Translations under genes and position numbers: made by a program
Shown here: positions 1 to 64,000 of the stretch, one piece after another
How positions within the stretch are numbered: the first letter of the stretch is position 1
Layout: the number at the start of each line of letters is the position of its first letter
Notes under the pieces: model-generated
What the model saw: the letters and a program-made list of their open reading frames with translations, nothing else
What the model was told of the DNA's origin: nothing
Database searches by the model: none
DNA from: Rhizobium sp. ICMP 5592
GTDB taxonomy: Bacteria; Pseudomonadota; Alphaproteobacteria; Rhizobiales; Rhizobiaceae
Direction: 5' to 3'
Assembly: GCF_009498525.1 (NCBI RefSeq)
Contig: NZ_QSNT01000001.1
Location: 62,001-126,000, forward strand
Length of the DNA stretch: 64,000 bases

Positions 1-1
1 C

Positions 2-565
2 GTCTGGCCATCCGAATGGGCGAGCGGCGCCAGGGCCTTCTATTGGCTGGCGCTGGCGGCGGCCGTTCTGTCGGTCGGCTGTATCCGCTACCTCACCTTT
101 GCGCCGTTCGGCCATGCCCTGAGAGCACTCCGGGATTCGCCGCAGCGCGCCGCGGCGACCGGCATTCCGCGCCGCGCTGTCCAGCATACGGCATTCGTCA
201 TCTCGGCCTTCTTTGCCGGCCTTGCCGGCTCGCTCCTGGCGTTCCAGAAGGGAAGTATCTTTCCCGAAGTGCTCGGCATCCCGATGTCGATCGACGGGCT
301 CGTCATGGTTCTGCTTGGCGGTTTCGGCACGGTGTCGGGCGGCATCGTCGGCGCGATCGTCTACAAGACCGCGTCCATCTGGCTGATGAGCAACACTGAT
401 CTCTCCCGCATGATCCTCGGCGGCCTCATCATCCTTCTGGTCGTGGCCTTTCCGGAGGGGATCGTCGGAACGCTGGGCCGCGTGTTCGGAGCCCGCAAAC
501 AGCAACAAGCAATGCTTCCTCAACCCCTTTCGCAGCCGATCGCCAAGATGGGGGATGCACCATGA
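2..565 (+). CDS. livM: Branched-chain amino-acid ABC transporter permease LivM, C-terminal part
   Basis: This is the C-terminal ~187 residues of an inner-membrane permease; the 5' end lies outside the window and the reading frame starts at base 2. Visible are hydrophobic spans (FYWLALAAAVLSVGCIRYL, the region ending in SLLAFQKGSIFP), the LivM-type stretch FGHALRALRDSPQRAAATGI that contacts the ATPase, and the conserved SIDGLVMVLLGGFGTVSGG segment. It would form the channel with a LivH partner for leucine/isoleucine/valine or related substrates. The stop overlaps the ATG of the next ATPase gene by 4 bases (ATGA), so the three genes are one operon. The true substrate cannot be told from the permease. 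Confidence 0.9.
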   Translation, partial: VWPSEWASGARAFYWLALAAAVLSVGCIRYLTFAPFGHALRALRDSPQRAAATGIPRRAVQHTAFVISAFFAGLAGSLLAFQKGSIFPEVLGIPMSIDGLVMVLLGGFGTVSGGIVGAIVYKTASIWLMSNTDLSRMILGGLIILLVVAFPEGIVGTLGRVFGARKQQQAMLPQPLSQPIAKMGDAP

Positions 566-1344
566 GCCAGCCGCTTCTGTCGGTATCGCATCTGAGCAAG
601 AGCTATCAGGGCGTCAAGGCGGTCACTGACGTCTCTTTTTCGCTTGCCCGCGGCGAGCTGATGGCGCTGATCGGTCCAAACGGCGCCGGAAAAAGCACCT
701 GCTTCAACATGCTGAACGGGCAGATCCGGCCCGATGCCGGATCGGTGATCCTCGACGGGGTCGCGACATCCGGTCTTTCACCCGCGCGAATCTTCCGCCT
801 CGGCGTCGGCCGGACATTCCAGATCGCGGAAGTCTATCTGTCGATGACGGTTCGCGAGAATGTGCAGGTGGCAATCCTGTCCCATGCCGGGCATCTTTCC
901 GGATGGACTGGCTTCTTCGGGCGGCTGGACCGCAAATTCCGCCGCGAAGCCGAAGAGCTGATCGGCCTGATCGGTCTCGGCGACCAGGCCGATCGTCCCT
1001 GTCGCGAACTTCCCTATGGCGACGTCAAGCGGCTGGAGCTTGCAATCGCCCTGGCGGGCGATCCGAAGCTCCTGCTGATGGACGAGCCCGCCGCCGGCAT
1101 GGCTCCACGGGAACGCATCGAGCTCATGAAGCTGACCGCCCGGATCGTCGAGGAAAGACAGATCGGCGTTCTTTTCACCGAGCATGACATGGACATCGTC
1201 TTTGAACATGCGTCGCGGATCCTCGTGCTCAATCGCGGCGCGATCATCGCGGAAGGATCTCCCGAGGCGATCCGGACCAATCCCGATGTCCAGGCCGTCT
1301 ATCTCGGCTCCGGCCTCCTTTACGCCAACAGATCGGAGGGCTGA
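562..1344 (+). CDS. livG: Branched-chain amino-acid ABC transporter ATP-binding protein LivG
   Basis: A 260-residue ATPase of the Liv/HAAT class. Walker A GPNGAGKST lies near residue 40 and Walker B LLLMDEPAAGM near residue 170; the signature region is degenerate (LPYGDVKRLELA rather than LSGGQ), as is common in LivG proteins. It energises uptake together with LivF and the LivH/LivM permeases. It overlaps livM by four bases and livF by one, so the three are probably translationally coupled. The length is normal for the family (about 250-260 aa). Confidence 0.92.
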   Translation: MSQPLLSVSHLSKSYQGVKAVTDVSFSLARGELMALIGPNGAGKSTCFNMLNGQIRPDAGSVILDGVATSGLSPARIFRLGVGRTFQIAEVYLSMTVRENVQVAILSHAGHLSGWTGFFGRLDRKFRREAEELIGLIGLGDQADRPCRELPYGDVKRLELAIALAGDPKLLLMDEPAAGMAPRERIELMKLTARIVEERQIGVLFTEHDMDIVFEHASRILVLNRGAIIAEGSPEAIRTNPDVQAVYLGSGLLYANRSEG

Positions 1345-2045
1345 TGCTGGAAGTATCGCGTCTCAATAGCTGGTACGGACCCGCGCATATCCTGTTCGAC
1401 GTGGAGCTGAAGGTTGCCGAAGGCGAAGTCGCCGCCTTGCTTGGCCGCAACGGCGCCGGCAAATCGACGACCTTCAAATCGATCATGAGCCTGCTCACCT
1501 CGAAACAGGGGGAGGTCCGGTTTCGCGGCGAGGACATTTCCAGGCTTGCGCCGTTCGACATCGCCCGCAGAGGGCTCGGCTATGTGCCGGAAGACCGGCG
1601 CATCTTCACTGGACTGACGGTGGAGGAAAATCTCGAAGTCGGGCGGCAAGCGGGGCGGGATCAACGCGCGGTGTGGACGCCCGAGCGCATCTACGAGATC
1701 TTCCCGAACCTTGGCAGCATGCGCAAAAGACCGGCCGGCAACATGAGCGGCGGCGAGCAGCAGATGCTGACAATCGGCCGCACGCTGATGGGCAATCCGC
1801 ATCTGATCCTGCTTGACGAACCATCCGAAGGGCTGGCGCCCAAGATCGTCGAGCAGATGGCGGATGCAATCGTCACCATGAAGCGCGAGGGGCTGTCCAT
1901 CCTTTTGTCGGAACAAAACCTGCATTTCGCCCGGTTGATATCCGACCGTGCCTATATTCTGGAAAAAGGCGCGATCCGATATTCCGGCACCATTGCCGAA
2001 CTCGAAAGCCGCGAGGATATTCGCCAGGCCTATCTCGCCATGTAA
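1344..2045 (+). CDS. livF: Branched-chain amino-acid ABC transporter ATP-binding protein LivF
   Basis: A 233-residue second ATPase of the Liv transporter. Walker A is GRNGAGKST (about residues 33-41), the signature is MSGGEQQML, Walker B is LILLDEPSEGLAP, and the switch region is LLSEQNLHFA (Gln in place of the usual His, typical of LivF). Its start ATG overlaps the livG stop. It is the last gene of the Liv operon; 42 bases separate it from the convergent GntR gene, and no clear terminator hairpin was seen between them. Confidence 0.92.
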   Translation: MLEVSRLNSWYGPAHILFDVELKVAEGEVAALLGRNGAGKSTTFKSIMSLLTSKQGEVRFRGEDISRLAPFDIARRGLGYVPEDRRIFTGLTVEENLEVGRQAGRDQRAVWTPERIYEIFPNLGSMRKRPAGNMSGGEQQMLTIGRTLMGNPHLILLDEPSEGLAPKIVEQMADAIVTMKREGLSILLSEQNLHFARLISDRAYILEKGAIRYSGTIAELESREDIRQAYLAM

Positions 2046-2087
2046 CAGGCGAATACGGCGCGCGCTGCATGATCAGCCCTCTCCGCC

Positions 2088-2843
2088 CTACTGCACCTCA
2101 TGCACATAGCGGTGGCTTCTCGTCGTCGCCCGATGGCGCGCAACGAGGACCGGGGCAGCAGACTGATCATAGGATACTTCATCGATCGTCAGCACGGCAT
2201 CCGGCAGAGTGAGCTTCAGCAAGCGAGCATCGTCTTCCGTCGCAAGCGTTGCCGCGATCTGTTCGCGAACCGCGGAAATGCGGATGCCGTAGCGATCGAG
2301 AAGAAACAGGTAGAGCAGCGCGGGAATGTCCTCTTTCTTCTCGGGGAAGCCCGGCAGCAAGTGCGCCGGAAGCGTGATGACCTCATGCATAACCGGCACT
2401 CCGCCGACGCTGCGCAGGCGGTGAAAAGTGATCACCTCCGTCGGGCTTTCCAGTTGCAGGCTCGCGCTCTCTTCCTGGCTCGCCAGGCGCCTCTCGAGGG
2501 ACAGGATTTCCGAGGTGGAATTCTGCAGCGAGCCGTCGAGGCCGTGCAGACGGAAATACTGAAAGAAGAAGCGCAGGCTGTGCTGCGGCGTACGCCCCGT
2601 CACGACTGTGCCTGTCTTACGCCGGCGGCTCAGCAATCCTTCATTGGTCAGATCCGCCAAAGCCCGCCGGATGGTGCCGACCGCCACTCCGAACATCTGC
2701 GACAGCGCGATCTCGCTCGGCAGGACCGTCCCCGCCGGCCATTTGCCCATCATGATCGCTTCCGTGATCTGCCGTTTGACCACCTCGTAGAGCGGCAGGG
2801 AGAATTCCGACGCTCGCGATGTGTCTGCTAAAAAATTGGGCAT
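2088..2843 (-). CDS. GntR-family transcriptional regulator with UTRA domain (HutC subfamily)
   Basis: A 251-residue regulator. The N-terminal winged helix-turn-helix (about residues 15-85) carries the GntR hallmarks PLYEVVKRQITEAI, GTVLPSEIALSQMFGVAVGT and RRALADLTNEGLLSRR. The C-terminal ~150 residues are a UTRA ligand-binding fold (for example FHRLRSVGGVPVMHEVITLP). The ATG at 2843 is preferred; an in-frame TTG lies three codons upstream. It is transcribed away from the peptide operon at 2918, with a perfect 12-bp palindrome just upstream of its start, so repression of itself and of that operon is the natural inference. The ligand is unknown, perhaps a substrate of the neighbouring hydrolases. 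Confidence 0.9.
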   Translation of the reverse strand: MPNFLADTSRASEFSLPLYEVVKRQITEAIMMGKWPAGTVLPSEIALSQMFGVAVGTIRRALADLTNEGLLSRRRKTGTVVTGRTPQHSLRFFFQYFRLHGLDGSLQNSTSEILSLERRLASQEESASLQLESPTEVITFHRLRSVGGVPVMHEVITLPAHLLPGFPEKKEDIPALLYLFLLDRYGIRISAVREQIAATLATEDDARLLKLTLPDAVLTIDEVSYDQSAAPVLVARHRATTRSHRYVHEVQ

Positions 2844-2848
2844 TTCGC

Positions 2849-2860
2849 GCAATTAATTGC
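2849..2860. promoter_or_regulatory. Perfect palindrome between divergent gntR and M20 genes (candidate operator)
   Basis: GCAATTAATTGC is a perfect 12-bp palindrome placed 6 bases upstream of the regulator start and 57 bases upstream of the M20 gene. Position and symmetry fit a dimeric GntR operator; the assignment is inferred. Confidence 0.4.
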
Positions 2861-2917
2861 CTCTTATTTGGAGTTGACTCGCAGAAGGCGAGGAAGCATC
2901 ATTACTATATAGTTTAT

Positions 2918-4294
2918 ATGAATACGAGAGCGAAGCAAACCTCCAGTCCGCGCATCTTTTCGGAACTCAACGTGAGCAATCAAGCCTTATCACCCCAGTC
3001 GATATCATTTGCAAACGCCTTGGCGGCAATCGAACGCGATGTCGAAAAAGCGGTCGAGGATCTGGCGCGCATGATTGCCATCGACACCTCCTTTCCGCCC
3101 GGCATGGGCTACCCTGCCTTCGCGGACCTGATGGAAGAACTGCTGAAGCCGCTAGGCTTTCATACCAGACGCGTCACGGTGCCGGACGAACTGTGGCGCG
3201 TCGCCAATGGCCCGGCCTCCGGAGAGCGTATCAATCTGGTTGCCGAGCGTCCGGCGGATAAGCCGGTCTGCGGCCTCTATTACCATGTCGATACCGTTCC
3301 CGTAGCGCCAGGTTGGCAACATCATCCGCTGCGCCTGACGCGAGAGGGAGACCAGCTTTTCGGGCTGGGCGCCGCCGACATGAAAGGGACGATTGCCGCT
3401 ACACTGCTTGCGCTGCGCGCCGCCGAGGAATGCGGCGTCGAGCTTGCCTACGATCCGACGCTGCTACTGTGCACGGACGAAGAAGGCGGGCTTTACCCCG
3501 GCATCCGCTATCTTGCCGAACAGGGTATGCTCAAGGGGCATATCGTCAACTTCAACGGTTCGGCCGCGCCGCGCATATGGGCCGGCTGCTTCGGCGTCTT
3601 TCATCTACAGATCACCATCAGGGGGCACGCCGTTCATGCCGGCGAAGGCAACCGCACCGGCTCAGGCGTCAACGCCATCGAGGGTGCCCTTCCCCTCCTC
3701 AATGCGCTTCATGCGCTGAAACCGAAGATCGCCGCTTTCGAATCCAAACTGCCGCCGCCGCCACATGCGAGCGGCCCGCTGCGGCCGCAACTGTCCATAT
3801 CCGCCGTCAATGGCGGCACCTCGGGCGGGCAGGTCGCGGCCGAGGTCAAGATCCTCGTCAGCCGCCGCTATGCTCCGGAAGAAAGCTATGCTGCCGCACG
3901 CGCGACACTCGAAGACCTGGTGCGCGCCTGTGTGGCGCAAACGCCGGGCCTTGGCTTCGATATCGACCTCGTCGGCCACCTGATCCCGACGGCGGACCCC
4001 GATGGCCCCCATTGGCCGCGCTGGCAGAAAGCGCTGAGCCTCGGCTTCGGCTACCAGCCCTCCGATTTCAGCAAGTGGGGCGCCGCCAGCTGCTCGGATT
4101 TCGGCTACGTCCAGCAGGCAGGCGTGATGCAGGAGATATTGCTTGGCGGGCTCGGGCGCCCCGAAAGCTGCATCCACAGCCCGGAAGAACACACGACAAC
4201 GACGGATATCATCGCGCTGGCGACAAGCATTCTCGCCTATCTCGCGCACGATTTTTCCGCCGATCTCATTCCAGATTATTCCGCGTCAAAATAA
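2918..4294 (+). CDS. M20-family metallo-hydrolase (ArgE/DapE/carboxypeptidase-like)
   Basis: A 458-residue cytoplasmic hydrolase of the M20 family, which cleaves amide or peptide bonds with one or two metals. Visible are YYHVDTVP (metal His and catalytic Asp), LFGLGAADMKGT (bridging Asp), LLLCTDEEGG (catalytic Glu plus ligand Glu) and a late IHSPEEH His. At the site of the third acidic ligand the sequence reads VNFNGSA, with Asn where Glu/Asp is usual. The ATG at 2918 is chosen because the upstream in-frame extension runs through the AT-rich divergent promoter region. It heads an operon with a family-5 binding protein and Dpp-type permeases, so it probably hydrolyses the imported amide or peptide. 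The exact substrate is unknown. Confidence 0.85.
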   Translation: MNTRAKQTSSPRIFSELNVSNQALSPQSISFANALAAIERDVEKAVEDLARMIAIDTSFPPGMGYPAFADLMEELLKPLGFHTRRVTVPDELWRVANGPASGERINLVAERPADKPVCGLYYHVDTVPVAPGWQHHPLRLTREGDQLFGLGAADMKGTIAATLLALRAAEECGVELAYDPTLLLCTDEEGGLYPGIRYLAEQGMLKGHIVNFNGSAAPRIWAGCFGVFHLQITIRGHAVHAGEGNRTGSGVNAIEGALPLLNALHALKPKIAAFESKLPPPPHASGPLRPQLSISAVNGGTSGGQVAAEVKILVSRRYAPEESYAAARATLEDLVRACVAQTPGLGFDIDLVGHLIPTADPDGPHWPRWQKALSLGFGYQPSDFSKWGAASCSDFGYVQQAGVMQEILLGGLGRPESCIHSPEEHTTTTDIIALATSILAYLAHDFSADLIPDYSASK

Positions 4295-4306
4295 GGGGAA
4301 CACCAG

Positions 4307-5857
4307 ATGCTGAAGTTGAACCGACGTCATTTCCTGGCCGGAACGACGGCGCTCCTGACCGCGCCGTCTCTCGGCCTTGCTCAAGCCGCCACGCCCACAA
4401 AGGGCGGGACATTGCGGATTTCCGTCGATCAGGCGGCGAGCGTGATCCATCCGCTTCTTACCCGCGTCAATCCCGAATACATGGTCACCGAGCTGCTCTA
4501 CAGCAATCTGACGCGGCTGAAGGTCGACATGACCATCGAGCCGGACCTTGCCGAATCCTGGAGCGCCAACGATGCGCTGACCGAATGGACGTTCAAGCTC
4601 CGCGCAGGTGTGAAATTCCATGACGGCTCACCCTTCACCGCGACCGACGTTGTCGAGACCTTCAAAGCGATCCTCAACCCGAACAATGCGTCGCCGGCCC
4701 GCAACAATGTCGGCCCGATCGCCGATGTCACGGCCGCCGATCCGCTGACCGCCGTCTTCAAACTCTCCGGTCCCTATGCCGACTTCCCGGTCGCCATGGC
4801 CTATACGGTGGCCCGCATCATTCCCGCCTCGATTGCGACCGGCGATTTCAAGAAGCTTTCGACGACAGCGAACGGCACCGGCCCCTTCAAGCTCGTATCC
4901 TATGAACCCGACCGCCTGATCGTCGTCGAACGCAATCCGGACTATTACGATCCGAAGCGCCCGTATCTCGACCGCGTGGAAATTCAGGTCTTCCCGGATA
5001 TCTCGGCGCAGACCTCCGCACTTCTGGCCGGCGACATCGATGTCGTCTCCACGGTCCAGCCCACCGAGTATCTGCGCATGAAGGACGCCCAGGGCGTCAA
5101 CGCATTGCGCATTCCCTCCGGCCAGTTCTGCAACATCAATTTCGGCTGCGACACCAAGCCTTTCAACGATCCCCGCGTCCGGCGTGCCCTGGCATTGACC
5201 GTCGACCGCCAGGCCATGGTCGATTTCGTCACCGAGGGTTTTGGAACGCCGGGCAACGACACGCCGCTGAACTCTTCGTACCACTTCTATACGGACCTGC
5301 CGCTGCGCCAGGCCAATATCGAGGAAGCAAAGAAGCTGCTCACCGAAGCGGGCTATCCCGACGGGTTCGAAGCCACTCTGATCGCTTCCGACAAGCCAAG
5401 CCAGCGGACGCAGCTCGCCGTGGCGCTGCGCGAAATGGCCAAGGAAGCCGGCATCAGGATCAACGTTCAGACGATGCCGCACGCCACCTATCTCGATCAG
5501 GTCTGGAAGAAGGGCAGCTTCTATGTCGGCTTCTACAACATGCAGCCGACGGCCGACGCCATCTTCAAGCTTCTCTACACGTCCGATGCGGCCTGGAACG
5601 AGACGCGCTGGAACAACACGGCCTTCGACAAGGTCGTCAACGAAGCACGCGGGATCACCGACGAGGCCAAGCGCAAAGCACTCTATGCGGAAGCGCAAAA
5701 GCTGATGAACGAGGAAGTCCCTTCGATTATCCCGGTCTTCTTCGATGTGCTCGCGGCCAAGCGAGACTGGGTCTCGGGCTTCGAAGTCCATCCGCGCGCA
5801 TCCGTCTTCCGCCTTGACTATGCCGCCTTGACCGACAAGGCGCCGAAGCGGAGCTAA
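4307..5857 (+). CDS. Periplasmic solute-binding protein, family 5 (peptide/Dpp/Opp type)
   Basis: A 516-residue binding protein. The N-terminus has a twin-arginine-like signal (RRHFLAG, then a hydrophobic run ending near AQAA), so export is expected. Family hallmarks include LYSNLTRLKVDMTIEPDLAE, WTFKLRAGVKFHDGSPFTA and DPRVRRALALTVDRQAMV. It delivers di- or oligopeptides or other amides to the adjacent permeases. It lies 12 bases after the M20 gene. A strong hairpin follows the gene (5885-5915), which commonly keeps binding-protein mRNA in excess over permease mRNA. Confidence 0.93.
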   Translation: MLKLNRRHFLAGTTALLTAPSLGLAQAATPTKGGTLRISVDQAASVIHPLLTRVNPEYMVTELLYSNLTRLKVDMTIEPDLAESWSANDALTEWTFKLRAGVKFHDGSPFTATDVVETFKAILNPNNASPARNNVGPIADVTAADPLTAVFKLSGPYADFPVAMAYTVARIIPASIATGDFKKLSTTANGTGPFKLVSYEPDRLIVVERNPDYYDPKRPYLDRVEIQVFPDISAQTSALLAGDIDVVSTVQPTEYLRMKDAQGVNALRIPSGQFCNINFGCDTKPFNDPRVRRALALTVDRQAMVDFVTEGFGTPGNDTPLNSSYHFYTDLPLRQANIEEAKKLLTEAGYPDGFEATLIASDKPSQRTQLAVALREMAKEAGIRINVQTMPHATYLDQVWKKGSFYVGFYNMQPTADAIFKLLYTSDAAWNETRWNNTAFDKVVNEARGITDEAKRKALYAEAQKLMNEEVPSIIPVFFDVLAAKRDWVSGFEVHPRASVFRLDYAALTDKAPKRS

Positions 5858-5884
5858 GCTCGCAGAGGCTCGAAGCCGATATAG

Positions 5885-5915
5885 GCGTTGCGCGTCCAGA
5901 GACAACGCGCAACGC
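5885..5915 (+). promoter_or_regulatory. Intercistronic hairpin after the binding-protein gene
   Basis: Perfect 11-bp inverted repeat (GCGTTGCGCGT and its complement) around a 9-base loop, in the 117-base gap between the binding-protein and permease genes. There is no U-tract, so an mRNA-stabilising or partial-terminator role is more likely than full termination. Confidence 0.6.
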
Positions 5916-5974
5916 AGCCCAAAGGTCGGCCGCGCAATCCGCAGCCCACCACAGGAACGCCAGGGAACAAGCCC

Positions 5975-6922
5975 TTGTCACCGCACTATCTCGTCAAGCG
6001 ACTATTGATGATCGTCTACACGCTTTTCGTCGTGTCGCTCGTCGTCTTCGCCATTACCCAGGTCCTGCCGGCTGATGCCGCCGTGATGATGCTGGGCGAA
6101 AACGCCACCGCCCAGGCACTGGACGCCCTGCGCCAGCAGATGGGTCTCAACGACCCTGTCTGGCTGCAGTATCTGCATTGGCTGGGTGGCGTCCTGCATG
6201 GCGATTTCGGCCATTCTTTGCGCACCGGCCAGCCCATCGGTCCCGTCATGTTCGAAGCGCTGGGACGCTCCCTGCTGCTCGCCTGCCTGTCGATCGGGCT
6301 GATGCTGGTGCTAGCCATTCCGCTCGGCGTTCTCGCCGCGATGCGGCGCGGCCGCCTGACCGACATGCTCGTCAGCCTTGTGTCCTATGCGGGCGTTTCC
6401 CTGCCTGAATTTGTGACGGCGACGGTCGCGGTGCTGGTCGTCTCCGACTGGCTGAAATGGCTACCCGCGACCGGCTATGTGCCGCTCACCGAGAACTTCC
6501 TCGACGGCATCGCCCATCTGGCGCTGCCCGTTTGCGTTATCTCGATCATCCTGATCGCCCACGTCTCGCGCATGGTGCGCTCGGAACTCGTCGATGTGCT
6601 GCACACCGACTATATCCGCGCGGCACGGCTGAAGGGCCTCTCGGGCTCACGCGTTCTCTTCGGCCATGCCCTTCGCAACGCGCTACTGCCGACCATCACC
6701 GTCGTTGCGCTCGATGTCGGCTATCTGCTTGGCGGCATCATCGTCGTCGAAGAGATTTTCGCCATTCCAGGCATCGGGCGGCAGCTCATCGTCGCCATCC
6801 AGACGCGCGACCTACCCTCCATCCAGGCCGGTGTCCTGCTCATGGCGGCCACCTACTCCATCGTCAATTTCGCAGCCGACCTTCTTTATGCCTGGCTCGA
6901 CAAGAGGATCCAATATGGTTGA
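5975..6922 (+). CDS. Dipeptide/oligopeptide ABC transporter permease (DppB type)
   Basis: A 315-residue inner-membrane permease. The first membrane span follows the start (LVKRLLMIVYTLFVVSLVVF) and contains the DppB-typical region ending ITQVLPADAA. The ABC-contacting loop is present (DYIRAARLKGLSGSRVLFGH). The TTG at 5975 is preferred: AGGGA lies 8 bases upstream, and translation starts directly at the conserved membrane-span region. An ATG at 5888 would add a 29-residue basic extension without family support. It overlaps the next permease gene by 8 bases. Confidence 0.88.
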   Translation: MSPHYLVKRLLMIVYTLFVVSLVVFAITQVLPADAAVMMLGENATAQALDALRQQMGLNDPVWLQYLHWLGGVLHGDFGHSLRTGQPIGPVMFEALGRSLLLACLSIGLMLVLAIPLGVLAAMRRGRLTDMLVSLVSYAGVSLPEFVTATVAVLVVSDWLKWLPATGYVPLTENFLDGIAHLALPVCVISIILIAHVSRMVRSELVDVLHTDYIRAARLKGLSGSRVLFGHALRNALLPTITVVALDVGYLLGGIIVVEEIFAIPGIGRQLIVAIQTRDLPSIQAGVLLMAATYSIVNFAADLLYAWLDKRIQYG

Positions 6923-7745
6923 TCTTCTCAAGCGGCTGTTGCGTACGCCGCAAGGCGCTACCGGCCTGATCCTGATTATTCTGGTGCTCATCGTCGTCGC
7001 ATTCGGCCCATGGCTCGCCCCCCGCGATCCGGAAGCCATGTCGATCCTCGCCCGCTACAAGGGACCGAGCATGACCTTCCTGCTCGGAACGGATCAATAT
7101 GGCCGCGATATTCTGAGCCGGCTGCTGATCGGCGCCCGTGCGACCGTAATCACCGCGGTCGTCGCCACGCTGGCCGGAACCCTTGCCGGTGCCTTCATCG
7201 GCACGGTGTCGGCCTATCTGGGCGGGCGCGCCGATGAGATGATCATGCGAACGATCGATGCCATCATGTCGATCCCGAACCTTCTGTTCGCGCTTCTGAT
7301 CGTCAACCTGCTCGGCTCCGGCAGCGTCAACGCGCTGGTGGCCGTCGCCGTCGCCTTTGCCCCCGGCATGGCGCGCATCACCCGCAGCGTCGCCCTTTCC
7401 ATCCGCAAGCAGGATTATGTCAGTGCCGCCATCGCCCGCGGCGAAAGCTCGTCCTACATCATCCTGCGCGAAATGCTGCCCAACGTCATCGCCCCGATCA
7501 TCGTCGAGACGACCATCCGCATTTCCTTCGCGGTGATGCTGTTCGCGACGCTGAGCTTCCTCGGGCTCGGCGCCCAACCGCCGGCGACCGAATGGGGGCT
7601 GATGATCTCCGAAGCGCGCCAATACATGCATATCAGCGCCGGCATTCTGATCTGGCCGAGCCTGGCGATCGCGATCGTCGCTGTCGGCTTCAACCTGCTC
7701 GGCGATGGCCTGCACGATGCCCTCAATCCGCGCACGGGAGGATGA
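6915..7745 (+). CDS. Dipeptide/oligopeptide ABC transporter permease (DppC type)
   Basis: A 276-residue permease partner. Family features are LAPRDPEAM, FLLGTDQYGRDILSRLLIGAR near the N-terminus (OppC_N-like), the EAA-type loop YVSAAIARGESSSYIILREM and the late segment LSFLGLGAQPPATEWG. The ATG at 6915 overlaps the upstream permease by 8 bases and sits behind GAGGA. It forms the membrane pore with the preceding protein. Confidence 0.92.
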   Translation: MVDLLKRLLRTPQGATGLILIILVLIVVAFGPWLAPRDPEAMSILARYKGPSMTFLLGTDQYGRDILSRLLIGARATVITAVVATLAGTLAGAFIGTVSAYLGGRADEMIMRTIDAIMSIPNLLFALLIVNLLGSGSVNALVAVAVAFAPGMARITRSVALSIRKQDYVSAAIARGESSSYIILREMLPNVIAPIIVETTIRISFAVMLFATLSFLGLGAQPPATEWGLMISEARQYMHISAGILIWPSLAIAIVAVGFNLLGDGLHDALNPRTGG

Positions 7746-7746
7746 G

Positions 7747-9384
7747 ATGAGCGAACCCGCCCAAAACAATGTTCTCCAGATCCGCAACTATTCGCTCGAC
7801 TATCAGACAGCAAACGGTGTCTTCCACGCATTGAAGACTATCGACCTGGAGATCGGAGCCGGGGAAATCCTCGGCCTTGTCGGCGAATCCGGTTCCGGCA
7901 AGACCTCGCTTGCCTGGTCGATTATGCGCTACCTGCCGGACAATGCCCGCGAAGTCGGCGGGGCCATCCGGCTGCGGGGCGAGGACCTCGCGGCGAAATC
8001 GCCGGCTGAAGTCAACCGCATGCGCGGCAAGCATATCAGCATGGTGTTCCAGGACCCCGGCACCTCGCTCAATCCCACCCTTTCGCTCGGCACGCAGCTG
8101 ACGGAAGCATTGAGACGCCATCGCGGCCTGACGAAAAAGCAGGCTTGGAAAGAAGGCGAAGCCATGCTTGCCCGCGTCGGCCTGAAGAGCCCGGCGCAGA
8201 TGATGCAACGCATGCCGCATGAAGCATCGGGTGGCGAGAAGCAGCGCGTCGTCATCGCAACCGCCTTTGCCTGCAATCCGCAATGCATCATCTTCGACGA
8301 ACCGACGACCGCGCTTGATGTGATCACCTCACGGCAGATCCTCGATCTGTTTCTGGATCTTCAGGCCGAGACCGGCGTCGCTTCGCTCTACATCTCGCAC
8401 GATCTGGCGCTGCTCTCCCGGACGGCCAAGCGCGTGGCGGTCATGCGGCGCGGCGAGATCGTCGAGCAAGGCGCGATCGACGATATCTTCAGAGCACCCC
8501 GCCAGGACTATACGAGGGAGCTACTTTCCGCCGTGCCGCGCCCCGCCAACCGGCTGGTCGAGACACGCCCGTCCTATCAGGCCAAGCCGTTGATGGAGGT
8601 CGAGAATGTCAGCGTACATTACGGCCGCAAGCCGTTTCTCTCGGCGCTGACGGGCCGCGCCTTCAAGCGCTTTACCGGCAATCGCGCCATCAGCCTTACC
8701 GTGCAGCCGGGCGAAATCCTCGGCATCGTCGGGGAATCCGGCTCGGGCAAATCGACGCTGGCCAAGGCGATGACTGGGCTCAACCCGTTCGAGGGCAAGA
8801 TGACCTTCGCCGGACGGACGATCGCCGGACTTGCCGATATGGACAGGAACTATCGCAAGGATGTTCAGCTGATCTTCCAGCACCCCGACGCCTCGCTCAA
8901 TCCCCGGCAGAAGATCCATGAAATCCTGGCGCGGCCACTGAAACTCTATGGCGCGGGTCAAAGCGGTTCCGTCTCGCAGCAGATCGGCGATCTGCTGGAA
9001 CAGGTTCGCCTGCCGCGCACCCATGCCGACCGCTATCCGCATCAGCTCTCGGGTGGAGAGAAACAGCGCGTCGCCATCGCCCGCGCCTTCGCCTCGAAAC
9101 CGAAGCTCGTCATCTGCGACGAGATCACCTCGGCATTGGATGTCTCGGTGCAGGCCTCGATCGTGCAGCTGCTGCTGGAACTGCACCGAAAGCACGGAAC
9201 GGCCTTTCTCTTCATCACCCACGACCTCAATCTCGTTCGCCAGATCGCGCATCGCATCGCCGTGATGTACCGCGGCGACCTTGTCGAGGTCGTACCATCA
9301 GACGAAATCGCCAGCCCTGACCGCGCCGACTATACCCGCCAGCTGATCGCCGCGGTTCCGGCGCTCGCAAGCACATCCTTTTAG
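7747..9384 (+). CDS. Fused DppD-DppF peptide ABC transporter ATPase
   Basis: A 545-residue protein with two complete nucleotide-binding domains in one chain. Domain 1: Walker A GESGSGKTSL (about residue 43), signature ASGGEKQRV, Walker B CIIFDEPTTALD. Domain 2: Walker A GESGSGKSTL (about residue 333), signature LSGGEKQRV, Walker B LVICDEITSALD. Oligopeptide-type C-terminal extensions follow both domains (DYTRELLSAVP, DYTRQLIAAVP). The fusion replaces the separate DppD and DppF genes, so one polypeptide can power the two permeases. Its ATG follows the dppC-like stop by one base. Confidence 0.93.
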   Translation: MSEPAQNNVLQIRNYSLDYQTANGVFHALKTIDLEIGAGEILGLVGESGSGKTSLAWSIMRYLPDNAREVGGAIRLRGEDLAAKSPAEVNRMRGKHISMVFQDPGTSLNPTLSLGTQLTEALRRHRGLTKKQAWKEGEAMLARVGLKSPAQMMQRMPHEASGGEKQRVVIATAFACNPQCIIFDEPTTALDVITSRQILDLFLDLQAETGVASLYISHDLALLSRTAKRVAVMRRGEIVEQGAIDDIFRAPRQDYTRELLSAVPRPANRLVETRPSYQAKPLMEVENVSVHYGRKPFLSALTGRAFKRFTGNRAISLTVQPGEILGIVGESGSGKSTLAKAMTGLNPFEGKMTFAGRTIAGLADMDRNYRKDVQLIFQHPDASLNPRQKIHEILARPLKLYGAGQSGSVSQQIGDLLEQVRLPRTHADRYPHQLSGGEKQRVAIARAFASKPKLVICDEITSALDVSVQASIVQLLLELHRKHGTAFLFITHDLNLVRQIAHRIAVMYRGDLVEVVPSDEIASPDRADYTRQLIAAVPALASTSF

Positions 9385-9407
9385 AATTGCAGAGCAAGGA
9401 GCATACA

Positions 9408-10628
9408 ATGGACCCGAAATCGCTCGTCGGCACAATCGACGAGAAGAGCTGCCTCGACTTCCTGTCGAACATGGTACGCCAGAAGAGCCATTCCCAGACC
9501 GATGGCGAGCGCGAACTCGCCCGTATCATGGCCCGCGAGATGGAAGCGATCGGCCTCCAGTCCGAGCTACAGCCTTTCGAGGACGGTCAGCGCTTCAATG
9601 CCATCGGGCGCCTGAAGGGATCGGGCGGCGGCAAGAGCCTGCTGTTCAACGGCCATCTCGACACCAATCCGGTGACCGAAGGTTGGACGGTCGATCCCTG
9701 GGGCGGCCTCGTCGATGACAAGTTTATCTACGGCATCGGCGTCTCCAACATGAAGGCAGGCGATGCCGCCTATTTCTGCGCCGTCAAGACGCTGCTGAAC
9801 GCCGGCGTGAAGCTTAAGGGCGATATCATCCTGACCTATGTGGTCGGTGAATTGCAGGGCGGCGTCGGCACGCTCGCGGCCATTCGTAGCGGCGTCAAGG
9901 CCGACTATTTCATCAATAGCGAGCCGAGCGACCTCGCAGCCGTCACAATGCACGCGGCAGCGCTGAGCTTCGTCATCGAGCTTACCGGTGACACCCGTCA
10001 TCTCTCCAAGCGCGAGCAATCCGTCGACGCCATCGCCGCCGCCTGCGACATCATCCCGCGCATCAACGCCATGACATTCAGCGGCGCGAAAAGCGAAGTG
10101 CACCGCTCCATCAATCGCGGTCATATCGGCGTCGTCCATGGCGCTCTCGGACGCGACCTCGAGGAATGGCGGCCGCCGCAGGTTTCCGACTTCGTCCGCA
10201 TCAGAGGCTCGGCCCGCTACGCACCCGGCCAGACGCAGGAAGGCGTTCTTGCCGATCTCGCCGGCGAACTCGTCGAACTCGAAAAGCGTTTCCCGGGGCT
10301 CAAGGCCAAGCTGGTTCCCGAGATGATCGAGGGTCGCCCGCTGATGCCGCCTTTCGAGGTATCACCCACCTCGCGCATCGTCACATCGATCAATGCGGCC
10401 TATGAGGCCGTGCGCGGCGAGAGGCAGCCGACTGGTGCGATCACACCGACCCGCTTCTATGGAACGGATGCCGGGCACCTTTACCATGAACTCGGCATGG
10501 AAGGCATCGTCTGCGGCCCGGGCGGGCGCTACAACACCATGCCGGACGAGCGCGTCGATATCGTCGACTATCTCGACATGATCCGGGTCTACATGCTCAC
10601 CATTCTCGACATTTGCGAGATCGCCTGA
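9408..10628 (+). CDS. M20-family hydrolase homologue with altered metal ligands
   Basis: A 406-residue M20-fold protein. The HLDT motif (NGHLDTNPV) and a Glu in GELQGG are present, and the SEPSD segment matches the third-ligand site. However, the bridging Asp is Asn (GVSNMKAG), the second Glu of the EE pair is Leu (VVGELQGG), and the C-terminal His is replaced (RYNTMPDE instead of H-x-P-x-E). Three of five usual metal ligands are therefore missing. The protein is long and otherwise intact, so it looks like a specialised or metal-independent subfamily rather than a decayed gene. The ATG at 9408 has AAGGAG 6 bases upstream. It probably acts with the preceding transporter. Confidence 0.85.
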   Translation: MDPKSLVGTIDEKSCLDFLSNMVRQKSHSQTDGERELARIMAREMEAIGLQSELQPFEDGQRFNAIGRLKGSGGGKSLLFNGHLDTNPVTEGWTVDPWGGLVDDKFIYGIGVSNMKAGDAAYFCAVKTLLNAGVKLKGDIILTYVVGELQGGVGTLAAIRSGVKADYFINSEPSDLAAVTMHAAALSFVIELTGDTRHLSKREQSVDAIAAACDIIPRINAMTFSGAKSEVHRSINRGHIGVVHGALGRDLEEWRPPQVSDFVRIRGSARYAPGQTQEGVLADLAGELVELEKRFPGLKAKLVPEMIEGRPLMPPFEVSPTSRIVTSINAAYEAVRGERQPTGAITPTRFYGTDAGHLYHELGMEGIVCGPGGRYNTMPDERVDIVDYLDMIRVYMLTILDICEIA

Positions 10629-10634
10629 GGCCTC

Positions 10635-11756
10635 ATGTTCCCTCGTGACGAATATGACTGGCGGATTGCCAAGGCACATGCCGCGATGGACGCAGCCGCC
10701 GTCGATCTTCTTCTGATCGACAGCGGCGAGCTCCTGGCATGGCTGACGGGCTATACCGTTTCCGAAACCATGTACCGCGCTGCCCTGCTTCCGCGCCAAG
10801 GACAGCCGTGGTTCGTACTTCGCGAACTCGACGAGGCGCCCTGCCGGGAAAAGACCTGGATCGCGGATGTCATCGGCTTTGCCGATACCGATGATCCTCA
10901 TCAGGCGGTTGCAGACAGCATCTGCGCAAGAGGCTTCGCTGACGCCCGCATCGGAGCGGATGTCGGTGCCTACAGCTTCAGCGCCCATACGGCTGCCCGG
11001 CTCAAGACATGCCTGCCGCAGGCGGAATTCATCGCCCTCCCCGGCATCAGCGATAGCCTGCGCTGGATAAAATCGTCGCGCGAAATCGCGGTTCTGACGG
11101 ATTCGTCCGCCATTGCCGACAAGGCTATGCGGGCCATCGCCGAAACAATCCGCTCGGGCATGTCGACCCGCGATGCGGCAGCTGTTGCAGCCGCGACCTT
11201 CCTGCGGCAGGGCGCCGATACGGGCGAGACCGGACCGATCGTCAAGGCCAGCGGCAGCCACGAGTTTCTGCATGGTGCACTCAAAAATGACGTGCTGAGC
11301 GAGGGAGACATACTGCACGTAGAGCTGATCCCGCGCATCGGCGGCTATGGCGCGCGTCTGATGCGACCGGTTATCATCGGCGAACCCGCGTCCCGGCTCC
11401 GCGATGCGGCTTCCCGCATCGTCACGCTGCAGAATGAGCAGATCGCGGCCATGAAGCCTGGGATCATGGCACGGGATGTGGACGCCGTCGTTCGTAATGG
11501 CCTCGTCGCGGAAGGATGGCGGCCGGCCTACAACAACGTTACGGCCTATACGCTCGGCCTCTATACGCGCACGCCACGCACGAGCGACTTTTCCCGCGTG
11601 TTTCTGCCGACCGAGACATGGCCGCTGGAGGACGGAATGGTCTTCCACGTCTATGCAAGCGCCTGTGGCCTCGGCTTCAGCGAAACAGTCGTGGTGACGC
11701 CTGACGGCGGCAAGAGGCTGACATCAACTGCCCGGCAGCTCTTGATCTCCGGCTAG
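10635..11756 (+). CDS. M24 (creatinase/prolidase-fold) protein lacking most metal ligands
   Basis: A 373-residue pita-bread-fold protein. The N-terminal creatinase domain (about residues 1-130) starts EYDWRIAKAHAAMDAAAVDL, and the C-terminal M24 domain follows. Where aminopeptidase P has D-x-G...GY-x-D, this protein reads HVELIPRIGGYGARLM. The GHG..H motif is absent (AYTLGLYTRT). The first Glu of the C-terminal pair is Tyr (FHVYAS), and only the last Glu is kept (FSETVVVT). The segment GDILHVELIPRIGGY resembles creatinase, a metal-free hydrolase. It is the last gene of the peptide operon, 6 bases after the M20 homologue. It may be a non-metal amidinohydrolase or an inactive homologue. Confidence 0.82.
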   Translation: MFPRDEYDWRIAKAHAAMDAAAVDLLLIDSGELLAWLTGYTVSETMYRAALLPRQGQPWFVLRELDEAPCREKTWIADVIGFADTDDPHQAVADSICARGFADARIGADVGAYSFSAHTAARLKTCLPQAEFIALPGISDSLRWIKSSREIAVLTDSSAIADKAMRAIAETIRSGMSTRDAAAVAAATFLRQGADTGETGPIVKASGSHEFLHGALKNDVLSEGDILHVELIPRIGGYGARLMRPVIIGEPASRLRDAASRIVTLQNEQIAAMKPGIMARDVDAVVRNGLVAEGWRPAYNNVTAYTLGLYTRTPRTSDFSRVFLPTETWPLEDGMVFHVYASACGLGFSETVVVTPDGGKRLTSTARQLLISG

Positions 11757-11790
11757 CTGCCCGATCGCAGCGACGGCTCTTCCCGCCTCG

Positions 11791-11842
11791 ATTGGTCTGA
11801 TCAACGGGGCAAACACTCCCTGCCTATACCAAGGTATAATCG
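11791..11842 (+). promoter_or_regulatory. Candidate promoter with shared regulator motif and TATAAT box
   Basis: ATTGGTCTGA-N6-GGGC (11791-11810) is a weaker copy of the motif at 15582 and 17382. It is followed by TGCCTATACCAAGGTATAAT (11821-11840), nearly identical to 17444-17464. The latter holds the inverted repeat TATACC-AA-GGTATA and a perfect -10 box TATAAT (11835-11840) without a good -35, as expected for an activator-dependent promoter. Transcription from here would give a ~270-base leader before 12115. In the rest of 11757-12114 no gene was seen. Confidence 0.45.
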
Positions 11843-12024
11843 CGGTGCACCAACGCCTGATTGACCGCCCATCCCCTCCATGACATCACGGCCATGCCCC
11901 ACGACGCAGTGCGCGGGGTTACCGAAACAACAGATCAAGAAGCCAATGGACAGCTACCCTAGTCGCCGTCCGGTTGCGGCATCCGGCCGCAGCCGGATGG
12001 TCATCGCAACAACCTGGACCGCTC

Positions 12025-12114
12025 CCGGCGCAATCGCCCGGGCGAGCGCCGGTCGGGCCTAGCCTGTCCGGTTCGCCGCCCGGACCCGCCGATGGCGGAC
12101 CGAGGAGGTGAACC
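12025..12114 (+). promoter_or_regulatory. Structured 5' leader that can sequester the downstream ribosome site
   Basis: Two structures lie before the ATG at 12115. The first (12025-12052) is a stem CCGGCGC/GCGCCGG with an AA bulge topped by TCGCCC/GGGCGA. In the second, GGTTCGCC (12070-12077) pairs, with one G-U, with GGTGAACC (12107-12114), enclosing CCGCC-GAT-GGCGG and covering part of the strong GAGGAGGTG ribosome site (12103-12110). This geometry suggests translational control (ligand, temperature or protein), which is inferred. Confidence 0.45.
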
Positions 12115-12333
12115 ATGAACAACATTGTTCTTTTTCGCGGACGGACGTCCGCATCCAAATTTCCAGCTACTCGGGCATTGCCCGCCAATTCCGGGCAGCC
12201 GCGCCCGATCCTTGTCGCCGTCTGGCATACCAATCCCTTGAGCGGAAAGCTGGAATGCCGCTGGACCACGCAGGCCCAGTCGCCTGTCGAGGAGGACGGT
12301 AGTCGTCGCATGGACAATCATTGGGCGGCTTGA
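12115..12333 (+). CDS. Small conserved-looking protein of unknown function (72 aa)
   Basis: A 72-residue soluble protein starting MNNIVLFRGR behind an excellent ribosome site (GAGGAGGTG, 4 bases before the ATG). The core ILVAVWHTNPLSGKLECRW has the pattern of small rhizobial proteins of unknown function. There is no signal peptide, membrane span or cysteine motif (a single Cys). It lies 107 bases upstream of the fused permease gene and may be co-transcribed with it. The structured leader before it suggests that its translation is regulated. No function can be assigned. Confidence 0.6.
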   Translation: MNNIVLFRGRTSASKFPATRALPANSGQPRPILVAVWHTNPLSGKLECRWTTQAQSPVEEDGSRRMDNHWAA

Positions 12334-12440
12334 GGGTCGCCCCCCTTCCCCTCGGCGAACACCACACCGGCGATTTCAGCCTTTATCACGTCGCGCGGGC
12401 ATATAGCCGACACTCTCTCGTTCTTCCATGAGGTTATCAC

Positions 12441-14201
12441 ATGGTCTTTCTTTCCAATGATCGCCGGGGGCACAGCGCCGTTGCCGAACTGGCGCGTGCC
12501 CGCATCCTGCCGAACGGCTACGATCTCGTCGCCTTTGCCTTCGTCGCGGCGCTGGCCGTGCTCGCTCTGCACGGAGCAGCCGAAATGCGCGCGCCGCTGG
12601 AAGGCTTGGCGACCGCGCCCATCTCGCTCGATCCCGCCCGGCTGCCGGAATATGCCCTGCGCACGACGCTGCGGATGTTCGCGGCAATTGGAGCCTCGCT
12701 CCTTTTTACTTTCATCTTTGCAACGCTGGCCGCCAAAAGCCGGCGGGCGGAGATGATCATCATTCCGGCCCTCGATATCCTGCAATCCGTGCCGGTACTC
12801 GGCTTTCTCACCTTCACCGTCACCTTCTTCATGGGAATTTTCCCGGGAAGCCAGCTTGGCGCCGAATGTGCGTCGGTCTTCGCAATCTTCACCAGCCAGG
12901 CCTGGAACATGGCCTTTTCCTTCTACCAGTCGCTGCGGACCGTGCCGCGCGATCTCGACGAGGTCAGCCGTGGGTTCGGCCTCTCCGCCTGGCAGCGGTT
13001 CTGGCGGCTGGAAGCACCCTTTTCGGCGCCCGGCCTCATCTGGAATACGATGATGTCGATGTCCGGCGGCTGGTTCTTCGTCGTCGCATCGGAGGCGATC
13101 ACCGTCGGCAATACCACCGTTCAGCTTCCGGGCCTCGGCTCCTGGCTTGCGGTTGCCATCGATAAGCAGGATTTTGCGGCCGTGAGCTGGGCAGTCCTCG
13201 CCATGGGCGTCGTCATCGTTCTCTACGACCAGCTCCTGTTCCGGCCGATCGTCGCCTGGGCCGACAAGTTCCGTTTCGAGCAGACGGCCGGGCAGGAAAA
13301 GCCCCGCTCATGGGTCTATTCTCTGATCCAGCGGACGCGCCTGCTGAAATCACTGTTGGGACCCTTCGCCTGGGTATGGGGCAGCCTTATGCGCTTCCGC
13401 TTGCCGGCCATCACCCGAAAGGCACCTGTCGCCAGGCGTGACAATGCCCTGGCCTCACGGTTGCTCGATTACGCCTGGTTCGCCCTTGTCGCAGTCGTCG
13501 GCGTCTGGGGCATCTGGACCGCGTTTGCCTTTGTGAGCCAGACCCTCACATGGAGTGACGCATGGATCGCCTTTGAGGGGGGCCTCATCACCCTGCTGCG
13601 TGTACTCGTGTTGATTGCGATCGCCTCCGTGATCTGGGTGCCAATCGGCGTCTGGATCGGATTGCGGCCCGCGGTTGCCGAGCGTGTTCAGCCGGTGGCG
13701 CAGTTCCTCGCCGCCTTTCCCGCCAACGTGCTGTTTCCCTTCGCGGTCATTGCAATCGTCGCGACCGGTGCGAGCCCGAACATCTGGCTGTCGCCACTGA
13801 TGGTGCTCGGCACGCAATGGTACATCCTCTTCAACGTCATCGCCGGCGCGAGCGCCTTTCCGACGGATCTGAAGGAAGCCTGCTCCGTCTACCAACTTCG
13901 GTCCTGGACCTGGTGGCGGCGCGCCATTCTGCCGGGGATCTTTCCCTACTACGTCACCGGAGCCCTGACGGCGTCGGGCGGCTCATGGAACGCCAGCATC
14001 GTCGCCGAAGTGGTGAGCTGGGGCAACACCAAGCTCGAGGCCTTCGGCCTTGGCTCCTACATCGCCAAGGCTACGGAGGCCGGCGACTACCAGCGCGTCA
14101 TCCTCGGCATCGCGGTCATGTCGCTCTTCGTCACGCTTTTGAACAGAACCCTGTGGCGACCGCTCTACGTGTTCGCCGAACGCCGCCTGCGTCTCAACTA
14201 A
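12441..14201 (+). CDS. NitT/TauT-family ABC transporter permease, fused double permease
   Basis: A 586-residue membrane protein containing two BPD permease domains in tandem. The first carries an EAA-type loop DLDEVSRGFGLSAWQRFWRLE (about residues 171-191), the second DLKEACSVYQLRSWTWWRRA near residue 480. About 11-12 membrane spans are expected. Family features fit nitrate/sulfonate/bicarbonate-type importers (IIPALDILQSVPVLGF, FGLGSYIAKATEAGDY). The ATPase follows 23 bases downstream, but no periplasmic binding protein gene is present in the operon. The substrate is unknown. Confidence 0.88.
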   Translation: MVFLSNDRRGHSAVAELARARILPNGYDLVAFAFVAALAVLALHGAAEMRAPLEGLATAPISLDPARLPEYALRTTLRMFAAIGASLLFTFIFATLAAKSRRAEMIIIPALDILQSVPVLGFLTFTVTFFMGIFPGSQLGAECASVFAIFTSQAWNMAFSFYQSLRTVPRDLDEVSRGFGLSAWQRFWRLEAPFSAPGLIWNTMMSMSGGWFFVVASEAITVGNTTVQLPGLGSWLAVAIDKQDFAAVSWAVLAMGVVIVLYDQLLFRPIVAWADKFRFEQTAGQEKPRSWVYSLIQRTRLLKSLLGPFAWVWGSLMRFRLPAITRKAPVARRDNALASRLLDYAWFALVAVVGVWGIWTAFAFVSQTLTWSDAWIAFEGGLITLLRVLVLIAIASVIWVPIGVWIGLRPAVAERVQPVAQFLAAFPANVLFPFAVIAIVATGASPNIWLSPLMVLGTQWYILFNVIAGASAFPTDLKEACSVYQLRSWTWWRRAILPGIFPYYVTGALTASGGSWNASIVAEVVSWGNTKLEAFGLGSYIAKATEAGDYQRVILGIAVMSLFVTLLNRTLWRPLYVFAERRLRLN

Positions 14202-14224
14202 CCATTCCAGTCGGAGTAACAATC

Positions 14225-15556
14225 ATGGAAAACACCATACTCACGAAGAAGGCAGGAATTGCCGAAGCCGCACCGCTGGTATCGGCCAAGCAGGTCTGCC
14301 AGATCTACGACAAGGGCGCATCCGGTTCGCTGGTCGTGCTGGACAATGTCGATCTGGAGCTTCGCTCCGCCGAGATCGTCGGACTGCTTGGGCGCTCCGG
14401 CTCCGGCAAGTCGACGCTGCTGCGGGCGATCGCCGGCCTGATCCGGCCGAGCAAGGGCGAGGTCACCTTCGAGGGCAAGCCGGTAACCGGGCCTAATTCG
14501 GGCGTCTCCGTCGTCTTTCAAAGCTTCGCGCTCTTCCCCTGGCTCTCGGTCCTGCAGAATGTCGAACTCGGCCTCGAGGCCCAGGGCGTAGCACCGGCCG
14601 AACGGCGCAAGCGGGCGCTTGCCGCCATCGACCTCATCGGCCTTGACGGCTTCGAAAGCGCCTATCCGAAGGAACTCTCGGGCGGCATGCGCCAGCGCGT
14701 CGGCCTTGCCCGCGCCCTCGTCGTGCGCCCGAAAGTCCTGTTGATGGACGAGCCCTTTTCGGCCCTCGACGTACTGACGGCCGAGACGCTGCGCACCGAT
14801 CTGCTCGATCTGTGGTGCGAAGGCCGGATGCCGATCGAATCCATCCTGATGGTGACCCATAATATCGAAGAGGCCGTGCTGATGTGCGACCGTATCCTGA
14901 TCTTCGGTTCGAACCCTGGCCGCGTCATCGCCGAAATCCGCGTTGACCTGCCGCAGCCGCGCAACCGCCTCGACCCCACCTTCCGGATGCTGGTCGAGGA
15001 CATCTATGCAAGGATGACGGCAAAGACCGGGACGACGGCGCGCGACGGGCTCTTCCCGGGGACGGGCATCGCCATGGCACTGCCGCGGGTATCGACCAAC
15101 CTAATGTCCGGTCTGATCGAGACGGTCGCGGCCGAACCCTACCGGGGACAGGCGGACCTGCCGCCGCTTGCCGCGCACCTCCATCTCGGCATCGACGATC
15201 TCTTCCCGGTCGCTGAAACGCTGCAACTGCTGCGGTTTGCCGATCTAGAAGGCGGCGACATCCGGCTGACGGCCCCCGGCCTGCGCTTCTCCGACAGCGA
15301 CGTCGACGAACGCAAGCGCCTGTTCGAGCAGCATCTGGCGACCTACGTGCCGCTCGCCGCCCACATCCGCCGTGTTCTCGATGAACGGCCGACCCATCGC
15401 GCGCCGGCCCGGCGCTTCCGCGACGAGCTCGAGGACTACATGTCGGAGGACTATGCCGATACCACGCTGAAAGCCGTGACGAATTGGGCTCGTTATGCCG
15501 AATATTTCGCTTATGACGAGAATGCCGACCTGTTCACGCTCGAAAACCCGAGCTGA
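14225..15556 (+). CDS. NitT/TauT-type ABC ATPase with C-terminal AAA-associated domain
   Basis: A 443-residue ATPase. The N-terminal ~270 residues are the ATPase: Walker A GRSGSGKSTL near residue 58, signature LSGGMRQRV, Walker B VLLMDEPFSALD, and HNIEEAV switch. The C-terminal ~150 residues match the AAA-associated C-terminal domain found on some nitrate/sulfonate-type ATPases (regions PPLAAHLHLGIDDLFPVAET and TNWARYAEYFAYDENADLF). That domain may sense a regulatory ligand. It is paired with the upstream fused permease. It is much longer than a plain SsuB/TauB (about 250 aa). Confidence 0.9.
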   Translation: MENTILTKKAGIAEAAPLVSAKQVCQIYDKGASGSLVVLDNVDLELRSAEIVGLLGRSGSGKSTLLRAIAGLIRPSKGEVTFEGKPVTGPNSGVSVVFQSFALFPWLSVLQNVELGLEAQGVAPAERRKRALAAIDLIGLDGFESAYPKELSGGMRQRVGLARALVVRPKVLLMDEPFSALDVLTAETLRTDLLDLWCEGRMPIESILMVTHNIEEAVLMCDRILIFGSNPGRVIAEIRVDLPQPRNRLDPTFRMLVEDIYARMTAKTGTTARDGLFPGTGIAMALPRVSTNLMSGLIETVAAEPYRGQADLPPLAAHLHLGIDDLFPVAETLQLLRFADLEGGDIRLTAPGLRFSDSDVDERKRLFEQHLATYVPLAAHIRRVLDERPTHRAPARRFRDELEDYMSEDYADTTLKAVTNWARYAEYFAYDENADLFTLENPS

Positions 15557-15578
15557 GCACCACGCTTGATCGTGACCA

Positions 15579-15601
15579 ACCATTGGCCCGCCGCAATGGT
15601 C
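15579..15601 (+). promoter_or_regulatory. Shared motif upstream of the sensor kinase gene (candidate autoregulatory site)
   Basis: ATTGGCCCGC-N6-GGTC at 15582-15601 is identical in all 14 defined positions to 17382-17401. Here it also contains a 7-bp inverted repeat (ACCATTG at 15579-15585 and CAATGGT at 15594-15600). It lies 81 bases upstream of the kinase ATG. Autoregulation by the FixJ-like regulator is inferred. The 125-base gap holds nothing else clear. Confidence 0.45.
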
Positions 15602-15681
15602 GGCATTGCTCATAGCCTTCCGATCGTGCACCCTGCCGTCGCATGTGCGGCGGCGGATTCGGGTGGAAAAGGTAAGGCGAT

Positions 15682-16746
15682 ATGAGGCGCGAGGTCCTGC
15701 GATATCTGGTCGAGGCGCCCTTGCTGTGGCTTGGCATTGGGCTGCTTGCCGCCCTGATCTTCGTTGCCGACACGGTGACCAATCTGGAGATCGCCTTTGC
15801 GGTACTCTATGTCTCGGTGATCCTCATCTCCGTGCGCTCCGGCCGGCCCGGGGCCGTCATGGTTGTGGGGATTGCCTGTGCCGTCCTCACCATAGTCAGC
15901 TACTGTCTGACACGGCATGGAAACTCTCAATCCGGCATGGTGAACGGGGCCATAAGCCTGCTTGCGATCGCCGCGACTACCTATCTGGCGATCAGGATCG
16001 AGGCGACCGAGGCAAGGGCCAGACAAGCGCAATCCGAACTCACGCGGATGTCGCGCATCATGACGATGGGCGAACTCAGCACCTCCATCGCCCATGAGGT
16101 CAGCCAGCCGATTACCGCGATCGTGGCCAACGGCAATGCGGCGCTGCGCTGGCTGTCGGCAACGCCTCCGGACCAGGAGGAAGCGCGGCGCGCGCTCGAC
16201 AGGATCGTCAAGGATGCCGGCCGCGCCGGCGAGGTCATCGGCCGCGTCCGTAGCCTCGTTGCGCGAACAGCACCATCGCGCGACAGGATCGACATGGTCG
16301 AAGCGGTTACCGAGGCACTGGCGCTCGTCCGTGGCGAGATCCGCGAAAACCACATCCTGCTGCGCACCGAACTCGCCAACGATCTGCCGCCCGTGACGGG
16401 CGACCGGGTCCAGCTCCAGCAGGTGATCCTGAACTTCGTCATCAATGCCATCGAGGCGATGGCGGACGTCGATGCGGAGAAGCGCGAGCTGCTGGTCAGC
16501 GCCGCAGCCCATGGCAGGAAGATAACGGTGAGCGTGCGCGACACCGGCACGGGCGTGCCGCCAGCCGCTTCCGCGAGAATGTTCGAGGCCTTCTTCACGA
16601 CCAAGCCGACAGGAATGGGGATGGGGCTGGCGATCAGCCGGTCGATCGTCGAAGCGCATGGCGGTACGGTCTATACGGCGCCCAACTTTCCGCATGGCGC
16701 GGTGTTCGGCTTCGTCCTGCCATCGGATGCCGGAGCAAGAGGATGA
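15682..16746 (+). CDS. Membrane sensor histidine kinase (FixL/NtrB-like HisKA)
   Basis: A 354-residue kinase. The N-terminal ~110 residues contain about four hydrophobic spans (LLWLGIGLLAALIFVADTV, FAVLYVSVILISVR, VMVVGIACAVLTIV, AISLLAIAATTYLAI) and no PAS domain. The HisKA box MGELSTSIAHEVSQPITAI holds the phospho-accepting His. The ATPase has the N box (NFVINAIEAM), G1 (DTGTGVP) and G2 (GMGMGLAIS). It phosphorylates the response regulator encoded by the next gene, whose ATG overlaps this stop by four bases. The short membrane sensor suggests it detects a membrane or small-molecule signal, perhaps linked to the upstream transporter. Confidence 0.92.
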   Translation: MRREVLRYLVEAPLLWLGIGLLAALIFVADTVTNLEIAFAVLYVSVILISVRSGRPGAVMVVGIACAVLTIVSYCLTRHGNSQSGMVNGAISLLAIAATTYLAIRIEATEARARQAQSELTRMSRIMTMGELSTSIAHEVSQPITAIVANGNAALRWLSATPPDQEEARRALDRIVKDAGRAGEVIGRVRSLVARTAPSRDRIDMVEAVTEALALVRGEIRENHILLRTELANDLPPVTGDRVQLQQVILNFVINAIEAMADVDAEKRELLVSAAAHGRKITVSVRDTGTGVPPAASARMFEAFFTTKPTGMGMGLAISRSIVEAHGGTVYTAPNFPHGAVFGFVLPSDAGARG

Positions 16747-17357
16747 TCATGCCGGAGCAAAAGCCGACCGTTTACGTCATCGACGACGATCCGTCCGTCC
16801 GGGATGGGCTGGACAGCCTCCTGCGCTCCGTCGGCTACGACGTCAGCAGCTTCGCATCGCCGCGGGATTTCCTCAGCCATCAGCGATCCGGCGGCCCTGC
16901 CTGCCTCGTGCTTGACGTCAGGATGCCGGATGCAAGCGGTCTTGATTTCCAGGATGAATTGGCAAGGACCGGCAATCCGCTGCCCATCATATTCCTGACC
17001 GGCCACGGCGATGTGCCGATGTCCGTGAGGGCGATGAAGGCCGGGGCTACGGAATTTCTGCTCAAGCCCTTTCGGGAGCAGGACCTTCTCGACGCCATTC
17101 GGCAAGCTTTGGAAAAAGATCGCGCCCGGCTTCGCGACGACGCTGCGACGACCGATCTGCGGGAACGCTTTGCGACGCTGACGGCGCGCGAGCGCGAGGT
17201 GATGGCGCTTGTCGCCCGAGGACGCCTCAACAAGCAGATTGCCGCTGAACTTGGCCTGAGTGAAATCACAGTCAAGGTCCATCGCGGCCAGGCGATGCGC
17301 AAGATGCAGGCGGGGTCCGTCGCCGATCTCATCAGGATGGCCGACGCGCTTGGATAG
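16743..17357 (+). CDS. FixJ-family two-component response regulator
   Basis: A 204-residue regulator. The N-terminal receiver domain has the acidic pair YVIDDDPSVRDGL, phospho-accepting Asp in LVLDVRMPDASG, Thr in FLTGHGD and Lys in LLKPF. The C-terminal LuxR-type helix-turn-helix is TLTAREREVMALVARGRLNKQIAAELGLSEITVKVHRG. Once phosphorylated it should bind DNA as a dimer. Matching motifs lie before its own operon, behind it, and upstream of the NitT-like transporter, so these are its candidate targets. It is co-transcribed with the kinase (ATGA overlap). Confidence 0.94.
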   Translation: MIMPEQKPTVYVIDDDPSVRDGLDSLLRSVGYDVSSFASPRDFLSHQRSGGPACLVLDVRMPDASGLDFQDELARTGNPLPIIFLTGHGDVPMSVRAMKAGATEFLLKPFREQDLLDAIRQALEKDRARLRDDAATTDLRERFATLTAREREVMALVARGRLNKQIAAELGLSEITVKVHRGQAMRKMQAGSVADLIRMADALG

Positions 17358-17381
17358 CCGGAAACCGCCGACGAACATCCA

Positions 17382-17465
17382 ATTGGCCCGCAGAGGTGGT
17401 CCATATCGGCCTCTTCAAGATCGGAGGCCGTTCTTTTGAGCTATGCCTATCCAAGGCATGATCGA
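17382..17465 (+). promoter_or_regulatory. Second set of shared regulator motifs downstream of the response regulator
   Basis: ATTGGCCCGC-N6-GGTC (17382-17401) and TGCCTATCCAAGGCATGATC (17444-17463), the latter with the inverted repeat ATGCCT-N5-AGGCAT. The pair matches the arrangement at 11791-11842. It faces a stretch with no convincing forward gene (17466-17530) and then the 3' end of a convergent gene, so it may drive a short RNA antisense to that gene. The role is inferred. Confidence 0.4.
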
Positions 17466-17530
17466 AATCGTGCCTTGGCACTATGCTTCGGACCGCCGGC
17501 TACGTTGGTCGCGGCGGATATGCCTGAGCC

Positions 17531-17884
17531 TCAATTGAGGGCGGGGCAGCCGCGTCGATTGGCAAAGACCATGCGGTCGGGGCCACCATCGTTCCAGCCG
17601 CGGACGACAATGCGTCGCCCATTGTTTTCGACCGAATCGATGCGGCGGAAGCCTTCCTGGCGAGCGGCATCCATGAGGTCGCGCCGGCTGCAGCCACCAC
17701 GGTCACGGTCACGATCCCTGCGCGGACCATCCCAGTCCTGATCCTGCCGGCGGTCCCATCTTGGCGGCTGCCTGTATCCGTCGTCATCGCCGTAAAACTG
17801 CGCCATGGCGACAGACGGCATCAACTGCGTTGCGGCCAGGCCGGCCAAGGCGATGAAAGAAACTCGTGCAAAACGTCTAAACAT
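17531..17884 (-). CDS. Small secreted protein of unknown function
   Basis: A 117-residue protein with a clear Sec signal peptide (MFRRFARVSFIALAGLAATQ, cleavage after VAMA). The mature part starts QFYGDDDGYRQPPRWDRR and is a charged Arg/Asp-rich linker (DGPRRDRDRDRGG). A globular tail of about 55 residues carries two Cys (GGCSRRDLMDAARQEGFRRI and RRGCPALN), perhaps disulfide-linked in the periplasm. The ribosome site GGAG-CGAAGG precedes the ATG. The gene stands alone, convergent to the two-component genes. CCTCAATTGAGG, a short palindrome at the stop, may help termination. No function is recognised. Confidence 0.75.
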   Translation of the reverse strand: MFRRFARVSFIALAGLAATQLMPSVAMAQFYGDDDGYRQPPRWDRRQDQDWDGPRRDRDRDRGGCSRRDLMDAARQEGFRRIDSVENNGRRIVVRGWNDGGPDRMVFANRRGCPALN

Positions 17885-17938
17885 CCTTCGCTCCTCACTT
17901 TGATATCGATGGCATGGATGGGTGATATTGCACTCAAC

Positions 17939-17966
17939 ATGAACGTTATCCGAACAAATCGTTCAT
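17939..17966. promoter_or_regulatory. Inverted repeat upstream of the secreted-protein gene
   Basis: ATGAACG and CGTTCAT form perfect 7-bp arms 14 bases apart, about 55 bases upstream of the minus-strand ATG at 17884. It could be an operator or part of an ECF-type promoter (GAAC...CGTT halves), but the spacing does not match the EcfG consensus. Otherwise 17967-18167 shows nothing clear. Confidence 0.3.
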
Positions 17967-18167
17967 ACAGTCCCAACGCGATCGTCCCCAAAGCATCGTC
18001 CCATAATGCTGTATTTCCCCAGATATGAAAACTAGGGTTGTGACCTGTGAAGGCAAGCACGGGAACTTGAGCCACCGGAAGAGGCACCGGAACGAAATAA
18101 AGCCATGCCTCCCCAAGGCCGGAGTTGCTCTATCCCAGCAAAACACGGCAGCGTGCCATCATATCGA

Positions 18168-18204
18168 TTGACGAAATTCCAACCTCGTCTACTATATCTA
18201 GTGT
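18168..18204 (+). promoter_or_regulatory. nrd promoter with NrdR-like box
   Basis: A -35-like TTGACG (18168-18173) is followed by the AT-rich -10 region (18191-18200). CTACTATATCTAGTGT (18189-18204) matches 13 of 16 positions of the NrdR consensus acaCwAtATaTwGtgt and overlaps the -10. A weaker half-like copy lies about 33 bases upstream. NrdR represses ribonucleotide reductase genes when dATP is abundant; the assignment rests on motif match and context. Confidence 0.55.
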
Positions 18205-18406
18205 TCGAGGTTCTTCCGATTCGCAAGGATTGGAGGCTAAGACGGGAATACGGTGCGCGACCGTCCATAATGGGCGCCGCAATTCCGAAGCTGCCCCCGC
18301 AACTGTAAGCGGCGAGCATCTATCCAGCGAAAGCCACTGAAGCATGATGTTTCGGGAAGGTGAGGATCGATGCAACGACCCGCGAGCCAGGAGACCTGCC
18401 TCAAAC
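18203..18406 (+). ncRNA. Cobalamin (B12) riboswitch upstream of nrdHIEF
   Basis: Typical cobalamin-riboswitch conserved blocks appear in order: GGGAATACGGTGCG near 18243, GCTGCCCCCGCAACTGTAAG near 18290, AGCCACTG near 18332, CGGGAAGG near 18353, and GACCCGCGAGCCAGGAGACC (18378-18397). The outer stem P1 can form between GTTCGAGG (18203-18210) and CCTCAAAC (18399-18406) with one mismatch. When B12 is plentiful it should shut off the B12-independent class Ib reductase. The 258 bases to nrdH hold a CACGCCC/GGGCGTG hairpin near 18560-18580 that may belong to the expression platform. Confidence 0.9.
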
Positions 18407-18664
18407 AAAACGTCCACGGGCGGGGTGTCCGGAAGGTCGCGATGTACTGCGGAATGACGCCGCTCGTGCACGCCTCCCCGAGCTCCTGCGATCAGTCAAC
18501 TTCGGGGTGAAGTCCATGTTGAATTTTTCAAGCCAGTTCCTACGCGAATAGCCGCGTGTCCACGCCCACGTCCGGGCGTGTGCCGATCCATCTTCATTCC
18601 AGCGAACGGGCATCGGCGGATGTCCGAACGATATCGTGTGCCTTTCAAAGATACGAGGACAATC

Positions 18665-18886
18665 ATGAGCATCACCGTCTACAGCAAACCCGCCTGCGTC
18701 CAATGCACCGCGACCACAAGGGCACTCGACCGTCAGGGCCTCGAATACCGGATCATCGATGTTTCAATCGACGATGCCGCTTTCGAGCTGGTGCAGGGCC
18801 TCGGCTACCGCCAGGTCCCAGTGGTTGTCGCCGGCGAACAGCACTGGGCGGGCTTCCGGCCCGATATGATCAGCGCGCTTGCCTGA
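18665..18886 (+). CDS. nrdH: Glutaredoxin-like electron donor NrdH
   Basis: A 73-residue redoxin with the N-terminal [12 protein letters not shown] active site (CVQC), the cis-Pro segment YRQVPVVV, and the C-terminal [13 protein letters not shown] typical of NrdH. It reduces the class Ib ribonucleotide reductase NrdE. It is the first gene after the B12 riboswitch and precedes nrdI closely. The length is normal for NrdH (about 73-80 aa). Confidence 0.95.
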
Positions 18887-19283
18887 TGGGACAGCCGTCG
18901 ATGGGGCAGATCGTCTATTTCTCCAGCCGGTCCGAGAACACCCATCGCTTCATCGGCAAGCTCGGCCTGGACGCCGTACGAATACCGGTCCGTCCGGATG
19001 AGCTTTTCCGTGTCCACCAGCCCTTCGTCCTCGTGGTGCCGACCTATAGCGGCGACAGCGGCAAGGGCGCGGTTCCAAAACAGGTGATCCGTTTCCTGAA
19101 CGAAACGGAGAACCGATCGAACATCCGGGGCGTGATCGCCGCCGGCAACAGCAACTTCGGAGCGACCTTCGGGATCGCCGGCGACATCATCTCCGCCAAA
19201 TGCCAGGTGCCGTATCTTTACAGGTTCGAGCTGCTCGGCACGGAGGAGGACGTCGTCAATGTCAGAGATGGATTGGAACGATT

Positions 19284-22443
<3,160 letters not shown>

Positions 22444-22555
22444 GCCGACACCGCCGGTCATTTCCGAAACCATATCGTTTCATAAGCAGCGCTTTTCCCG
22501 TTGCCGCATGGATTTGGCCGGTGGTACACCTCGACCGGAATCCAAAGGAGACGAA

Positions 22556-22588
22556 ATGACAACTATTCAGATGGGCGACCGCGCATGA
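22556..22588 (+). CDS. Ten-codon leader ORF coupled to the PAP2 gene
   Basis: A tiny frame MTTIQMGDRA starts behind AAAGGAG, the best ribosome site in this intergenic region. It ends in a TGA that overlaps the ATG of the PAP2 gene (ATGA, 22585-22588). The PAP2 ATG has no site of its own, so translation may be passed on by coupling. It could also be accidental. Confidence 0.4.
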   Translation: MTTIQMGDRA

Positions 22589-23310
22589 ACGATCAGCAGC
22601 CCCGCAAGCCGGGGATACTTGGGTGGCTGAACCGTTTCGAACCCCTGGTGCTCGTCATGTTCGCGGCTTTCTCCGGCGGACTCCTTCTGTTTGTGCAATT
22701 GACCGGCGAGGTCCTTGAAGGCTCGACGAGGCGATTTGACGAAAGCATATTGCTGGCGCTTCGCCAGCCAGGCGATCTCTCCCGTCCGGTGGGACCTGCG
22801 TGGCTCACCCATGCCTTCAGCGATATCACCAGCCTTGGCGGCACGACAGTCCTCACGCTGTTGACGACTCTCTTGACCATCTACCTGCTTCTCGATCGCC
22901 GCCGCGCGATCGCCATCTTCATCCTCGCCTCGGTGCTGGGCGGATGGCTGCTGAGCACCACTCTAAAGCTCGGCGTTGCAAGGCCAAGGCCGGACATCGT
23001 TCCGCATCTGGTCGAGGTTCATGACCTGAGTTTTCCGAGCGGCCATGCGATGGTGTCGGCCGTGACCTATCTGACGCTCGGGGCACTTCTCTCCCGCACG
23101 CAGGCCTACAGATCGACCCGGATATTCATGATTGTGGTCGCCATTCTTCTGACGCTGCTGATCGGCACAAGCCGGGTCTTTCTCGGCGTACATTTCCCGA
23201 CCGACGTCCTCGGCGGCTGGTGCGCCGGCGCTACCTGGGCGCTTGGATGCTGGATGATCGCCCGCCGCTACATATCGGCATCGCCTGGGACGAAAAACCC
23301 GAAATCCTGA
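22585..23310 (+). CDS. PAP2-family membrane phosphatase
   Basis: A 241-residue integral-membrane phosphatase, with about six hydrophobic spans. The three PAP2 signature motifs are present: KLGVARPRP (C1), PSGHAM (C2, with catalytic His) and SRVFLGVHFPTDVLGG (C3). It would dephosphorylate a lipid or undecaprenyl pyrophosphate at the periplasmic face. It stands alone between the nrd operon and a polyamine-type operon, with a hairpin just after its stop. The substrate cannot be told. Confidence 0.9.
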   Translation: MNDQQPRKPGILGWLNRFEPLVLVMFAAFSGGLLLFVQLTGEVLEGSTRRFDESILLALRQPGDLSRPVGPAWLTHAFSDITSLGGTTVLTLLTTLLTIYLLLDRRRAIAIFILASVLGGWLLSTTLKLGVARPRPDIVPHLVEVHDLSFPSGHAMVSAVTYLTLGALLSRTQAYRSTRIFMIVVAILLTLLIGTSRVFLGVHFPTDVLGGWCAGATWALGCWMIARRYISASPGTKNPKS

Positions 23311-23317
23311 CCGATAA

Positions 23318-23339
23318 TGCCGGCAGATATACGCCGGCA
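23318..23339 (+). terminator. Hairpin after the PAP2 gene
   Basis: TGCCGGC and GCCGGCA form a perfect 7-bp stem with an 8-base loop, 7 bases after the stop. There is no U-tract, so it is a weak or Rho-assisted terminator candidate. From here to 23533 no gene was recognised. Confidence 0.4.
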
Positions 23340-23533
23340 GGTGGATCGATCGACGTCGCCACAAGCTTGACCTGGATCTGTCAACCGAACGGACGGCCCC
23401 CACTTCCACGACGTCATGTCGTTTGGCCAGGGCCCGGACACGCACGGGTGGGTTTGATCCATTTTTCGGCTGACATTGCGCCGCCCAGCAAAGCGGATCA
23501 TCACTCGAAGATGAGCCGCGCCCGAAAAAGATC

Positions 23534-23578
23534 TTGACCAATTCATAAAAATGAAATGCTATTAGTTAATTTCATTTT
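23534..23578 (+). promoter_or_regulatory. Promoter and long inverted-repeat operator of the polyamine-type operon
   Basis: TTGACC (23534-23539) is a -35 candidate with TGCTATTAG as an extended -10 about 17 bases later. Overlapping the -10 is a perfect inverted repeat with 10-bp arms, AAAATGAAAT (23548-23557) and ATTTCATTTT (23569-23578), spaced by 11. The operon encodes its own XRE-cupin regulator, the obvious candidate to bind here. Confidence 0.6.
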
Positions 23579-23593
23579 CTAGGCGGCGATATC

Positions 23594-24490
23594 ATGTCGA
23601 ACGGTGCCATGGCCCAACTTGCCGACGGCGAGACCAGACGAAAGAGCGGGTCCGCCTTTCGGGTTGCGATGCTGGCACCGGGCGCGCTCGTCGCCTTCGT
23701 CCTCATCCTTTTTGCGCTTGCCCTCGTCATCTTCCTCTCGTTTCGGACAAACGACGGTTCGCTCCTCGGAGCCGGTATTTCGCTTAGCAATTTCGGCACG
23801 CTCTTTTCCGATCCGCTCTATGGGATGGTCATTCTGCGGTCATTGGCGATTGCCGGTGTCGTAACGCTGGCGACGGTGGCAACGGCCTATCCGGTCGCCT
23901 ATTACCTTGCATTTCACGCCGGCTCGAAACGAGGCCTGCTGCTCTTTCTGGTAACCCTGCCCTTCTGGACCAGCTATCTGCTACGGGTCTTCGCCTGGAA
24001 GATCGTGCTCGCCTATAACGGTGTCCTCAATTCGGCGCTGATGATGACCGGGATCACCTCGGAGCCGCTGACGATCTTCCTGAACACGCCGGCGGCGGTC
24101 GTCCTGACGCTTGCCCATGCCTACGCCCCCTTCGCCATTCTGCCGATCTTCGTGGCGCTCGAGACCTTGCCGAAATCGCTGCTGGAGGCAGCCGCCGATC
24201 TCGGCGCCCGACCCTTCACGATATTCCGCCGCGTCATCCTGCCGAACTCCATGCCCGGCGTGCTTGCCGGCGCGCTTGTCGTATTCGTGCCGACGGTCGG
24301 CGATTATGTGACGCCCGCGCTGGTCGGCGGCCCCGCCAGCACCATGATCGGTTCGCTCATCCAGGCGCAGTTCGGCAAGGCGAATGACTGGCCGTTCGGT
24401 GCGGCGCTGGCCGTGCTTGTCATGCTGGTGATCCTCGCGGTCGTCCTCCTCGTGCGCGCCGCCGACCGCGCTTTCGGGAGCCGCACATGA
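23594..24490 (+). CDS. Spermidine/putrescine-type ABC transporter permease (PotB-like)
   Basis: A 298-residue inner-membrane permease with about six spans. The PotB/PotH-like core reads LPFWTSYLLRVFAWKIVL, and the EAA loop is EAAADLGARPFTIFRRVILP. It forms the pore with the next gene product for import of polyamines or related amines. It starts 16 bases after the operator and overlaps the next permease by four bases (ATGA). Confidence 0.9.
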   Translation: MSNGAMAQLADGETRRKSGSAFRVAMLAPGALVAFVLILFALALVIFLSFRTNDGSLLGAGISLSNFGTLFSDPLYGMVILRSLAIAGVVTLATVATAYPVAYYLAFHAGSKRGLLLFLVTLPFWTSYLLRVFAWKIVLAYNGVLNSALMMTGITSEPLTIFLNTPAAVVLTLAHAYAPFAILPIFVALETLPKSLLEAAADLGARPFTIFRRVILPNSMPGVLAGALVVFVPTVGDYVTPALVGGPASTMIGSLIQAQFGKANDWPFGAALAVLVMLVILAVVLLVRAADRAFGSRT

Positions 24491-25308
24491 CCAGGAAACC
24501 CATCCAGGAACGAAAGCAGGGACGCGGACTGGCGATCTATGTCATCGCCTATCTCATCTTCCTCTATCTGCCGATCGTATTGATCCCGCTGTTTTCCTTC
24601 AACGATTCCATCCAGGCGGCCTTTCCGTTGAAGGGCTTCACCTTCGCCTGGTATGCAACGCTCGTCGGCAACCAGGCCCTCACCAGAGCATTGCAGACGA
24701 GCCTGCTGATCGGCGTACTCTCGGCTTCGCTCGCAACCCTTTGCGGCATAACGGTCGCCTATATGGACACCTACGGCCGGTCGCGGCTGGCAGGCACGAT
24801 ATCGACGATCGCCCGGCTGCCGATCCTGATCCCCGGCGTCATCGTCGGCATCTCGCTGCTGATCCTCGTCAACCTTACCGGCCTTGGCCCATCACGGATC
24901 GCCATTGTGCTCGGCCACATCCTCGTGGCGCTGCCGACCACCGTCGTCATCATGCGGTCCCGCTTCCTCGCCATCCCGAGGAGCATCGCCGAAGCCGCCC
25001 AGGATCTCGGCGCTGGCGACGCAATCATCTTTCGCCGCATCATGCTGCCGCTGGCGCTTCCCGCGATCGGCTCTGCCTTCATGCTGGCCTTTCTCACCTC
25101 CTTCGACGAGTTCATCGTCGCCTTCTTCCTGTCGGGAACCGAGCCGACGCTGCCGCTCTACATCTGGAGCCAGCTGCGCTTCCCGAAATCGCTTCCGACC
25201 GTGATGGCGCTCGGAACGAGCATCCTTGCCGTGTCGATCCTGATTGCCGGCTGCGCCGAACTTCTGCGCCAGCGTGGCCTTTCGAGGAGCGCACACGGGC
25301 AAGCTTGA
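24487..25308 (+). CDS. Spermidine/putrescine-type ABC transporter permease (PotC-like)
   Basis: A 273-residue permease partner. Features are FSFNDSIQAAFPLKGFTFAW at the N-terminus, the EAA loop IAEAAQDLGAGDAIIFRRIM and LTSFDEFIVAFFLSGTEPTL, which is characteristic of PotC/PotI. Its ATG overlaps the previous stop. It is followed by the binding-protein gene 41 bases downstream. Confidence 0.92.
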   Translation: MTRKPIQERKQGRGLAIYVIAYLIFLYLPIVLIPLFSFNDSIQAAFPLKGFTFAWYATLVGNQALTRALQTSLLIGVLSASLATLCGITVAYMDTYGRSRLAGTISTIARLPILIPGVIVGISLLILVNLTGLGPSRIAIVLGHILVALPTTVVIMRSRFLAIPRSIAEAAQDLGAGDAIIFRRIMLPLALPAIGSAFMLAFLTSFDEFIVAFFLSGTEPTLPLYIWSQLRFPKSLPTVMALGTSILAVSILIAGCAELLRQRGLSRSAHGQA

Positions 25309-25349
25309 GATCTGCAACGATAACAACGAAAGAAAAGAGGAGAACTGTG

Positions 25350-26423
25350 ATGACCCATAAGAGCAGACTGAATTTCCGCCGGCTGGCGGCCGGGATCGCG
25401 GCTTTGGCGATCACCGTCGCATCGGTGGCGCTGCCGGCGCAGGCGGCCGACAAGCTCACCTATTTCACCTGGTCCGGCTATGAGTTGCCCGATTTCGACA
25501 AGGCCTATCTCGCGGCCCATCCGAATGCCGTCGAAACCTCGGTCTTCGGCGATGACGACGACGCCTTCACCAAGGTCAAGGCCGGCTTCCATCCTGACCT
25601 CGCCCACCCTTGCTACGACAAGGTCGCCCGCTGGAACAAGGAAGGGCTGCTGCAGCCGATCGACACCTCCAGGATCAAGAACTGGGACAAGATCTTCCCG
25701 GTCTTCCGCAATCTGCCGGATCTGCAAGCCGGCGACGGCAAGGTGTGGATGGTGCCCTGGGACTGGGGCAATACCTCCGTTCTCTACCGCACCGATCTCG
25801 TCAAGAACCCTGAGCAGAGCTGGAAGCTGCTCTGGGACAAGCAATATGCCGGGCGGATCGCGACCATCGACGCCGTGCATGACACGCCGGTCGTCGCAGC
25901 CCTGCTCGCCGGCGTCAGCCCCTTCGACATGACGCCCGCTGAACTCGACAAGGTCGCCGACAAGCTGCGCGAACAGCGGCCGCTGGTGTCCGCCTACACC
26001 ACCGACATGACTTCGGTGGAGCAATCGCTGGCAAGCGGCCAGCTGGTTGCCGCCATGACCTGGAACGCTTCGGCGGTGGCCTTGAAGAAACAGGGTGTGC
26101 CGGTCGAATTCATGAAGCCGAAGGAAGGCATGCTGACCTGGGCCTGCGGTTTCGTGATGCTCAAGGATGCCAAGAACGCCGATCTCGCCTATGACTTCAT
26201 CAACAGCAGGCTCGAGGCCGATTCCGGCAAGTTCCTGATCGAGAGCTATGGCTATGGCGCATCGACCAGCTCGGCCTTCGCGGCCGTGCCGAAGGAGACA
26301 CTGGACAATCTCCAGCTTCCCGCCGATCCGGATACGATGCTGAAATCCACCATCTTCACCGGCCCGATGAAACAGAACGACGATCTGGCGAAGATGTTCG
26401 AAAAGGTGAAAGCCGGCGGTTGA
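25350..26423 (+). CDS. Periplasmic polyamine-type binding protein (PotD/PotF-like)
   Basis: A 357-residue binding protein with a Sec signal peptide (basic MTHKSRLNFRR, hydrophobic run, cleavage near LPAQAA). Mature features include LTYFTWSGYELPDFDKAY, PCYDKVARWNKEGLLQPID and VPWDWGNTSVLYRTDLV, typical of PotD-like proteins. It delivers the amine to the two upstream permeases. The ATG at 25350 has GAGGAGAAC upstream. The exact ligand (putrescine, spermidine or an opine-like amine) is not visible. Confidence 0.9.
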   Translation: MTHKSRLNFRRLAAGIAALAITVASVALPAQAADKLTYFTWSGYELPDFDKAYLAAHPNAVETSVFGDDDDAFTKVKAGFHPDLAHPCYDKVARWNKEGLLQPIDTSRIKNWDKIFPVFRNLPDLQAGDGKVWMVPWDWGNTSVLYRTDLVKNPEQSWKLLWDKQYAGRIATIDAVHDTPVVAALLAGVSPFDMTPAELDKVADKLREQRPLVSAYTTDMTSVEQSLASGQLVAAMTWNASAVALKKQGVPVEFMKPKEGMLTWACGFVMLKDAKNADLAYDFINSRLEADSGKFLIESYGYGASTSSAFAAVPKETLDNLQLPADPDTMLKSTIFTGPMKQNDDLAKMFEKVKAGG

Positions 26424-26490
26424 TCTCTGGCAATGCCGGCCCGGACATAGCATGTTCGGGCCGGCCGATGACTGCAAGGAACTGGGAGAT

Positions 26491-27108
26491 ATGATGGACG
26501 CTCTGGACGATCAGACAGACAAGCCCGCGCGCGACGCCAATGAGGTGGACGTCCTCGTCGGACGGCGAGTTCGGGCGCTGCGGCTCGAACGCAATCTTTC
26601 GCTGGCAGAGCTTGCGATCAGAACCGGAATATCGATCGGCGCGCTCAGCCAGATCGAACGCGGCATGTCGTCTTTGAGGGTGCGCGTCATCTGGCCGCTT
26701 GCCGCGGCACTCGACGTCGAGCCCTCGGCGCTGATCGTCGACGGCGGCGAGCCGGTCAACGATCTCTATTGCGTACGTGCCAACAGCCGCCGGCCGCTGC
26801 CTGTGCGCGCCGAGGGTATATCGAAGGATCTGCTCTCGCCGCCAGGCGCCGCCCTGACGGGCATGCAGGTCATCGTCGAGCCGGGTGGCGGCACCGAAAC
26901 CTATACCCATACGGGCCATGAATTCGGCTGTGTGACAGCCGGCGAAGTGGAGCTGGTCGTCGATGCGACCCGCTACTTGCTGAAGACCGGCGACAGTTTT
27001 GCGTTCAAGAGCACCCTGCCGCATTCCTTCCGCAACGCCGGCACCGAACGCTGCATCATCCTCTGGGTCAACACCGCAAAGCCCGTGGAGACAACCGATG
27101 ACGCATAG
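26491..27108 (+). CDS. XRE-cupin transcriptional regulator (PuuR/SutR-like)
   Basis: A 205-residue regulator. The XRE helix-turn-helix lies at about residues 20-75 (VGRRVRALRLERNLSLAELA, GISIGALSQIERGMSS), and the C-terminal cupin lies at about residues 120-195 (EPGGGTETYTHTGHEFGCVT, GDSFAFKSTLPHSFRN). Such proteins bind small ligands in the cupin and repress catabolic operons. It is encoded inside the operon, between the binding protein and the ATPase, and probably controls the operator at 23548-23578. Two in-frame ATGs (26491 and 26494) are possible. It overlaps the ATPase gene by 11 bases. Confidence 0.93.
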   Translation: MMDALDDQTDKPARDANEVDVLVGRRVRALRLERNLSLAELAIRTGISIGALSQIERGMSSLRVRVIWPLAAALDVEPSALIVDGGEPVNDLYCVRANSRRPLPVRAEGISKDLLSPPGAALTGMQVIVEPGGGTETYTHTGHEFGCVTAGEVELVVDATRYLLKTGDSFAFKSTLPHSFRNAGTERCIILWVNTAKPVETTDDA

Positions 27109-28186
27109 TGACGCGCTGCTGCGCCTGCGCTCAGTTTCCAAGCATTTCCCCGGCGGCATCATCGGTCTCGACGCGATCGATCTCGATATAGCCGAGGGCG
27201 AGTTCCTGAGCCTCCTTGGCCCGTCGGGTTGCGGCAAGACGACGACGTTGCGGGTGATTGCCGGCTTCGAAAGCCCGACCTCGGGCGAGCTATTGCTGGG
27301 CGGCCAGGACATCACGCCGCTCCGCCCCTACGACCGACCGGTGAACACCGTCTTCCAGGACTACGCACTCTTTCCACACATGAACGTCGCCGAGAATGTC
27401 GGCTTCGGCCTTTCACTCAAGAATGTCGGTGCTGCCGAACGCAACAAGCGAGTTCGCGATGCGCTCGATCTGGTCGGGCTTGCCGACAAGATCGGCCAGC
27501 GCGTTCAGGCACTCTCCGGCGGACAGCGCCAACGCGTAGCGCTGGCGCGCGCCATCGTCTGCGAACCACGCGTGCTCTTGCTCGACGAGCCTCTTTCCGC
27601 ACTCGACGCACATCTGCGCGAGCAGATGCAGGTCGAGCTCAAACGTCTGCAGCGCGAACTCGGCACGACCTTCGTCATGGTCACCCACGATCAGACCGAA
27701 GCCCTTTCGATCTCAGATCGCATCGTTGTCATGAACAAGGGCGCGATCGAACAGATCGCAGCCCCAGCGACGCTTTACGACCGGCCAGCAACCAAATTCG
27801 TCGCCAGCTTCATCGGCGCGATGAACCTCCTGCCGGCACGGCTGACGACACGAAGCGCGACCGAGCTGCAATTCTCCGCAGGCGAACTGCACCTCCATGT
27901 TACAAGTGACGCCGAGCCGGAGCTTCGCGCCGGAGATCTGCGCACGGTCGGTATTCGCCCCGAGGATTTGACCATCAGCACCGAGAACGGCGGGAACGCC
28001 GCCGGCGCGCGCATCGAAAGTGTCTCCTTTCACGGCCGCAGCCTGCGCATCCATGCCGCGCTGCCAAGCGGCCAGCCGATCATTGCAGACATTCCGCGCG
28101 GCGCGGGTCTTTCGACCTTCGCACCCGGCGACAACGCCTTCATCGCATTGCGGGCCGGGGCGGCATGCCCCATTCTTCCCGCCTGA
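27098..28186 (+). CDS. Spermidine/putrescine-type ABC transporter ATPase (PotA-like)
   Basis: A 362-residue ATPase. Walker A is GPSGCGKTTTLR, the Q-loop region VFQDYALFPHM, the signature LSGGQRQRVALARA, Walker B VLLLDEPLSALD, and the switch VTHDQTEAL. The C-terminal ~100 residues form a TOBE-type domain (TVGIRPEDLTI). It energises import by the permeases encoded upstream. The length is normal for PotA. Confidence 0.93.
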   Translation: MTHSDALLRLRSVSKHFPGGIIGLDAIDLDIAEGEFLSLLGPSGCGKTTTLRVIAGFESPTSGELLLGGQDITPLRPYDRPVNTVFQDYALFPHMNVAENVGFGLSLKNVGAAERNKRVRDALDLVGLADKIGQRVQALSGGQRQRVALARAIVCEPRVLLLDEPLSALDAHLREQMQVELKRLQRELGTTFVMVTHDQTEALSISDRIVVMNKGAIEQIAAPATLYDRPATKFVASFIGAMNLLPARLTTRSATELQFSAGELHLHVTSDAEPELRAGDLRTVGIRPEDLTISTENGGNAAGARIESVSFHGRSLRIHAALPSGQPIIADIPRGAGLSTFAPGDNAFIALRAGAACPILPA

Positions 28187-28220
28187 ACCTCTCGGCCAGT
28201 CCGTGACCAAGGAGACCACA

Positions 28221-29648
28221 ATGAGCCACAACCTGCAATTCTTCATCGACGGACAATGGGTTGACCCGGTCACGCCGAAGACGCTCGACGTCATCGATCC
28301 CTCGACCGAGGAGGCCTATACGCAGATCTCGGTCGGCTCCGCCGCCGATGTTGACAAGGCCGTCAAAGCGGCCAAGTCCGCCTTTGAACGCTTTTCCCTG
28401 ACCACCAAGGTCGAGCGCCTGGCGCTGCTGAAACGCATTCTGGCAGCCTATAACGACCGCTTCGAGGATATCGCGCAGACGGTCAGCCAGGAAATGGGGG
28501 CACCTTTGCCCTTCGCGCGCGACTCGCAGGCCTGGGCCGGTCGCGGCCATATGGAAGCGACGATCGCCGCCTTTGAAAGCTATGAATTCGAGGCGAAGCG
28601 CGGCGCAACCACCGTCGTCAAGGAGCCGATCGGCGTCTGTGCGCTGATCACCCCCTGGAACTGGCCGCTCAACCAGATCGTCTGCAAGGTCGCGCCGGCG
28701 ATCGCCGCCGGCTGCACCGTGGTGCTCAAACCGTCCGAAATCGCGCCGATCAGCGGCATCGTCTTTGCCGAGGTCATGGAAGCGGCGGGAACACCGAAAG
28801 GCGTCTTCAACCTCGTCAACGGCACCGGCCCGGAGGTCGGTCAGGTCATGGCCGGCCATCCGGACGTCGACATGGTCTCCTTCACCGGCTCGACCCGCGC
28901 CGGCATCATCGTCGCCAAGACCGCGGCCGATACCGTCAAGCGCGTGGCGCAGGAACTCGGCGGCAAGTCGGCGAACATCATTCTTCCCGATGCCGACTTC
29001 GAAACGGCCGTCACCAAGGGCGTATCCGGCTGCTTCGGCAATTCCGGCCAGTCCTGCGATGCGCCGACACGCATGCTGGTGCCGGCCGCGCGCCATGACG
29101 AAGCCCTGGCGATCGCCAAGATCGCCGCTGAAAAATTCAAAGTCGGCGATCCGCGCGCCGAGGGCACCGATCTCGGCCCAGTCGTCAGCCAGATCCAGTA
29201 CGACAAGATCCAGCGGCTGATCGAGGCGGGCATCAAGGAAGGCGCGACGCTGGTCACCGGCGGCCCCGGTCGGCCCGAGGGGTTGAACCGCGGCTACTAT
29301 ATCCGCCCGACCATCTTCGGCCATGTCACCAACGACATGACCATCGCCCGCGAGGAGGTTTTCGGGCCGGTTCTGTCGATCATTCCCTATGAGGATGAGG
29401 ACGATGCGGTCCGCATCGCCAACGACACCGTCTATGGGCTTGCCGCCTACGTCCAGTCGACGGATATCGCCCATGCCCGCAAGGTGGCGCTGCGCATGCG
29501 AGCCGGCTCCGTTTACCTCAACTATCCGGATTGGGACACGTTTGCACCCTTCGGCGGCTACAAGCAATCGGGCAACGGCCGAGAATATGCCGACTGGGCG
29601 ATCCATGATTTCCTCGAAATCAAGGGCGTCGTCGGCTGGGGTGAATAA
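28221..29648 (+). CDS. NAD(P)-dependent aldehyde dehydrogenase
   Basis: A 475-residue aldehyde dehydrogenase. Visible are the cofactor segment LITPWNWPLNQIVCKVAPAI, FTGSTRAG, the catalytic Glu in QELGGKSANI and the catalytic Cys in NSGQSCDAPTR, followed by EEVFGPVLSIIPYED. It is the last gene of the amine-transport operon (34 bases after the ATPase, ribosome site AAGGAG), so oxidation of an aldehyde derived from an imported amine, such as aminobutyraldehyde, is the likely role. The exact substrate is inferred only from context. Confidence 0.93.
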   Translation: MSHNLQFFIDGQWVDPVTPKTLDVIDPSTEEAYTQISVGSAADVDKAVKAAKSAFERFSLTTKVERLALLKRILAAYNDRFEDIAQTVSQEMGAPLPFARDSQAWAGRGHMEATIAAFESYEFEAKRGATTVVKEPIGVCALITPWNWPLNQIVCKVAPAIAAGCTVVLKPSEIAPISGIVFAEVMEAAGTPKGVFNLVNGTGPEVGQVMAGHPDVDMVSFTGSTRAGIIVAKTAADTVKRVAQELGGKSANIILPDADFETAVTKGVSGCFGNSGQSCDAPTRMLVPAARHDEALAIAKIAAEKFKVGDPRAEGTDLGPVVSQIQYDKIQRLIEAGIKEGATLVTGGPGRPEGLNRGYYIRPTIFGHVTNDMTIAREEVFGPVLSIIPYEDEDDAVRIANDTVYGLAAYVQSTDIAHARKVALRMRAGSVYLNYPDWDTFAPFGGYKQSGNGREYADWAIHDFLEIKGVVGWGE

Positions 29649-29711
29649 GACGGCATTGCTCCGGTCCATGATCGCGGCGCCCAACAGGCGCCGCGTTTCC
29701 CCCATCGCGCA

Positions 29712-29747
29712 TTGACGACATGCAAATTCCTGTCTAGTTTTCACATC
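29712..29747 (+). promoter_or_regulatory. Promoter of the MFS leader transcript
   Basis: TTGACG (29712-29717), a 17-base spacer and TAGTTT (29735-29740) form a good sigma-70-like promoter. The expected start, 6-8 bases downstream, falls on or next to the ATG of the leader ORF at 29748, so the transcript would be leaderless or nearly so. Confidence 0.6.
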
Positions 29748-29804
29748 ATGAAGATCGCAACGGTTCTTGCAGTGGTGATAGGGCGCATGGGCAGGATGGT
29801 ATAA
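29748..29804 (+). CDS. Eighteen-residue leader peptide upstream of the MFS exporter gene
   Basis: ORF encoding MKIATVLAVVIGRMGRMV with stop TAA. Its ATG coincides with the predicted transcription start, as in the leaderless Sinorhizobium trp leader. The last codons, including a RMGRM run, lie on the 5' arm of a stem (29783-29791 with 29821-29829) and on an inner hairpin that covers the stop codon. This layout is that of a translation-sensing attenuator. The peptide shows no run of codons for one amino acid, so it does not look like a simple amino-acid attenuator. Confidence 0.55.
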   Translation: MKIATVLAVVIGRMGRMV

Positions 29805-29859
29805 CCATCCGGCGAAAGCTCCCATGCGCGGTAAACAGGCTCCTGACGGGGCTTTTTTT
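29783..29859 (+). terminator. Nested hairpins and intrinsic terminator in the MFS leader
   Basis: Outer stem GCGCATGGG (29783-29791) with CCCATGCGC (29821-29829), inner hairpin GGATGGT-ATA-ACCATCC (29794-29810), then the terminator AGGCTCC-TGAC-GGGGCTT (29837-29854) running into seven T (29853-29859). AAAGCTCC (29815-29822) could pair with GGGGCTTT (29848-29855) instead of the terminator's own 5' arm. The alternative pairings are seen in sequence; regulation of the exporter is inferred. Confidence 0.6.
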
Positions 29860-29927
29860 ATGCCCGGAATTCGGGCCGCGCCTCGTCAGATCTCCCTTGG
29901 CACCCCACCGACAAGACGGCCAAAACC

Positions 29928-31184
29928 ATGACGGACGACAATCGCCTTCAGACTTCGCACATCCAAGCCACGACCAAGACGGCCGGTATCCCCGCTGATC
30001 CGCCGCCCCGGCTGACAACCCTCATCTTCCTGTCGGCGCTATCGGTGCTGCCGGTGAACATGATCCTGCCCTCGCTGCCGAAGATTGCCGCTACATTCCA
30101 CGCCGATTACGCACTCGTCAATCTTTCGGTAGCCGGCTACACGATTGTCACGGCCATGATAGAGATCGTCGCCGGCGCGATGTCGGATCGGTATGGACGC
30201 AGGCCCGTCGCATTGACTGCCGTCTCCATTTTCATCGTCGCGTCGATCGGCTGTGCTCTCGCGACTAATATCGGCACCTTCCTGGTTTTTCGGGCGCTGC
30301 AAGCCTCAATCGGTGCCTGCTTTTCCGTCGCTCTCGTCGTCGTCAAGGAGACGTCGGGCGAACGCGGAACGGCAAGCAAAATCGGCTATGTCTCCATGGG
30401 GTGGGCGATTGCACCCATGGTCGGGCCGATGTTTGGCGGGTTTTTGGACGAGTTGTTCGGATGGCGGGCGATCTTCGCTGTCCTGGCGATCCTGGGTGTG
30501 GCCGTCCTCGCTCTGTCCATGCGCGAGCTGAGGGAAACCTCAACGCGCGCCTTGAGGCCAAAGGCGAACTACCTCGCCTCCTATGCGCAGCTGCTGAGCT
30601 CGGCGCGGTTCTGGGCCTATACCCTATGCATGGCTTGCTCCATGGGAACGCTCTATATTTTCCTCGGGGGAGCACCTTTGGTATTCAGCCAATCGCTCGG
30701 CGGATCGAGCGCGACGCTGGGTTTCTACATGGGAATGGTTCCTGCGGGCTTCATCTTGGGCAGCTATCTGGCCGGTCGCTACGCCTCGCGAAATGCGCTG
30801 AGCACCGTGCTCATCGTCGCGCGTCTCTTCACCTGCATCGGGCTGCTGGCTGGCCTGGTCCTTTCGATGTCGGGCGCCGCCAACGCTCTTGCATTCTTTG
30901 GACCCTGCATGTTCATCGGTATCGGCAACGGGTTGACCATGCCCGCCGGCAATACCGGTGTACTGTCCGTGCGCCCCGACCTCGCAGGCACCGCCGCAGG
31001 ACTGTCCGCAGCGATGAGGCTCGCCGGCGGAGCGCTCATCGGTTCGGTGGCCGGCCTGTTTCTGGCACGGTCAGGCACGATCCATGCCCTGTTCGCCATG
31101 ATGCTGGTATCGGCATCGCTCGCACTGTTAGCCGCAACTTACGCGGCCTTCGTCGATCGGCGTATTTCCAATCCTACTTCCTAG
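29928..31184 (+). CDS. MFS exporter of the Bcr/CflA drug-resistance type
   Basis: A 418-residue transporter with 12 expected membrane spans. The Bcr/CflA-like N-terminus includes VNMILPSLPKIAATFHADYA, the motif-A loop is GAMSDRYGRRPV, and GWRAIFAVLAILG and GLTMPAGNTGVLSVRP are further family marks. It probably exports a toxic compound by proton antiport. A leader peptide and a terminator lie upstream (29748-29859), so expression is likely induced by ribosome stalling or a related signal. The ATG at 29928 lacks a strong ribosome site. Confidence 0.9.
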   Translation: MTDDNRLQTSHIQATTKTAGIPADPPPRLTTLIFLSALSVLPVNMILPSLPKIAATFHADYALVNLSVAGYTIVTAMIEIVAGAMSDRYGRRPVALTAVSIFIVASIGCALATNIGTFLVFRALQASIGACFSVALVVVKETSGERGTASKIGYVSMGWAIAPMVGPMFGGFLDELFGWRAIFAVLAILGVAVLALSMRELRETSTRALRPKANYLASYAQLLSSARFWAYTLCMACSMGTLYIFLGGAPLVFSQSLGGSSATLGFYMGMVPAGFILGSYLAGRYASRNALSTVLIVARLFTCIGLLAGLVLSMSGAANALAFFGPCMFIGIGNGLTMPAGNTGVLSVRPDLAGTAAGLSAAMRLAGGALIGSVAGLFLARSGTIHALFAMMLVSASLALLAATYAAFVDRRISNPTS

Positions 31185-31195
31185 CAAACGGAACG

Positions 31196-32227
31196 TCAGA
31201 TTGCGGGCGGCATGTTGTAGGAGGTTATGATTTCCACCGCCGACAGCATGGCCGGCGCGCTGTGCCCTTTCACTTGACCGCTCATAATGGCACGAAACGC
31301 GGATCGGGCATCCGTTCGCAGGTCATGATGCAGCACGAAACCGATCTTGCCGGCGGCCAGCAGCGCGCGGTTGTCGGCGTCGAGATCATGAGCCACGAAA
31401 ATGCGGATTGGCCTTTCGGCAGCCTCGAACGCAGCGAGCACGGCCCTGTTTCCGCCGCCGACGGAATAGACCGCGTTGATCGTTGCATCCGCCGCAATGG
31501 CACGCGCTGCAAGCGTTCCCGTAGCGGCATCGGTGCCATGCCCCTCGCTGATCTCGGCAACACCTATCTGCGGATAGCGTTCACGCAGCACGCGGCGAAA
31601 GCCGATCTCGCGCTCCTCCTCGCCGCGAAAGCGGCCGCTCGACAGCGTGACGAGCACCCGGGCGGCAGCGCCGTCAAAGCTGTTGCCGATGAGATAGGCG
31701 GCCGTCTCGCCCGCCGCGCGATTGTCGGCGCCTGCGTAAGCCGTGCGTGACGAATTCGGCAGGTCCGTCACCAGCGTGATAACCGAGATGCCGGCCTTGG
31801 TCGCGCGCTCGACCGCAGCGGCAATCTCCGGAATATCGGGGGCCTTCAACACGATTCCATGCGTGCCCCGCAGCCGGATGCGATCGAGCAATTGCACCAG
31901 TTCGATCGGCTTCATCACCTCGGCAAAATGAAAGCGGCAGCGGAAGACGGTCGGCAGGAAAGTCGCAACTTCCGCTTCGAAGGCTGAACGCACCGCATCG
32001 GAAAAACGCTCCGGCGTCTCCATGACGATATCGAGCGCTAGCGTCCGGCCGCTGATCCCGGCGCCGGCCTGCTGCTTTTCCAACTCGGCGATCGCCGCCT
32101 TGACCCGCATCTCGGTCTGCCGCCGCACACCTGGGCGCCCGTTCAGCACCCGGTCGACGGTGGCGGTGCTCAAGCCGGCCTGAAAGGCAATATCCTTGAC
32201 GAGAAACGGATGCGGCATGCTCTTCAT
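31196..32227 (-). CDS. LacI-family transcriptional regulator
   Basis: A 343-residue regulator. The N-terminal LacI helix-turn-helix is VKDIAFQAGLSTATVDRVLNG (with VDRVLNG hinge-side pattern), followed by a periplasmic-binding-like sensing domain. The ATG at 32227 gives the normal family length, whereas a frame extension to 32413 would run into the divergent gene. It is divergent from the PhyH gene at 32313, with TGTG-N8-CACA between them. A sugar-like or related effector is typical of the family; none can be named here. Confidence 0.92.
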   Translation of the reverse strand: MKSMPHPFLVKDIAFQAGLSTATVDRVLNGRPGVRRQTEMRVKAAIAELEKQQAGAGISGRTLALDIVMETPERFSDAVRSAFEAEVATFLPTVFRCRFHFAEVMKPIELVQLLDRIRLRGTHGIVLKAPDIPEIAAAVERATKAGISVITLVTDLPNSSRTAYAGADNRAAGETAAYLIGNSFDGAAARVLVTLSSGRFRGEEEREIGFRRVLRERYPQIGVAEISEGHGTDAATGTLAARAIAADATINAVYSVGGGNRAVLAAFEAAERPIRIFVAHDLDADNRALLAAGKIGFVLHHDLRTDARSAFRAIMSGQVKGHSAPAMLSAVEIITSYNMPPAI

Positions 32228-32249
32228 TCTGATGGTTTTTTGATGGGTT

Positions 32250-32265
32250 TGTGATCTATAACACA
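32250..32265. promoter_or_regulatory. Candidate LacI operator between divergent genes
   Basis: TGTGATCTATAACACA contains TGTG/CACA arms around 8 bases and sits upstream of TATAGT (32279-32284), the -10 candidate for the PhyH gene. The operator role is inferred from position. Confidence 0.4.
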
Positions 32266-32312
32266 GCCATGCCTGCCGTATAGTGCCTTCATCAGAGATG
32301 GAGGAGCACCTG

Positions 32313-33506
32313 ATGAAAACCGACAATTCGCAGAAGCTGCGCGCCGACCGGGTCTGGCTGACCGAGGATGCCTGCGACCTCGACGATTTCCGTGCGCTGG
32401 CCGAGAAGACCACCGCACTTGCCGATTATCCGACCGCCGATCGCGTCGAGAAAAACGTGCTGATCTATGACAGCGCCAAGGTTCTCGCGGCTATTGCCAG
32501 CCCGGACGGGCGCCGCGCCGTGCTGGCCGAGATCTGCGAAGCCTTCGGCGACGGTCCTGGCGTCGTGGTCTTCAAGCGCGCTTACCAGGATACATCCGTC
32601 ATCGACCGCGCCAGCGCGATTTTCGACGACATCATCAATGAGCAGCACCGCACGGCCACCGGCGGCGGCGACCATTTCGCCAAGCCAGGCGCCAACGACC
32701 GCATCTGGAATTCGCTGGAGAAGCATTGCCTGGCCGACCCGGAGAATTTCGCAGAATATTACGGCAATGCCATCGTCGCGATTGCCAGCAAAGCCTGGCT
32801 CGGACCGAACTACCAGATGACGGCGCAGGTCAACCGCGTCAATCCCGGTGGCGCCGCGCAATCCGCCCACCGCGACTACCATCTTGGCTTTCAGACCTCG
32901 AAGGTGATCGAGCAGTTTCCCGCTCACGTCCACAAGCTCTCACCGGTCCTGACGCTGCAAGGCGCGGTTGCTCATTGCGACATGCCGCTCGAAAGCGGGC
33001 CGACGCTGTTCCTGCCGCACAGCCAGACCTATGTGCCCGGTTATCTCGCGCTGAAGCGCCCGGAATTCCGCGACTATTTCGATCGCAACCATGTCCAGTT
33101 GCCGCTCGAAAAAGGTGATGTCGTCTTCTTCAATCCGGCCCTCTTCCATGCAGCCGGCACCAACCGTTCGGCGGATATCAAGCGCGTGGCAAACCTGCTG
33201 CAGGTTTCCTCCGCCTTCGGCCGCGCCATGGAAACGGTCAATCGGGAACGCATGAGCTCCCGCCTGTTCCCAGCGCTGAAGGCACTGAAAGCAGTGGGCA
33301 AGCTCTCCGATGTGGAAGTGTCGAACGCCATCGCCTCCTGCGCCGAAGGCTATTCCTTCCCCACCAACCTCGACCGGGATCCGCCCGTCGGCGGCCTTGC
33401 CCCGAAGACGCAGGCGCAATTGCTGCACGAGGCGCTATCGGAAGGCTGGAGCGACGAGGCTTTCACCAAGGCGCTTACCGAACAGGCGGAGAAGAAGCTC
33501 ACCTGA
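32313..33506 (+). CDS. Phytanoyl-CoA dioxygenase (PhyH) family protein
   Basis: A 397-residue Fe(II)/2-oxoglutarate oxygenase. The iron triad is visible as H-x-D in SAHRDYHLGF and the distal His in FHAAGTNRS; VVVFKRAY and PLESGPTLFLPHSQTYVPGY are other family features. The ATG at 32313 follows GGAGGAG. It is followed by an SDR gene 95 bases downstream, and a LacI-type regulator is divergent, suggesting a small inducible catabolic unit that hydroxylates and then oxidises an unknown compound. No transporter is present next to it. Confidence 0.88.
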   Translation: MKTDNSQKLRADRVWLTEDACDLDDFRALAEKTTALADYPTADRVEKNVLIYDSAKVLAAIASPDGRRAVLAEICEAFGDGPGVVVFKRAYQDTSVIDRASAIFDDIINEQHRTATGGGDHFAKPGANDRIWNSLEKHCLADPENFAEYYGNAIVAIASKAWLGPNYQMTAQVNRVNPGGAAQSAHRDYHLGFQTSKVIEQFPAHVHKLSPVLTLQGAVAHCDMPLESGPTLFLPHSQTYVPGYLALKRPEFRDYFDRNHVQLPLEKGDVVFFNPALFHAAGTNRSADIKRVANLLQVSSAFGRAMETVNRERMSSRLFPALKALKAVGKLSDVEVSNAIASCAEGYSFPTNLDRDPPVGGLAPKTQAQLLHEALSEGWSDEAFTKALTEQAEKKLT

Positions 33507-33601
33507 CGACCCAAGACGCATAGATTATCCACCAACCGAAGCCTCTCGCCCTGCGAGGGGCTTTGCGCACATCACATCGAACCATTTCCGGGAGGAATAA
33601 C

Positions 33602-34423
33602 ATGAGCACAGACCATAGCCGTCTCGACGGCAAGATCGCGATCGTTACCGGCGGCACGCAGGGGCTTGGCGCCACCATTGCCCGCCTCTTTGCCGATCGC
33701 GGCGCCAAGGGCATCGTCATCTGCGGCCGCAACGAGGCGAAGGGCAAAGCCAAAGCGGAGGAGATCTCGGCGGCAACTGGGGCAAAGGTCGTCTACGTCA
33801 AGGCCGATCTCGGCAATGTCGAGGATGCGCGCAATGTCGTCCATGTCTGCGACCAGACCTTCGGTCGCGTCGATGCGCTGGTGAATGCCGCCGCCATCAC
33901 CGATCGCGGTACGATCCTCGACACCAGCCCCGAGCTTTTCGACGCCATGTTCGCCGTCAATGTCCGCGCGCCGTTCTTCCTGATGCAGGAGGCCGTCAAA
34001 GTCATGCGGCGCGAGACGATCGAAGGCACGATCGTCAATATCGGCTCGATGTCGGCCAAGGCCGGCCAGCCCTTCATCGCCGCCTATTGCGCCTCCAAGG
34101 GTGCGCTGGAAACGCTGACGAAGAACACGGCCTACGCGCTCTTGCGCAACCGTATCCGCGTCAACGGCCTCAACATCGGCTGGATGGCATCCGAGGGCGA
34201 GGACCGGATTCAGAGGGAATTTCACGAAGCGCCCGCCGACTGGCTGGAAAAGGCCGCCGCAAGCCAGCCCTTCGGCCGCCTCGTCGACCCCCAGGAGGTA
34301 GCCCGCGCCTGCGCCTATCTGTCTTCAGCCGAATCCGGCCTGATGACCGGCTCGGTCATTTGCTTCGACCAGTCGATCTGGGGCGCCTACGATGGCTCAC
34401 CGCACCCGGTCGCCGCCCTCTGA
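33602..34423 (+). CDS. Short-chain dehydrogenase/reductase
   Basis: A 273-residue NAD(P)-dependent oxidoreductase. The glycine motif is VTGGTQGLGATIA, the NAA-type motif LVNAAAITDRG, the catalytic Ser in IGSMSAKAGQP, and the Tyr-Lys pair is YCASK. It probably oxidises an alcohol made or handled by the adjacent PhyH enzyme. The ribosome site GGGAGG precedes the ATG. It is convergent with the cupin gene, 18 bases apart. Confidence 0.92.
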   Translation: MSTDHSRLDGKIAIVTGGTQGLGATIARLFADRGAKGIVICGRNEAKGKAKAEEISAATGAKVVYVKADLGNVEDARNVVHVCDQTFGRVDALVNAAAITDRGTILDTSPELFDAMFAVNVRAPFFLMQEAVKVMRRETIEGTIVNIGSMSAKAGQPFIAAYCASKGALETLTKNTAYALLRNRIRVNGLNIGWMASEGEDRIQREFHEAPADWLEKAAASQPFGRLVDPQEVARACAYLSSAESGLMTGSVICFDQSIWGAYDGSPHPVAAL

Positions 34424-34441
34424 AACACCAGAAGCGCGGAC

Positions 34442-34969
34442 TTACTCATCGTTCGGCCGCGCTTTCAAGCTACGCAGCCTGTCCGGCAATCCATCGTGAG
34501 GGCCGAGATCGCGTTGCGGGTGATCGTCCCACCAATCGTCGATCACCTGCCGACGTTCGGGATGAAGCGGATAGACAATACGGTTCTCCGGCTTGTTTCT
34601 TTCGCCGACGACAAGCAGGCGGACATCCGCCTCCGTGTTGTTGAGGAAACTATGAGTAATCCCTGTGCCGGCGGGAAACCCGACCCCATCGCCAGGCTTC
34701 AGGCGATAAATATGTCCGTCGAGCCACACATCGGGCTCGCCCTCGATGACGTACACAAACTCCTCCTCCGCGCTCTCGGCATGCGGGAATGAGGTGCGCC
34801 GGCCAGGCGGCAATCTCTCATGATGAATGCCCAGTTTGTTTAGCCCGAACCTTCTGCCAAAAGCCGCGCCGACACTCATCAGCTCGTCGTAGCCGTCATA
34901 ACGCCGGTTATCCGGCCGCTCAATCTCCTGCCAATGGGCGATGTAGGATGGACGTTCTGACGCTGTCAT
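34442..34969 (-). CDS. Cupin-domain protein
   Basis: A 175-residue single-cupin protein. The cupin core is FPHAESAEEEFVYVIEGEPD followed by YRLKPGDGVGFPAGTGITHS, with metal-ligand-like His/Glu residues. The ATG at 34969 follows GAGGAAC. It may bind or isomerise a small acid or sugar, or act as a dioxygenase; nothing in the sequence decides. It lies between the SDR gene (convergent) and lysA. Confidence 0.85.
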   Translation of the reverse strand: MTASERPSYIAHWQEIERPDNRRYDGYDELMSVGAAFGRRFGLNKLGIHHERLPPGRRTSFPHAESAEEEFVYVIEGEPDVWLDGHIYRLKPGDGVGFPAGTGITHSFLNNTEADVRLLVVGERNKPENRIVYPLHPERRQVIDDWWDDHPQRDLGPHDGLPDRLRSLKARPNDE

Positions 34970-35048
34970 CGAAGTTCCTCCGATTTGATTCCACTCAGAC
35001 TGCCAAAAGCCGAGGCCGTTTTCCATACCGGAAGGAAATCGGCTCCAT

Positions 35049-35073
35049 CCGAGCCCACCTTACGCGGGCTCGG
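35049..35073 (-). terminator. Hairpin downstream of lysA
   Basis: CCGAGCCC and GGGCTCGG form a perfect 8-bp stem with a 9-base loop, about 18 bases past the minus-strand stop at 35091. There is no U-tract, so it may act as a partial terminator or an mRNA end-stabiliser. Confidence 0.5.
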
Positions 35074-35090
35074 TAGTTGAAGCTGTCCGC

Positions 35091-36335
35091 CTAGAGATTT
35101 TCAAGCTCGAGCAACTCGTCCAGCGTCTGGCGACGGCGGATCAGCCTGTGTTTTCCTTCGTCCAAAAGCACTTCGGGAGCGTAGAGGCGGCTATTGTAGT
35201 TCGAGGACATCGTCGCCCCATAAGCGCCGGTGCCGTGAAACACCAGAAAGTCGCCGACATGCGTTTCGGGCAGGTCTCGTTTTTCCACCGTTCCGAATTC
35301 CGTCTGCGTGAACACATCGCCCGATTCACACAAGGGGCCGGCGACGACGGTCGGCAGGGTAGCGGCCGAGCGATCGCGGGGCGTTGGCCCGGGGATGACC
35401 GATATATGATGATAGCTGCCATACATCGCCGGTCTGGCGAGGTCGCTGAAACCGGCATCGACCAGCGTGAAGCGGTTCTGGCCCATGGTCTTCACCGCCC
35501 TCACCTCCGCCAGCAGCACGCCAGAATCCGCTGTGAGAAAGCGTCCGGGTTCGATCTCCAGGCGGATCGGATGCTTGACATGCGCTTCGATCTGCCGACG
35601 CGCCTCATCCCAGAGCGAGAAATAATGCGTGGGATCGATCTCCTCCTCGCCTTCCTTGTAGGGCACGGAAAGGCCGCCGCCTGCGGAGATCGCCTCGATA
35701 TCCGTGCCGAGATCGCGACAGAAGTCGACCATCGCGCCGCAGACGCGCTGGAGATGACCGTAATCGACGCCGGAGCCGATATGCATATGCAATCCGACAA
35801 GCGTCAGAGAATGGGCGCGCACGGCAGCCACCGCCTCGTGCAACTGCTCGAACCAGATGCCGTGCTTGCTGTTTTCGCCGCCGGTATTGGTCTTGCTACT
35901 GTGGCCATGCCCGAAGCCGGGGTTGACGCGAAGCCAGACCCTGTGACCGGGAGAACGCTCGCCGAGCTGATGCAACATGTCGATCGAGCCGATGTTGACC
36001 TCGATCTTGTCGGCAACGACCCGGTCAAGGATCGCACGATCGAAGACGTCGGCGGTGAAGACGATTTCCGCCGTCTCGGAGGAGCTACCTACCGCAAAGC
36101 CCGCCCGCACGGCACGCTCGATCTCGCCGAGCGAGACGGCGTCGACGAAAACGCCTGCCTTACGCATTTCCCTGAGTATATGGATGTTCGAACAGGCCTT
36201 TTGCGCAAATCGGATCACGTCGAAGGCCGACAATTGGTTGATGCGGCGACGAATGGCTTCAGCGTCGTAGACCCAGAGTGGCGTCCCATATTCGGCGGCG
36301 AGCGTGGTCAGGGTGTCGTTGGAAGGGATGGTCAT
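35091..36335 (-). CDS. lysA: Diaminopimelate decarboxylase of the enterobacterial LysA type
   Basis: A 414-residue PLP enzyme of the alanine-racemase-like fold. It has the PLP Lys in FAQKACSNIHILREM, the HIGSG motif (LHMHIGSGVDYGHLQ), EPGRFL, and the decarboxylase Cys in LCESGDVFTQ. Long stretches such as RVWLRVNPGFGHGHS and RPAMYGSYHHIS match the E. coli LysA pattern as I remember it, rather than the usual alphaproteobacterial LysA. It would make L-lysine from meso-diaminopimelate. It lies at the end of the siderophore operon, so it could supply a lysine building block or act as a racemase/epimerase-like partner; this is inferred. Confidence 0.9.
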   Translation of the reverse strand: MTIPSNDTLTTLAAEYGTPLWVYDAEAIRRRINQLSAFDVIRFAQKACSNIHILREMRKAGVFVDAVSLGEIERAVRAGFAVGSSSETAEIVFTADVFDRAILDRVVADKIEVNIGSIDMLHQLGERSPGHRVWLRVNPGFGHGHSSKTNTGGENSKHGIWFEQLHEAVAAVRAHSLTLVGLHMHIGSGVDYGHLQRVCGAMVDFCRDLGTDIEAISAGGGLSVPYKEGEEEIDPTHYFSLWDEARRQIEAHVKHPIRLEIEPGRFLTADSGVLLAEVRAVKTMGQNRFTLVDAGFSDLARPAMYGSYHHISVIPGPTPRDRSAATLPTVVAGPLCESGDVFTQTEFGTVEKRDLPETHVGDFLVFHGTGAYGATMSSNYNSRLYAPEVLLDEGKHRLIRRRQTLDELLELENL

Positions 36336-36386
36336 TTTCTCTCGGTCGGTTGGGGCTGAGGCTTGGCAATGGGCCGTGACAATAAT

Positions 36387-36417
36387 GCGGGCGGAACGCC
36401 GTTGTCGCTCCGCCCGC
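36387..36417 (-). promoter_or_regulatory. Intercistronic hairpin between lysA and the upstream PLP gene
   Basis: GCGGGCGGA and TCCGCCCGC form a perfect 9-bp stem with a 13-base loop, in the 117-base gap. It could separate lysA expression from the acyltransferase-MATE-PLP part of the operon. Confidence 0.5.
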
Positions 36418-36452
36418 TTCGTAATGCAAATCAGAATTTGAGGCGGCGTTGC

Positions 36453-37634
36453 TTATTTTGCCGCCGCCGCAAAGGCCTGCTGCAGATCCGCAATAATGCT
36501 CTTCGCATGATGAAGACCGACGTTGAGGCGGATCGTCCGGTCGCTGACGCCAAAGCGCGCGAAGACGTTCGTTTCAGGCGAGATGCTCAGGGCCGCCTTT
36601 GCCGGAACGACGAGGCTTTCCGGGCCGCCCCAGCTGACGCCGATCCGCACCAGCCGCAGGGCGTCGACGAAAGAGGCGACATCAATATGATCCGCAACCT
36701 CGAAGGAGAAGAGGCCGCCAAATCCGCTGAAGGTGCTCTTGCCCGGATGCTCTGCGAAAGTCGGATGCATGACGTTTGCAACCGCGTCGGCGGACTTCAA
36801 CCACGACGCGACTTCAAGGCCCGCTTCGTGGTGATGGCGCATGCGGAACGGCAGGGTTTCTAGATTGCGTAGAACCAGCCATGCCTCGAATGGCGCAAGC
36901 TTGGCGCCCGTATAGGGATAGATCTCGCTATTGATCCGATTGATATGCGCGCGCGATCCGGCAACGAGGCCCGCAACCGTGTCACTCTGCCCGCCGAGAT
37001 ATTTCGAAGCGGCGTGGATCACCAGATCGATGCCGACGGCGAGCGGGTTCTGGTAAAGCGGCGTTGCCCAGGAATTGTCGACCATGGTCACCACACCATG
37101 CCGGCGGGCCGCTTCGGCAATTGCGGTCAGATCCTGCAATTCGAAGACCATTGACGTCGGGTTTTCGAGATAGACGACCTTGGCGCCGGGGATGGCCGCG
37201 ATCATCTTCTCCGTATCAGTCCCGTCGACATAGTCGACGATGACGCCGAAGCGCTTCAGCACCTTTTCGAAGAAGCGGAACGCATCGCTATAAACATGCC
37301 GGACGGTGACGATGCGGTCGCCCGGCCCGACGAAGGCAAGGATTGCGGCGGCAATGGCGCCCATGCCGCTGGAAAAGGCCCGCGCTTCCTCGGTGCCTTC
37401 CATCTCGGCAATCCGTCGCTCCAGCAACTGTACCGTCGGATTGTCGCCGCGCGAATAGATCGGCTTTTTCGAACGGCCGGCAAAGACATCCTCAAGCTCG
37501 CTGTAGCTGTCGAACAGGAAGAGCGACGTCTGATAGATCGGCGGCACAGCCGCATTGAAGGGATCGTCCTGGACAGGCATCAGCGTGTCGGGAACCATTC
37601 TGTGATAGGCATCGAACCTTGGGGTCTCGTTCAT
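36453..37634 (-). CDS. Cystathionine gamma-synthase family PLP enzyme
   Basis: A 393-residue Cys/Met-metabolism PLP enzyme (type I fold). Markers are AVPPIYQTSLF, YSRGDNPTVQLLERRIAEME (in place of YSRxxNP), FSSGMGAIAA, the PLP Lys in HAASKYLGGQSDTVAG, and SLVVPAKAA. Members catalyse beta/gamma elimination or replacement on cysteine- and methionine-related substrates. It is co-transcribed with the siderophore acyltransferase and MATE genes (14-base gap), where its role is not obvious. It could make a building block or process one in siderophore synthesis. Confidence 0.87.
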   Translation of the reverse strand: MNETPRFDAYHRMVPDTLMPVQDDPFNAAVPPIYQTSLFLFDSYSELEDVFAGRSKKPIYSRGDNPTVQLLERRIAEMEGTEEARAFSSGMGAIAAAILAFVGPGDRIVTVRHVYSDAFRFFEKVLKRFGVIVDYVDGTDTEKMIAAIPGAKVVYLENPTSMVFELQDLTAIAEAARRHGVVTMVDNSWATPLYQNPLAVGIDLVIHAASKYLGGQSDTVAGLVAGSRAHINRINSEIYPYTGAKLAPFEAWLVLRNLETLPFRMRHHHEAGLEVASWLKSADAVANVMHPTFAEHPGKSTFSGFGGLFSFEVADHIDVASFVDALRLVRIGVSWGGPESLVVPAKAALSISPETNVFARFGVSDRTIRLNVGLHHAKSIIADLQQAFAAAAK

Positions 37635-37648
37635 GGTGTCCTCGTTTT

Positions 37649-39016
37649 TCAGGGATGGAGTGTCGATGGACCAATCAGATGGCCCGTGTTTGTCGGCAGG
37701 AGTGCCAGCCATTCGCGCCGGGCGATGACGAGGCCAAGCATGGCCGCAAGGATCGCGGCGCCCGCCGGCGCAAGAGCGACACCGGCAAAGCCGATCCAGA
37801 GCGGCAGCAAAAGCAGAAGAGGAATGAGCAGATAGCCTTGCGGCGCAAGTCCGACCACGGCGGAAAGTCCGGCCCGGCCCCGCGATTGGAGCATCACCAG
37901 CAGAACCGACTGAAACGCCGCCAATGGAAAGACCGGAAAGAGCGCGCGCAGATAGGAGGCCGCCTCGGCTGCGACCTCGGAATTATCGGTGAACAGGCGC
38001 ACAATCGGTTCGGCTCCTAAAAACAGCAGCGCGGAATAGAGGGACGCTACGGGGATGGTCACCGCCAGCATGACGCGAATGATCGCTCTCACCCGCAGGG
38101 GATCGCCCGCCCCGACGGCATGGCTGACGACGCTTTGCGCACCGAGGCAGAAGCCGAAGACAGGAAGCTGGCCGAGCGTCATCAAGCGAATGGCGATCGC
38201 TGTCGCAGCCACGCCCGCATCGCCGCCATGAACGGCCGCCTCGCGCAGAAGAACGAGGAAACCGATCCCCGTCACGACACTCGTGGCGGCGGCGGGAATA
38301 CCGATCCTTGCGATCGGCCGCAGCAATCGCCAGCGCACCAGCCACGTCGTCACCCTGACCTTGCCCCATCTGCGCTGGAAATAGACGACGTAGCAGAGAA
38401 GGGCTGCCACAGATGACAGTATGGTCGCAAAGGCAGCGCCCGTTTCGCGAAACTGCAGCAGGAAGATGAAGACCGGGTCGAGAATGGCATTGAGCGCGAA
38501 ACTGGCAATCAGCACGATCATCGAGAAACGCGAGTTTCCTTCGGCAATCGCGATGAAATCGCAGACAGCCTGCAACAATCCAAGTGTCACACCAAAGGCC
38601 AGCAGTCGCCCGTAATTGAGGCCCGGCGCCAGAAGCTCGTTGCTGGCGCCGAGCGCGCCGACGAAGCTCGGCAATCCGAGATAGATGAGGACGGAGAGGA
38701 CGATACCGATCGGGATGGTCGCGGCCAATGCCGTCACCGCCACCGACGAGGCGGCGCTAACGTCGCCCTCGCCGAGATGCCGCGCCAGAAGCGTGGCAAG
38801 CCCTATGCCGAGCCCCTGCCCTGTCGCCGCGACCAGCAGGAACAGCGGCATGACCAGGCTGATGCCGGCGAGCACCTCCGGCCCCAGAGCACCAAGGAAA
38901 ATCGCGTTGATCGCATGGTGGCCGGCGCTTGCCGCCAAACCGGCCACGGCCGGCAGCGCGATCGTCAGAACGAGCCGCATGACGCGCGGATCGTTCATAT
39001 CGACAGCTGTCTTCAT
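37649..39016 (-). CDS. MATE-family efflux transporter, probable siderophore exporter
   Basis: A 455-residue membrane transporter with two MATE domains and about 12 spans (LVLTIALPAVAGLAASAGHH, LVMPLFLLVAATGQGLGIG). Its ATG overlaps the acyltransferase TGA (TGATG), so it is translated from the same mRNA. Location suggests export of the siderophore made by the cluster. It occupies the place of vbsD in the vicibactin vbsADL operon as I recall it; that correspondence is inferred. A GTG one codon upstream is an alternative start. Confidence 0.88.
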   Translation of the reverse strand: MKTAVDMNDPRVMRLVLTIALPAVAGLAASAGHHAINAIFLGALGPEVLAGISLVMPLFLLVAATGQGLGIGLATLLARHLGEGDVSAASSVAVTALAATIPIGIVLSVLIYLGLPSFVGALGASNELLAPGLNYGRLLAFGVTLGLLQAVCDFIAIAEGNSRFSMIVLIASFALNAILDPVFIFLLQFRETGAAFATILSSVAALLCYVVYFQRRWGKVRVTTWLVRWRLLRPIARIGIPAAATSVVTGIGFLVLLREAAVHGGDAGVAATAIAIRLMTLGQLPVFGFCLGAQSVVSHAVGAGDPLRVRAIIRVMLAVTIPVASLYSALLFLGAEPIVRLFTDNSEVAAEAASYLRALFPVFPLAAFQSVLLVMLQSRGRAGLSAVVGLAPQGYLLIPLLLLLPLWIGFAGVALAPAGAAILAAMLGLVIARREWLALLPTNTGHLIGPSTLHP

Positions 39017-40164
39017 CACGCAGCGTCCCGAGGCAACGAACCAAGGACCGGCGAGCCGTCTTCGCCGGCCAGGCCGGAGAGATCGGGCGACAGCAGCCGG
39101 TCCATGAAAAAGCGCTCGCGCAGGAGCATCACCAACAACGCCTTTTTGTGGGCAAACTGGATATGCTTGATCTTGGAGAAGCCCGACCGGTCGAGATTGC
39201 GGATCTGCTGGCGATGATGATGCACCGGTTCGCCGACGATGCGACGCGTGCGTGGATCGGCGAGGAACATGTAGTGCATTAAAGACGGCAGCCAGGCGCT
39301 GACGAAGGCCTTTCCACGGAAGGCATCCTCGCCGATGGCGACATGCCAGCCACGATCATGACCTTCGGCCTCGTAATGCGGGCCGATGCGATCTTCCTTG
39401 GCCCAGTAAAGCTCGAAATAGCCGAAGGGTACGCCGCCAAACGTTCCGATCAGCGGTAGGGTGCGCGGATCGGCGAGCCGACCGGCGATGAAATCGCGAT
39501 GATAGGACAGCTCGCCATTGTCCTCCCAGATGGCGGCGACGCGGGGATCGTTCATCCAGCGATGGAAATGCGGGAGATCCGCATCGATATCGGCGACATG
39601 AAAGCCGAGTGGCATGTTCAGCCAAGGAATGAACCTGTCATAGACGGAACCAACAGGTTTCGGTGGCCGCTGGGGATGAAGGACGCCGTTAGTCAGGACC
39701 GGCGTTTCCGGATAGGCGAAAGGCGTGCCTCCAAGCCAGGGCTTTGCCTGCTGGAAAAAGGCTTCCTGACGGGCGATGAACCGATCACCCCGCTGTTCGA
39801 CAGCGCCCGATGCCAGGAGGCGGCCCAGGAGAGCGCGATCCTCAAGAACGATATCGACCACTTCCAGCTCCGGATGGCAGGTCAAGACCGCATCGAACAC
39901 GGCGTTGACGACATCCTCGGGCGAAAGCTCTTTCGTGCCAGCGGAGATCTGATCGAAGGACAGCAGAGACCCGGCTGAGGCCGAAAAACGTCCCGAGGCC
40001 ACCTCGACGCCATGATGTTTGACACGGAAGCCGCCGGGTGCCGACAGCACGATGACAGGCAAGCCTAGCGCCAATGCGTGGCTTGCAAACCCCTCCGGCG
40101 GCAGGCGCAGATCGAATGATCCGGCCGCCGCAATCTCGCGCGTCGTCGCAACAAAAGCATCCAT
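39016..40164 (-). CDS. IucB/AlcB-like N-hydroxyamine acyltransferase (VbsA-like)
   Basis: A 382-residue enzyme. The C-terminal half (about residues 190-370) is the siderophore GNAT domain: FHRWMNDPRVAAIWEDNGEL, FGGVPFGYFELYWAKEDRIG and RGWHVAIGEDAFRGKAF. The N-terminal half is a less conserved accessory region. It transfers an acyl group from CoA onto the N-hydroxylated side chain. The cluster's PhaB gene implies (R)-3-hydroxybutyryl-CoA as donor, as in vicibactin VbsA. It heads the minus-strand operon, divergent from the NRPS gene. Confidence 0.87.
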   Translation of the reverse strand: MDAFVATTREIAAAGSFDLRLPPEGFASHALALGLPVIVLSAPGGFRVKHHGVEVASGRFSASAGSLLSFDQISAGTKELSPEDVVNAVFDAVLTCHPELEVVDIVLEDRALLGRLLASGAVEQRGDRFIARQEAFFQQAKPWLGGTPFAYPETPVLTNGVLHPQRPPKPVGSVYDRFIPWLNMPLGFHVADIDADLPHFHRWMNDPRVAAIWEDNGELSYHRDFIAGRLADPRTLPLIGTFGGVPFGYFELYWAKEDRIGPHYEAEGHDRGWHVAIGEDAFRGKAFVSAWLPSLMHYMFLADPRTRRIVGEPVHHHRQQIRNLDRSGFSKIKHIQFAHKKALLVMLLRERFFMDRLLSPDLSGLAGEDGSPVLGSLPRDAA

Positions 40165-40413
40165 TTTCGGTCTCCAAATCCGGCCAACGCCAACCGAACA
40201 CCCGTAGAGCCGGGCACGGCGTCAATCCCGCAGAGACGAATGGCGGCACACGAAATTCAAAATATTTCTCAAATTTATTTTTTACGATTTTTCTGAATTT
40301 CGGATCATCTCGTTCGTCTAACAGCCGCATCGAATTTAGAAATGAAAATATCCGAATTAGAACTGTTATAATGTAGGTATTATCTCAAGGTATACTTACA
40401 AGTATTCACCATG

Positions 40414-40443
40414 CGCGAAATTATATAAAATAATAATTTCGCG
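40414..40443. promoter_or_regulatory. AT-rich divergent control region with an 11-bp inverted repeat
   Basis: CGCGAAATTAT (40414-40424) and ATAATTTCGCG (40433-40443) are perfect 11-bp arms around 8 bases, 44 bases before the NRPS ATG. The 322-base gap 40165-40486 is much richer in A/T than its surroundings and serves both the NRPS and acyltransferase operons. It holds no gene and no exact TGA-N9-TCA box; an ECF-sigma promoter is expected here but I cannot define one. Confidence 0.45.
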
Positions 40444-40486
40444 AATTCGATTGCTACTTCAAGCGCAACTCGGAGAACTGCAAGAC

Positions 40487-43400
40487 ATGACACTTCACGA
40501 CAGGAATGCCACGGCGGCAAATAGTTCGGACAACGTCGCGACGTGTCCACTATCGCCGACGCAATCGCGAATCTGGCTTCTGTCCGAGACCGGCAACGAA
40601 GCCGTGTTCGGACGACAGATACTCGGGATTGGATTTGCCGCAGTGGAGGCGCCAGCGGCGCGCAAGGCGCTCACGACCCTGTCGGAATATCATCCCCTGA
40701 TCGCCCGCAAATTCGAGGCGCGCCCTGGCGGTACCGTCTATCAGAGCCTGGGGGACGCGCGGCGCATCGAGATCGTCGAACGCAGCCTCTCCGACAGCGA
40801 AAGCATCGAGGAAGTGTTGCCTGCCGCAGCCGAGGAAGAAAGACAGCGGCAAGTGGACCTGCAGGCAGGATATCCGGCTCGCTTCGTACTCTTCGTCAGT
40901 GGGCAACAGGCCGTCGGCGTGCTGTTATCGCTGCATGCGGTCATCGGCGACAGCGTGGCGCTCGACCGGCTTGCAAATGATTTTATTCTCAATATCGGCG
41001 GTCTCGCCGCTACGGGAGCCGATCGCGCCGAAACCGCATTTCCCCACGCCGCCGCATGGATGCTCGACCATGCAGCCCTTTGCAACCCCTCAGCCGAGCG
41101 GGTGGATTTCTGGTTTCGGCGGCTGACGGCACAGGAAAACATCGCCGCTCTCACACCGCAGGCAACCATCGCCAAGGAAATTGAAGACGCCGGCTGGTAC
41201 GAACATGTGCTCGACATATCAGCCCTGAAATATGCCGAACTCTCCAACGATATCCTCCCAGCCCTCGCGGTGGCATTGCGCCGCTATTCTGGATACGGCA
41301 CGCAGAGGATCGGCCTGGTCACAAGGCCGGAAAGGTCCGTGATAACGGCCCGCACGGAAGATGTGCTGATCGTCACCGCAGAGATCGACGGCGCAATGAC
41401 GCTCCGAGAGACCCGCAAGGCACTTGCGGCCAACATGGAAACCGCTGCCGCGCAGGCCCTACCCTTCGAAGGACTGGCCGAAGCCCTGCTGCGGCGCGAT
41501 GAGCTTTTCGACACCACGAGCCTCGTCAAAACGCTTCTCGATATCAGGCCGGCTTTCCGTTTCGAGGCGACAGCGGCGGTTCGCACCCTTGCCGAGCCGC
41601 CCGCCCGCCGCGACGCCGAACTCGTCATCACGGTTTCCCATGTCTCCGACGGCCGTGCAAAAATCCGGTTCGGTTTCGACCCGCAGAAATACGAGCGCAA
41701 GCATATCGCACGTTTTGCGAATGATCTGGCAACCGCGCTTGAACAACTTCGTAGCAGCCCGGATCAATCGATCAAGGATATCCCGTTCGTCTCGCGCGAG
41801 GAACTCGACAGGCTTTCAGCACCCTATCCGGATCAACCGGAAGCGGACGACGGTGTGCCGATCCATGAGGTGATCGCGGCGCAGGCGAAACGACGGCCCA
41901 ATGCCTTCGCCGTGGCACAGGGCGAAAAATCCATAACGCATGGCGAGCTCGAAGCCGCTGCCAATCGTCTGGCCAACCGTCTCGTCGCCATGGGTGTCAG
42001 ACCCGAAAACCGGGTCGCGATCGCTCTTGAGAAGTCGATCGATGCGATCATCGCCATTCTCGCGGTCCTGAAGTCGGGCGGAGCGTTTACCCCCGTCGAG
42101 CCGGATCATCCCGAAGCGCGCAATCGGCATATCCTCAGTGCACCCGGCCTGTCACTGATCATTTCGCGCACGCGGTCCATCGCCAATCTGCCGACCGACA
42201 TCGCAACACCGATGCTCAATCTCGATAAGACCGATCTCATCGCCGAAAGCATCGAAGCGCCCGTAGTCACTATCGCGGACCGGCAACTCGCCTATGTGAT
42301 CTACACCTCCGGTTCGACGGGCGTGCCGAAGGGCGTCGCCGTCGAGCATGGACCACTTGCCCATCATTGCAAAGCGACCTTGCGCATCTACGAAATGAGC
42401 GAGGCGTCTTGCGAATATCCGGTGCTACCCTTCACCTCCGATGGCGGCCACGAACGCTGGATGGTCCCCTTGATGGCCGGCGGCGGCGTGGTGCTGACGC
42501 AGGACAAGCTGGCGACCCCGGAAGACGCCTTCGCAATGATGCGCAGGCACGGCGTCAACAATGCCAGCCTTCCCACCAGCTATGTGCGTGGCCTTGCCGA
42601 ATATGCCGGCGAGAACAGCGAAATACCGAGGCTGAGACTCTATTCGTTCGGCGGCGAGGCGCTGTCGCAGGCGGTGTTCGACATGATCACCGAAAACCTG
42701 CAGGCGCAGATGCTAATCAATGGCTACGGGCCGACCGAAACGATCATGACCCCGATGATCTGGAAGATCCCCGCAGGCACCCGTTTCGAGGGGACCGTCG
42801 CGCCGATCGGCCGAGGCGTCGGCGACCGGCGCATCTATGTGCTTGACGCCGATCTCGCTCCCGTACCGGTCGGCGTGATCGGTGAAATCCATATCGGCGG
42901 CAGCGGCCTGGCGCGCGGCTATCAAGGCCAGCCGGAGCTGACCGAAGAGCGCTTCATTCCCGACCCGTTCTCCGACAATGGCGGCCGGCTTTACAAGTCT
43001 GGCGATCTTGGTCGTTGGCGCGAGGACGGCATCGTCGAGTTCGCAGGGCGCGTCGATCATCAGATCAAATTGCGTGGCTACCGCATCGAGCCCGGCGAGA
43101 TCGAAGCGGTGCTCAGATCCAATCAGAGCGTTGCCGAGGTCGTGGTTCTGCTGCACCACGAAGGAGGGCGCAGCTCGCTGGTCGCCTATGTCGTGCCGCG
43201 CGAAGGCGAAACGCTGAGCGTGACGGAATTGCGGCGCGCCGCGATGACCGCGCTGCCGGACTACATGGTGCCTCAGACGATCATGCTGCTGGACAAGCTT
43301 CCGATGGGGCCGAACAGCAAGCTGGACAGAAGCGCGCTGCCCGCTCCCCGGATAGACCGGGATGTGGTCGCACCCGCGACAGACAAGGAAACCGCGATCC

Positions 43401-44461
43401 TCGACGTCTGGAAGGATATTCTCGACATTCCGGAAATCGGCGTCACCGAGAACTTCTTCGATATAGGCGGCCAGTCGCTGGCTGCCGTACGCATCGTCTC
43501 CCGCCTGAAGACCCGCCATCCGGAATGGCCTTTGACCATCGCCGACATGTTCAACTATCCGACCATCCGGGATCTCGCGATCGCCATCGAGGGGACGCGC
43601 GACGAAGCCGGCGTCGATATGGTCTACCTGCGGCGGGGGGGCGATCGGCCGCTCCTTTATTGCTTCCCCGGCCTGCTGGTCAGCACCCGCGAATATATGC
43701 GGCTTGTCGACTATCTCGGCCCGGAACAGCCGGCCACCGGCTTCATTTGCTACTCACTGACGGAGAGCAAGACGCTCAGCACCCGTGTCGAGGATATCAC
43801 GGCGCGCTATGCGGAAGCCGTGCGCAAACAGGCCAAGGGGCGCCCGTGCGCCTTCCTCGGCTGGTCCTGGGGCGGCCTGCTTGCCTATGAAGCTGCCCGC
43901 CAGCTCGGAAATGACATCGACCTTCGCATGATCGGCATGGTGGATGTCTGCGACATGGACGAGGAGTTCACCCTCGGCATCATGCCGCGCTTTGCCGACA
44001 GCGTCCGGGAACGAACCCATGAACAGGTCCAGCGCTGGCTCGCAACAACGCCAATGCGCGACGACTGGATGAGACTGTTCTCGGCGATGGATGAGGAAGT
44101 CTACGAACAGTTCCTCAATCATATCGTCAAGCACAACGTCGTGCTGCCGTCGGACGGTCCGGACATCGGCTCCGAGGAGCATACATTCTGGATCCTGATC
44201 GATAATGCGATGATTTTCCGGAATTATCAGCTGCAGCCGGCGGATTTCCGCATTCACGCCTTTGCCGCCGAGGACTCGCTGACACGATCGCTGAACGTCA
44301 TCGACTGGCGCCGCTATTCACCCAATGCCACGGCCTCCGAGATCGTCACCGGCACCAACCATCTGACGATCATCGGCAAGACACCCTTCCATCAGCGCTT
44401 TGCGAGACGGCTCGACCAGGCTTTCGAGACGACATCCCTGTCCCTGCGCAAAGCCAAATAA
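40487..44461 (+). CDS. vbsS: Nonribosomal peptide synthetase, C-A-T-TE (VbsS-like)
   Basis: A 1324-residue single-module NRPS. The N-terminal condensation domain (about residues 15-430) has HAVIGDS in place of HHxxxDG, so the catalytic His is missing. The adenylation domain spans about residues 460-960 (YVIYTSGSTGVPKG, NGYGPTETI, YKSGDLGRW, PNSKLDRSAL). The carrier site is FFDIGGQSLAAVRI (Ser), and the thioesterase near residues 1060-1310 has LGWSWGGLLAY (catalytic Ser). There is no epimerase domain. One module plus TE fits iterative trimerisation and cyclisation, as in vicibactin. The carrier needs the PPTase at 57185. The start ATG has CGGAG upstream. Confidence 0.9.
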   Translation: MTLHDRNATAANSSDNVATCPLSPTQSRIWLLSETGNEAVFGRQILGIGFAAVEAPAARKALTTLSEYHPLIARKFEARPGGTVYQSLGDARRIEIVERSLSDSESIEEVLPAAAEEERQRQVDLQAGYPARFVLFVSGQQAVGVLLSLHAVIGDSVALDRLANDFILNIGGLAATGADRAETAFPHAAAWMLDHAALCNPSAERVDFWFRRLTAQENIAALTPQATIAKEIEDAGWYEHVLDISALKYAELSNDILPALAVALRRYSGYGTQRIGLVTRPERSVITARTEDVLIVTAEIDGAMTLRETRKALAANMETAAAQALPFEGLAEALLRRDELFDTTSLVKTLLDIRPAFRFEATAAVRTLAEPPARRDAELVITVSHVSDGRAKIRFGFDPQKYERKHIARFANDLATALEQLRSSPDQSIKDIPFVSREELDRLSAPYPDQPEADDGVPIHEVIAAQAKRRPNAFAVAQGEKSITHGELEAAANRLANRLVAMGVRPENRVAIALEKSIDAIIAILAVLKSGGAFTPVEPDHPEARNRHILSAPGLSLIISRTRSIANLPTDIATPMLNLDKTDLIAESIEAPVVTIADRQLAYVIYTSGSTGVPKGVAVEHGPLAHHCKATLRIYEMSEASCEYPVLPFTSDGGHERWMVPLMAGGGVVLTQDKLATPEDAFAMMRRHGVNNASLPTSYVRGLAEYAGENSEIPRLRLYSFGGEALSQAVFDMITENLQAQMLINGYGPTETIMTPMIWKIPAGTRFEGTVAPIGRGVGDRRIYVLDADLAPVPVGVIGEIHIGGSGLARGYQGQPELTEERFIPDPFSDNGGRLYKSGDLGRWREDGIVEFAGRVDHQIKLRGYRIEPGEIEAVLRSNQSVAEVVVLLHHEGGRSSLVAYVVPREGETLSVTELRRAAMTALPDYMVPQTIMLLDKLPMGPNSKLDRSALPAPRIDRDVVAPATDKETAILDVWKDILDIPEIGVTENFFDIGGQSLAAVRIVSRLKTRHPEWPLTIADMFNYPTIRDLAIAIEGTRDEAGVDMVYLRRGGDRPLLYCFPGLLVSTREYMRLVDYLGPEQPATGFICYSLTESKTLSTRVEDITARYAEAVRKQAKGRPCAFLGWSWGGLLAYEAARQLGNDIDLRMIGMVDVCDMDEEFTLGIMPRFADSVRERTHEQVQRWLATTPMRDDWMRLFSAMDEEVYEQFLNHIVKHNVVLPSDGPDIGSEEHTFWILIDNAMIFRNYQLQPADFRIHAFAAEDSLTRSLNVIDWRRYSPNATASEIVTGTNHLTIIGKTPFHQRFARRLDQAFETTSLSLRKAK

Positions 44462-44494
44462 TCTCTCTGTCCGATATCATTCTGGAGCTGCTTC

Positions 44495-45805
44495 ATGACA
44501 TCTCAAGTGCTCGACCTCGCCGGGGCCGGAATTGGTCCGTTCAACCTCAGCCTTGCCGCCCAGCTGGACTCCATTCCGGCGCTGTCCGTCCGCTTCTTCG
44601 AAAAGCGGCCGTCCTTTGCCTGGCATCCGGGCATGATGCTGCCCGGCGCGGAAATGCAGACATCGATCCTCAAGGATTTGGTGACCGCGACCAACCCGAC
44701 AAGCCCGTGGAGCTTCCTGTCCTATCTGGTGGCGCACAAGCGTTTCTATCAGTTTATCAACGCCGAATATGAGGCGGTTCCGCGCAAAGAATTTGCCGAC
44801 TATCTCGGATGGGTGGCGCGCGGGCTGACATCGCTTCGCTTCGGCACCAGCATGCGTGATGTTCAGATGGCCGACGGCCTGTTTTCGGTCGCCACCGACA
44901 ATGCGCAGATTCACGCCCGCAACCTCTCCGTCGGCGTCGGCAAGATACCGGCGCGGCCCGCATGGGCCGAAAGACTGCCGAAATCGCTCGCCTTCCATAG
45001 CAGCGAAGCCGCCCTGCGCCTTGGCGATCTGCAGGCGCCGCGCGTCGCCGTGATCGGCGGCGGCCAGAGCGGGGCGGAAATCGTCGATGCCCTCATGGAC
45101 CTGAAAGCGGTTTCCTCGATCCACTGGCTCAGCCGCCGGCCCAATTTCGAGCCGCTCGATGCAACGCCCTTCACCAACGAGCTCTTCACGCCCGGCTACA
45201 TGGAACGCTTCCATGGCCTGCCCGAGGATCTGCGGTTGACCCATACCCGCCGGCAGGTGCTTGCCAGTGATGGCGTCTCCCCTTCGACATTGAAGAAACT
45301 CTATCGCCGCCTTTATGAAAGGAAGCTCGACGGGCTCGATCATGGAATAGCCCTGCGCCCGTATCGCGACGTCATCTCGGCCTTAAGCAACGGTCCCGAG
45401 ATCGAACTGACCATGCGCAACGGCTTCGACGATAGCATCGAGACGATCGAAGTGGACATGGTCGTACTTGCCACCGGGTATCGCTTCGTACTTCCCGATT
45501 TCCTCCAGTCTCTCCAGAGCCGGATTGCGGTGAACTCGATCGGCGAGCCTGTTCTCGAAAGCGATTTCGCCGTGGCATGGGACGGTCCGCGCGAGAACCG
45601 GATTTTCGTGCTGAATGCCGGGCGCCACAGCCACGGGATCGCCGAGCCCCAGCTCAGCCTCGCCGCCTGGCGGAGCGCCGTCATCGCCAACGCCCTGCTC
45701 GGCAAGGCACATTTCGACCTCGATCAGCTCGATCCGATCGTTCAATGGGAATCCCAGGGGCAAGCCTCGCTCCTCTCCGCGCATATGGGACAGGCGGCGG
45801 AATAG
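44495..45805 (+). CDS. vbsO: L-ornithine/L-lysine N-hydroxylase of siderophore synthesis (VbsO-like)
   Basis: A 436-residue FAD/NADPH monooxygenase of the IucD/PvdA/SidA family. Seen: the FAD site LAGAGIGPFNLSLAAQL, the substrate region EMQTSILKDLVTATNPTSPW, the NADPH site VAVIGGGQSGAEIVDAL, and the C-terminal LNAGRHSHGIAEPQLSLAAW. The stretch FLSYLVAHKRFYQFINAEYEAVPR is closer to IucD/AlcA-type enzymes than to PvdA as I recall them, so lysine or a diamine remains possible beside ornithine. It follows the NRPS by 33 bases. Its product should be acylated by the IucB-like enzyme. Confidence 0.9.
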   Translation: MTSQVLDLAGAGIGPFNLSLAAQLDSIPALSVRFFEKRPSFAWHPGMMLPGAEMQTSILKDLVTATNPTSPWSFLSYLVAHKRFYQFINAEYEAVPRKEFADYLGWVARGLTSLRFGTSMRDVQMADGLFSVATDNAQIHARNLSVGVGKIPARPAWAERLPKSLAFHSSEAALRLGDLQAPRVAVIGGGQSGAEIVDALMDLKAVSSIHWLSRRPNFEPLDATPFTNELFTPGYMERFHGLPEDLRLTHTRRQVLASDGVSPSTLKKLYRRLYERKLDGLDHGIALRPYRDVISALSNGPEIELTMRNGFDDSIETIEVDMVVLATGYRFVLPDFLQSLQSRIAVNSIGEPVLESDFAVAWDGPRENRIFVLNAGRHSHGIAEPQLSLAAWRSAVIANALLGKAHFDLDQLDPIVQWESQGQASLLSAHMGQAAE

Positions 45806-45832
45806 CCCCCCTGTAGTGCTCACAAAAGACAT

Positions 45833-45867
45833 CGCGCGGACCGAGCTTGAAGGTTTCGGTCCGCGCG
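45833..45867 (+). terminator. Strong hairpin after the N-hydroxylase gene
   Basis: Perfect 12-bp stem (CGCGCGGACCGA and its complement) with an 11-base loop, 27 bases after the stop. No U-tract follows. It probably ends or protects the NRPS-hydroxylase mRNA. Confidence 0.6.
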
Positions 45868-45947
45868 GTAGACGTTCGATTGCAGATGCCATCGCCGGAG
45901 AGCGAAATTCGGTCGGATAAACACAATCAAAAGTAGTTCAACCTTAA

Positions 45948-45998
45948 GGCTCCATGAGTGTGTTTCGATCCATTCCGGAGCCGTCATTTCCTGACGGC
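45948..45998 (+). other. Further hairpins in the 443-base gap before the sigma gene
   Basis: GGCTCC (45948) can pair with GGAGCC (45977), and GCCGTCA-TTTCC-TGACGGC (45980-45998) is a perfect 7-bp hairpin next to it. The two overlap, so they are alternatives. This may be a small structured RNA or leader; nothing identifies it. Confidence 0.3.
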
Positions 45999-46162
45999 AG
46001 CCCCTTGCTCAAGGCTCATTATAAGCGCGAGAAAGAGCTTTGAACCGATCCGGCACCCTCGAAATGGCATTATATCGACCACCTATGCGTTCGATAAAAA
46101 TCAATAGAATTAACTAGATAGTACAAAATAAGGCAGGAAGCGCACGCTTTCTCGTTTTTATG

Positions 46163-46191
46163 TTGACTATTATTATCATGTTTTTTAGGGT
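46163..46191 (+). promoter_or_regulatory. Iron-responsive (RirA-type IRO) box in the sigma-factor promoter
   Basis: TGA-CTATTATTA-TCA (46164-46178) matches the IRO consensus TGA-N9-TCA. It overlaps a -35 TTGACT (46163-46168), with TAGGGT 17 bases downstream. RirA with an Fe-S cluster is known to repress through such boxes in rhizobia when iron is sufficient. Confidence 0.7.
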
Positions 46192-46248
46192 GCGCGAAAA
46201 CAGAGGGGTACATCGAAATGCAACTTTGGATTTCAGAGAGAACCCGAC

Positions 46249-46839
46249 ATGGTCGTCAATCCTTCGCAGTCGATATCGAATGAACAGCTCAAAGCAGCAC
46301 TCCTCACCTACCCTAAACTACTGGCCAGTGCCCGCCGGATTACCGGCTGCATGACGCTTGCTGAAGACGTCGTTCAGGAAGTCCTCCTTCAATTGGTCTC
46401 CAAGCCGCTCAAGTCCGATATAGCCGCGCCGGCACCCTATGTGATGCGTATGGTCCGCAATCTCGCCAGGGACCACATGCGCCGGCTGCGCTATGAAAGG
46501 GGCCTGTTCGTCGAAGAGCAGGTCGGCGGCAGCACCTCGGCCTATGGCAGTCCCGAAGAGCGGCTGCGCGAAACCGAGGCGTATGAGGCCTTTCGATGCA
46601 CGGTCGAGGCGATGCCCGCCAGAACGCGGAAATTCTATGAGGAACATTATTTTGACGACGTCCCTCAAAACATCATCGCGAAAGAGGCTGGCGTTTCCTG
46701 CGCTCTCGTTTGCGGACTGCTCAGGGATGCCCACTCGCGCTGCCTTGCGGCCATATCGCTGAATGCCGATTCGACGACGGAATCCTATGGCAACCATGGG
46801 CGCCATCGCTCGTCGAGACCTAGAGAAATGAGGGCCTGA
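46249..46839 (+). CDS. ECF sigma factor of the FecI/RpoI class
   Basis: A 196-residue sigma factor. Region 2 is YPKLLASARRITGCMTLAED followed by VVQEVLLQLVS, with the region 2.4-like part YVMRMVRNLARDHMRRLRYE; region 4 is ARTRKFYEEHYFDDVPQNII followed by AKEAGVSCALVCGLLRDAH. It is equivalent by context to RpoI, which directs vicibactin gene transcription in R. leguminosarum. No FecR anti-sigma gene is adjacent and the receptor lacks a signalling domain, so control appears to run through the IRO box at its promoter. It is followed by a GNAT gene two bases downstream. Confidence 0.87.
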   Translation: MVVNPSQSISNEQLKAALLTYPKLLASARRITGCMTLAEDVVQEVLLQLVSKPLKSDIAAPAPYVMRMVRNLARDHMRRLRYERGLFVEEQVGGSTSAYGSPEERLRETEAYEAFRCTVEAMPARTRKFYEEHYFDDVPQNIIAKEAGVSCALVCGLLRDAHSRCLAAISLNADSTTESYGNHGRHRSSRPREMRA

Positions 46840-46841
46840 CG

Positions 46842-47372
46842 ATGTGTGATGCCACAATGTCCGGAAACGGCTTCGCCCTCTCAGATGAGCGTGGCCAAAT
46901 CCAGGATGCGATAGAGATCACCAGCGACAAGGGCACTATCTGCCGCGAGATCATGTCGGAACTGACCGATTGGTTCAGCGAACCCGCCGTCATAGAGGCA
47001 TGCGCGGAGGCGATCGAGTCGCTGCCGATGTTCGGCTGCGTCGACAAGAACAGGGTCGCCGGTTTTGTCGCGATGCAATCCCATCCGCCCGACGCCATGG
47101 AAGTTCTGGTCATCGCCACAAGGCGCACCTACCACCGCAGCGGCATCGGCAAGCGGCTGCTTGCGGCCGCGGAGGATTGCGCCCGCACGGCCGGCTGCAA
47201 GATCCTGACGGTCAAGACGCTGGCGCCCCGTGGGAAGGATGAACCCCAATACGACGCGACACGCGCCTTTTATGACAAAAACGGCTTCATCCGCGCGGAG
47301 ATCTTTCCGACGCTCTGGGGTGAGGGTCATCCCTGCCTCTTCTTCGTCAAACCGCTCGAGGCCATCAGTTGA
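46842..47372 (+). CDS. GNAT-family N-acetyltransferase in the siderophore operon
   Basis: A 176-residue acetyltransferase. The acetyl-CoA loop is TYHRSGIGKRLLAAAED (R-x-G-I-G-K), followed by ILTVKTLAPRGKDEPQYDAT and RAFYDKNGFI. It is translated directly after the sigma gene (two-base gap) and precedes fhuC. In a vicibactin-like path an N2-acetylation is needed (VbsC step), so this is a candidate. It could instead detoxify or modify another amine. Confidence 0.82.
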   Translation: MCDATMSGNGFALSDERGQIQDAIEITSDKGTICREIMSELTDWFSEPAVIEACAEAIESLPMFGCVDKNRVAGFVAMQSHPPDAMEVLVIATRRTYHRSGIGKRLLAAAEDCARTAGCKILTVKTLAPRGKDEPQYDATRAFYDKNGFIRAEIFPTLWGEGHPCLFFVKPLEAIS

Positions 47373-47410
47373 TCACCACATCCATCCCATCGCCTTCCAC
47401 GGGAACGACC

Positions 47411-48223
47411 ATGAAAAGCGAAACGGCCATCGAGCCTTCCGAAGACAGGCCCGCCGTCTTTGCCACGGAGAAACTTCGCTTCGACGTGGACGGCCGAACC
47501 ATTCTCCATCCGCTCGACCTGAATTTCAGAGCCGGCGAGATCTCGGGCCTGATCGGCCATAACGGCTCGGGGAAATCGACCCTGATCAAGCTGCTGGCCC
47601 GGCAGATCCAGCCGAGCGGCGGCCGGGTGCTGTTCGATGGCGCTCCCGCCGGTTCCTACGATGCCCGCGCCTTCGCCCGGGCCGTCGCCTATCTGCCGCA
47701 GGACACATCCTCGGCCGCCGGCATGACCGTCAAGGAACTGGTCGCCTCGGGCCGCTACCCCTGGCATGGAGCGCTCGGCCGCTTTACCGACCTCGACCGG
47801 GAAAAGGTCGAGACCGCCCTGCGGCTCACCCATGTCGACACCTTGGCGAGCCGTATGGTCGACACGCTTTCCGGTGGCGAGCGCCAGCGGGTGTGGATCG
47901 CCATGCTTATCGCGCAGGACAGCCGCTGTCTTCTGCTCGACGAGCCGACCTCGGCGCTTGATATCGCGCACCAGATGGAGGTGCTGGGCCTCGTGCACGA
48001 GCTGTGCCGCACGAAAAACCTCAGCGCCATTCTCGTCCTTCACGACATTAATATCGCCTCTCGTTTCTGCGATCATCTCTATGCCCTGAAGGCGGGGCGG
48101 CTGATTGCCACCGGCCCCTCCGCAAGCCTGATGAAAGCGGAAACCCTTCATGCCATCTATGGCGCGGACATGGGTGTTACCGCCCATCCCGTGCACGGAA
48201 CCCCGCTCGCCTATGTCATCTAA
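47411..48223 (+). CDS. fhuC: Ferric-siderophore ABC transporter ATPase (FhuC-like)
   Basis: A 270-residue ATPase of the iron-siderophore class. Walker A GHNGSGKSTL is near residue 50, the signature LSGGERQRVWIAM, Walker B CLLLDEPTSALD, and the switch VLHDINIASRFCD. The region ASGRYPWHGALGRF matches FhuC. It powers FhuB import of the ferric hydroxamate from the periplasm. The ATG at 47411 has GGGAAC upstream; a TTG at 47369 would add 14 residues. It overlaps the next gene by 11 bases. Confidence 0.92.
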   Translation: MKSETAIEPSEDRPAVFATEKLRFDVDGRTILHPLDLNFRAGEISGLIGHNGSGKSTLIKLLARQIQPSGGRVLFDGAPAGSYDARAFARAVAYLPQDTSSAAGMTVKELVASGRYPWHGALGRFTDLDREKVETALRLTHVDTLASRMVDTLSGGERQRVWIAMLIAQDSRCLLLDEPTSALDIAHQMEVLGLVHELCRTKNLSAILVLHDINIASRFCDHLYALKAGRLIATGPSASLMKAETLHAIYGADMGVTAHPVHGTPLAYVI

Positions 48224-49121
48224 CGGACCTCTCGACATCTTCAGGCTGTCGCGCCGCAACGCCCTGATCGCCGCCGCCGCGATGTTCGCCGCGCCTCGGA
48301 TCGGGCGCGCCGCATCGCCGATGTCCGGCCCGATCGTTTCGCTGGATTACGGCCTGGCCTCAACCCTTCTGGCGCTCGGGGTAACGCCCGCTGCCATCGT
48401 CTCGCTTGCGGATTGGGACAAATGGGTGGTGGAACCGAAAATGCCATCCGGTGTCGTTGATCTCGGGACCGCCTGGGAAATCAATCTTGAGATCCTGGCG
48501 AGCCTCAAGCCGGCCCTGATCCTGACGACCCCCTATCTGGCGGCCCTCAAACCACGCCTCGAGCCGATCGCACCCGTTCTGGAGCTGACGATCTATGCCG
48601 AAGGAGGAGAGGCATTGCCCCGCGCCATCGAGGCCACCAGGGCGCTGGCCACGGCGATCGGCCGCGAGCGGCAGGCGGCCGATTTCCTCGCAAGATCGGA
48701 GCAATTCTTCGATGACTGTGCCGAGCGGGTCCAACGGATGTCGCCGCCGCCGCTGGCGCTCGTCAGTTTCGTCGATCAGCATCATGCCCGCATCTATGGC
48801 GGCGCCGGCCTCTACCAGAACGTCATGACCCGGATCGGCCTGAAGAACGCCTGGACAGGCAGCGGCAATTTCTGGGGTTTCGAGACCATCGGCATCGAGC
48901 AGCTGGCCTCGCTCGATCAGAATTTGCGGCTGATCGTCTTCGAGCCGCTCATTCCCCCCAATATCCTGTCTGGCCTCGATGAGAGCCCCTTGTGGACCAG
49001 CCTGCCCTTCGTGAAAGCCGGACGGATCTCGGTTCTCCCCGGGACGCTCATGTTCGGTATGATGCAGGAGGCGGAGCGCTTCGCCGGCATCCTGCTTGAC
49101 CATCTCGAGAAGGCGGCCTGA
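48213..49121 (+). CDS. fhuD: Periplasmic ferric-hydroxamate binding protein (FhuD-like)
   Basis: A 302-residue binding protein. The signal peptide has a twin-arginine-like start (RLSRRNALIAAAAMFAAP), then IGRAA. The helical-backbone SBP fold is seen in IVSLDYGLASTLLALGVTPA, WEINLEILASLKPALIL and PLWTSLPFVKAGRISVLPG. It hands the ferric siderophore to FhuB. The gene overlaps fhuC by 11 bases and fhuB by one base. Confidence 0.9.
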   Translation: MSSNGPLDIFRLSRRNALIAAAAMFAAPRIGRAASPMSGPIVSLDYGLASTLLALGVTPAAIVSLADWDKWVVEPKMPSGVVDLGTAWEINLEILASLKPALILTTPYLAALKPRLEPIAPVLELTIYAEGGEALPRAIEATRALATAIGRERQAADFLARSEQFFDDCAERVQRMSPPPLALVSFVDQHHARIYGGAGLYQNVMTRIGLKNAWTGSGNFWGFETIGIEQLASLDQNLRLIVFEPLIPPNILSGLDESPLWTSLPFVKAGRISVLPGTLMFGMMQEAERFAGILLDHLEKAA

Positions 49122-51109
49122 TGCGTATCCATTCAGACAATAGCCTCGGCGCACCGGCCGTGGCGATCGGACTTCTGCTGCTCGCCTGCCTGTTCGCCTG
49201 GCATCAGGTCTCGCCCGATCTTTCGCGGCTGACGGCACAAGACGTCGGATACGATCCGCGCCGGATGCTGCTGCTTTACTCGACCCTGCCGAGGATCGTC
49301 ACCGCGCTTATTTCCGGCGCGGCGCTCGCGCTGGCGGGAAGCCTGCTGCAGCAAGTGCTGCGCAATCCGCTTGCCTCGCCGACAACACTCGGCATTTCCG
49401 CCGGCGCGAACCTCGCACTCGTTGCCGCGATGCTCGCCTTTCCAGCCCTTGAGGGGTTGAGCCGCGACGCAGTCGCCCTCTTCGGCAGCGCGGCGGCAGC
49501 GGCCGTTGTCTTCCTGATCGGCGCGCGACGCGGCTTCTCACCCTTCGCGCTGGTTCTTGCCGGATTGATCGTCAGCGTCTGGAGCGGCGCGCTTGCCGCC
49601 ATTCTCGTTCTCATGAATGACCGCTATCTCTCGGGCCTGTTCATCTGGGGCGCTGGATCCCTGGCGCAGCAAAGCTGGACGATACCGTTGTCGCTGCTTC
49701 CCAAAATCGCGGTTCTCGCCATCCTCGCCACCCTCATGGCGCGACCACTGTCGCTCATGGAGCTCGGAGACAGCGGCGCCAGCGGGCTTGGGCTCTCGGT
49801 CAAGCGAACGCGCATCACCGCCGTCTGCATCGCCATCGCGCTCGCCGCAATCGTGACCAGCGCGGTCGGCGTCATCGGCTTCATCGGTCTCATCGCCCCC
49901 GGCATCGCCCGTCTTGCCGGTGCACGGCAGATGAAGAGCCAGCTTATCTGGTCGCCGCTGATCGGCGCCGGATTGCTGCTTCTGACCGACGAGGCACTGG
50001 CATTCTTGAACACGGACTCCTCGACCTTTCTGCCGACAGGCGCCGTCACCGCGTTTCTCGGCGCGCCGTTGTTGCTGCTTATGCTCCCGCGCCTTCGCGT
50101 AACGCAGCGGGGCGTGCCGGCCTCTCCGGAGGCAAAAGGTCGGTTCGAACACGTCTCACCCGCCCTCATTGCCGCAGCAGCCGTCCTTCTCCTCATCCTC
50201 GTCGCCGGTGCGATCTTCTTCGGACGCGCGCCAGACGGAGCATGGAACATTCTTGCCTACCTGAGTTGGCCGGATGTGCTGCCCTATCGCCTGCCGCGCG
50301 TGATCGCTGCCTTTGCCGCCGGCATGATGCTCGCGGCGGTCGGCTCGATCCTGCAGCGTCTCAGCGGCAATGAAATGGCAAGTCCCGAAGTGCTCGGCAT
50401 ATCGGCGGGCGCGACCATCGGCGTGACCGCCGCGCTCTTTCTCCTGCCTGCACCCGGCATGTTGGCCCAGCTCGGCTTCGGGGGCCTCGGCGCACTCGCC
50501 GTCCTCATCGCCATTTTCATCTTCGGCATGCGATCCGGTTTTGCGCCGGAACGCGTCCTGCTGACGGGGATCGCGCTCGGCGCGATGCTGGACGCCTCGA
50601 TCAGCATTCTCGCGGCAAGCGGCGATCCCCGCGCCATGACCGTCATGCAGTGGATGAGCGGATCGACCTATCTGGTCGACACGCCGAAGGCAGCCGCAGC
50701 CGTGATCGCCGCCATCATTGGCCTGACGCTCTCATTCCTCGCCCGTCGCTGGCTCGACCTGCTGCCACTCGGCCCGCAGGCCGCGCAGGCGATCGGCATT
50801 CGCGTCAATCTCGCGCGTGGCTGCCTCTTTTCGCTGGCGGCCGCCATGACCGCCGCCGCCACGCTCGTGGTCGGCCCCTTGAGCTTCATCGGCCTGATGG
50901 GTCCCCATCTGGCGCGTGAGCTCGGAATGCGGCGCGCCATGCCGCAGCTTGCAGGCGCGGCACTGGCCGGCGGGGGGCTGATGGTGCTCGCCGACTGGTT
51001 CGGCAGAATGATCGCCTTTCCCTATCAGATCCCAGCAGGCCTCGTATCGGCCCTGGTCGGAGCGCCGTTGCTCCTGATCCTGCTCCTTCGCAGAAGGAGA
51101 ACGCGATGA
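49121..51109 (+). CDS. fhuB: Ferric-hydroxamate permease, fused double FecCD domain (FhuB-like)
   Basis: A 662-residue permease in which two FecCD halves are joined (about residues 1-335 and 345-660), giving about 20 membrane spans as in E. coli FhuB. Each half has the conserved LLQQVLRNPLASPTTLGIS / LQRLSGNEMASPEVLGIS segment and the G-F-I-G-L-x-x-P motif (VGVIGFIGLIAPGIARL; GPLSFIGLMGPHLARE). It imports the ferric siderophore across the inner membrane with FhuC and FhuD. The start ATG overlaps the fhuD stop. Confidence 0.95.
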   Translation: MRIHSDNSLGAPAVAIGLLLLACLFAWHQVSPDLSRLTAQDVGYDPRRMLLLYSTLPRIVTALISGAALALAGSLLQQVLRNPLASPTTLGISAGANLALVAAMLAFPALEGLSRDAVALFGSAAAAAVVFLIGARRGFSPFALVLAGLIVSVWSGALAAILVLMNDRYLSGLFIWGAGSLAQQSWTIPLSLLPKIAVLAILATLMARPLSLMELGDSGASGLGLSVKRTRITAVCIAIALAAIVTSAVGVIGFIGLIAPGIARLAGARQMKSQLIWSPLIGAGLLLLTDEALAFLNTDSSTFLPTGAVTAFLGAPLLLLMLPRLRVTQRGVPASPEAKGRFEHVSPALIAAAAVLLLILVAGAIFFGRAPDGAWNILAYLSWPDVLPYRLPRVIAAFAAGMMLAAVGSILQRLSGNEMASPEVLGISAGATIGVTAALFLLPAPGMLAQLGFGGLGALAVLIAIFIFGMRSGFAPERVLLTGIALGAMLDASISILAASGDPRAMTVMQWMSGSTYLVDTPKAAAAVIAAIIGLTLSFLARRWLDLLPLGPQAAQAIGIRVNLARGCLFSLAAAMTAAATLVVGPLSFIGLMGPHLARELGMRRAMPQLAGAALAGGGLMVLADWFGRMIAFPYQIPAGLVSALVGAPLLLILLLRRRRTR

Positions 51110-51176
51110 CCAAGGCATCCCTCTGTCCCGGTTGATATCGAAACTGGGTTCACACGAAAATGGCAGGGAGAAAGAC

Positions 51177-51902
51177 ATGACCAGGGTCGCTTTGGTAACG
51201 GGAGGAACGCGCGGGATCGGCGCGGCAATTTCCATTGCTCTGCAAGAGGCGGGTTACAGGGTTGCGGCCAGCTATGTCGGCAATGATGACGTTGCCCGCG
51301 CATTCCGGGAAAAGACCGGCATTCCGGTGTACCGATGGGACATTCGCGATTACCAGGCCTGCAAGGAAGGGATCGCCCGGGTCGAGGACAATCTCGGGCC
51401 GATCGAGGTGCTCGTCAACAATGCCGGCATCACCCGCGACGGCATGTTCCACAAGGTCACGCCCGAGGACTGGAATACGGTCATCAGCACAAATCTGAGC
51501 GGGCTGTTCAACATGACCCATCCGGTGTGGCCGGGTATGCGCGAACGGAATTTCGGCCGGGTGATCAATATTTCCTCGATCAACGGGCAGAAGGGCCAGC
51601 TCGGCCAGGCCAATTACTCCGCCGCGAAAGCCGGCGATCTCGGCTTCACGAAAGCGCTGGCACAGGAAGGTGCTGCCAAGGGGATCACCGTCAACGCCGT
51701 TTGCCCCGGCTATATCGGCACGGAGATGGTCCGAGCCATGCCGGAAAAGGTGCTGAAGGAACATGTTCTGCCACAGATACCGGTCGGCCGTCTCGGCGAG
51801 CCCGAAGAAATCGCGCGTTGTGTGGTCTTCCTCGCCTCCGATGAGGCCGGCTTCATCACCGGATCGACGCTGACCGCCAATGGTGGCCAGTATCTTGCCT
51901 AA
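51177..51902 (+). CDS. phaB: Acetoacetyl-CoA reductase PhaB
   Basis: A 241-residue NADPH-dependent SDR making (R)-3-hydroxybutyryl-CoA. It follows the PhaB pattern: VALVTGGTRGIGAAIS, SYVGNDDVARAF, NNAGITRDGMFHKVTPEDW, NISSINGQKGQLGQANYSAA (catalytic Ser and Tyr, then Lys) and CPGYIGTEMV. PhaB normally serves polyhydroxybutyrate synthesis with phaA/phaC, but neither is here. Its place after fhuB, 67 bases downstream, points to supply of the acyl donor for the siderophore acyltransferase. The ribosome site is GGGAG. Confidence 0.93.
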   Translation: MTRVALVTGGTRGIGAAISIALQEAGYRVAASYVGNDDVARAFREKTGIPVYRWDIRDYQACKEGIARVEDNLGPIEVLVNNAGITRDGMFHKVTPEDWNTVISTNLSGLFNMTHPVWPGMRERNFGRVINISSINGQKGQLGQANYSAAKAGDLGFTKALAQEGAAKGITVNAVCPGYIGTEMVRAMPEKVLKEHVLPQIPVGRLGEPEEIARCVVFLASDEAGFITGSTLTANGGQYLA

Positions 51903-51918
51903 GTAGGAAAAGAAGAAA

Positions 51919-51942
51919 GGCGGGCTGTTGTTGCAGCCCGCC
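51919..51942. terminator. Bidirectional terminator hairpin between phaB and the GFA gene
   Basis: GGCGGGCTG and CAGCCCGCC form a perfect 9-bp stem with a 6-base loop. On the minus strand it is followed by a T-rich run (TTTCTTCTTTTCC), giving a good intrinsic terminator for the GFA gene. On the plus strand it closes the phaB transcript. Confidence 0.7.
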
Positions 51943-52028
51943 AGGAGATATTGCCGACCTCCCAATCAGTCGGCACTTCATGAGCAGATAAAGAACCTTC
52001 GAGGAATCCCACGCATGTGACGTGCGAC

Positions 52029-52421
52029 CTATTCCTCAAAGCGGCTCGCGTCGTCACGATCGCGGTCGTATCGTTTCGTGAGCGGAAACGGCGGCAGCCA
52101 GGCTTCGCGGCGGATGGTCCAGAGTTCGTAGGTTGGCCTCAGTTGGTCAGGGGCATCAAGAGATCCCAGATTCACCTCGATTTCGTCTGCCGTGCGCCCG
52201 AAAACCGACGAGCCACAGCGGGGGCAGAAAAACCGTCCGGCGTAGTCGCGCGTTTCGCCTTCAACCGTCACCGCATCCTGAGGGAATATCGCGGAAGCGT
52301 GAAAAAGGGCGCCATGGTGCTTGCGGCAGTCGAGACAGTGACAAAGTCCGACCCGGTATGGGAGCCCCGACGCCACGATGCGGACGTCGCCGCACAGGCA
52401 ACCGCCCGTGAATCGGTCCAT
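52029..52421 (-). CDS. GFA/Mss4-fold zinc protein
   Basis: A 130-residue protein of the glutathione-dependent formaldehyde-activating-like (GFA) family. Zinc-ligand Cys are seen in GGCLCGDVRI, CHCLDCRKHHGA and FFCPRCGSS. The family function is poorly defined; some members bind glutathione adducts. It lies between the phaB and receptor genes, but 179 bases separate it from the receptor stop and a strong hairpin lies between, so it is probably separate. Confidence 0.9.
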   Translation of the reverse strand: MDRFTGGCLCGDVRIVASGLPYRVGLCHCLDCRKHHGALFHASAIFPQDAVTVEGETRDYAGRFFCPRCGSSVFGRTADEIEVNLGSLDAPDQLRPTYELWTIRREAWLPPFPLTKRYDRDRDDASRFEE

Positions 52422-52561
52422 GCTGTATCTCCTCCAAAATCAAGCGGGCGGATTATTTACAACGAACATCGCAGCCATTGCAATTTTCCGCCGCGGGCGG
52501 GATGCAGCATTATTCGAGAGTGGGCGCCAGGGATCATCGCTTTCAGGCGACCGGAGCCTGG

Positions 52562-52591
52562 CGCGTCGCCCTCTATAAAAAGGGCGACGCG
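52562..52591 (-). terminator. Hairpin downstream of the TonB-dependent receptor gene
   Basis: Perfect 11-bp stem (CGCGTCGCCCT with AGGGCGACGCG) and an 8-base loop, 9 bases past the minus-strand stop. There is no U-tract after it on this strand. Between it and the GFA start nothing else was seen. Confidence 0.6.
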
Positions 52592-52600
52592 TAAGTCATC

Positions 52601-54790
52601 TTACCAGCGATACTTGAGCGAAGCGGTGATGTTGCGGCCCTGGCCCAGGTAGCAATAGCCTTCGTTGCAGACCGTCAGGCGGCGGTTGGCGATGTTTCGA
52701 ACGTCGACGGATGCCGTCAGGCCTTTGTATTTCTGGTCGATTGCACCGAAATCGTAGGAAAGCGCCGCATCCAGATAGAAACTTGCATCGTTCTTGGCGG
52801 TGTTGGCCGTGCTGGTATAGGTCTTGCCTGTGTAGCGAATGCCGGTACCGACCGTGAGGCCGTTTGCAGCCGTATCCTCCTGGAAGGTATAGTTCGACCA
52901 CAAGCTGACAATATTCTTCGGCGTAACCGCGGGTGCGTTACCTGTGTCATCACCCGCGGTGATCTCGGAGTGATTGTAGGAATAGGCCGCAATCACATCC
53001 CAACCGTCTGTAACGTTCGCCTTGGCCTCCAGTTCAATACCCCTGTTGGTGACCTCACCGAGCGAGGCATAGACAAGTGTCAGTGGATTGACCAGGACGG
53101 GCTTGTTCTTCTCGACGAGGTTATAGGCAACGGCGGACAACAGAATGTCGGTGCCCGGCGGCTGATATTTCACACCCAGCTCATATTGTTCGCCCTTTGT
53201 CGGATCCAGGATCTGGCCGGAGGCGGATCGTTGCGTGACCGGGTCGAAGGATGTCGAATAGCTGGTGAAGGGTGCAACGCCGTTGTCGAACAGATACAGT
53301 GCCCCGGTTTGGACCGTGAACGCGTGCTTGCTGAGGCTGTCGTCCGTGCTCGTTCCAGAAGATACATAGGTCGTATCCGACGACTGCTTGACCCAGGTCT
53401 GGCGCCCGCCGAGCGTGAAGCGCCATTTGTCGAGTTCGATCTGGTCAAGGGCATAGGCGCCGACCTGCTGCATACTGGCGGCGACCCGGCTGTAATTATA
53501 TTCCGGTGTCGGGCCTGATACCCCATAAGTCGGATTATCGATATCGAAGTCGTAGGCCGCGCTGGCCGTGGAATCGAACCCATATGCGAAGGAATCGTTC
53601 ATATGGGTGTAGTCCAAGCCGACCAGCACGGTATGCGCGGCCGGACCGGTATCGAACTTCGATTCGAGCTGGTTATCGACCTGGAAGACATTCACCTTGT
53701 CGCTGATTGCACTTGCGCCGCGATGAGCAACATTGCCGGTCCAGCTGTAGACGCCGAGATAGCGCGCTTTCAGATCCAGATGAGAATAGCGCAGATTCTG
53801 GCGGAAAGTGAAACCACCGTCGAACTCGTGCTCGAACTGGTAGCCGACCTGCTGCTGGCGCGTCTTCTGATAGTCATAGTCCGGATCGCTCGCGCGCAAT
53901 TTGAGGACGTTGCCGTCGGGGCCGGTCAGCGCACCGACATTGGCATCGCCTTCAGTCGACTGTGCCGAGCCGTAAACCGTGAATTTCGTGGCATCGTCCG
54001 GCTTCCAGGTGAAGGATGGTTGTATGAAATAGCGATCGTCGGCAATATCGAAATTGGTATCGCCCTTTCGCGCCAGACCGACGATCCGGTACAGCATGCT
54101 GTCATCGTCCTGATTGACCCGGCCGCCAAAGTCGAACATCGTCTGGGCACGGTCCGATGTTCCATAGACGGCACCGACCTCCCGGATCGTCTCATCCGTC
54201 GGTAGCTTCGAGATCTTGTTGACGATGCCGCCCGGCGAGCCTGGACCATAAAGCACCGACGTCGGCCCCTTGATCACTTCGACCCGGTCGAGCGAATAGG
54301 GATCCGTGCGGAACATCCCGTAGTTCATATAGGGTTGGCGCAGGCCGTCGCGAAAATCACCCGTGGTCGTCACATCATTGCCGCGAATATAGACCTGATC
54401 GAAGCGCGGATCGAAACCATAGGAGCCGGTCTGGACGCCGGCGGAATAGCGCACTGCCTCGATGATGTCCTGGGCGCCGCGCTCTTCCAACTCTTTTTTG
54501 GTGATCACGGAAACGGATCGCGGCGTCTCGACCAGAGGCGTATCGATCTTGGTGGCGCCCTTGCTCTTCTTGGCTGCGACGGTCGAATTGTCGCTCGCAT
54601 CGCTTGCGCTACCGTTAACGACAATCGGAGCGAGCTGCGTTGCGTTCCCTGCACTCCCATTGGCTGAGGCATCCTGGGCGAAGGCATTCCCGCTCAATGC
54701 AAGCACCGTTGCAAGCGCTGTCGTCGTGCGCGCCAGATAAAATCTATCTCTCTTTAAGTAAATGATATTATTGATTGATTTAAACGCCAT
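52601..54790 (-). CDS. TonB-dependent ferric-hydroxamate receptor (FhuA/FoxA type)
   Basis: A 729-residue outer-membrane receptor. The signal peptide is followed by LSGNAFAQDA, then a TonB-box-like area and the plug (ETPRSVSVITKKELEERGAQ, DRVEVIKGPTSVLYGPGSPG). The barrel follows, ending in CNEGYCYLGQGRNITASLKY and a final RW, as typical of FhuA-family receptors; the two Cys near the end may form a disulfide. There is no N-terminal secretin/STN signalling domain. It would take up the ferric siderophore made by this cluster, with release by the adjacent esterase. A -35 TTGACG (54852-54857) and -10 TAGTTT (54828-54833) are on the minus strand. Confidence 0.92.
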   Translation of the reverse strand: MAFKSINNIIYLKRDRFYLARTTTALATVLALSGNAFAQDASANGSAGNATQLAPIVVNGSASDASDNSTVAAKKSKGATKIDTPLVETPRSVSVITKKELEERGAQDIIEAVRYSAGVQTGSYGFDPRFDQVYIRGNDVTTTGDFRDGLRQPYMNYGMFRTDPYSLDRVEVIKGPTSVLYGPGSPGGIVNKISKLPTDETIREVGAVYGTSDRAQTMFDFGGRVNQDDDSMLYRIVGLARKGDTNFDIADDRYFIQPSFTWKPDDATKFTVYGSAQSTEGDANVGALTGPDGNVLKLRASDPDYDYQKTRQQQVGYQFEHEFDGGFTFRQNLRYSHLDLKARYLGVYSWTGNVAHRGASAISDKVNVFQVDNQLESKFDTGPAAHTVLVGLDYTHMNDSFAYGFDSTASAAYDFDIDNPTYGVSGPTPEYNYSRVAASMQQVGAYALDQIELDKWRFTLGGRQTWVKQSSDTTYVSSGTSTDDSLSKHAFTVQTGALYLFDNGVAPFTSYSTSFDPVTQRSASGQILDPTKGEQYELGVKYQPPGTDILLSAVAYNLVEKNKPVLVNPLTLVYASLGEVTNRGIELEAKANVTDGWDVIAAYSYNHSEITAGDDTGNAPAVTPKNIVSLWSNYTFQEDTAANGLTVGTGIRYTGKTYTSTANTAKNDASFYLDAALSYDFGAIDQKYKGLTASVDVRNIANRRLTVCNEGYCYLGQGRNITASLKYRW

Positions 54791-54864
54791 GACGAGCCCT
54801 GTCCACCCATTCCTGAAAAGATGGCGCAAACTAGATCGTCACAGCGGGCTTCGTCAAGAATACA

Positions 54865-54879
54865 TGATTGAAATAGTCA
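54865..54879. promoter_or_regulatory. IRO-type iron box upstream of the receptor gene
   Basis: TGA-TTGAAATAG-TCA matches TGA-N9-TCA; it lies 75 bases upstream of the receptor ATG, next to the -35 candidate at 54852-54857. RirA-type iron repression is inferred. Confidence 0.7.
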
Positions 54880-54995
54880 TCTTTTTACCATTTTTGATTT
54901 CGGATATCCCGAATCCGTTGAAAGACACACGGATCAGCATCGAATATCGTCGCTTACACAACTATTAATTGCTTTCATGAGGACCGATCATCTGC

Positions 54996-55035
54996 TTGCC
55001 AGAGCATCGCTGAAATAATATGAGGAATCTAGTCA
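54996..55035 (+). promoter_or_regulatory. Esterase promoter with IRO-type iron box
   Basis: TTGCCA (54996-55001), a 17-base spacer and TATGAG (55019-55024) form the promoter. TGA-GGAATCTAG-TCA (55021-55035) overlaps the -10 and the start, with extended arms ATATGA/TCATAT. The third box in the cluster; it lies 74 bases before the esterase ATG. Confidence 0.7.
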
Positions 55036-55108
55036 TATTTCGAGTCGGTCGCGCGGTTTCCAGTGGAGTCGCCCGGCTCTATTGGTCGCTCGACCCTGCG
55101 GAGAAAAC

Positions 55109-56011
55109 ATGCCCAATTCGTCATCCAGCGCGACAGAGGCGTCGCTTGCGCCCGTGACGATCGCGGACGCCAGTTTTGCCGATCTCAGCTCCGGGGGCGC
55201 CAGCGAACCCTATCGCATCTTTCTCTACCGCCCCGCCAAGACACCCCCACCCGAGGGTTGGCCTGTCCTTTATCTGACGGACGGCAACGCCTGCTTCGCG
55301 ACGGCGGTCGATGCCTTGAAGGTGCAAGCCTCCTATGCGAACGGAACCAATGTCTGCGACGGTGTCGTCGTCGCCATCGGCTATCCCACGGATCAACCCT
55401 ATGATCCGCTGCGGCGCTCCTGGGATTTGAGCCCGCCTCCCGGCCGGGTCTATCCACCGTTCTTTCCCGACACACCGGATGTCAGGACAGGTGGCGGTGC
55501 CGAGTTCCTGACCTTTATCGAGGAGCGGCTGAAGCCCTGGGTCGAGGCGCAGATTCCGATCGACCGTTCCCGCCAGACCCTGTTCGGCCATTCCTTCGGC
55601 GGGCTGTTCGCCCTCTACGCCCTGTTTTCAAAACCGAGTGCCTTCAACCGATGGGTCGCGGCGAGCCCGGCGATATTCTGGGAAGACGCGGCGATCCTTG
55701 CGGCGGAAAAAACGTTCCTCGAAGAGCACAAGGCTTCCCTCGACATAGAGCTGCATCTGTCCGCCGGGCAGTATGAAGGCGAGGTGCTGGCGCCCTTTCA
55801 CAAGGGAACGCCAGAGGAACAGAAGCGGCAGGAGCGCGCCAGGGAAACCCGGACGGTGGGATATGCCCAGGACATGGCCATACGGCTGGCGGCGTCGGCT
55901 ACGCTACCGGGAAAAGTGACGTTCGAAGAATATGCCGGCGAAAATCACATGTCGGTGCTTCCGGTCGCCTTGAATAGGGCGGCGCAAATTGCGTTTCGAA
56001 GAGTGGGCTGA
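55109..56011 (+). CDS. Fes/IroE-like siderophore esterase
   Basis: A 300-residue alpha/beta hydrolase of the esterase_D/Fes family. The nucleophile is Ser in FGHSFGGLFALYALF; WPVLYLTDGNACFATAVDAL is near the N-terminus, and the catalytic His lies in AGENHMSVLP. Fes and IroE hydrolyse cyclic triester siderophores to release iron, and a cyclic tri-ester (hydroxybutyrate) siderophore is expected here, so cytoplasmic or periplasmic ester cleavage fits. No signal peptide is evident. The ATG at 55109 follows GCGGAG. An IRO box controls it. Confidence 0.87.
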   Translation: MPNSSSSATEASLAPVTIADASFADLSSGGASEPYRIFLYRPAKTPPPEGWPVLYLTDGNACFATAVDALKVQASYANGTNVCDGVVVAIGYPTDQPYDPLRRSWDLSPPPGRVYPPFFPDTPDVRTGGGAEFLTFIEERLKPWVEAQIPIDRSRQTLFGHSFGGLFALYALFSKPSAFNRWVAASPAIFWEDAAILAAEKTFLEEHKASLDIELHLSAGQYEGEVLAPFHKGTPEEQKRQERARETRTVGYAQDMAIRLAASATLPGKVTFEEYAGENHMSVLPVALNRAAQIAFRRVG

Positions 56012-56150
56012 CAGCAAACATCCGGGGTTTCCGCACGCGAGAACCATCTTTGGCTTTACAATCCTCGATGACTTTTCGACCCACGGCCGGCAGGCTACGA
56101 AATAGCCGCGTGGGGCTCGAACACGGGCGGAATTGGGGAAGAAGCAAGTC

Positions 56151-56927
56151 ATGGCGCAATCCATCATCGATCTGTCGGTACCGATAGCCAACGATATTCC
56201 GGCGGATCCCCCGGTCCAGATTCCCCGCATTGAATATATCGATCACAAGCAGAGCCTTTCGCAAATCCTTCCATTCTTTCCGGGCCTTGCCGCCGAAGAT
56301 CTTCCGGACGGCGAAGGCTGGGCGATCGAACGCGTCACCCTTACGACACACAACGGCACCCACCTTGACGCTCCCTGGCACTATCACTCCACCATGGATC
56401 ACGGCCTACCCGCGCTGACGATCGATGAGATCCCGCTGGAATGGTGCTTTCAACCGGGCGTCAAGCTGGATTTCCGTCACCTCGAAAACGGCTATGTCGT
56501 CACGGCAAAAGATGTCGAAGCCGAGCTTGAACGCATCGGACACACGCTGAAGCCTCTGGAAATCGTCGTCGTCAACACCTCGGCCGGCAAGCGCTTCGGC
56601 CAGACCGACTATGTCGCCAGCGGTTGCGGCATGGGATATGAGGCGACCATGTATCTTTTGGAACGCGGCGTGAAGGTGACCGGCACCGATGGCTGGAGCT
56701 GGGATGCGCCCTTCGTCCACACCGCCAGAAGATATGCTTCGACCGGCGACGCCTCGCTGATCTGGGAAGGCCACAAGGCCGGACGGCACAAGGGATATTG
56801 CCATATCGAGAAACTGCACAATCTCGAGGTGCTTCCCTCGACGGGGTTCAAGATCAGCTGCTTCCCCGTCAAGATCGAGCGCGCCTCCGCCGGCTGGACG
56901 CGGGCGGTCGCCATTATCGACGGTTGA
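56151..56927 (+). CDS. Cyclase-family metal-dependent hydrolase
   Basis: A 258-residue protein of the cyclase family (kynurenine formamidase-like fold). The metal motif HNGTHLDAPWH is clear (H-x-G-T-H-x-D-x-P-x-H), with DLSVPIANDIPADP at the N-terminus and TDGWSWDAP downstream. It may hydrolyse a formamide, lactone or cyclic amide. It follows the esterase by 139 bases and lies before the PPTase, so a link to siderophore turnover is possible, as is an unrelated role. The ribosome site is GGGGAAG. Confidence 0.87.
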   Translation: MAQSIIDLSVPIANDIPADPPVQIPRIEYIDHKQSLSQILPFFPGLAAEDLPDGEGWAIERVTLTTHNGTHLDAPWHYHSTMDHGLPALTIDEIPLEWCFQPGVKLDFRHLENGYVVTAKDVEAELERIGHTLKPLEIVVVNTSAGKRFGQTDYVASGCGMGYEATMYLLERGVKVTGTDGWSWDAPFVHTARRYASTGDASLIWEGHKAGRHKGYCHIEKLHNLEVLPSTGFKISCFPVKIERASAGWTRAVAIIDG

Positions 56928-57026
56928 GGATAAGGGCATGGCGGTTGACATAGCAATGTCGGCCGCCCGAAAGACCGCGAAAATCCAGGGGCATACACCA
57001 GCATCCGTTTTCGATAAGCAAATGGC

Positions 57027-57188
57027 ATGAGACGTCTGGCGATCAGTGACCTGCATCTGGCAAGCGACGCCCTGCTCGGTCATCCGCGTCATCAAGACAG
57101 GAGCCTCGGTGCTGTGAATTATCGTCGCGACGTTCTGCCTGAGACATTGGTGCCTAAGACACGGCAGCGGCGGGAGCTTGATGCATGA
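57027..57188 (+). pseudogene. Short ORF with metallophosphoesterase-like N-terminus, probable remnant
   Basis: A 53-residue frame starts MRRLAISDLHLAS, which matches the first metal-binding motif (D-x-H) of metallophosphoesterases, but the other motifs are absent and the remaining 40 residues are unrecognised. The TGA overlaps the PPTase ATG by four bases, as a genuine upstream gene in an operon would. It looks like an internally deleted gene that kept its coupling to the PPTase. It may also be a short real ORF. Confidence 0.4.
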
Positions 57189-57907
57189 TGGCAAAAGACG
57201 AAGTCGTGGTCTGGTGGCTCGGCACGGAGATCGCCGAGGAGAATTTGCCACAACTGGAAGCGTTGCTCGATGACACCGAGCGCGCTCGCGCTGCCCGCTT
57301 TCATTTCCAGCACGACCGTTCATCCTATATCGCGGCGCATGCTCTGGGGCGCAGCCTACTCTCAACCTATGCCGGCGGCGACCCGACCGGCTGGCGCTTC
57401 ACGATCGGCGATCACGGCAAGCCGGAAGTCATCCCGCCGCATTCCGGTCCTCGGCTGCGTCTCAATTTATCGCATACGCGCGGACTGGCAGCGGCGGCGC
57501 TCACATTGGACCATGATCTGGGGATAGACGTGGAATGGCTCGACCGAACACCCGCCATCGATCTGGCCGAGGACTACTTCGCACCCGCCGAACGCGCGCA
57601 TCTGGCGGCCGTTGCACCGGAGCTTGCCCATGAAGTCTTCCTGACATTCTGGACCCTCAAGGAAGCCTATGTGAAAGCGATCGGCAAGGGACTGGCGCAA
57701 CCGCTGGACTCCTTCGCATTTACCCTCGATCCGCTGTCGATCCGGTTCGACGACGAACTGGCCGGCGATCCCGCATACTGGCTGCTCCGCCGCTTCCAGC
57801 CGACATGCGACCATCTGATGGCGCTCGCATTGCATCACCCAAGGCCCCAAGACGTAACCGTCACGACATTGGCGGCCGATTCAAATCTGTTGCTCTCTAC
57901 GGGATGA
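57185..57907 (+). CDS. Sfp-type 4'-phosphopantetheinyl transferase (VbsP-like)
   Basis: A 240-residue enzyme. The Mg-binding and CoA-binding motifs are LGIDVEWLDRTP (G-I-D-V-E) and FWTLKEAYVKAIGKGL (W-x-x-K-E-A-x-x-K). It transfers the phosphopantetheine arm to the Ser of the NRPS carrier domain at FFDIGGQS, so it is required for siderophore assembly. The ATG at 57185 has GGGAG 8 bases upstream; an adjacent ATG at 57188 is an alternative. It corresponds by role to vbsP. Confidence 0.93.
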   Translation: MMAKDEVVVWWLGTEIAEENLPQLEALLDDTERARAARFHFQHDRSSYIAAHALGRSLLSTYAGGDPTGWRFTIGDHGKPEVIPPHSGPRLRLNLSHTRGLAAAALTLDHDLGIDVEWLDRTPAIDLAEDYFAPAERAHLAAVAPELAHEVFLTFWTLKEAYVKAIGKGLAQPLDSFAFTLDPLSIRFDDELAGDPAYWLLRRFQPTCDHLMALALHHPRPQDVTVTTLAADSNLLLSTG

Positions 57908-58004
57908 TGACAGAGCGCTCTTGCGACATCCAATGTCCGCTTCAATCTCGAAATGAAATCGCTTTCATACGGACCGATAGAGACGGCGCGACACCGGTGT
58001 GCCG

Positions 58005-58637
58005 TTATGATTTTACGCGGTCGGGATGGGCCGCCTGAAAGGCCGGCAGTTCGGCACACTTGCCGTCGATATCAACGATGCGCTTGAGCTCAGTCAGGTC
58101 CACGCCCCAGCGGCGCGCATTGTAGACCTGCGGAACGAGACAAAGGTCCACCATCGTCGGCTGATCTCCAAAGCTGAAGGCACCATCGAATTCGCCAAGC
58201 ATCGTTTCCAGTTTACGCAATCCATCCGAGATGAAGCGTTTCATCCATTCCTCACGCGCCTCCGCCTTGCCCGTCAGGGTCACGACCTCTGCCACAACAT
58301 GCATGTTGCATATAGGATGAATGTCCATGGCGATCGCATAGGCTAGCGCCCGGACCTGTTGCCGACCCGCGATATTCGATGGCAGCAATCCGCTCTCCGG
58401 TCGCAGCTCGGCCAGATATTCGATGATCGAAAGCGACTGCGTCAGCACCCTTCCGTCGATCACCAGCGTCGGCACCAGACCCTGCGGGTTCAGCGCAAGA
58501 TAGTCCGGTTTTTTATGCTCTCCCTCCAAAAGGTTGATCGACACTGTGCTGTAGCCAATTCCCAACATGTTGAGCGCAATACGGACCCGGTAGCTCGCGG
58601 ACGATCTCCAATAGTCGTAGAGAACAGCCTCGCTCAT
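58005..58637 (-). CDS. maiA: Maleylacetoacetate isomerase (zeta-class GST)
   Basis: A 210-residue glutathione-transferase-fold enzyme. The zeta-class active site SSASYRVRIALN is at the N-terminus (Y-W-R-S-S-A-S-Y), with NPQGLVPTLV and QSLSIIEYL for glutathione binding. It converts 4-maleylacetoacetate to fumarylacetoacetate in tyrosine breakdown. It is the last gene of the minus-strand hmgA-fah-maiA group; its ATG overlaps the fumarylacetoacetase stop by four bases. Confidence 0.94.
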   Translation of the reverse strand: MSEAVLYDYWRSSASYRVRIALNMLGIGYSTVSINLLEGEHKKPDYLALNPQGLVPTLVIDGRVLTQSLSIIEYLAELRPESGLLPSNIAGRQQVRALAYAIAMDIHPICNMHVVAEVVTLTGKAEAREEWMKRFISDGLRKLETMLGEFDGAFSFGDQPTMVDLCLVPQVYNARRWGVDLTELKRIVDIDGKCAELPAFQAAHPDRVKS

Positions 58638-59659
58638 GGCTCCCCGCCTCCGCCATATCGCTCGACAGTCTGTTCGATCGCCCCGAAGATCGAATGCCCG
58701 GCCCGATCCTTCATCTCGATGCGGACCTGATCGCTAAATTTCAGGAATGGAGTTTTTGGCGATCCGCTTTCGATGGTCTCGATCATCCTGATCTCGGCGA
58801 TGCAGGAATAGCCGTCGCCTCCACCCTCGATCGGCTTGCCCGGCCCGCCGTCCAGCTTGTTGGAGACCGTTCCCGAACCGATGATCGTGCCGGTCACCAG
58901 ATCGCGAGTCTTGGCGGCATGAGCGATCAGTTGGCCAAAGTCGAATGTCATGTCGACACCGGCATTCGCCCTGCCGAATGCCCTGCCGTTCAGGCTCACG
59001 AGCAGCGGCAGATGCAGCTTGCCGCCGTCCCACGCCTCTCCAAGCTCGTCCGGCGTCACCGCCACCGGAGAAAACGCCGATGCGGGCTTGGACTGAAAGA
59101 AGCCGAATCCCTTTGCCAGCTCTTCTGCTATCAGACCACGCAGGGAGACGTCGTTGACAAGCATCACCAGCCGGATGGCGCTCCGGGCGACTTCAGGATT
59201 GGAACCCATGGCCACGTCACCAACAATAACGGCGACCTCGCCCTCCATGTCGATCCCATAGGCCTCATCGGCCGCCGCGATCGGATCGCGCGGCGCGAGA
59301 AAGCTGTCCGAGCCGCCTTGGTACATCAATGGGTCGACCCAGAAGCTCGCCGGCATCTCGGCATTGCGCGCCTTGCGCACCAGCTCGACATGATTGACAT
59401 AGGCCGAGCCATCGGCCCACTGATAGGCCCGCGGCAAGGGCGAGGCGGCGTCATGCTCGTGGAAGCGGATCGTCGGCTGGGCGCCTGTCTCGATCCCCTC
59501 GGCAATCAGCGCCAGTCTCGGCGCCACATGCTCCCAGTCGTCGAGGGCCGCCTGCAGGGTGCGGGCGATATGACCGACCTCGGAGCAGCGGGTAAGGTCG
59601 CGGGAGACGACGACGAGCCGGCCGTCCCGTGTGGAATCTTTCAATGTCGCGAGCTTCAT
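58634..59659 (-). CDS. Fumarylacetoacetate hydrolase family protein
   Basis: A 341-residue FAH-family enzyme. FAH-domain features include VDPLMYQGGSDSFLAPRDPI, DMEGEVAVIVGDV (metal Glu), RLVMLVNDVSLRGLI and TGTIIGSGTVSNK. It should hydrolyse fumarylacetoacetate to fumarate and acetoacetate. It is the shorter bacterial form rather than the ~420-residue mammalian-type FahA. The ATG at 59659 (MKLATLKD) follows AGGAC. It lies 37 bases after hmgA. Confidence 0.9.
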   Translation of the reverse strand: MKLATLKDSTRDGRLVVVSRDLTRCSEVGHIARTLQAALDDWEHVAPRLALIAEGIETGAQPTIRFHEHDAASPLPRAYQWADGSAYVNHVELVRKARNAEMPASFWVDPLMYQGGSDSFLAPRDPIAAADEAYGIDMEGEVAVIVGDVAMGSNPEVARSAIRLVMLVNDVSLRGLIAEELAKGFGFFQSKPASAFSPVAVTPDELGEAWDGGKLHLPLLVSLNGRAFGRANAGVDMTFDFGQLIAHAAKTRDLVTGTIIGSGTVSNKLDGGPGKPIEGGGDGYSCIAEIRMIETIESGSPKTPFLKFSDQVRIEMKDRAGHSIFGAIEQTVERYGGGGEP

Positions 59660-59696
59660 GTCCTGGCTCCAGTGTCGGAGGATGAATGGCCGGTCT

Positions 59697-61058
59697 TCAC
59701 TTGATGCCAGGGGTCCCGTCGAACCTGCGCTCCAACCCGTCCCAGCACTCCAGATAATTGTCCTGCAGCGTTTCGAGTTCCGCCGCATACTTCGTCACCT
59801 GCTGCGGGTAGCGGGTCTCGAACATGAAGGCCATGGTGTGATCCAGCTTCACGGGTTTCAGCTCGGCATTGGATGCCTTTTCGAAGCCTGAAGCGTCCGG
59901 CCCATGGGGAAGCATCATGTTGTGCAGACTGATGCCGCCCGGCGCGAAACCCTCTTCCTTGGCATCATACTGACCATGGATCAGGCCCATGAATTCGCTC
60001 ATGATGTTGCGATGATACCAGGGCGGGCGGAAGGTGTGCTCGGCGACCAGCCAGCGCGGTGGAAAGATCACGAAATCGACATTCGCCGTGCCCGCACTTT
60101 CGGTCGGCGCGGTCAGCACCGTGAAAATCGACGGGTCGGGATGATCGAACAGGATCGCTCCAACTGGGGAGAATGTTCGCAAGTCGTATTTGAAGGGCGC
60201 GTAATTGCCGTGCCAGGCGACCACATCGAGAGGCGAATGGCCGATTTCCGTGACATAGAACTTTCCGCACCATTTCACATGCACGCGGCAAGGCGTTTCC
60301 TTGTCCTCGAATGCGGCGACGGGCGTCTTGAAATCGCGCGGATTTGCCAGGCAGTTCGCACCGATCGGCCCGCGATCCGGCAGCGTGAACTTCGCGCCGT
60401 AATTCTCGCAGATATAGCCACGCCAGACCTTCTCGTCGCCTTTGCACAGCACCTTGAACATCATGCCGCGCGGGATGAGAACTATCTCCAAGGGCTCGAC
60501 ATCCATGATGCCCATTTCGGTGAACACGCGGATAGCGCCGACCTGCGGGACGATCAGCAGTTCACCATCGGCGTTGAAAAGATAATCATCCACCATGTCG
60601 TCGTTGAAAACATAGACATGGGCGGCCATCCCCGTCTGGGTCAAGGCGTCGCCCGCGGTCGTCATCGTCCGCACGCCCTCGAGAAAGGTCAGCTTTTCGT
60701 CCGGCGTAGGCACGGGACCCCAGCGAAGTTGGCCGAGGGGAAGCGAATGATCGTCCAGGCAGGGCGCAGATTTCCAGAGCGGACAGGAGGCATTCGAAAA
60801 GCGACGGGTATGGCGCACGCTCGGGCGAATACGATAGAGCCAGGACCGTTCGTTCGTCCCTCTGGGGGCGGTGAAGGGCGAACCGGAAAGCTGCTCGGCA
60901 TAAAGACCGTAGTTGCATTTCTGCGGACTGTTCTGGCCCTGCGGCAAGGCGCCCGGAAGCGTTTCCGTTTCGAAGTCATTACCGAATCCCGGCATATATT
61001 GCAGCTTGTCCGCCACCGAGGCCTCTTTGTCCGAAGCCTGGGTCATTGTCTGGTCCAT
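59697..61058 (-). CDS. hmgA: Homogentisate 1,2-dioxygenase
   Basis: A 453-residue iron dioxygenase that opens the ring of homogentisate. Family stretches: [60 protein letters not shown] and [18 protein letters not shown] with conserved His/Glu ligands. It is part of the hppD-hmgA-fah-maiA series on the minus strand. The length is normal. It acts in the cytoplasm. Confidence 0.96.
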
Positions 61059-61117
61059 CGCTCAATTCCTCCCGAAAACTGAGGGCGATCCCACGCAGGC
61101 GCAGGATCGCCTGGAGA

Positions 61118-62227
61118 TCACTCTGCCGCAGTACCGATCACGCCACGTCTGATCTGATCCGCCTCGATCGACTCGAAAAGGGCGCGGAAATTGCCTTCGC
61201 CAAAGCCTTCGTCGCCCTTGCGCTGGATGAATTCGAAGAAGATCGGGCCAATGACCGTTTTTGAGAAGATCTGCAGCAGGATCTTCGTCATGCCGCCATT
61301 CACCACACCTTCACCATCGATGAGGATACCATGTTTCTTCATGCGCGCGATGGGTTCGTCATGGCCGTTCACGCGCGCATAGGACATGTCGTAGTAGGTC
61401 TCCGGAGGACCGGGCATGAAGCGCAGCCCATTGTCGGCGAGCCTGTCGGTGCCTTCATAGATGTCTTCCGTTCCGACGGCGATGTGCTGGATACCCTCGC
61501 CCTTGTACTTCTTCAGAAACTCTTCGATCTGGCTCGTGTCGTCCTTCGATTCATTCAGCGGAATGCGGATCTTGCCGCAGGGCGAGGTGATGGCGCGGCT
61601 CACCAGACCGGTAATGCGCCCGTCGATGTCGAAGAAGTGGATCTGCTTGAAATTGAACAGCTCGCGGTAAAAAGCCCACCACTTGTCCATGTTGCCGCGG
61701 AAGACATTGTGGGTCAGATGATCGAGATAGTAGAAGCCGACCCCTTCGGGACGCGGGTCGCGCTCGCCGAGCCAATCGAACTCCTCAGTGTAAGCCGACC
61801 CCTTTTCACCATAGGTCTCGATGAAATAGAGCAACGAACCGCCGATGCCGACGATCGCCGGAACATCAAGCGCCTTGTCGTCCCCCTCATAGGGAACGGC
61901 ACCTTTCGATACGGCATGGTCGAAGGCGTGCTTGGCATCGACAACGCGCCAGGCCATCGCCGGGGCGGCGGGACCGTGCTGTCCAACGAAACGAGCGGCA
62001 TGACTGCCCGGTTCGGCATTCAGGAGATAATTGATATCGCCTTGGCGCCAGACCGTGATGTCCTTCGTCTTGTGTTTGGCGACCGGAACATAGCCCATGC
62101 GGGTGAAGAGCTCGCGCAACTTCTCGGGCTCCGGATGGGCGAATTCAACGAATTCGAAGCCGTCGGTACCGGCCGGATTGTCAGCGCTGATTTCCGGCGG
62201 CGGCGCATCGTGCGGAAAAGGACCCAT
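61118..62227 (-). CDS. hppD: 4-Hydroxyphenylpyruvate dioxygenase
   Basis: A 369-residue non-heme iron dioxygenase that makes homogentisate. Two vicinal-oxygen-chelate halves are seen, with the metal-ligand segments YLDHLTHNVFRGNMDKW, GEGIQHIAVGTEDI and IFFEFIQRKGDEGFGEGNF. The ATG at 62227 has GGAGGAG upstream. It is divergent from an Lrp-family regulator, with several TGCA-centred repeats and TTTGCG/CGCAAA arms between them. It feeds hmgA, 59 bases downstream. Confidence 0.96.
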   Translation of the reverse strand: MGPFPHDAPPPEISADNPAGTDGFEFVEFAHPEPEKLRELFTRMGYVPVAKHKTKDITVWRQGDINYLLNAEPGSHAARFVGQHGPAAPAMAWRVVDAKHAFDHAVSKGAVPYEGDDKALDVPAIVGIGGSLLYFIETYGEKGSAYTEEFDWLGERDPRPEGVGFYYLDHLTHNVFRGNMDKWWAFYRELFNFKQIHFFDIDGRITGLVSRAITSPCGKIRIPLNESKDDTSQIEEFLKKYKGEGIQHIAVGTEDIYEGTDRLADNGLRFMPGPPETYYDMSYARVNGHDEPIARMKKHGILIDGEGVVNGGMTKILLQIFSKTVIGPIFFEFIQRKGDEGFGEGNFRALFESIEADQIRRGVIGTAAE

Positions 62228-62244
62228 TTTCTCCTCCAGGGAAA

Positions 62245-62309
62245 TTTGCGTTTCGACTGCGCAAAGTATGATCCAAGATGCGTGCAATGTGCTTGCATTC
62301 TTCATGCAT
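62245..62309. promoter_or_regulatory. Candidate Lrp-type operator cluster between hppD and the Lrp gene
   Basis: TTTGCG (62245) and CGCAAA (62260) form inverted arms; TGCAA-N5-TTGCA lies at 62283-62297 and ATGCAT at 62304-62309. Repeated TGCA-centred elements in a divergent gap are common for Lrp-family regulators; binding is inferred. Confidence 0.45.
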
Positions 62310-62357
62310 ACGGAGGATTTTATGCACGGATCGTGAGAGATTTATGGATTTCATGCA

Positions 62358-62837
62358 ATGGATGAACAGCTCGATAAATTCGATTTGCGTCTGCTCCAGG
62401 AGCTGCAAAAGGACGGCAGGTTGACGAACAACGAATTGGGCGAACGGATCGCGCTTTCACCCTCGCAATGCTCGCGCCGGCGGACGAGACTGGAGGCTGA
62501 GGGATATATTCGTGGCTACCAGGCAAATCTGGACAGGCAGAAGCTGGGTCTGGATATGCTGGTGGTCATTTCCGTGACGCTTGCAACCCACAATAGGGAC
62601 AATGCTCAGAGATTTTCCCAGCTGATCAGCGGACTGCCAGAAGTTCTCGAAGCCTACGCGCTGACCGGTGAAATGGATTATCACCTGAAGGTAGCGACCC
62701 GCGGGCTCACCGACCTCTCAAGGTTCGTCAACGACATTCTGTTGCCGCACGAGTCCGTACAACATGTGAAGACGTCGATTGTCCTCGACACGCTCAAGAC
62801 CTTTGAAGGACTTCCCGTCCCGATGCCACATAGCTGA
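62358..62837 (+). CDS. Lrp/AsnC-family regulator, divergent from hppD
   Basis: A 159-residue regulator. The N-terminal helix-turn-helix is LDKFDLRLLQELQKDGRLTN followed by NELGERIALSPSQCSRRRTR, and the C-terminal RAM ligand-binding domain holds EAYALTGEMDYHLKVATRG. The partner gene hppD is divergent, so it probably responds to an aromatic amino acid or keto acid of this pathway. Confidence 0.93.
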   Translation: MDEQLDKFDLRLLQELQKDGRLTNNELGERIALSPSQCSRRRTRLEAEGYIRGYQANLDRQKLGLDMLVVISVTLATHNRDNAQRFSQLISGLPEVLEAYALTGEMDYHLKVATRGLTDLSRFVNDILLPHESVQHVKTSIVLDTLKTFEGLPVPMPHS

Positions 62838-62907
62838 CAGCGCGCTAGCTTATTGTTTCTACGCAATTCCGGACGGAAAGCCGCTACGCACTTTTCCTGG
62901 ATTTGCT

Positions 62908-63369
62908 CTAGAGCGGCAGCTCGGTCGAGAATTTCAGCTCGCGCAGCACGAAGCTCGACACCACCGTGCGGACATGCGGGTTGCGCATGAGATAGCGGGT
63001 CATGAAGGCCTCGTAGCTTTCCACGTCCCTCGCCCGGATCTTCAGCATGTAGTCAAAGGCGCCGGAGAGCGCATAGCACTCCATGATCTCCGGCCGCTCC
63101 AGCACCACCGAGGCGAAAGACGCAACCGCCTCCTCATGATGATCCTCGAGCGTCACATGGGCGATCACGCAGAGCTTGAGATCGAGCTTTCCCGGATCGA
63201 GCAACGTCACACGCTTGCGCACGACGCCATCCGCCTCCAGCTCCTGGATCTTCCGCCACGCCGAGCTTTGCGACATTCCGGCTTTTTCCGCCAGCTCCGC
63301 CAGCGAAAGACTGCCATCGGCCTGAATCAGCTGCAGAAGCTTGCGATGGAAATTCCCAGGTTCTTTCAT
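62908..63369 (-). CDS. Lrp/AsnC-family regulator, divergent from phhA
   Basis: A 153-residue regulator with helix-turn-helix (FHRKLLQLIQADGSLSLAEL, AEKAGMSQSSAWRKIQELEA) and RAM domain (ECYALSGAFDYMLKIRARDV). It is divergent from the phenylalanine hydroxylase gene, with TTGCCA-N6-TGGCAA in between, so it is the candidate activator PhhR-equivalent of Lrp type. It is a different paralogue from the one at 62358. Confidence 0.93.
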   Translation of the reverse strand: MKEPGNFHRKLLQLIQADGSLSLAELAEKAGMSQSSAWRKIQELEADGVVRKRVTLLDPGKLDLKLCVIAHVTLEDHHEEAVASFASVVLERPEIMECYALSGAFDYMLKIRARDVESYEAFMTRYLMRNPHVRTVVSSFVLRELKFSTELPL

Positions 63370-63393
63370 TTTTAGGGCCAGATCCGAGAATAT

Positions 63394-63411
63394 TTGCCAT
63401 GACTATGGCAA
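63394..63411. promoter_or_regulatory. Inverted repeat between lrp-like gene and phhA
   Basis: TTGCCA and TGGCAA are perfect 6-bp arms with a 6-base spacer, flanked by ATAT/TAT extensions, in the 123-base divergent gap. A likely binding site for the adjacent Lrp-family protein. Confidence 0.45.
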
Positions 63412-63492
63412 TATCCAGCAGGAAAGAAAAGAAAATCCTCCCGGCTCGGAGCATAATTGCAAGAATACCGCATCATCTGGGAGGATCGATCT

Positions 63493-64000
63493 ATGGTCAA
63501 GGAAAGCAGCTACACCGCCAAATTGGCCGGCCCGGATGGCCTATATGCCTACACGGCCGAAGAGGATGCGATCTGGGGCGAACTCTATGAACGCCAGTTG
63601 AAACTGCTGGCCAATATGGCCTGCCGCGAATATCTTGATGGTATCAAAACCCTGGGGCTGAAGCCGGACAAGGTCCCCCAGCTTCTCGACGTCAACCGGC
63701 GCCTGAACGAGACCACGGGCTTCGGCGTCGAAGGCGTACCGGCGCTCATTCCGCCCTCGCGCTTCTACGAACTCCTGTCGCAGGGCAAGTTTCCGCTCGC
63801 CACCTTCCTTCGCCGCCGCGAGCATATCGACTATATCGAGGAGCCGGACCTGTTCCATGAGGTCTTCGGCCACTGCCCGCTGCTGACCAACCAGAGCTAT
63901 GCCAATTTCGTACGGCATTTCGGCGAAACCGCCGTCCGCCTTGGCAAGGGCTATTCCTGGCACTTGTTCCGCATCTTCTGGTTCACCGTCGAATTCGGCC
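63493..64000 (+). CDS. phhA: Phenylalanine 4-hydroxylase, N-terminal part
   Basis: The first ~169 residues of an aromatic amino-acid hydroxylase, cut off by the window end. Hallmarks: ANMACREYLDGIKTLGL, GFGVEGVPALIPPSRFYELL and the iron-ligand segment DLFHEVFGHCPLLTNQSYAN with its two His. It converts phenylalanine to tyrosine and so feeds hppD/hmgA/maiA. It is divergent from the Lrp-family gene at 62908. Bacterial PhhA is about 260-270 residues, so roughly 100 are missing. Confidence 0.95.
   Translation, partial: MVKESSYTAKLAGPDGLYAYTAEEDAIWGELYERQLKLLANMACREYLDGIKTLGLKPDKVPQLLDVNRRLNETTGFGVEGVPALIPPSRFYELLSQGKFPLATFLRRREHIDYIEEPDLFHEVFGHCPLLTNQSYANFVRHFGETAVRLGKGYSWHLFRIFWFTVEFG

Follow-up and report, generated by a model that had tools for sequence, protein, structure and literature searches.

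A vicibactin-type siderophore locus in Rhizobium sp. ICMP 5592 with a linked lysA gene and a putative siderophore esterase

Vicibactin is a cyclic trihydroxamate, and ALS84 is the hydroxamate siderophore of strain K84. The enzymes of the vicibactin pathway were reportedly studied by Heemstra in 2009, and we take VbsA, VbsD (the MATE exporter), VbsG (the MbtH protein), VbsP, and RpoI to be the accepted names for its components. The pathway is touched on in extracts from PMC12971057, PMC10510648, and PMC8776678, the first of which presents vbsL as a marker gene for detecting vicibactin pathways, and according to an extract from PMC3557214, some genes of the hydroxamate cluster of R. tropici CIAT 899 are similar to vbs genes. 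We compared this cluster (locus L053 in our set) and the vbs cluster of R. johnstonii 3841 (formerly R. leguminosarum; locus L042) with a locus found in a 64,000-nucleotide stretch of the Rhizobium sp. ICMP 5592 genome, here called the window.

An initial annotation of the window had described a complete vicibactin-like locus with additional enzymes (an enterobacterial-type LysA, a PLP enzyme, PhaB, and a GNAT), some of them possibly known vbs steps, and had suggested that the product might be vicibactin or a related cyclic trihydroxamate with a different amine building block. Pfam and NCBIfam profile scans recovered every gene named there, as well as two that were not (Table 1). One of these, the cyclase/arylformamidase-like gene, also occurs in locus L051 (93%). 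An open reading frame at 52017-52652 on the plus strand is probably not a gene; the GFA gene lies opposite. The true start of VbsL is probably an internal Met at 37634.

Table 1. Features of the siderophore locus, in window coordinates
Feature	Position	Strand	Basis
LysA, diaminopimelate decarboxylase, beta/gamma-proteobacterial type	35091..36335	-	TIGR01048, 1knw, dN/dS
vbsL-lysA gap with terminator-like 12-bp stem (36387-36417)	36336..36452	-	hairpin scan
VbsL-type acyl-hydroxyornithine epimerase (predicted), Cys/Met PLP fold	36453..37712	-	Pfam; 55% to 3841 PLP gene
MATE exporter	37649..39019	-	PF01554/TIGR00797; 41% to 3841 MATE
VbsA-type N-hydroxyornithine acyltransferase, IucB-like	39016..40164	-	PF13523; 60% to 3841 gene over 68% of it
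Spacer, divergent vbsA/vbsS	40165..40450	.	sequence inspected
VbsS-type single-module NRPS, C-A-T-TE	40451..44461	+	Pfam; 46% to 3841 VbsS
VbsO-type ornithine N5-monooxygenase	44495..45805	+	PF13434; 51% to 3841 VbsO
RirA (IRO) box upstream of sigma gene (predicted)	46163..46178	+	TTGACTATTATTATCA
RpoI-type ECF sigma factor	46249..46839	+	PF04542; 30% to 3841 sigma
VbsC-type acetyltransferase (GNAT)	46842..47372	+	57% to 3841 gene
FhuC ATPase	47369..48223	+	NF007863 best match, 380 bits, below cut-off 433
FhuD binding protein	48150..49121	+	NF007864 best match, 184 bits, below cut-off 252
FhuB permease	49121..51109	+	NF007866, 780 bits, above cut-off 554
Acetoacetyl-CoA reductase, PhaB-type SDR	51132..51902	+	TIGR01829, 369 bits, above cut-off 302
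GFA gene	52029-52421	-	Pfam
TonB-dependent hydroxamate-siderophore receptor	52601..54829	-	profile matches; 68% to 3841 vbs-cluster receptor
IRO-like box, receptor side	54865..54880	-	1 mismatch to TTGACTN7TCA
IRO-like box, esterase side	55021..55036	-	motif scan
Putative siderophore esterase	55082..56011	+	PF00756; solved relatives; motifs GHSFGG, ENHMSV
Cyclase/arylformamidase-like protein	56133..56927	+	PF04199
Phosphopantetheinyl transferase, VbsP role	57185..57907	+	PF01648; 31% to 3841 PPTase

Gene content relative to described vbs clusters

The reading of a complete vicibactin-type locus was borne out, in that the window holds counterparts of the 3841 vbs cluster except for MbtH and FhuF. 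The two loci share the NRPS adenylation code, VbsO, VbsA, VbsL, VbsC, a MATE protein, a PPTase, an ECF sigma factor, a related receptor, and an IRO-type box ahead of the sigma gene. The single-module C-A-T-TE architecture of the NRPS with its VbsS adenylation code and the identities of VbsO, VbsA, VbsC, and VbsL to their 3841 counterparts (Table 1) mark the cluster as vicibactin type. On the same identities, the PLP enzyme and the GNAT listed as extras in the initial annotation are VbsL and VbsC, and its suggestion that some of the additional enzymes are known vbs steps was correct. The best PDB match of VbsL is the Ala/Glu racemase 9iz5, and its epimerase role is predicted from sequence. An altered C-domain motif was found in 39 of 39 NRPS rows.

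Relative to 3841, the window adds LysA, a PhaB copy, an esterase, and FhuCDB within the locus; its PPTase is diverged and placed elsewhere, and gene order differs in part. In contrast to 3841, which has both MbtH and FhuF, the ICMP 5592 genome contains no match to MbtH (PF03621), while control genomes were positive, and no match anywhere to the FhuF family PF06276. Because no MbtH match was found, we class the cluster as a variant vicibactin-type cluster and not as a member of the 3841-type gene set. Compared with the 3841 cluster, lysA is a genuine addition.

The order lysA-vbsL-MATE-vbsA / vbsS-vbsO, followed by the sigma gene, VbsC, FhuCDB, receptor, and esterase, is shared with R. tropici CIAT 899 at 71-85% identity, although there the PPTase gene follows vbsO and precedes the sigma gene, and no PhaB copy was found in the fetched span. 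The block lysA-vbsL-MATE-vbsA / vbsS-vbsO was found again in more than 20 rhizobial genomes, and the arrangement is therefore not due to chance. The real additions are two: lysA beside vbsL, and, by the receptor gene, an esterase gene related to those of the Aspergillus triacetylfusarinine C (TAFC) esterases.

The adenylation code and the predicted product

The adenylation domain of VbsS carries the code DGESYFGMTK, with positions taken from our own motif alignment and a ten-residue position map in GrsA numbering that we assume to be correct. After 3 of 45 NRPS rows had been excluded beforehand, this code was present in 39 of the remaining 42, including VbsS of 3841. Every one of the 25 lysA-bearing rows has it, as do 14 of the 17 lysA-less rows; the three deviating rows, each with one change, are from Thalassospira. 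When 23 lysA-bearing rows were compared with three lysA-less close relatives, we found only two fixed differences in VbsO (V>I, I>V), one in VbsA (P>A), and one or two in VbsL. The different amine building block suggested in the initial annotation is unsupported; given the shared code and the near-absence of fixed differences in VbsO, VbsA, and VbsL, we did not retain it as the main reading.

The likely product of the locus is vicibactin or another cyclic trimer of N5-acyl-N5-hydroxy-D-ornithine that is nearly identical to it; we likewise consider it likely that the esterase recovers iron inside the cell and that LysA does not change the monomer. We infer the catalytic steps from gene kinship, as follows. 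Ornithine would be hydroxylated by VbsO and would then receive an (R)-3-hydroxybutyryl group from the CoA thioester through VbsA. The PhaB-type SDR of the locus is a second acetoacetyl-CoA reductase that probably supplies this acyl group as (R)-3-hydroxybutyryl-CoA; another copy, 78% identical, lies elsewhere in the genome. VbsL would carry out the epimerization, VbsS, primed by the PPTase, would join three units through esters and close the ring, and VbsC would acetylate the amines. The MATE protein would export the product, the receptor and FhuCDB would reimport the ferric complex, and the esterase would cut its ring esters inside the cell and free the iron. In low iron, RirA boxes and the ECF sigma factor would switch the locus on.

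LysA: identity, distribution, and possible roles

The designation of LysA as enterobacterial type in the initial annotation was right. The protein scores 398 bits against the lysA equivalog TIGR01048 (cut-off 298), and its best solved match is the diaminopimelate decarboxylase 1knw (E 5e-177), which we take to be the E. coli enzyme and to which the active-site stretches align and are kept. Identity to LysA of three E. coli records is 64.7-65.2% over 96% of the length. In contrast to its E. coli relative (~65% identity), the window lysA lies beside siderophore genes behind a hairpin, and the genome has a further lysA elsewhere that is of a different type, with 32% identity to the cluster LysA. 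The dN/dS ratio of lysA was 0.045-0.096 in six comparisons, indicating purifying selection. We predict that LysA is an ordinary diaminopimelate decarboxylase that leaves the monomer unchanged. That it acts instead on a pathway intermediate, for example by removing stray D-configured or N-hydroxylated ornithine, is extremely improbable: the pathway is expected to yield D-configured ornithine derivatives and D-ornithine/D-lysine decarboxylases such as 6n2h belong to the wider family, but these match at only E ~1e-30, as against the value for 1knw, and the lysA equivalog cut-off is passed.

The gene is closely tied to the cluster. Cluster-type lysA was found in 25 of 148 genus members, in 24 of them within the cluster (beside VbsL/NRPS) and in one beside cluster remnants, and both genomes found to carry it outside the genus also have it tied to the cluster. 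These linkages, together with the purifying selection and the lack of any IucA/IucC family match in the genome, which led us to reject another siderophore route as the consumer of lysine, would fit a LysA that feeds lysine into the siderophore, the product then being, in whole or in part, a vicibactin homologue built on hydroxylysine. We regard this as very improbable, since, Thalassospira apart, rows that have lysA and rows that lack it share one adenylation code, and the fixed differences in VbsO and VbsA are so few. There is no sign that lysA alters the siderophore.

It is possible, but somewhat doubtful, that lysA is a functional lysine gene inherited with the cluster that does not serve the siderophore. 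Such a gene could be set apart by the terminator-like hairpin between vbsL and lysA, could be missing from lineages that retain the NRPS and VbsO, as lysA is in some, and could outlive the pathway, as in R. lusitanum 629, where the biosynthetic genes are lost and an intact lysA remains (96% identical). It would, however, be expected to move or decay, whereas in Rhizobium, as in Sinorhizobium, Ensifer, and another genus, lysA occupies the same slot, and the cluster-linked copies lie to the same side of a supported branch in the lysA tree. Moreover, the absence of LysA largely coincides with that of MATE: across 34 clusters, both were present in 24 and neither in 8, with MATE alone in one and LysA alone in one.

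Under the favored reading of LysA as an ordinary decarboxylase, we tentatively suggest that it may provide an extra lysine supply in low iron, although a genome with another lysA has no obvious need of additional lysine. The hairpin scan of the vbsL-lysA gap found one hairpin versus 0.9 expected in shuffles, a count that by itself is no evidence, but a perfect stem of at least 8 bp occurs in this gap in 22 of 27 lysA-bearing loci. No IRO box was found upstream of lysA, which, together with the recurring hairpin, argues against simple iron-driven cotranscription of lysA. A lysine riboswitch was considered, but no Rfam match was found ahead of the gene.

Iron boxes, receptor, and esterase

A TGACTA-type box, a predicted RirA site, precedes the sigma gene, and an IRO-type box lies in this position in 11 of 13 relatives examined; in an extract from PMC10510648, the box of R. 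leguminosarum fhuA is given as TGACTAAAATAATCAT. The divergent spacer between the receptor and esterase genes, which share this promoter region, contains a pair of IRO-like boxes in eight of nine loci examined, the window included. No TGA-N9-TCA box was present in the vbsA-vbsS spacer.

The receptor is closer to its 3841 counterpart (68% identity) than is VbsS (only 46%). The receptor of a Phyllobacterium vbs cluster, however, is just 34-35% identical to either of these two receptors, and the ligand can therefore not be read strictly from kinship between receptors.

The best PDB matches of the esterase are 2qm0 (BES), the Aspergillus siderophore esterases 6guo and 6gud, and IroE (2gzr) among ferric enterobactin esterases, all of the same family by sequence, and the Ser and His motifs of siderophore esterases are present (Table 1). 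Extracts from PMC10500206 and PMC12305646 state, respectively, that Aspergillus EstB hydrolyzes TAFC and that fusarinines, including TAFC, are macrolactones opened by esterases. The window enzyme differs from those of Aspergillus in being bacterial and encoded beside its own receptor gene; its activity on vicibactin is predicted from kinship. A homologue adjoins fhuBDC in R. leguminosarum 248 (51% identity), and another adjoins the PPTase and VbsO genes in Phyllobacterium.

No FhuF candidate was found in the ICMP 5592 genome with PF06276, for which control genomes were positive, or with PF11575; FhuF of strain 3841 was reported as PF06276, not PF11575. Among 46 loci, 13 had only the esterase, 8 only FhuF, and none both, while the 25 with neither in the fetched span are uninformative, the span ending near the relatives' esterase position in 18 of them (all Rhizobium). 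The other seven (L024, L030, L031, L033, L036, L037, and L043) may lack both. Strain 248 has a vbs-type NRPS besides its esterase homologue, the latter on another plasmid, and FhuF is part of the 3841 cluster. Esterase and reductase are thus not necessarily alternatives, and with 25 of 46 loci uninformative, we do not claim strict exclusion.

The esterase likely hydrolyzes the ferri-siderophore triester and thereby frees iron in the cell, as judged from its relatives. Alternatively, it might trim failed or free siderophore and not the ferric complex, with a reductase of unspecified kind freeing the iron. An extract from PMC10500206 describes bacteria as releasing siderophore iron through ferric reductases, and our reductase search covered the two FhuF Pfam families. 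We nevertheless consider a trimming role unlikely, given that the divergent receptor and esterase genes flank a single spacer carrying two IRO-like boxes, that a homologue adjoins fhuBDC in strain 248, and that the enzyme is related to those that open tri-ester siderophores. A bolder reading seems quite improbable, namely that a dedicated LysA, tied to the MATE exporter, functions in one branch of vicibactin systems, whose bacteria would make or export a siderophore form that depends on lysine and would unload the ferric complex with a bacterial counterpart of the fungal TAFC esterase in place of FhuF.

Together, these results separate the standard from the nonstandard parts of the cluster. 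The product very likely has no new backbone, and a search for a new amine is not called for. This VbsS branch, found in a genome with no MbtH match, provides a natural pair for studying why certain adenylation domains depend on MbtH. Why a lysine biosynthesis gene has been kept next to siderophore genes in several genera, and is missing from most clusters that lack the exporter, is a testable question, and so is how a cyclic tri-ester hydroxamate siderophore may be unloaded without FhuF, for which cleavage by an esterase, as in fungi, is a candidate route.

Gene content and monomer prediction

All of the genes named in the initial annotation were found in the window. We compared them with the vbs cluster of R. 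johnstonii 3841, which lies in one region of plasmid pRL12 and comprises genes for a receptor, FhuF, a GNAT, an ECF sigma factor, a PLP-dependent transferase, a MATE exporter, a GNAT acyltransferase, MbtH, an NRPS, a monooxygenase and a PPTase. Identity to the 3841 counterpart was 68% for the receptor, 60% for VbsA (over 68% of VbsA), 57% for VbsC, 55% for VbsL, 51% for VbsO, 46% for VbsS, 41% for the MATE protein, 31% for the PPTase and 30% for the ECF sigma factor. On the basis of these identities, two enzymes previously listed as extras, the “cystathionine-synthase-like” PLP enzyme and the GNAT, are VbsL and VbsC, respectively, and thus represent known vbs steps, as the annotation had allowed for some of them. 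The closest solved relative of VbsL is the alanine/glutamate racemase 9iz5, and VbsL is the gene picked in PMC12971057 to detect vicibactin pathways. The SDR scored above the acetoacetyl-CoA reductase cut-off in a profile search, and we infer that it fits as the supplier of the hydroxybutyryl-CoA required by the acyltransferase; a second copy, 78% identical, is present elsewhere in the 6.7-Mb genome.

The window NRPS was closest to those of R. rhizogenes strains (93 to 95% identity) among 39 named genome loci retrieved with it, and the genome is accordingly described here as R. rhizogenes-like. The genome description of R. tropici CIAT 899 mentions a hydroxamate cluster with some vbs-similar genes and a receptor/transporter pair nearby (PMC3557214). 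The PPTase gene has moved: it follows the esterase gene in the window and lies between vbsO and the sigma gene in many relatives (e.g., loci L006 to L028), whose PPTases have diverged (23 to 34% identity). A tyrosine/homogentisate degradation set adjoins the siderophore locus, and a plus-strand open reading frame at 52017-52652 is probably spurious, with a GFA-family gene on the opposite strand.

Features in and around the siderophore locus (window coordinates)
Feature	Position	Strand
Cobalamin riboswitch	18191-18417	+
Atu_C8 sRNA	29750-29869	+
Cupin-domain gene	34442-35026	-
GFA-family gene	52029-52421	-
PPTase gene	57185-57907	+
GST, fumarylacetoacetase-family protein, homogentisate dioxygenase, 4-hydroxyphenylpyruvate dioxygenase	58005-62305	-

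The ten adenylation-domain code positions, which we take to be those of GrsA, were read by motif alignment in 42 of 45 NRPS rows, leaving out the genome's other NRPS (L001), a window piece (L002) and a distant NRPS (L041). The code DGESYFGMTK was found in 39 of the 42, including VbsS of strain 3841: in all 25 rows with lysA and in 14 of the 17 without it. The remaining three, all from Thalassospira, read DGESCFGMTK. Three lysA-less rows nest among 23 lysA-bearing Rhizobium rows; comparison of the two sets showed two fixed differences in VbsO (V>I and I>V), one each in VbsA (P>A) and VbsL (L>V), and five in the NRPS, all outside the code positions. With the same code in all lysA-bearing and most lysA-less rows and so few fixed differences, there was no sign of the different amine building block proposed earlier.

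All 39 rows with a condensation domain, including 3841 VbsS, have an altered HHxxxDG motif, in which a single His is followed five residues later by Asp; the alteration is therefore a trait of the NRPS family and not peculiar to the window. The VbsS homologues of three Thalassospira loci (L038, L039 and L040, about 9800 to 12650) are 939 to 950 amino acids long, with adenylation, carrier and thioesterase domains, and none of the three gave a condensation-domain match, which suggests that this domain may be dispensable for trimerisation. A second NRPS condensation domain is encoded elsewhere in the window's genome (L001, G000:C18:16540-17856). The cluster NRPS of the betaproteobacterium Trinickia diaoshuihuensis (L037), 66% identical to that of the window, groups with Ochrobactrum/Brucella, and horizontal transfer of the cluster is likely.

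Predicted IRO boxes and the esterase

Ahead of the sigma gene is a predicted IRO box, TTGACTATTATTATCA; the box published for R. leguminosarum is given as TGACTAAAATAATCAT in PMC10510648. A box of this kind was present before the sigma gene in 11 of 13 relatives examined, strain 3841 included, and absent from this position in L004 and L018. Across the whole window, a relaxed IRO pattern matched 12 times against 7.4 expected, and 6 of 100 shuffles reached at least 12; with enrichment this mild, it is position and recurrence that carry weight, not the count. The esterase and receptor genes are divergent, with two IRO-like boxes in the spacer. Eight of nine loci examined, counting the window, have a box pair of this kind upstream of the receptor gene; the span of the ninth (L003) stops within the receptor gene, and for L005, L020 and L021, which are among the eight, it ends before any esterase gene is visible.

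The esterase, which probably serves in iron release, is related by sequence to BES (2qm0), the Aspergillus siderophore esterases 6guo and 6gud, and IroE. Like vicibactin, triacetylfusarinine C is a cyclic tri-ester trihydroxamate. It is reported as a substrate hydrolysed by Aspergillus EstB (PMC10500206), and fusarinines are described as macrolactones opened by esterases (PMC12305646). Literature naming both vicibactin and an esterase exists, and an earlier published remark on this enzyme may be among it. FhuF (PF06276) gave no match in the genome. Across 46 loci (L041 left out), 13 had only the esterase, including the remnant locus L051, 8 had only FhuF, none had both, and 25 had neither within the span. 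In R. leguminosarum 248, an esterase homologue (51%) adjoins fhuBDC on another plasmid, and in Phyllobacterium one lies next to the PPTase and VbsO genes.

A lysA gene linked to the cluster

By score and motifs, the cluster LysA is a typical diaminopimelate decarboxylase; the genome's other lysA, on contig C19, is only 32% identical to it. Among the 120 relatives listed, the nearest named ones beyond Rhizobiaceae were mostly betaproteobacterial, plus one Pseudomonas and one Thioclava, and enterobacterial copies were 63 to 68% identical. The literature searched yielded no report of vicibactin together with diaminopimelate decarboxylase.

Cluster-type lysA (at least 82% identity) occurs in 25 of 148 genomes of the genus and adjoins VbsL, VbsA and NRPS genes in 24 of these (the window and 23 of 24 fetched stretches); of the 25, these same 24 genomes gave a VbsL match. 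At E 1e-130, VbsL matched in 68 of the 148 genomes. In 27 of them its identity was at least 84%, and 24 of these carry lysA; in the other 41 it was 54 to 56%, and none of those has lysA of the cluster kind. More distant lysA copies (57 to 71%) occur in 11 genomes, with no vbs genes in the 15 to 20 kb fetched around them and no VbsL match at E 1e-130. Unlike cluster lysA, these non-cluster copies have a divergent LysR-like regulator (judged by eye) beside them in five of seven surroundings viewed, from 11 fetched (L078 to L088). With an E-value limit of 1e-170, LysA was matched in 6 of the 394 genomes of the family sample; two of these lie outside the genus (G400, the same record as L026 through a shared stretch, and G432), both with lysA within the same cluster.

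A LysA tree was built from 45 rows: 25 copies linked to the cluster, 19 hand-picked from the list of 120 relatives, and R. gallicum. One branch, supported at 100/97, set apart a group made up of every cluster-linked copy, three Shinella copies, one from A. ampelinum and one further copy. Six comparisons gave dN/dS values of 0.045 to 0.096 for lysA, which fall inside the 0.030 to 0.227 seen for the other cluster genes. In 34 clusters of this branch, lysA and the MATE gene were both present in 24 and both absent from 8, with MATE only in L036 and lysA only in L013, where MATE is mostly deleted; VbsL is located between the two, yet their absences largely coincide. The best MATE match in the lysA-less Rhizobium genomes G044 (the L017 record), G102 (the L012 record) and G103 was 27% identical, and VbsC was absent from the fetched spans of L012, L016 and L017. 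In the window, lysA is followed on its own strand by a cupin-domain gene, which had no counterpart in loci L001 to L044.

The vbsL-lysA gap holds a terminator-like hairpin, although about 0.9 such sites per shuffle are expected by chance, and neither an IRO box nor a riboswitch was found there. A perfect stem of at least 8 bp was present in 22 of 27 lysA-bearing loci, which are kin and so not 27 independent cases. In the other five, the best perfect stem was 5 to 7 bp, no better than in shuffles, and longer interrupted stems fold in all four of these looked at. The hairpin counts against a simple role for lysA, which may be transcribed separately or only by read-through.

The 25th carrier, R. 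lusitanum 629 (G045), has kept lysA, uptake genes and the esterase and has lost the biosynthetic genes. On its replicon NZ_CP050307 (L051 and L054), only remnants of VbsL, the NRPS and the sigma gene are left, the PPTase gene is in pieces and FhuD is in two frames; lysA, the receptor, FhuB and the esterase remain. Judged from its gene content, this strain looks like one that takes up the siderophore but no longer makes it.
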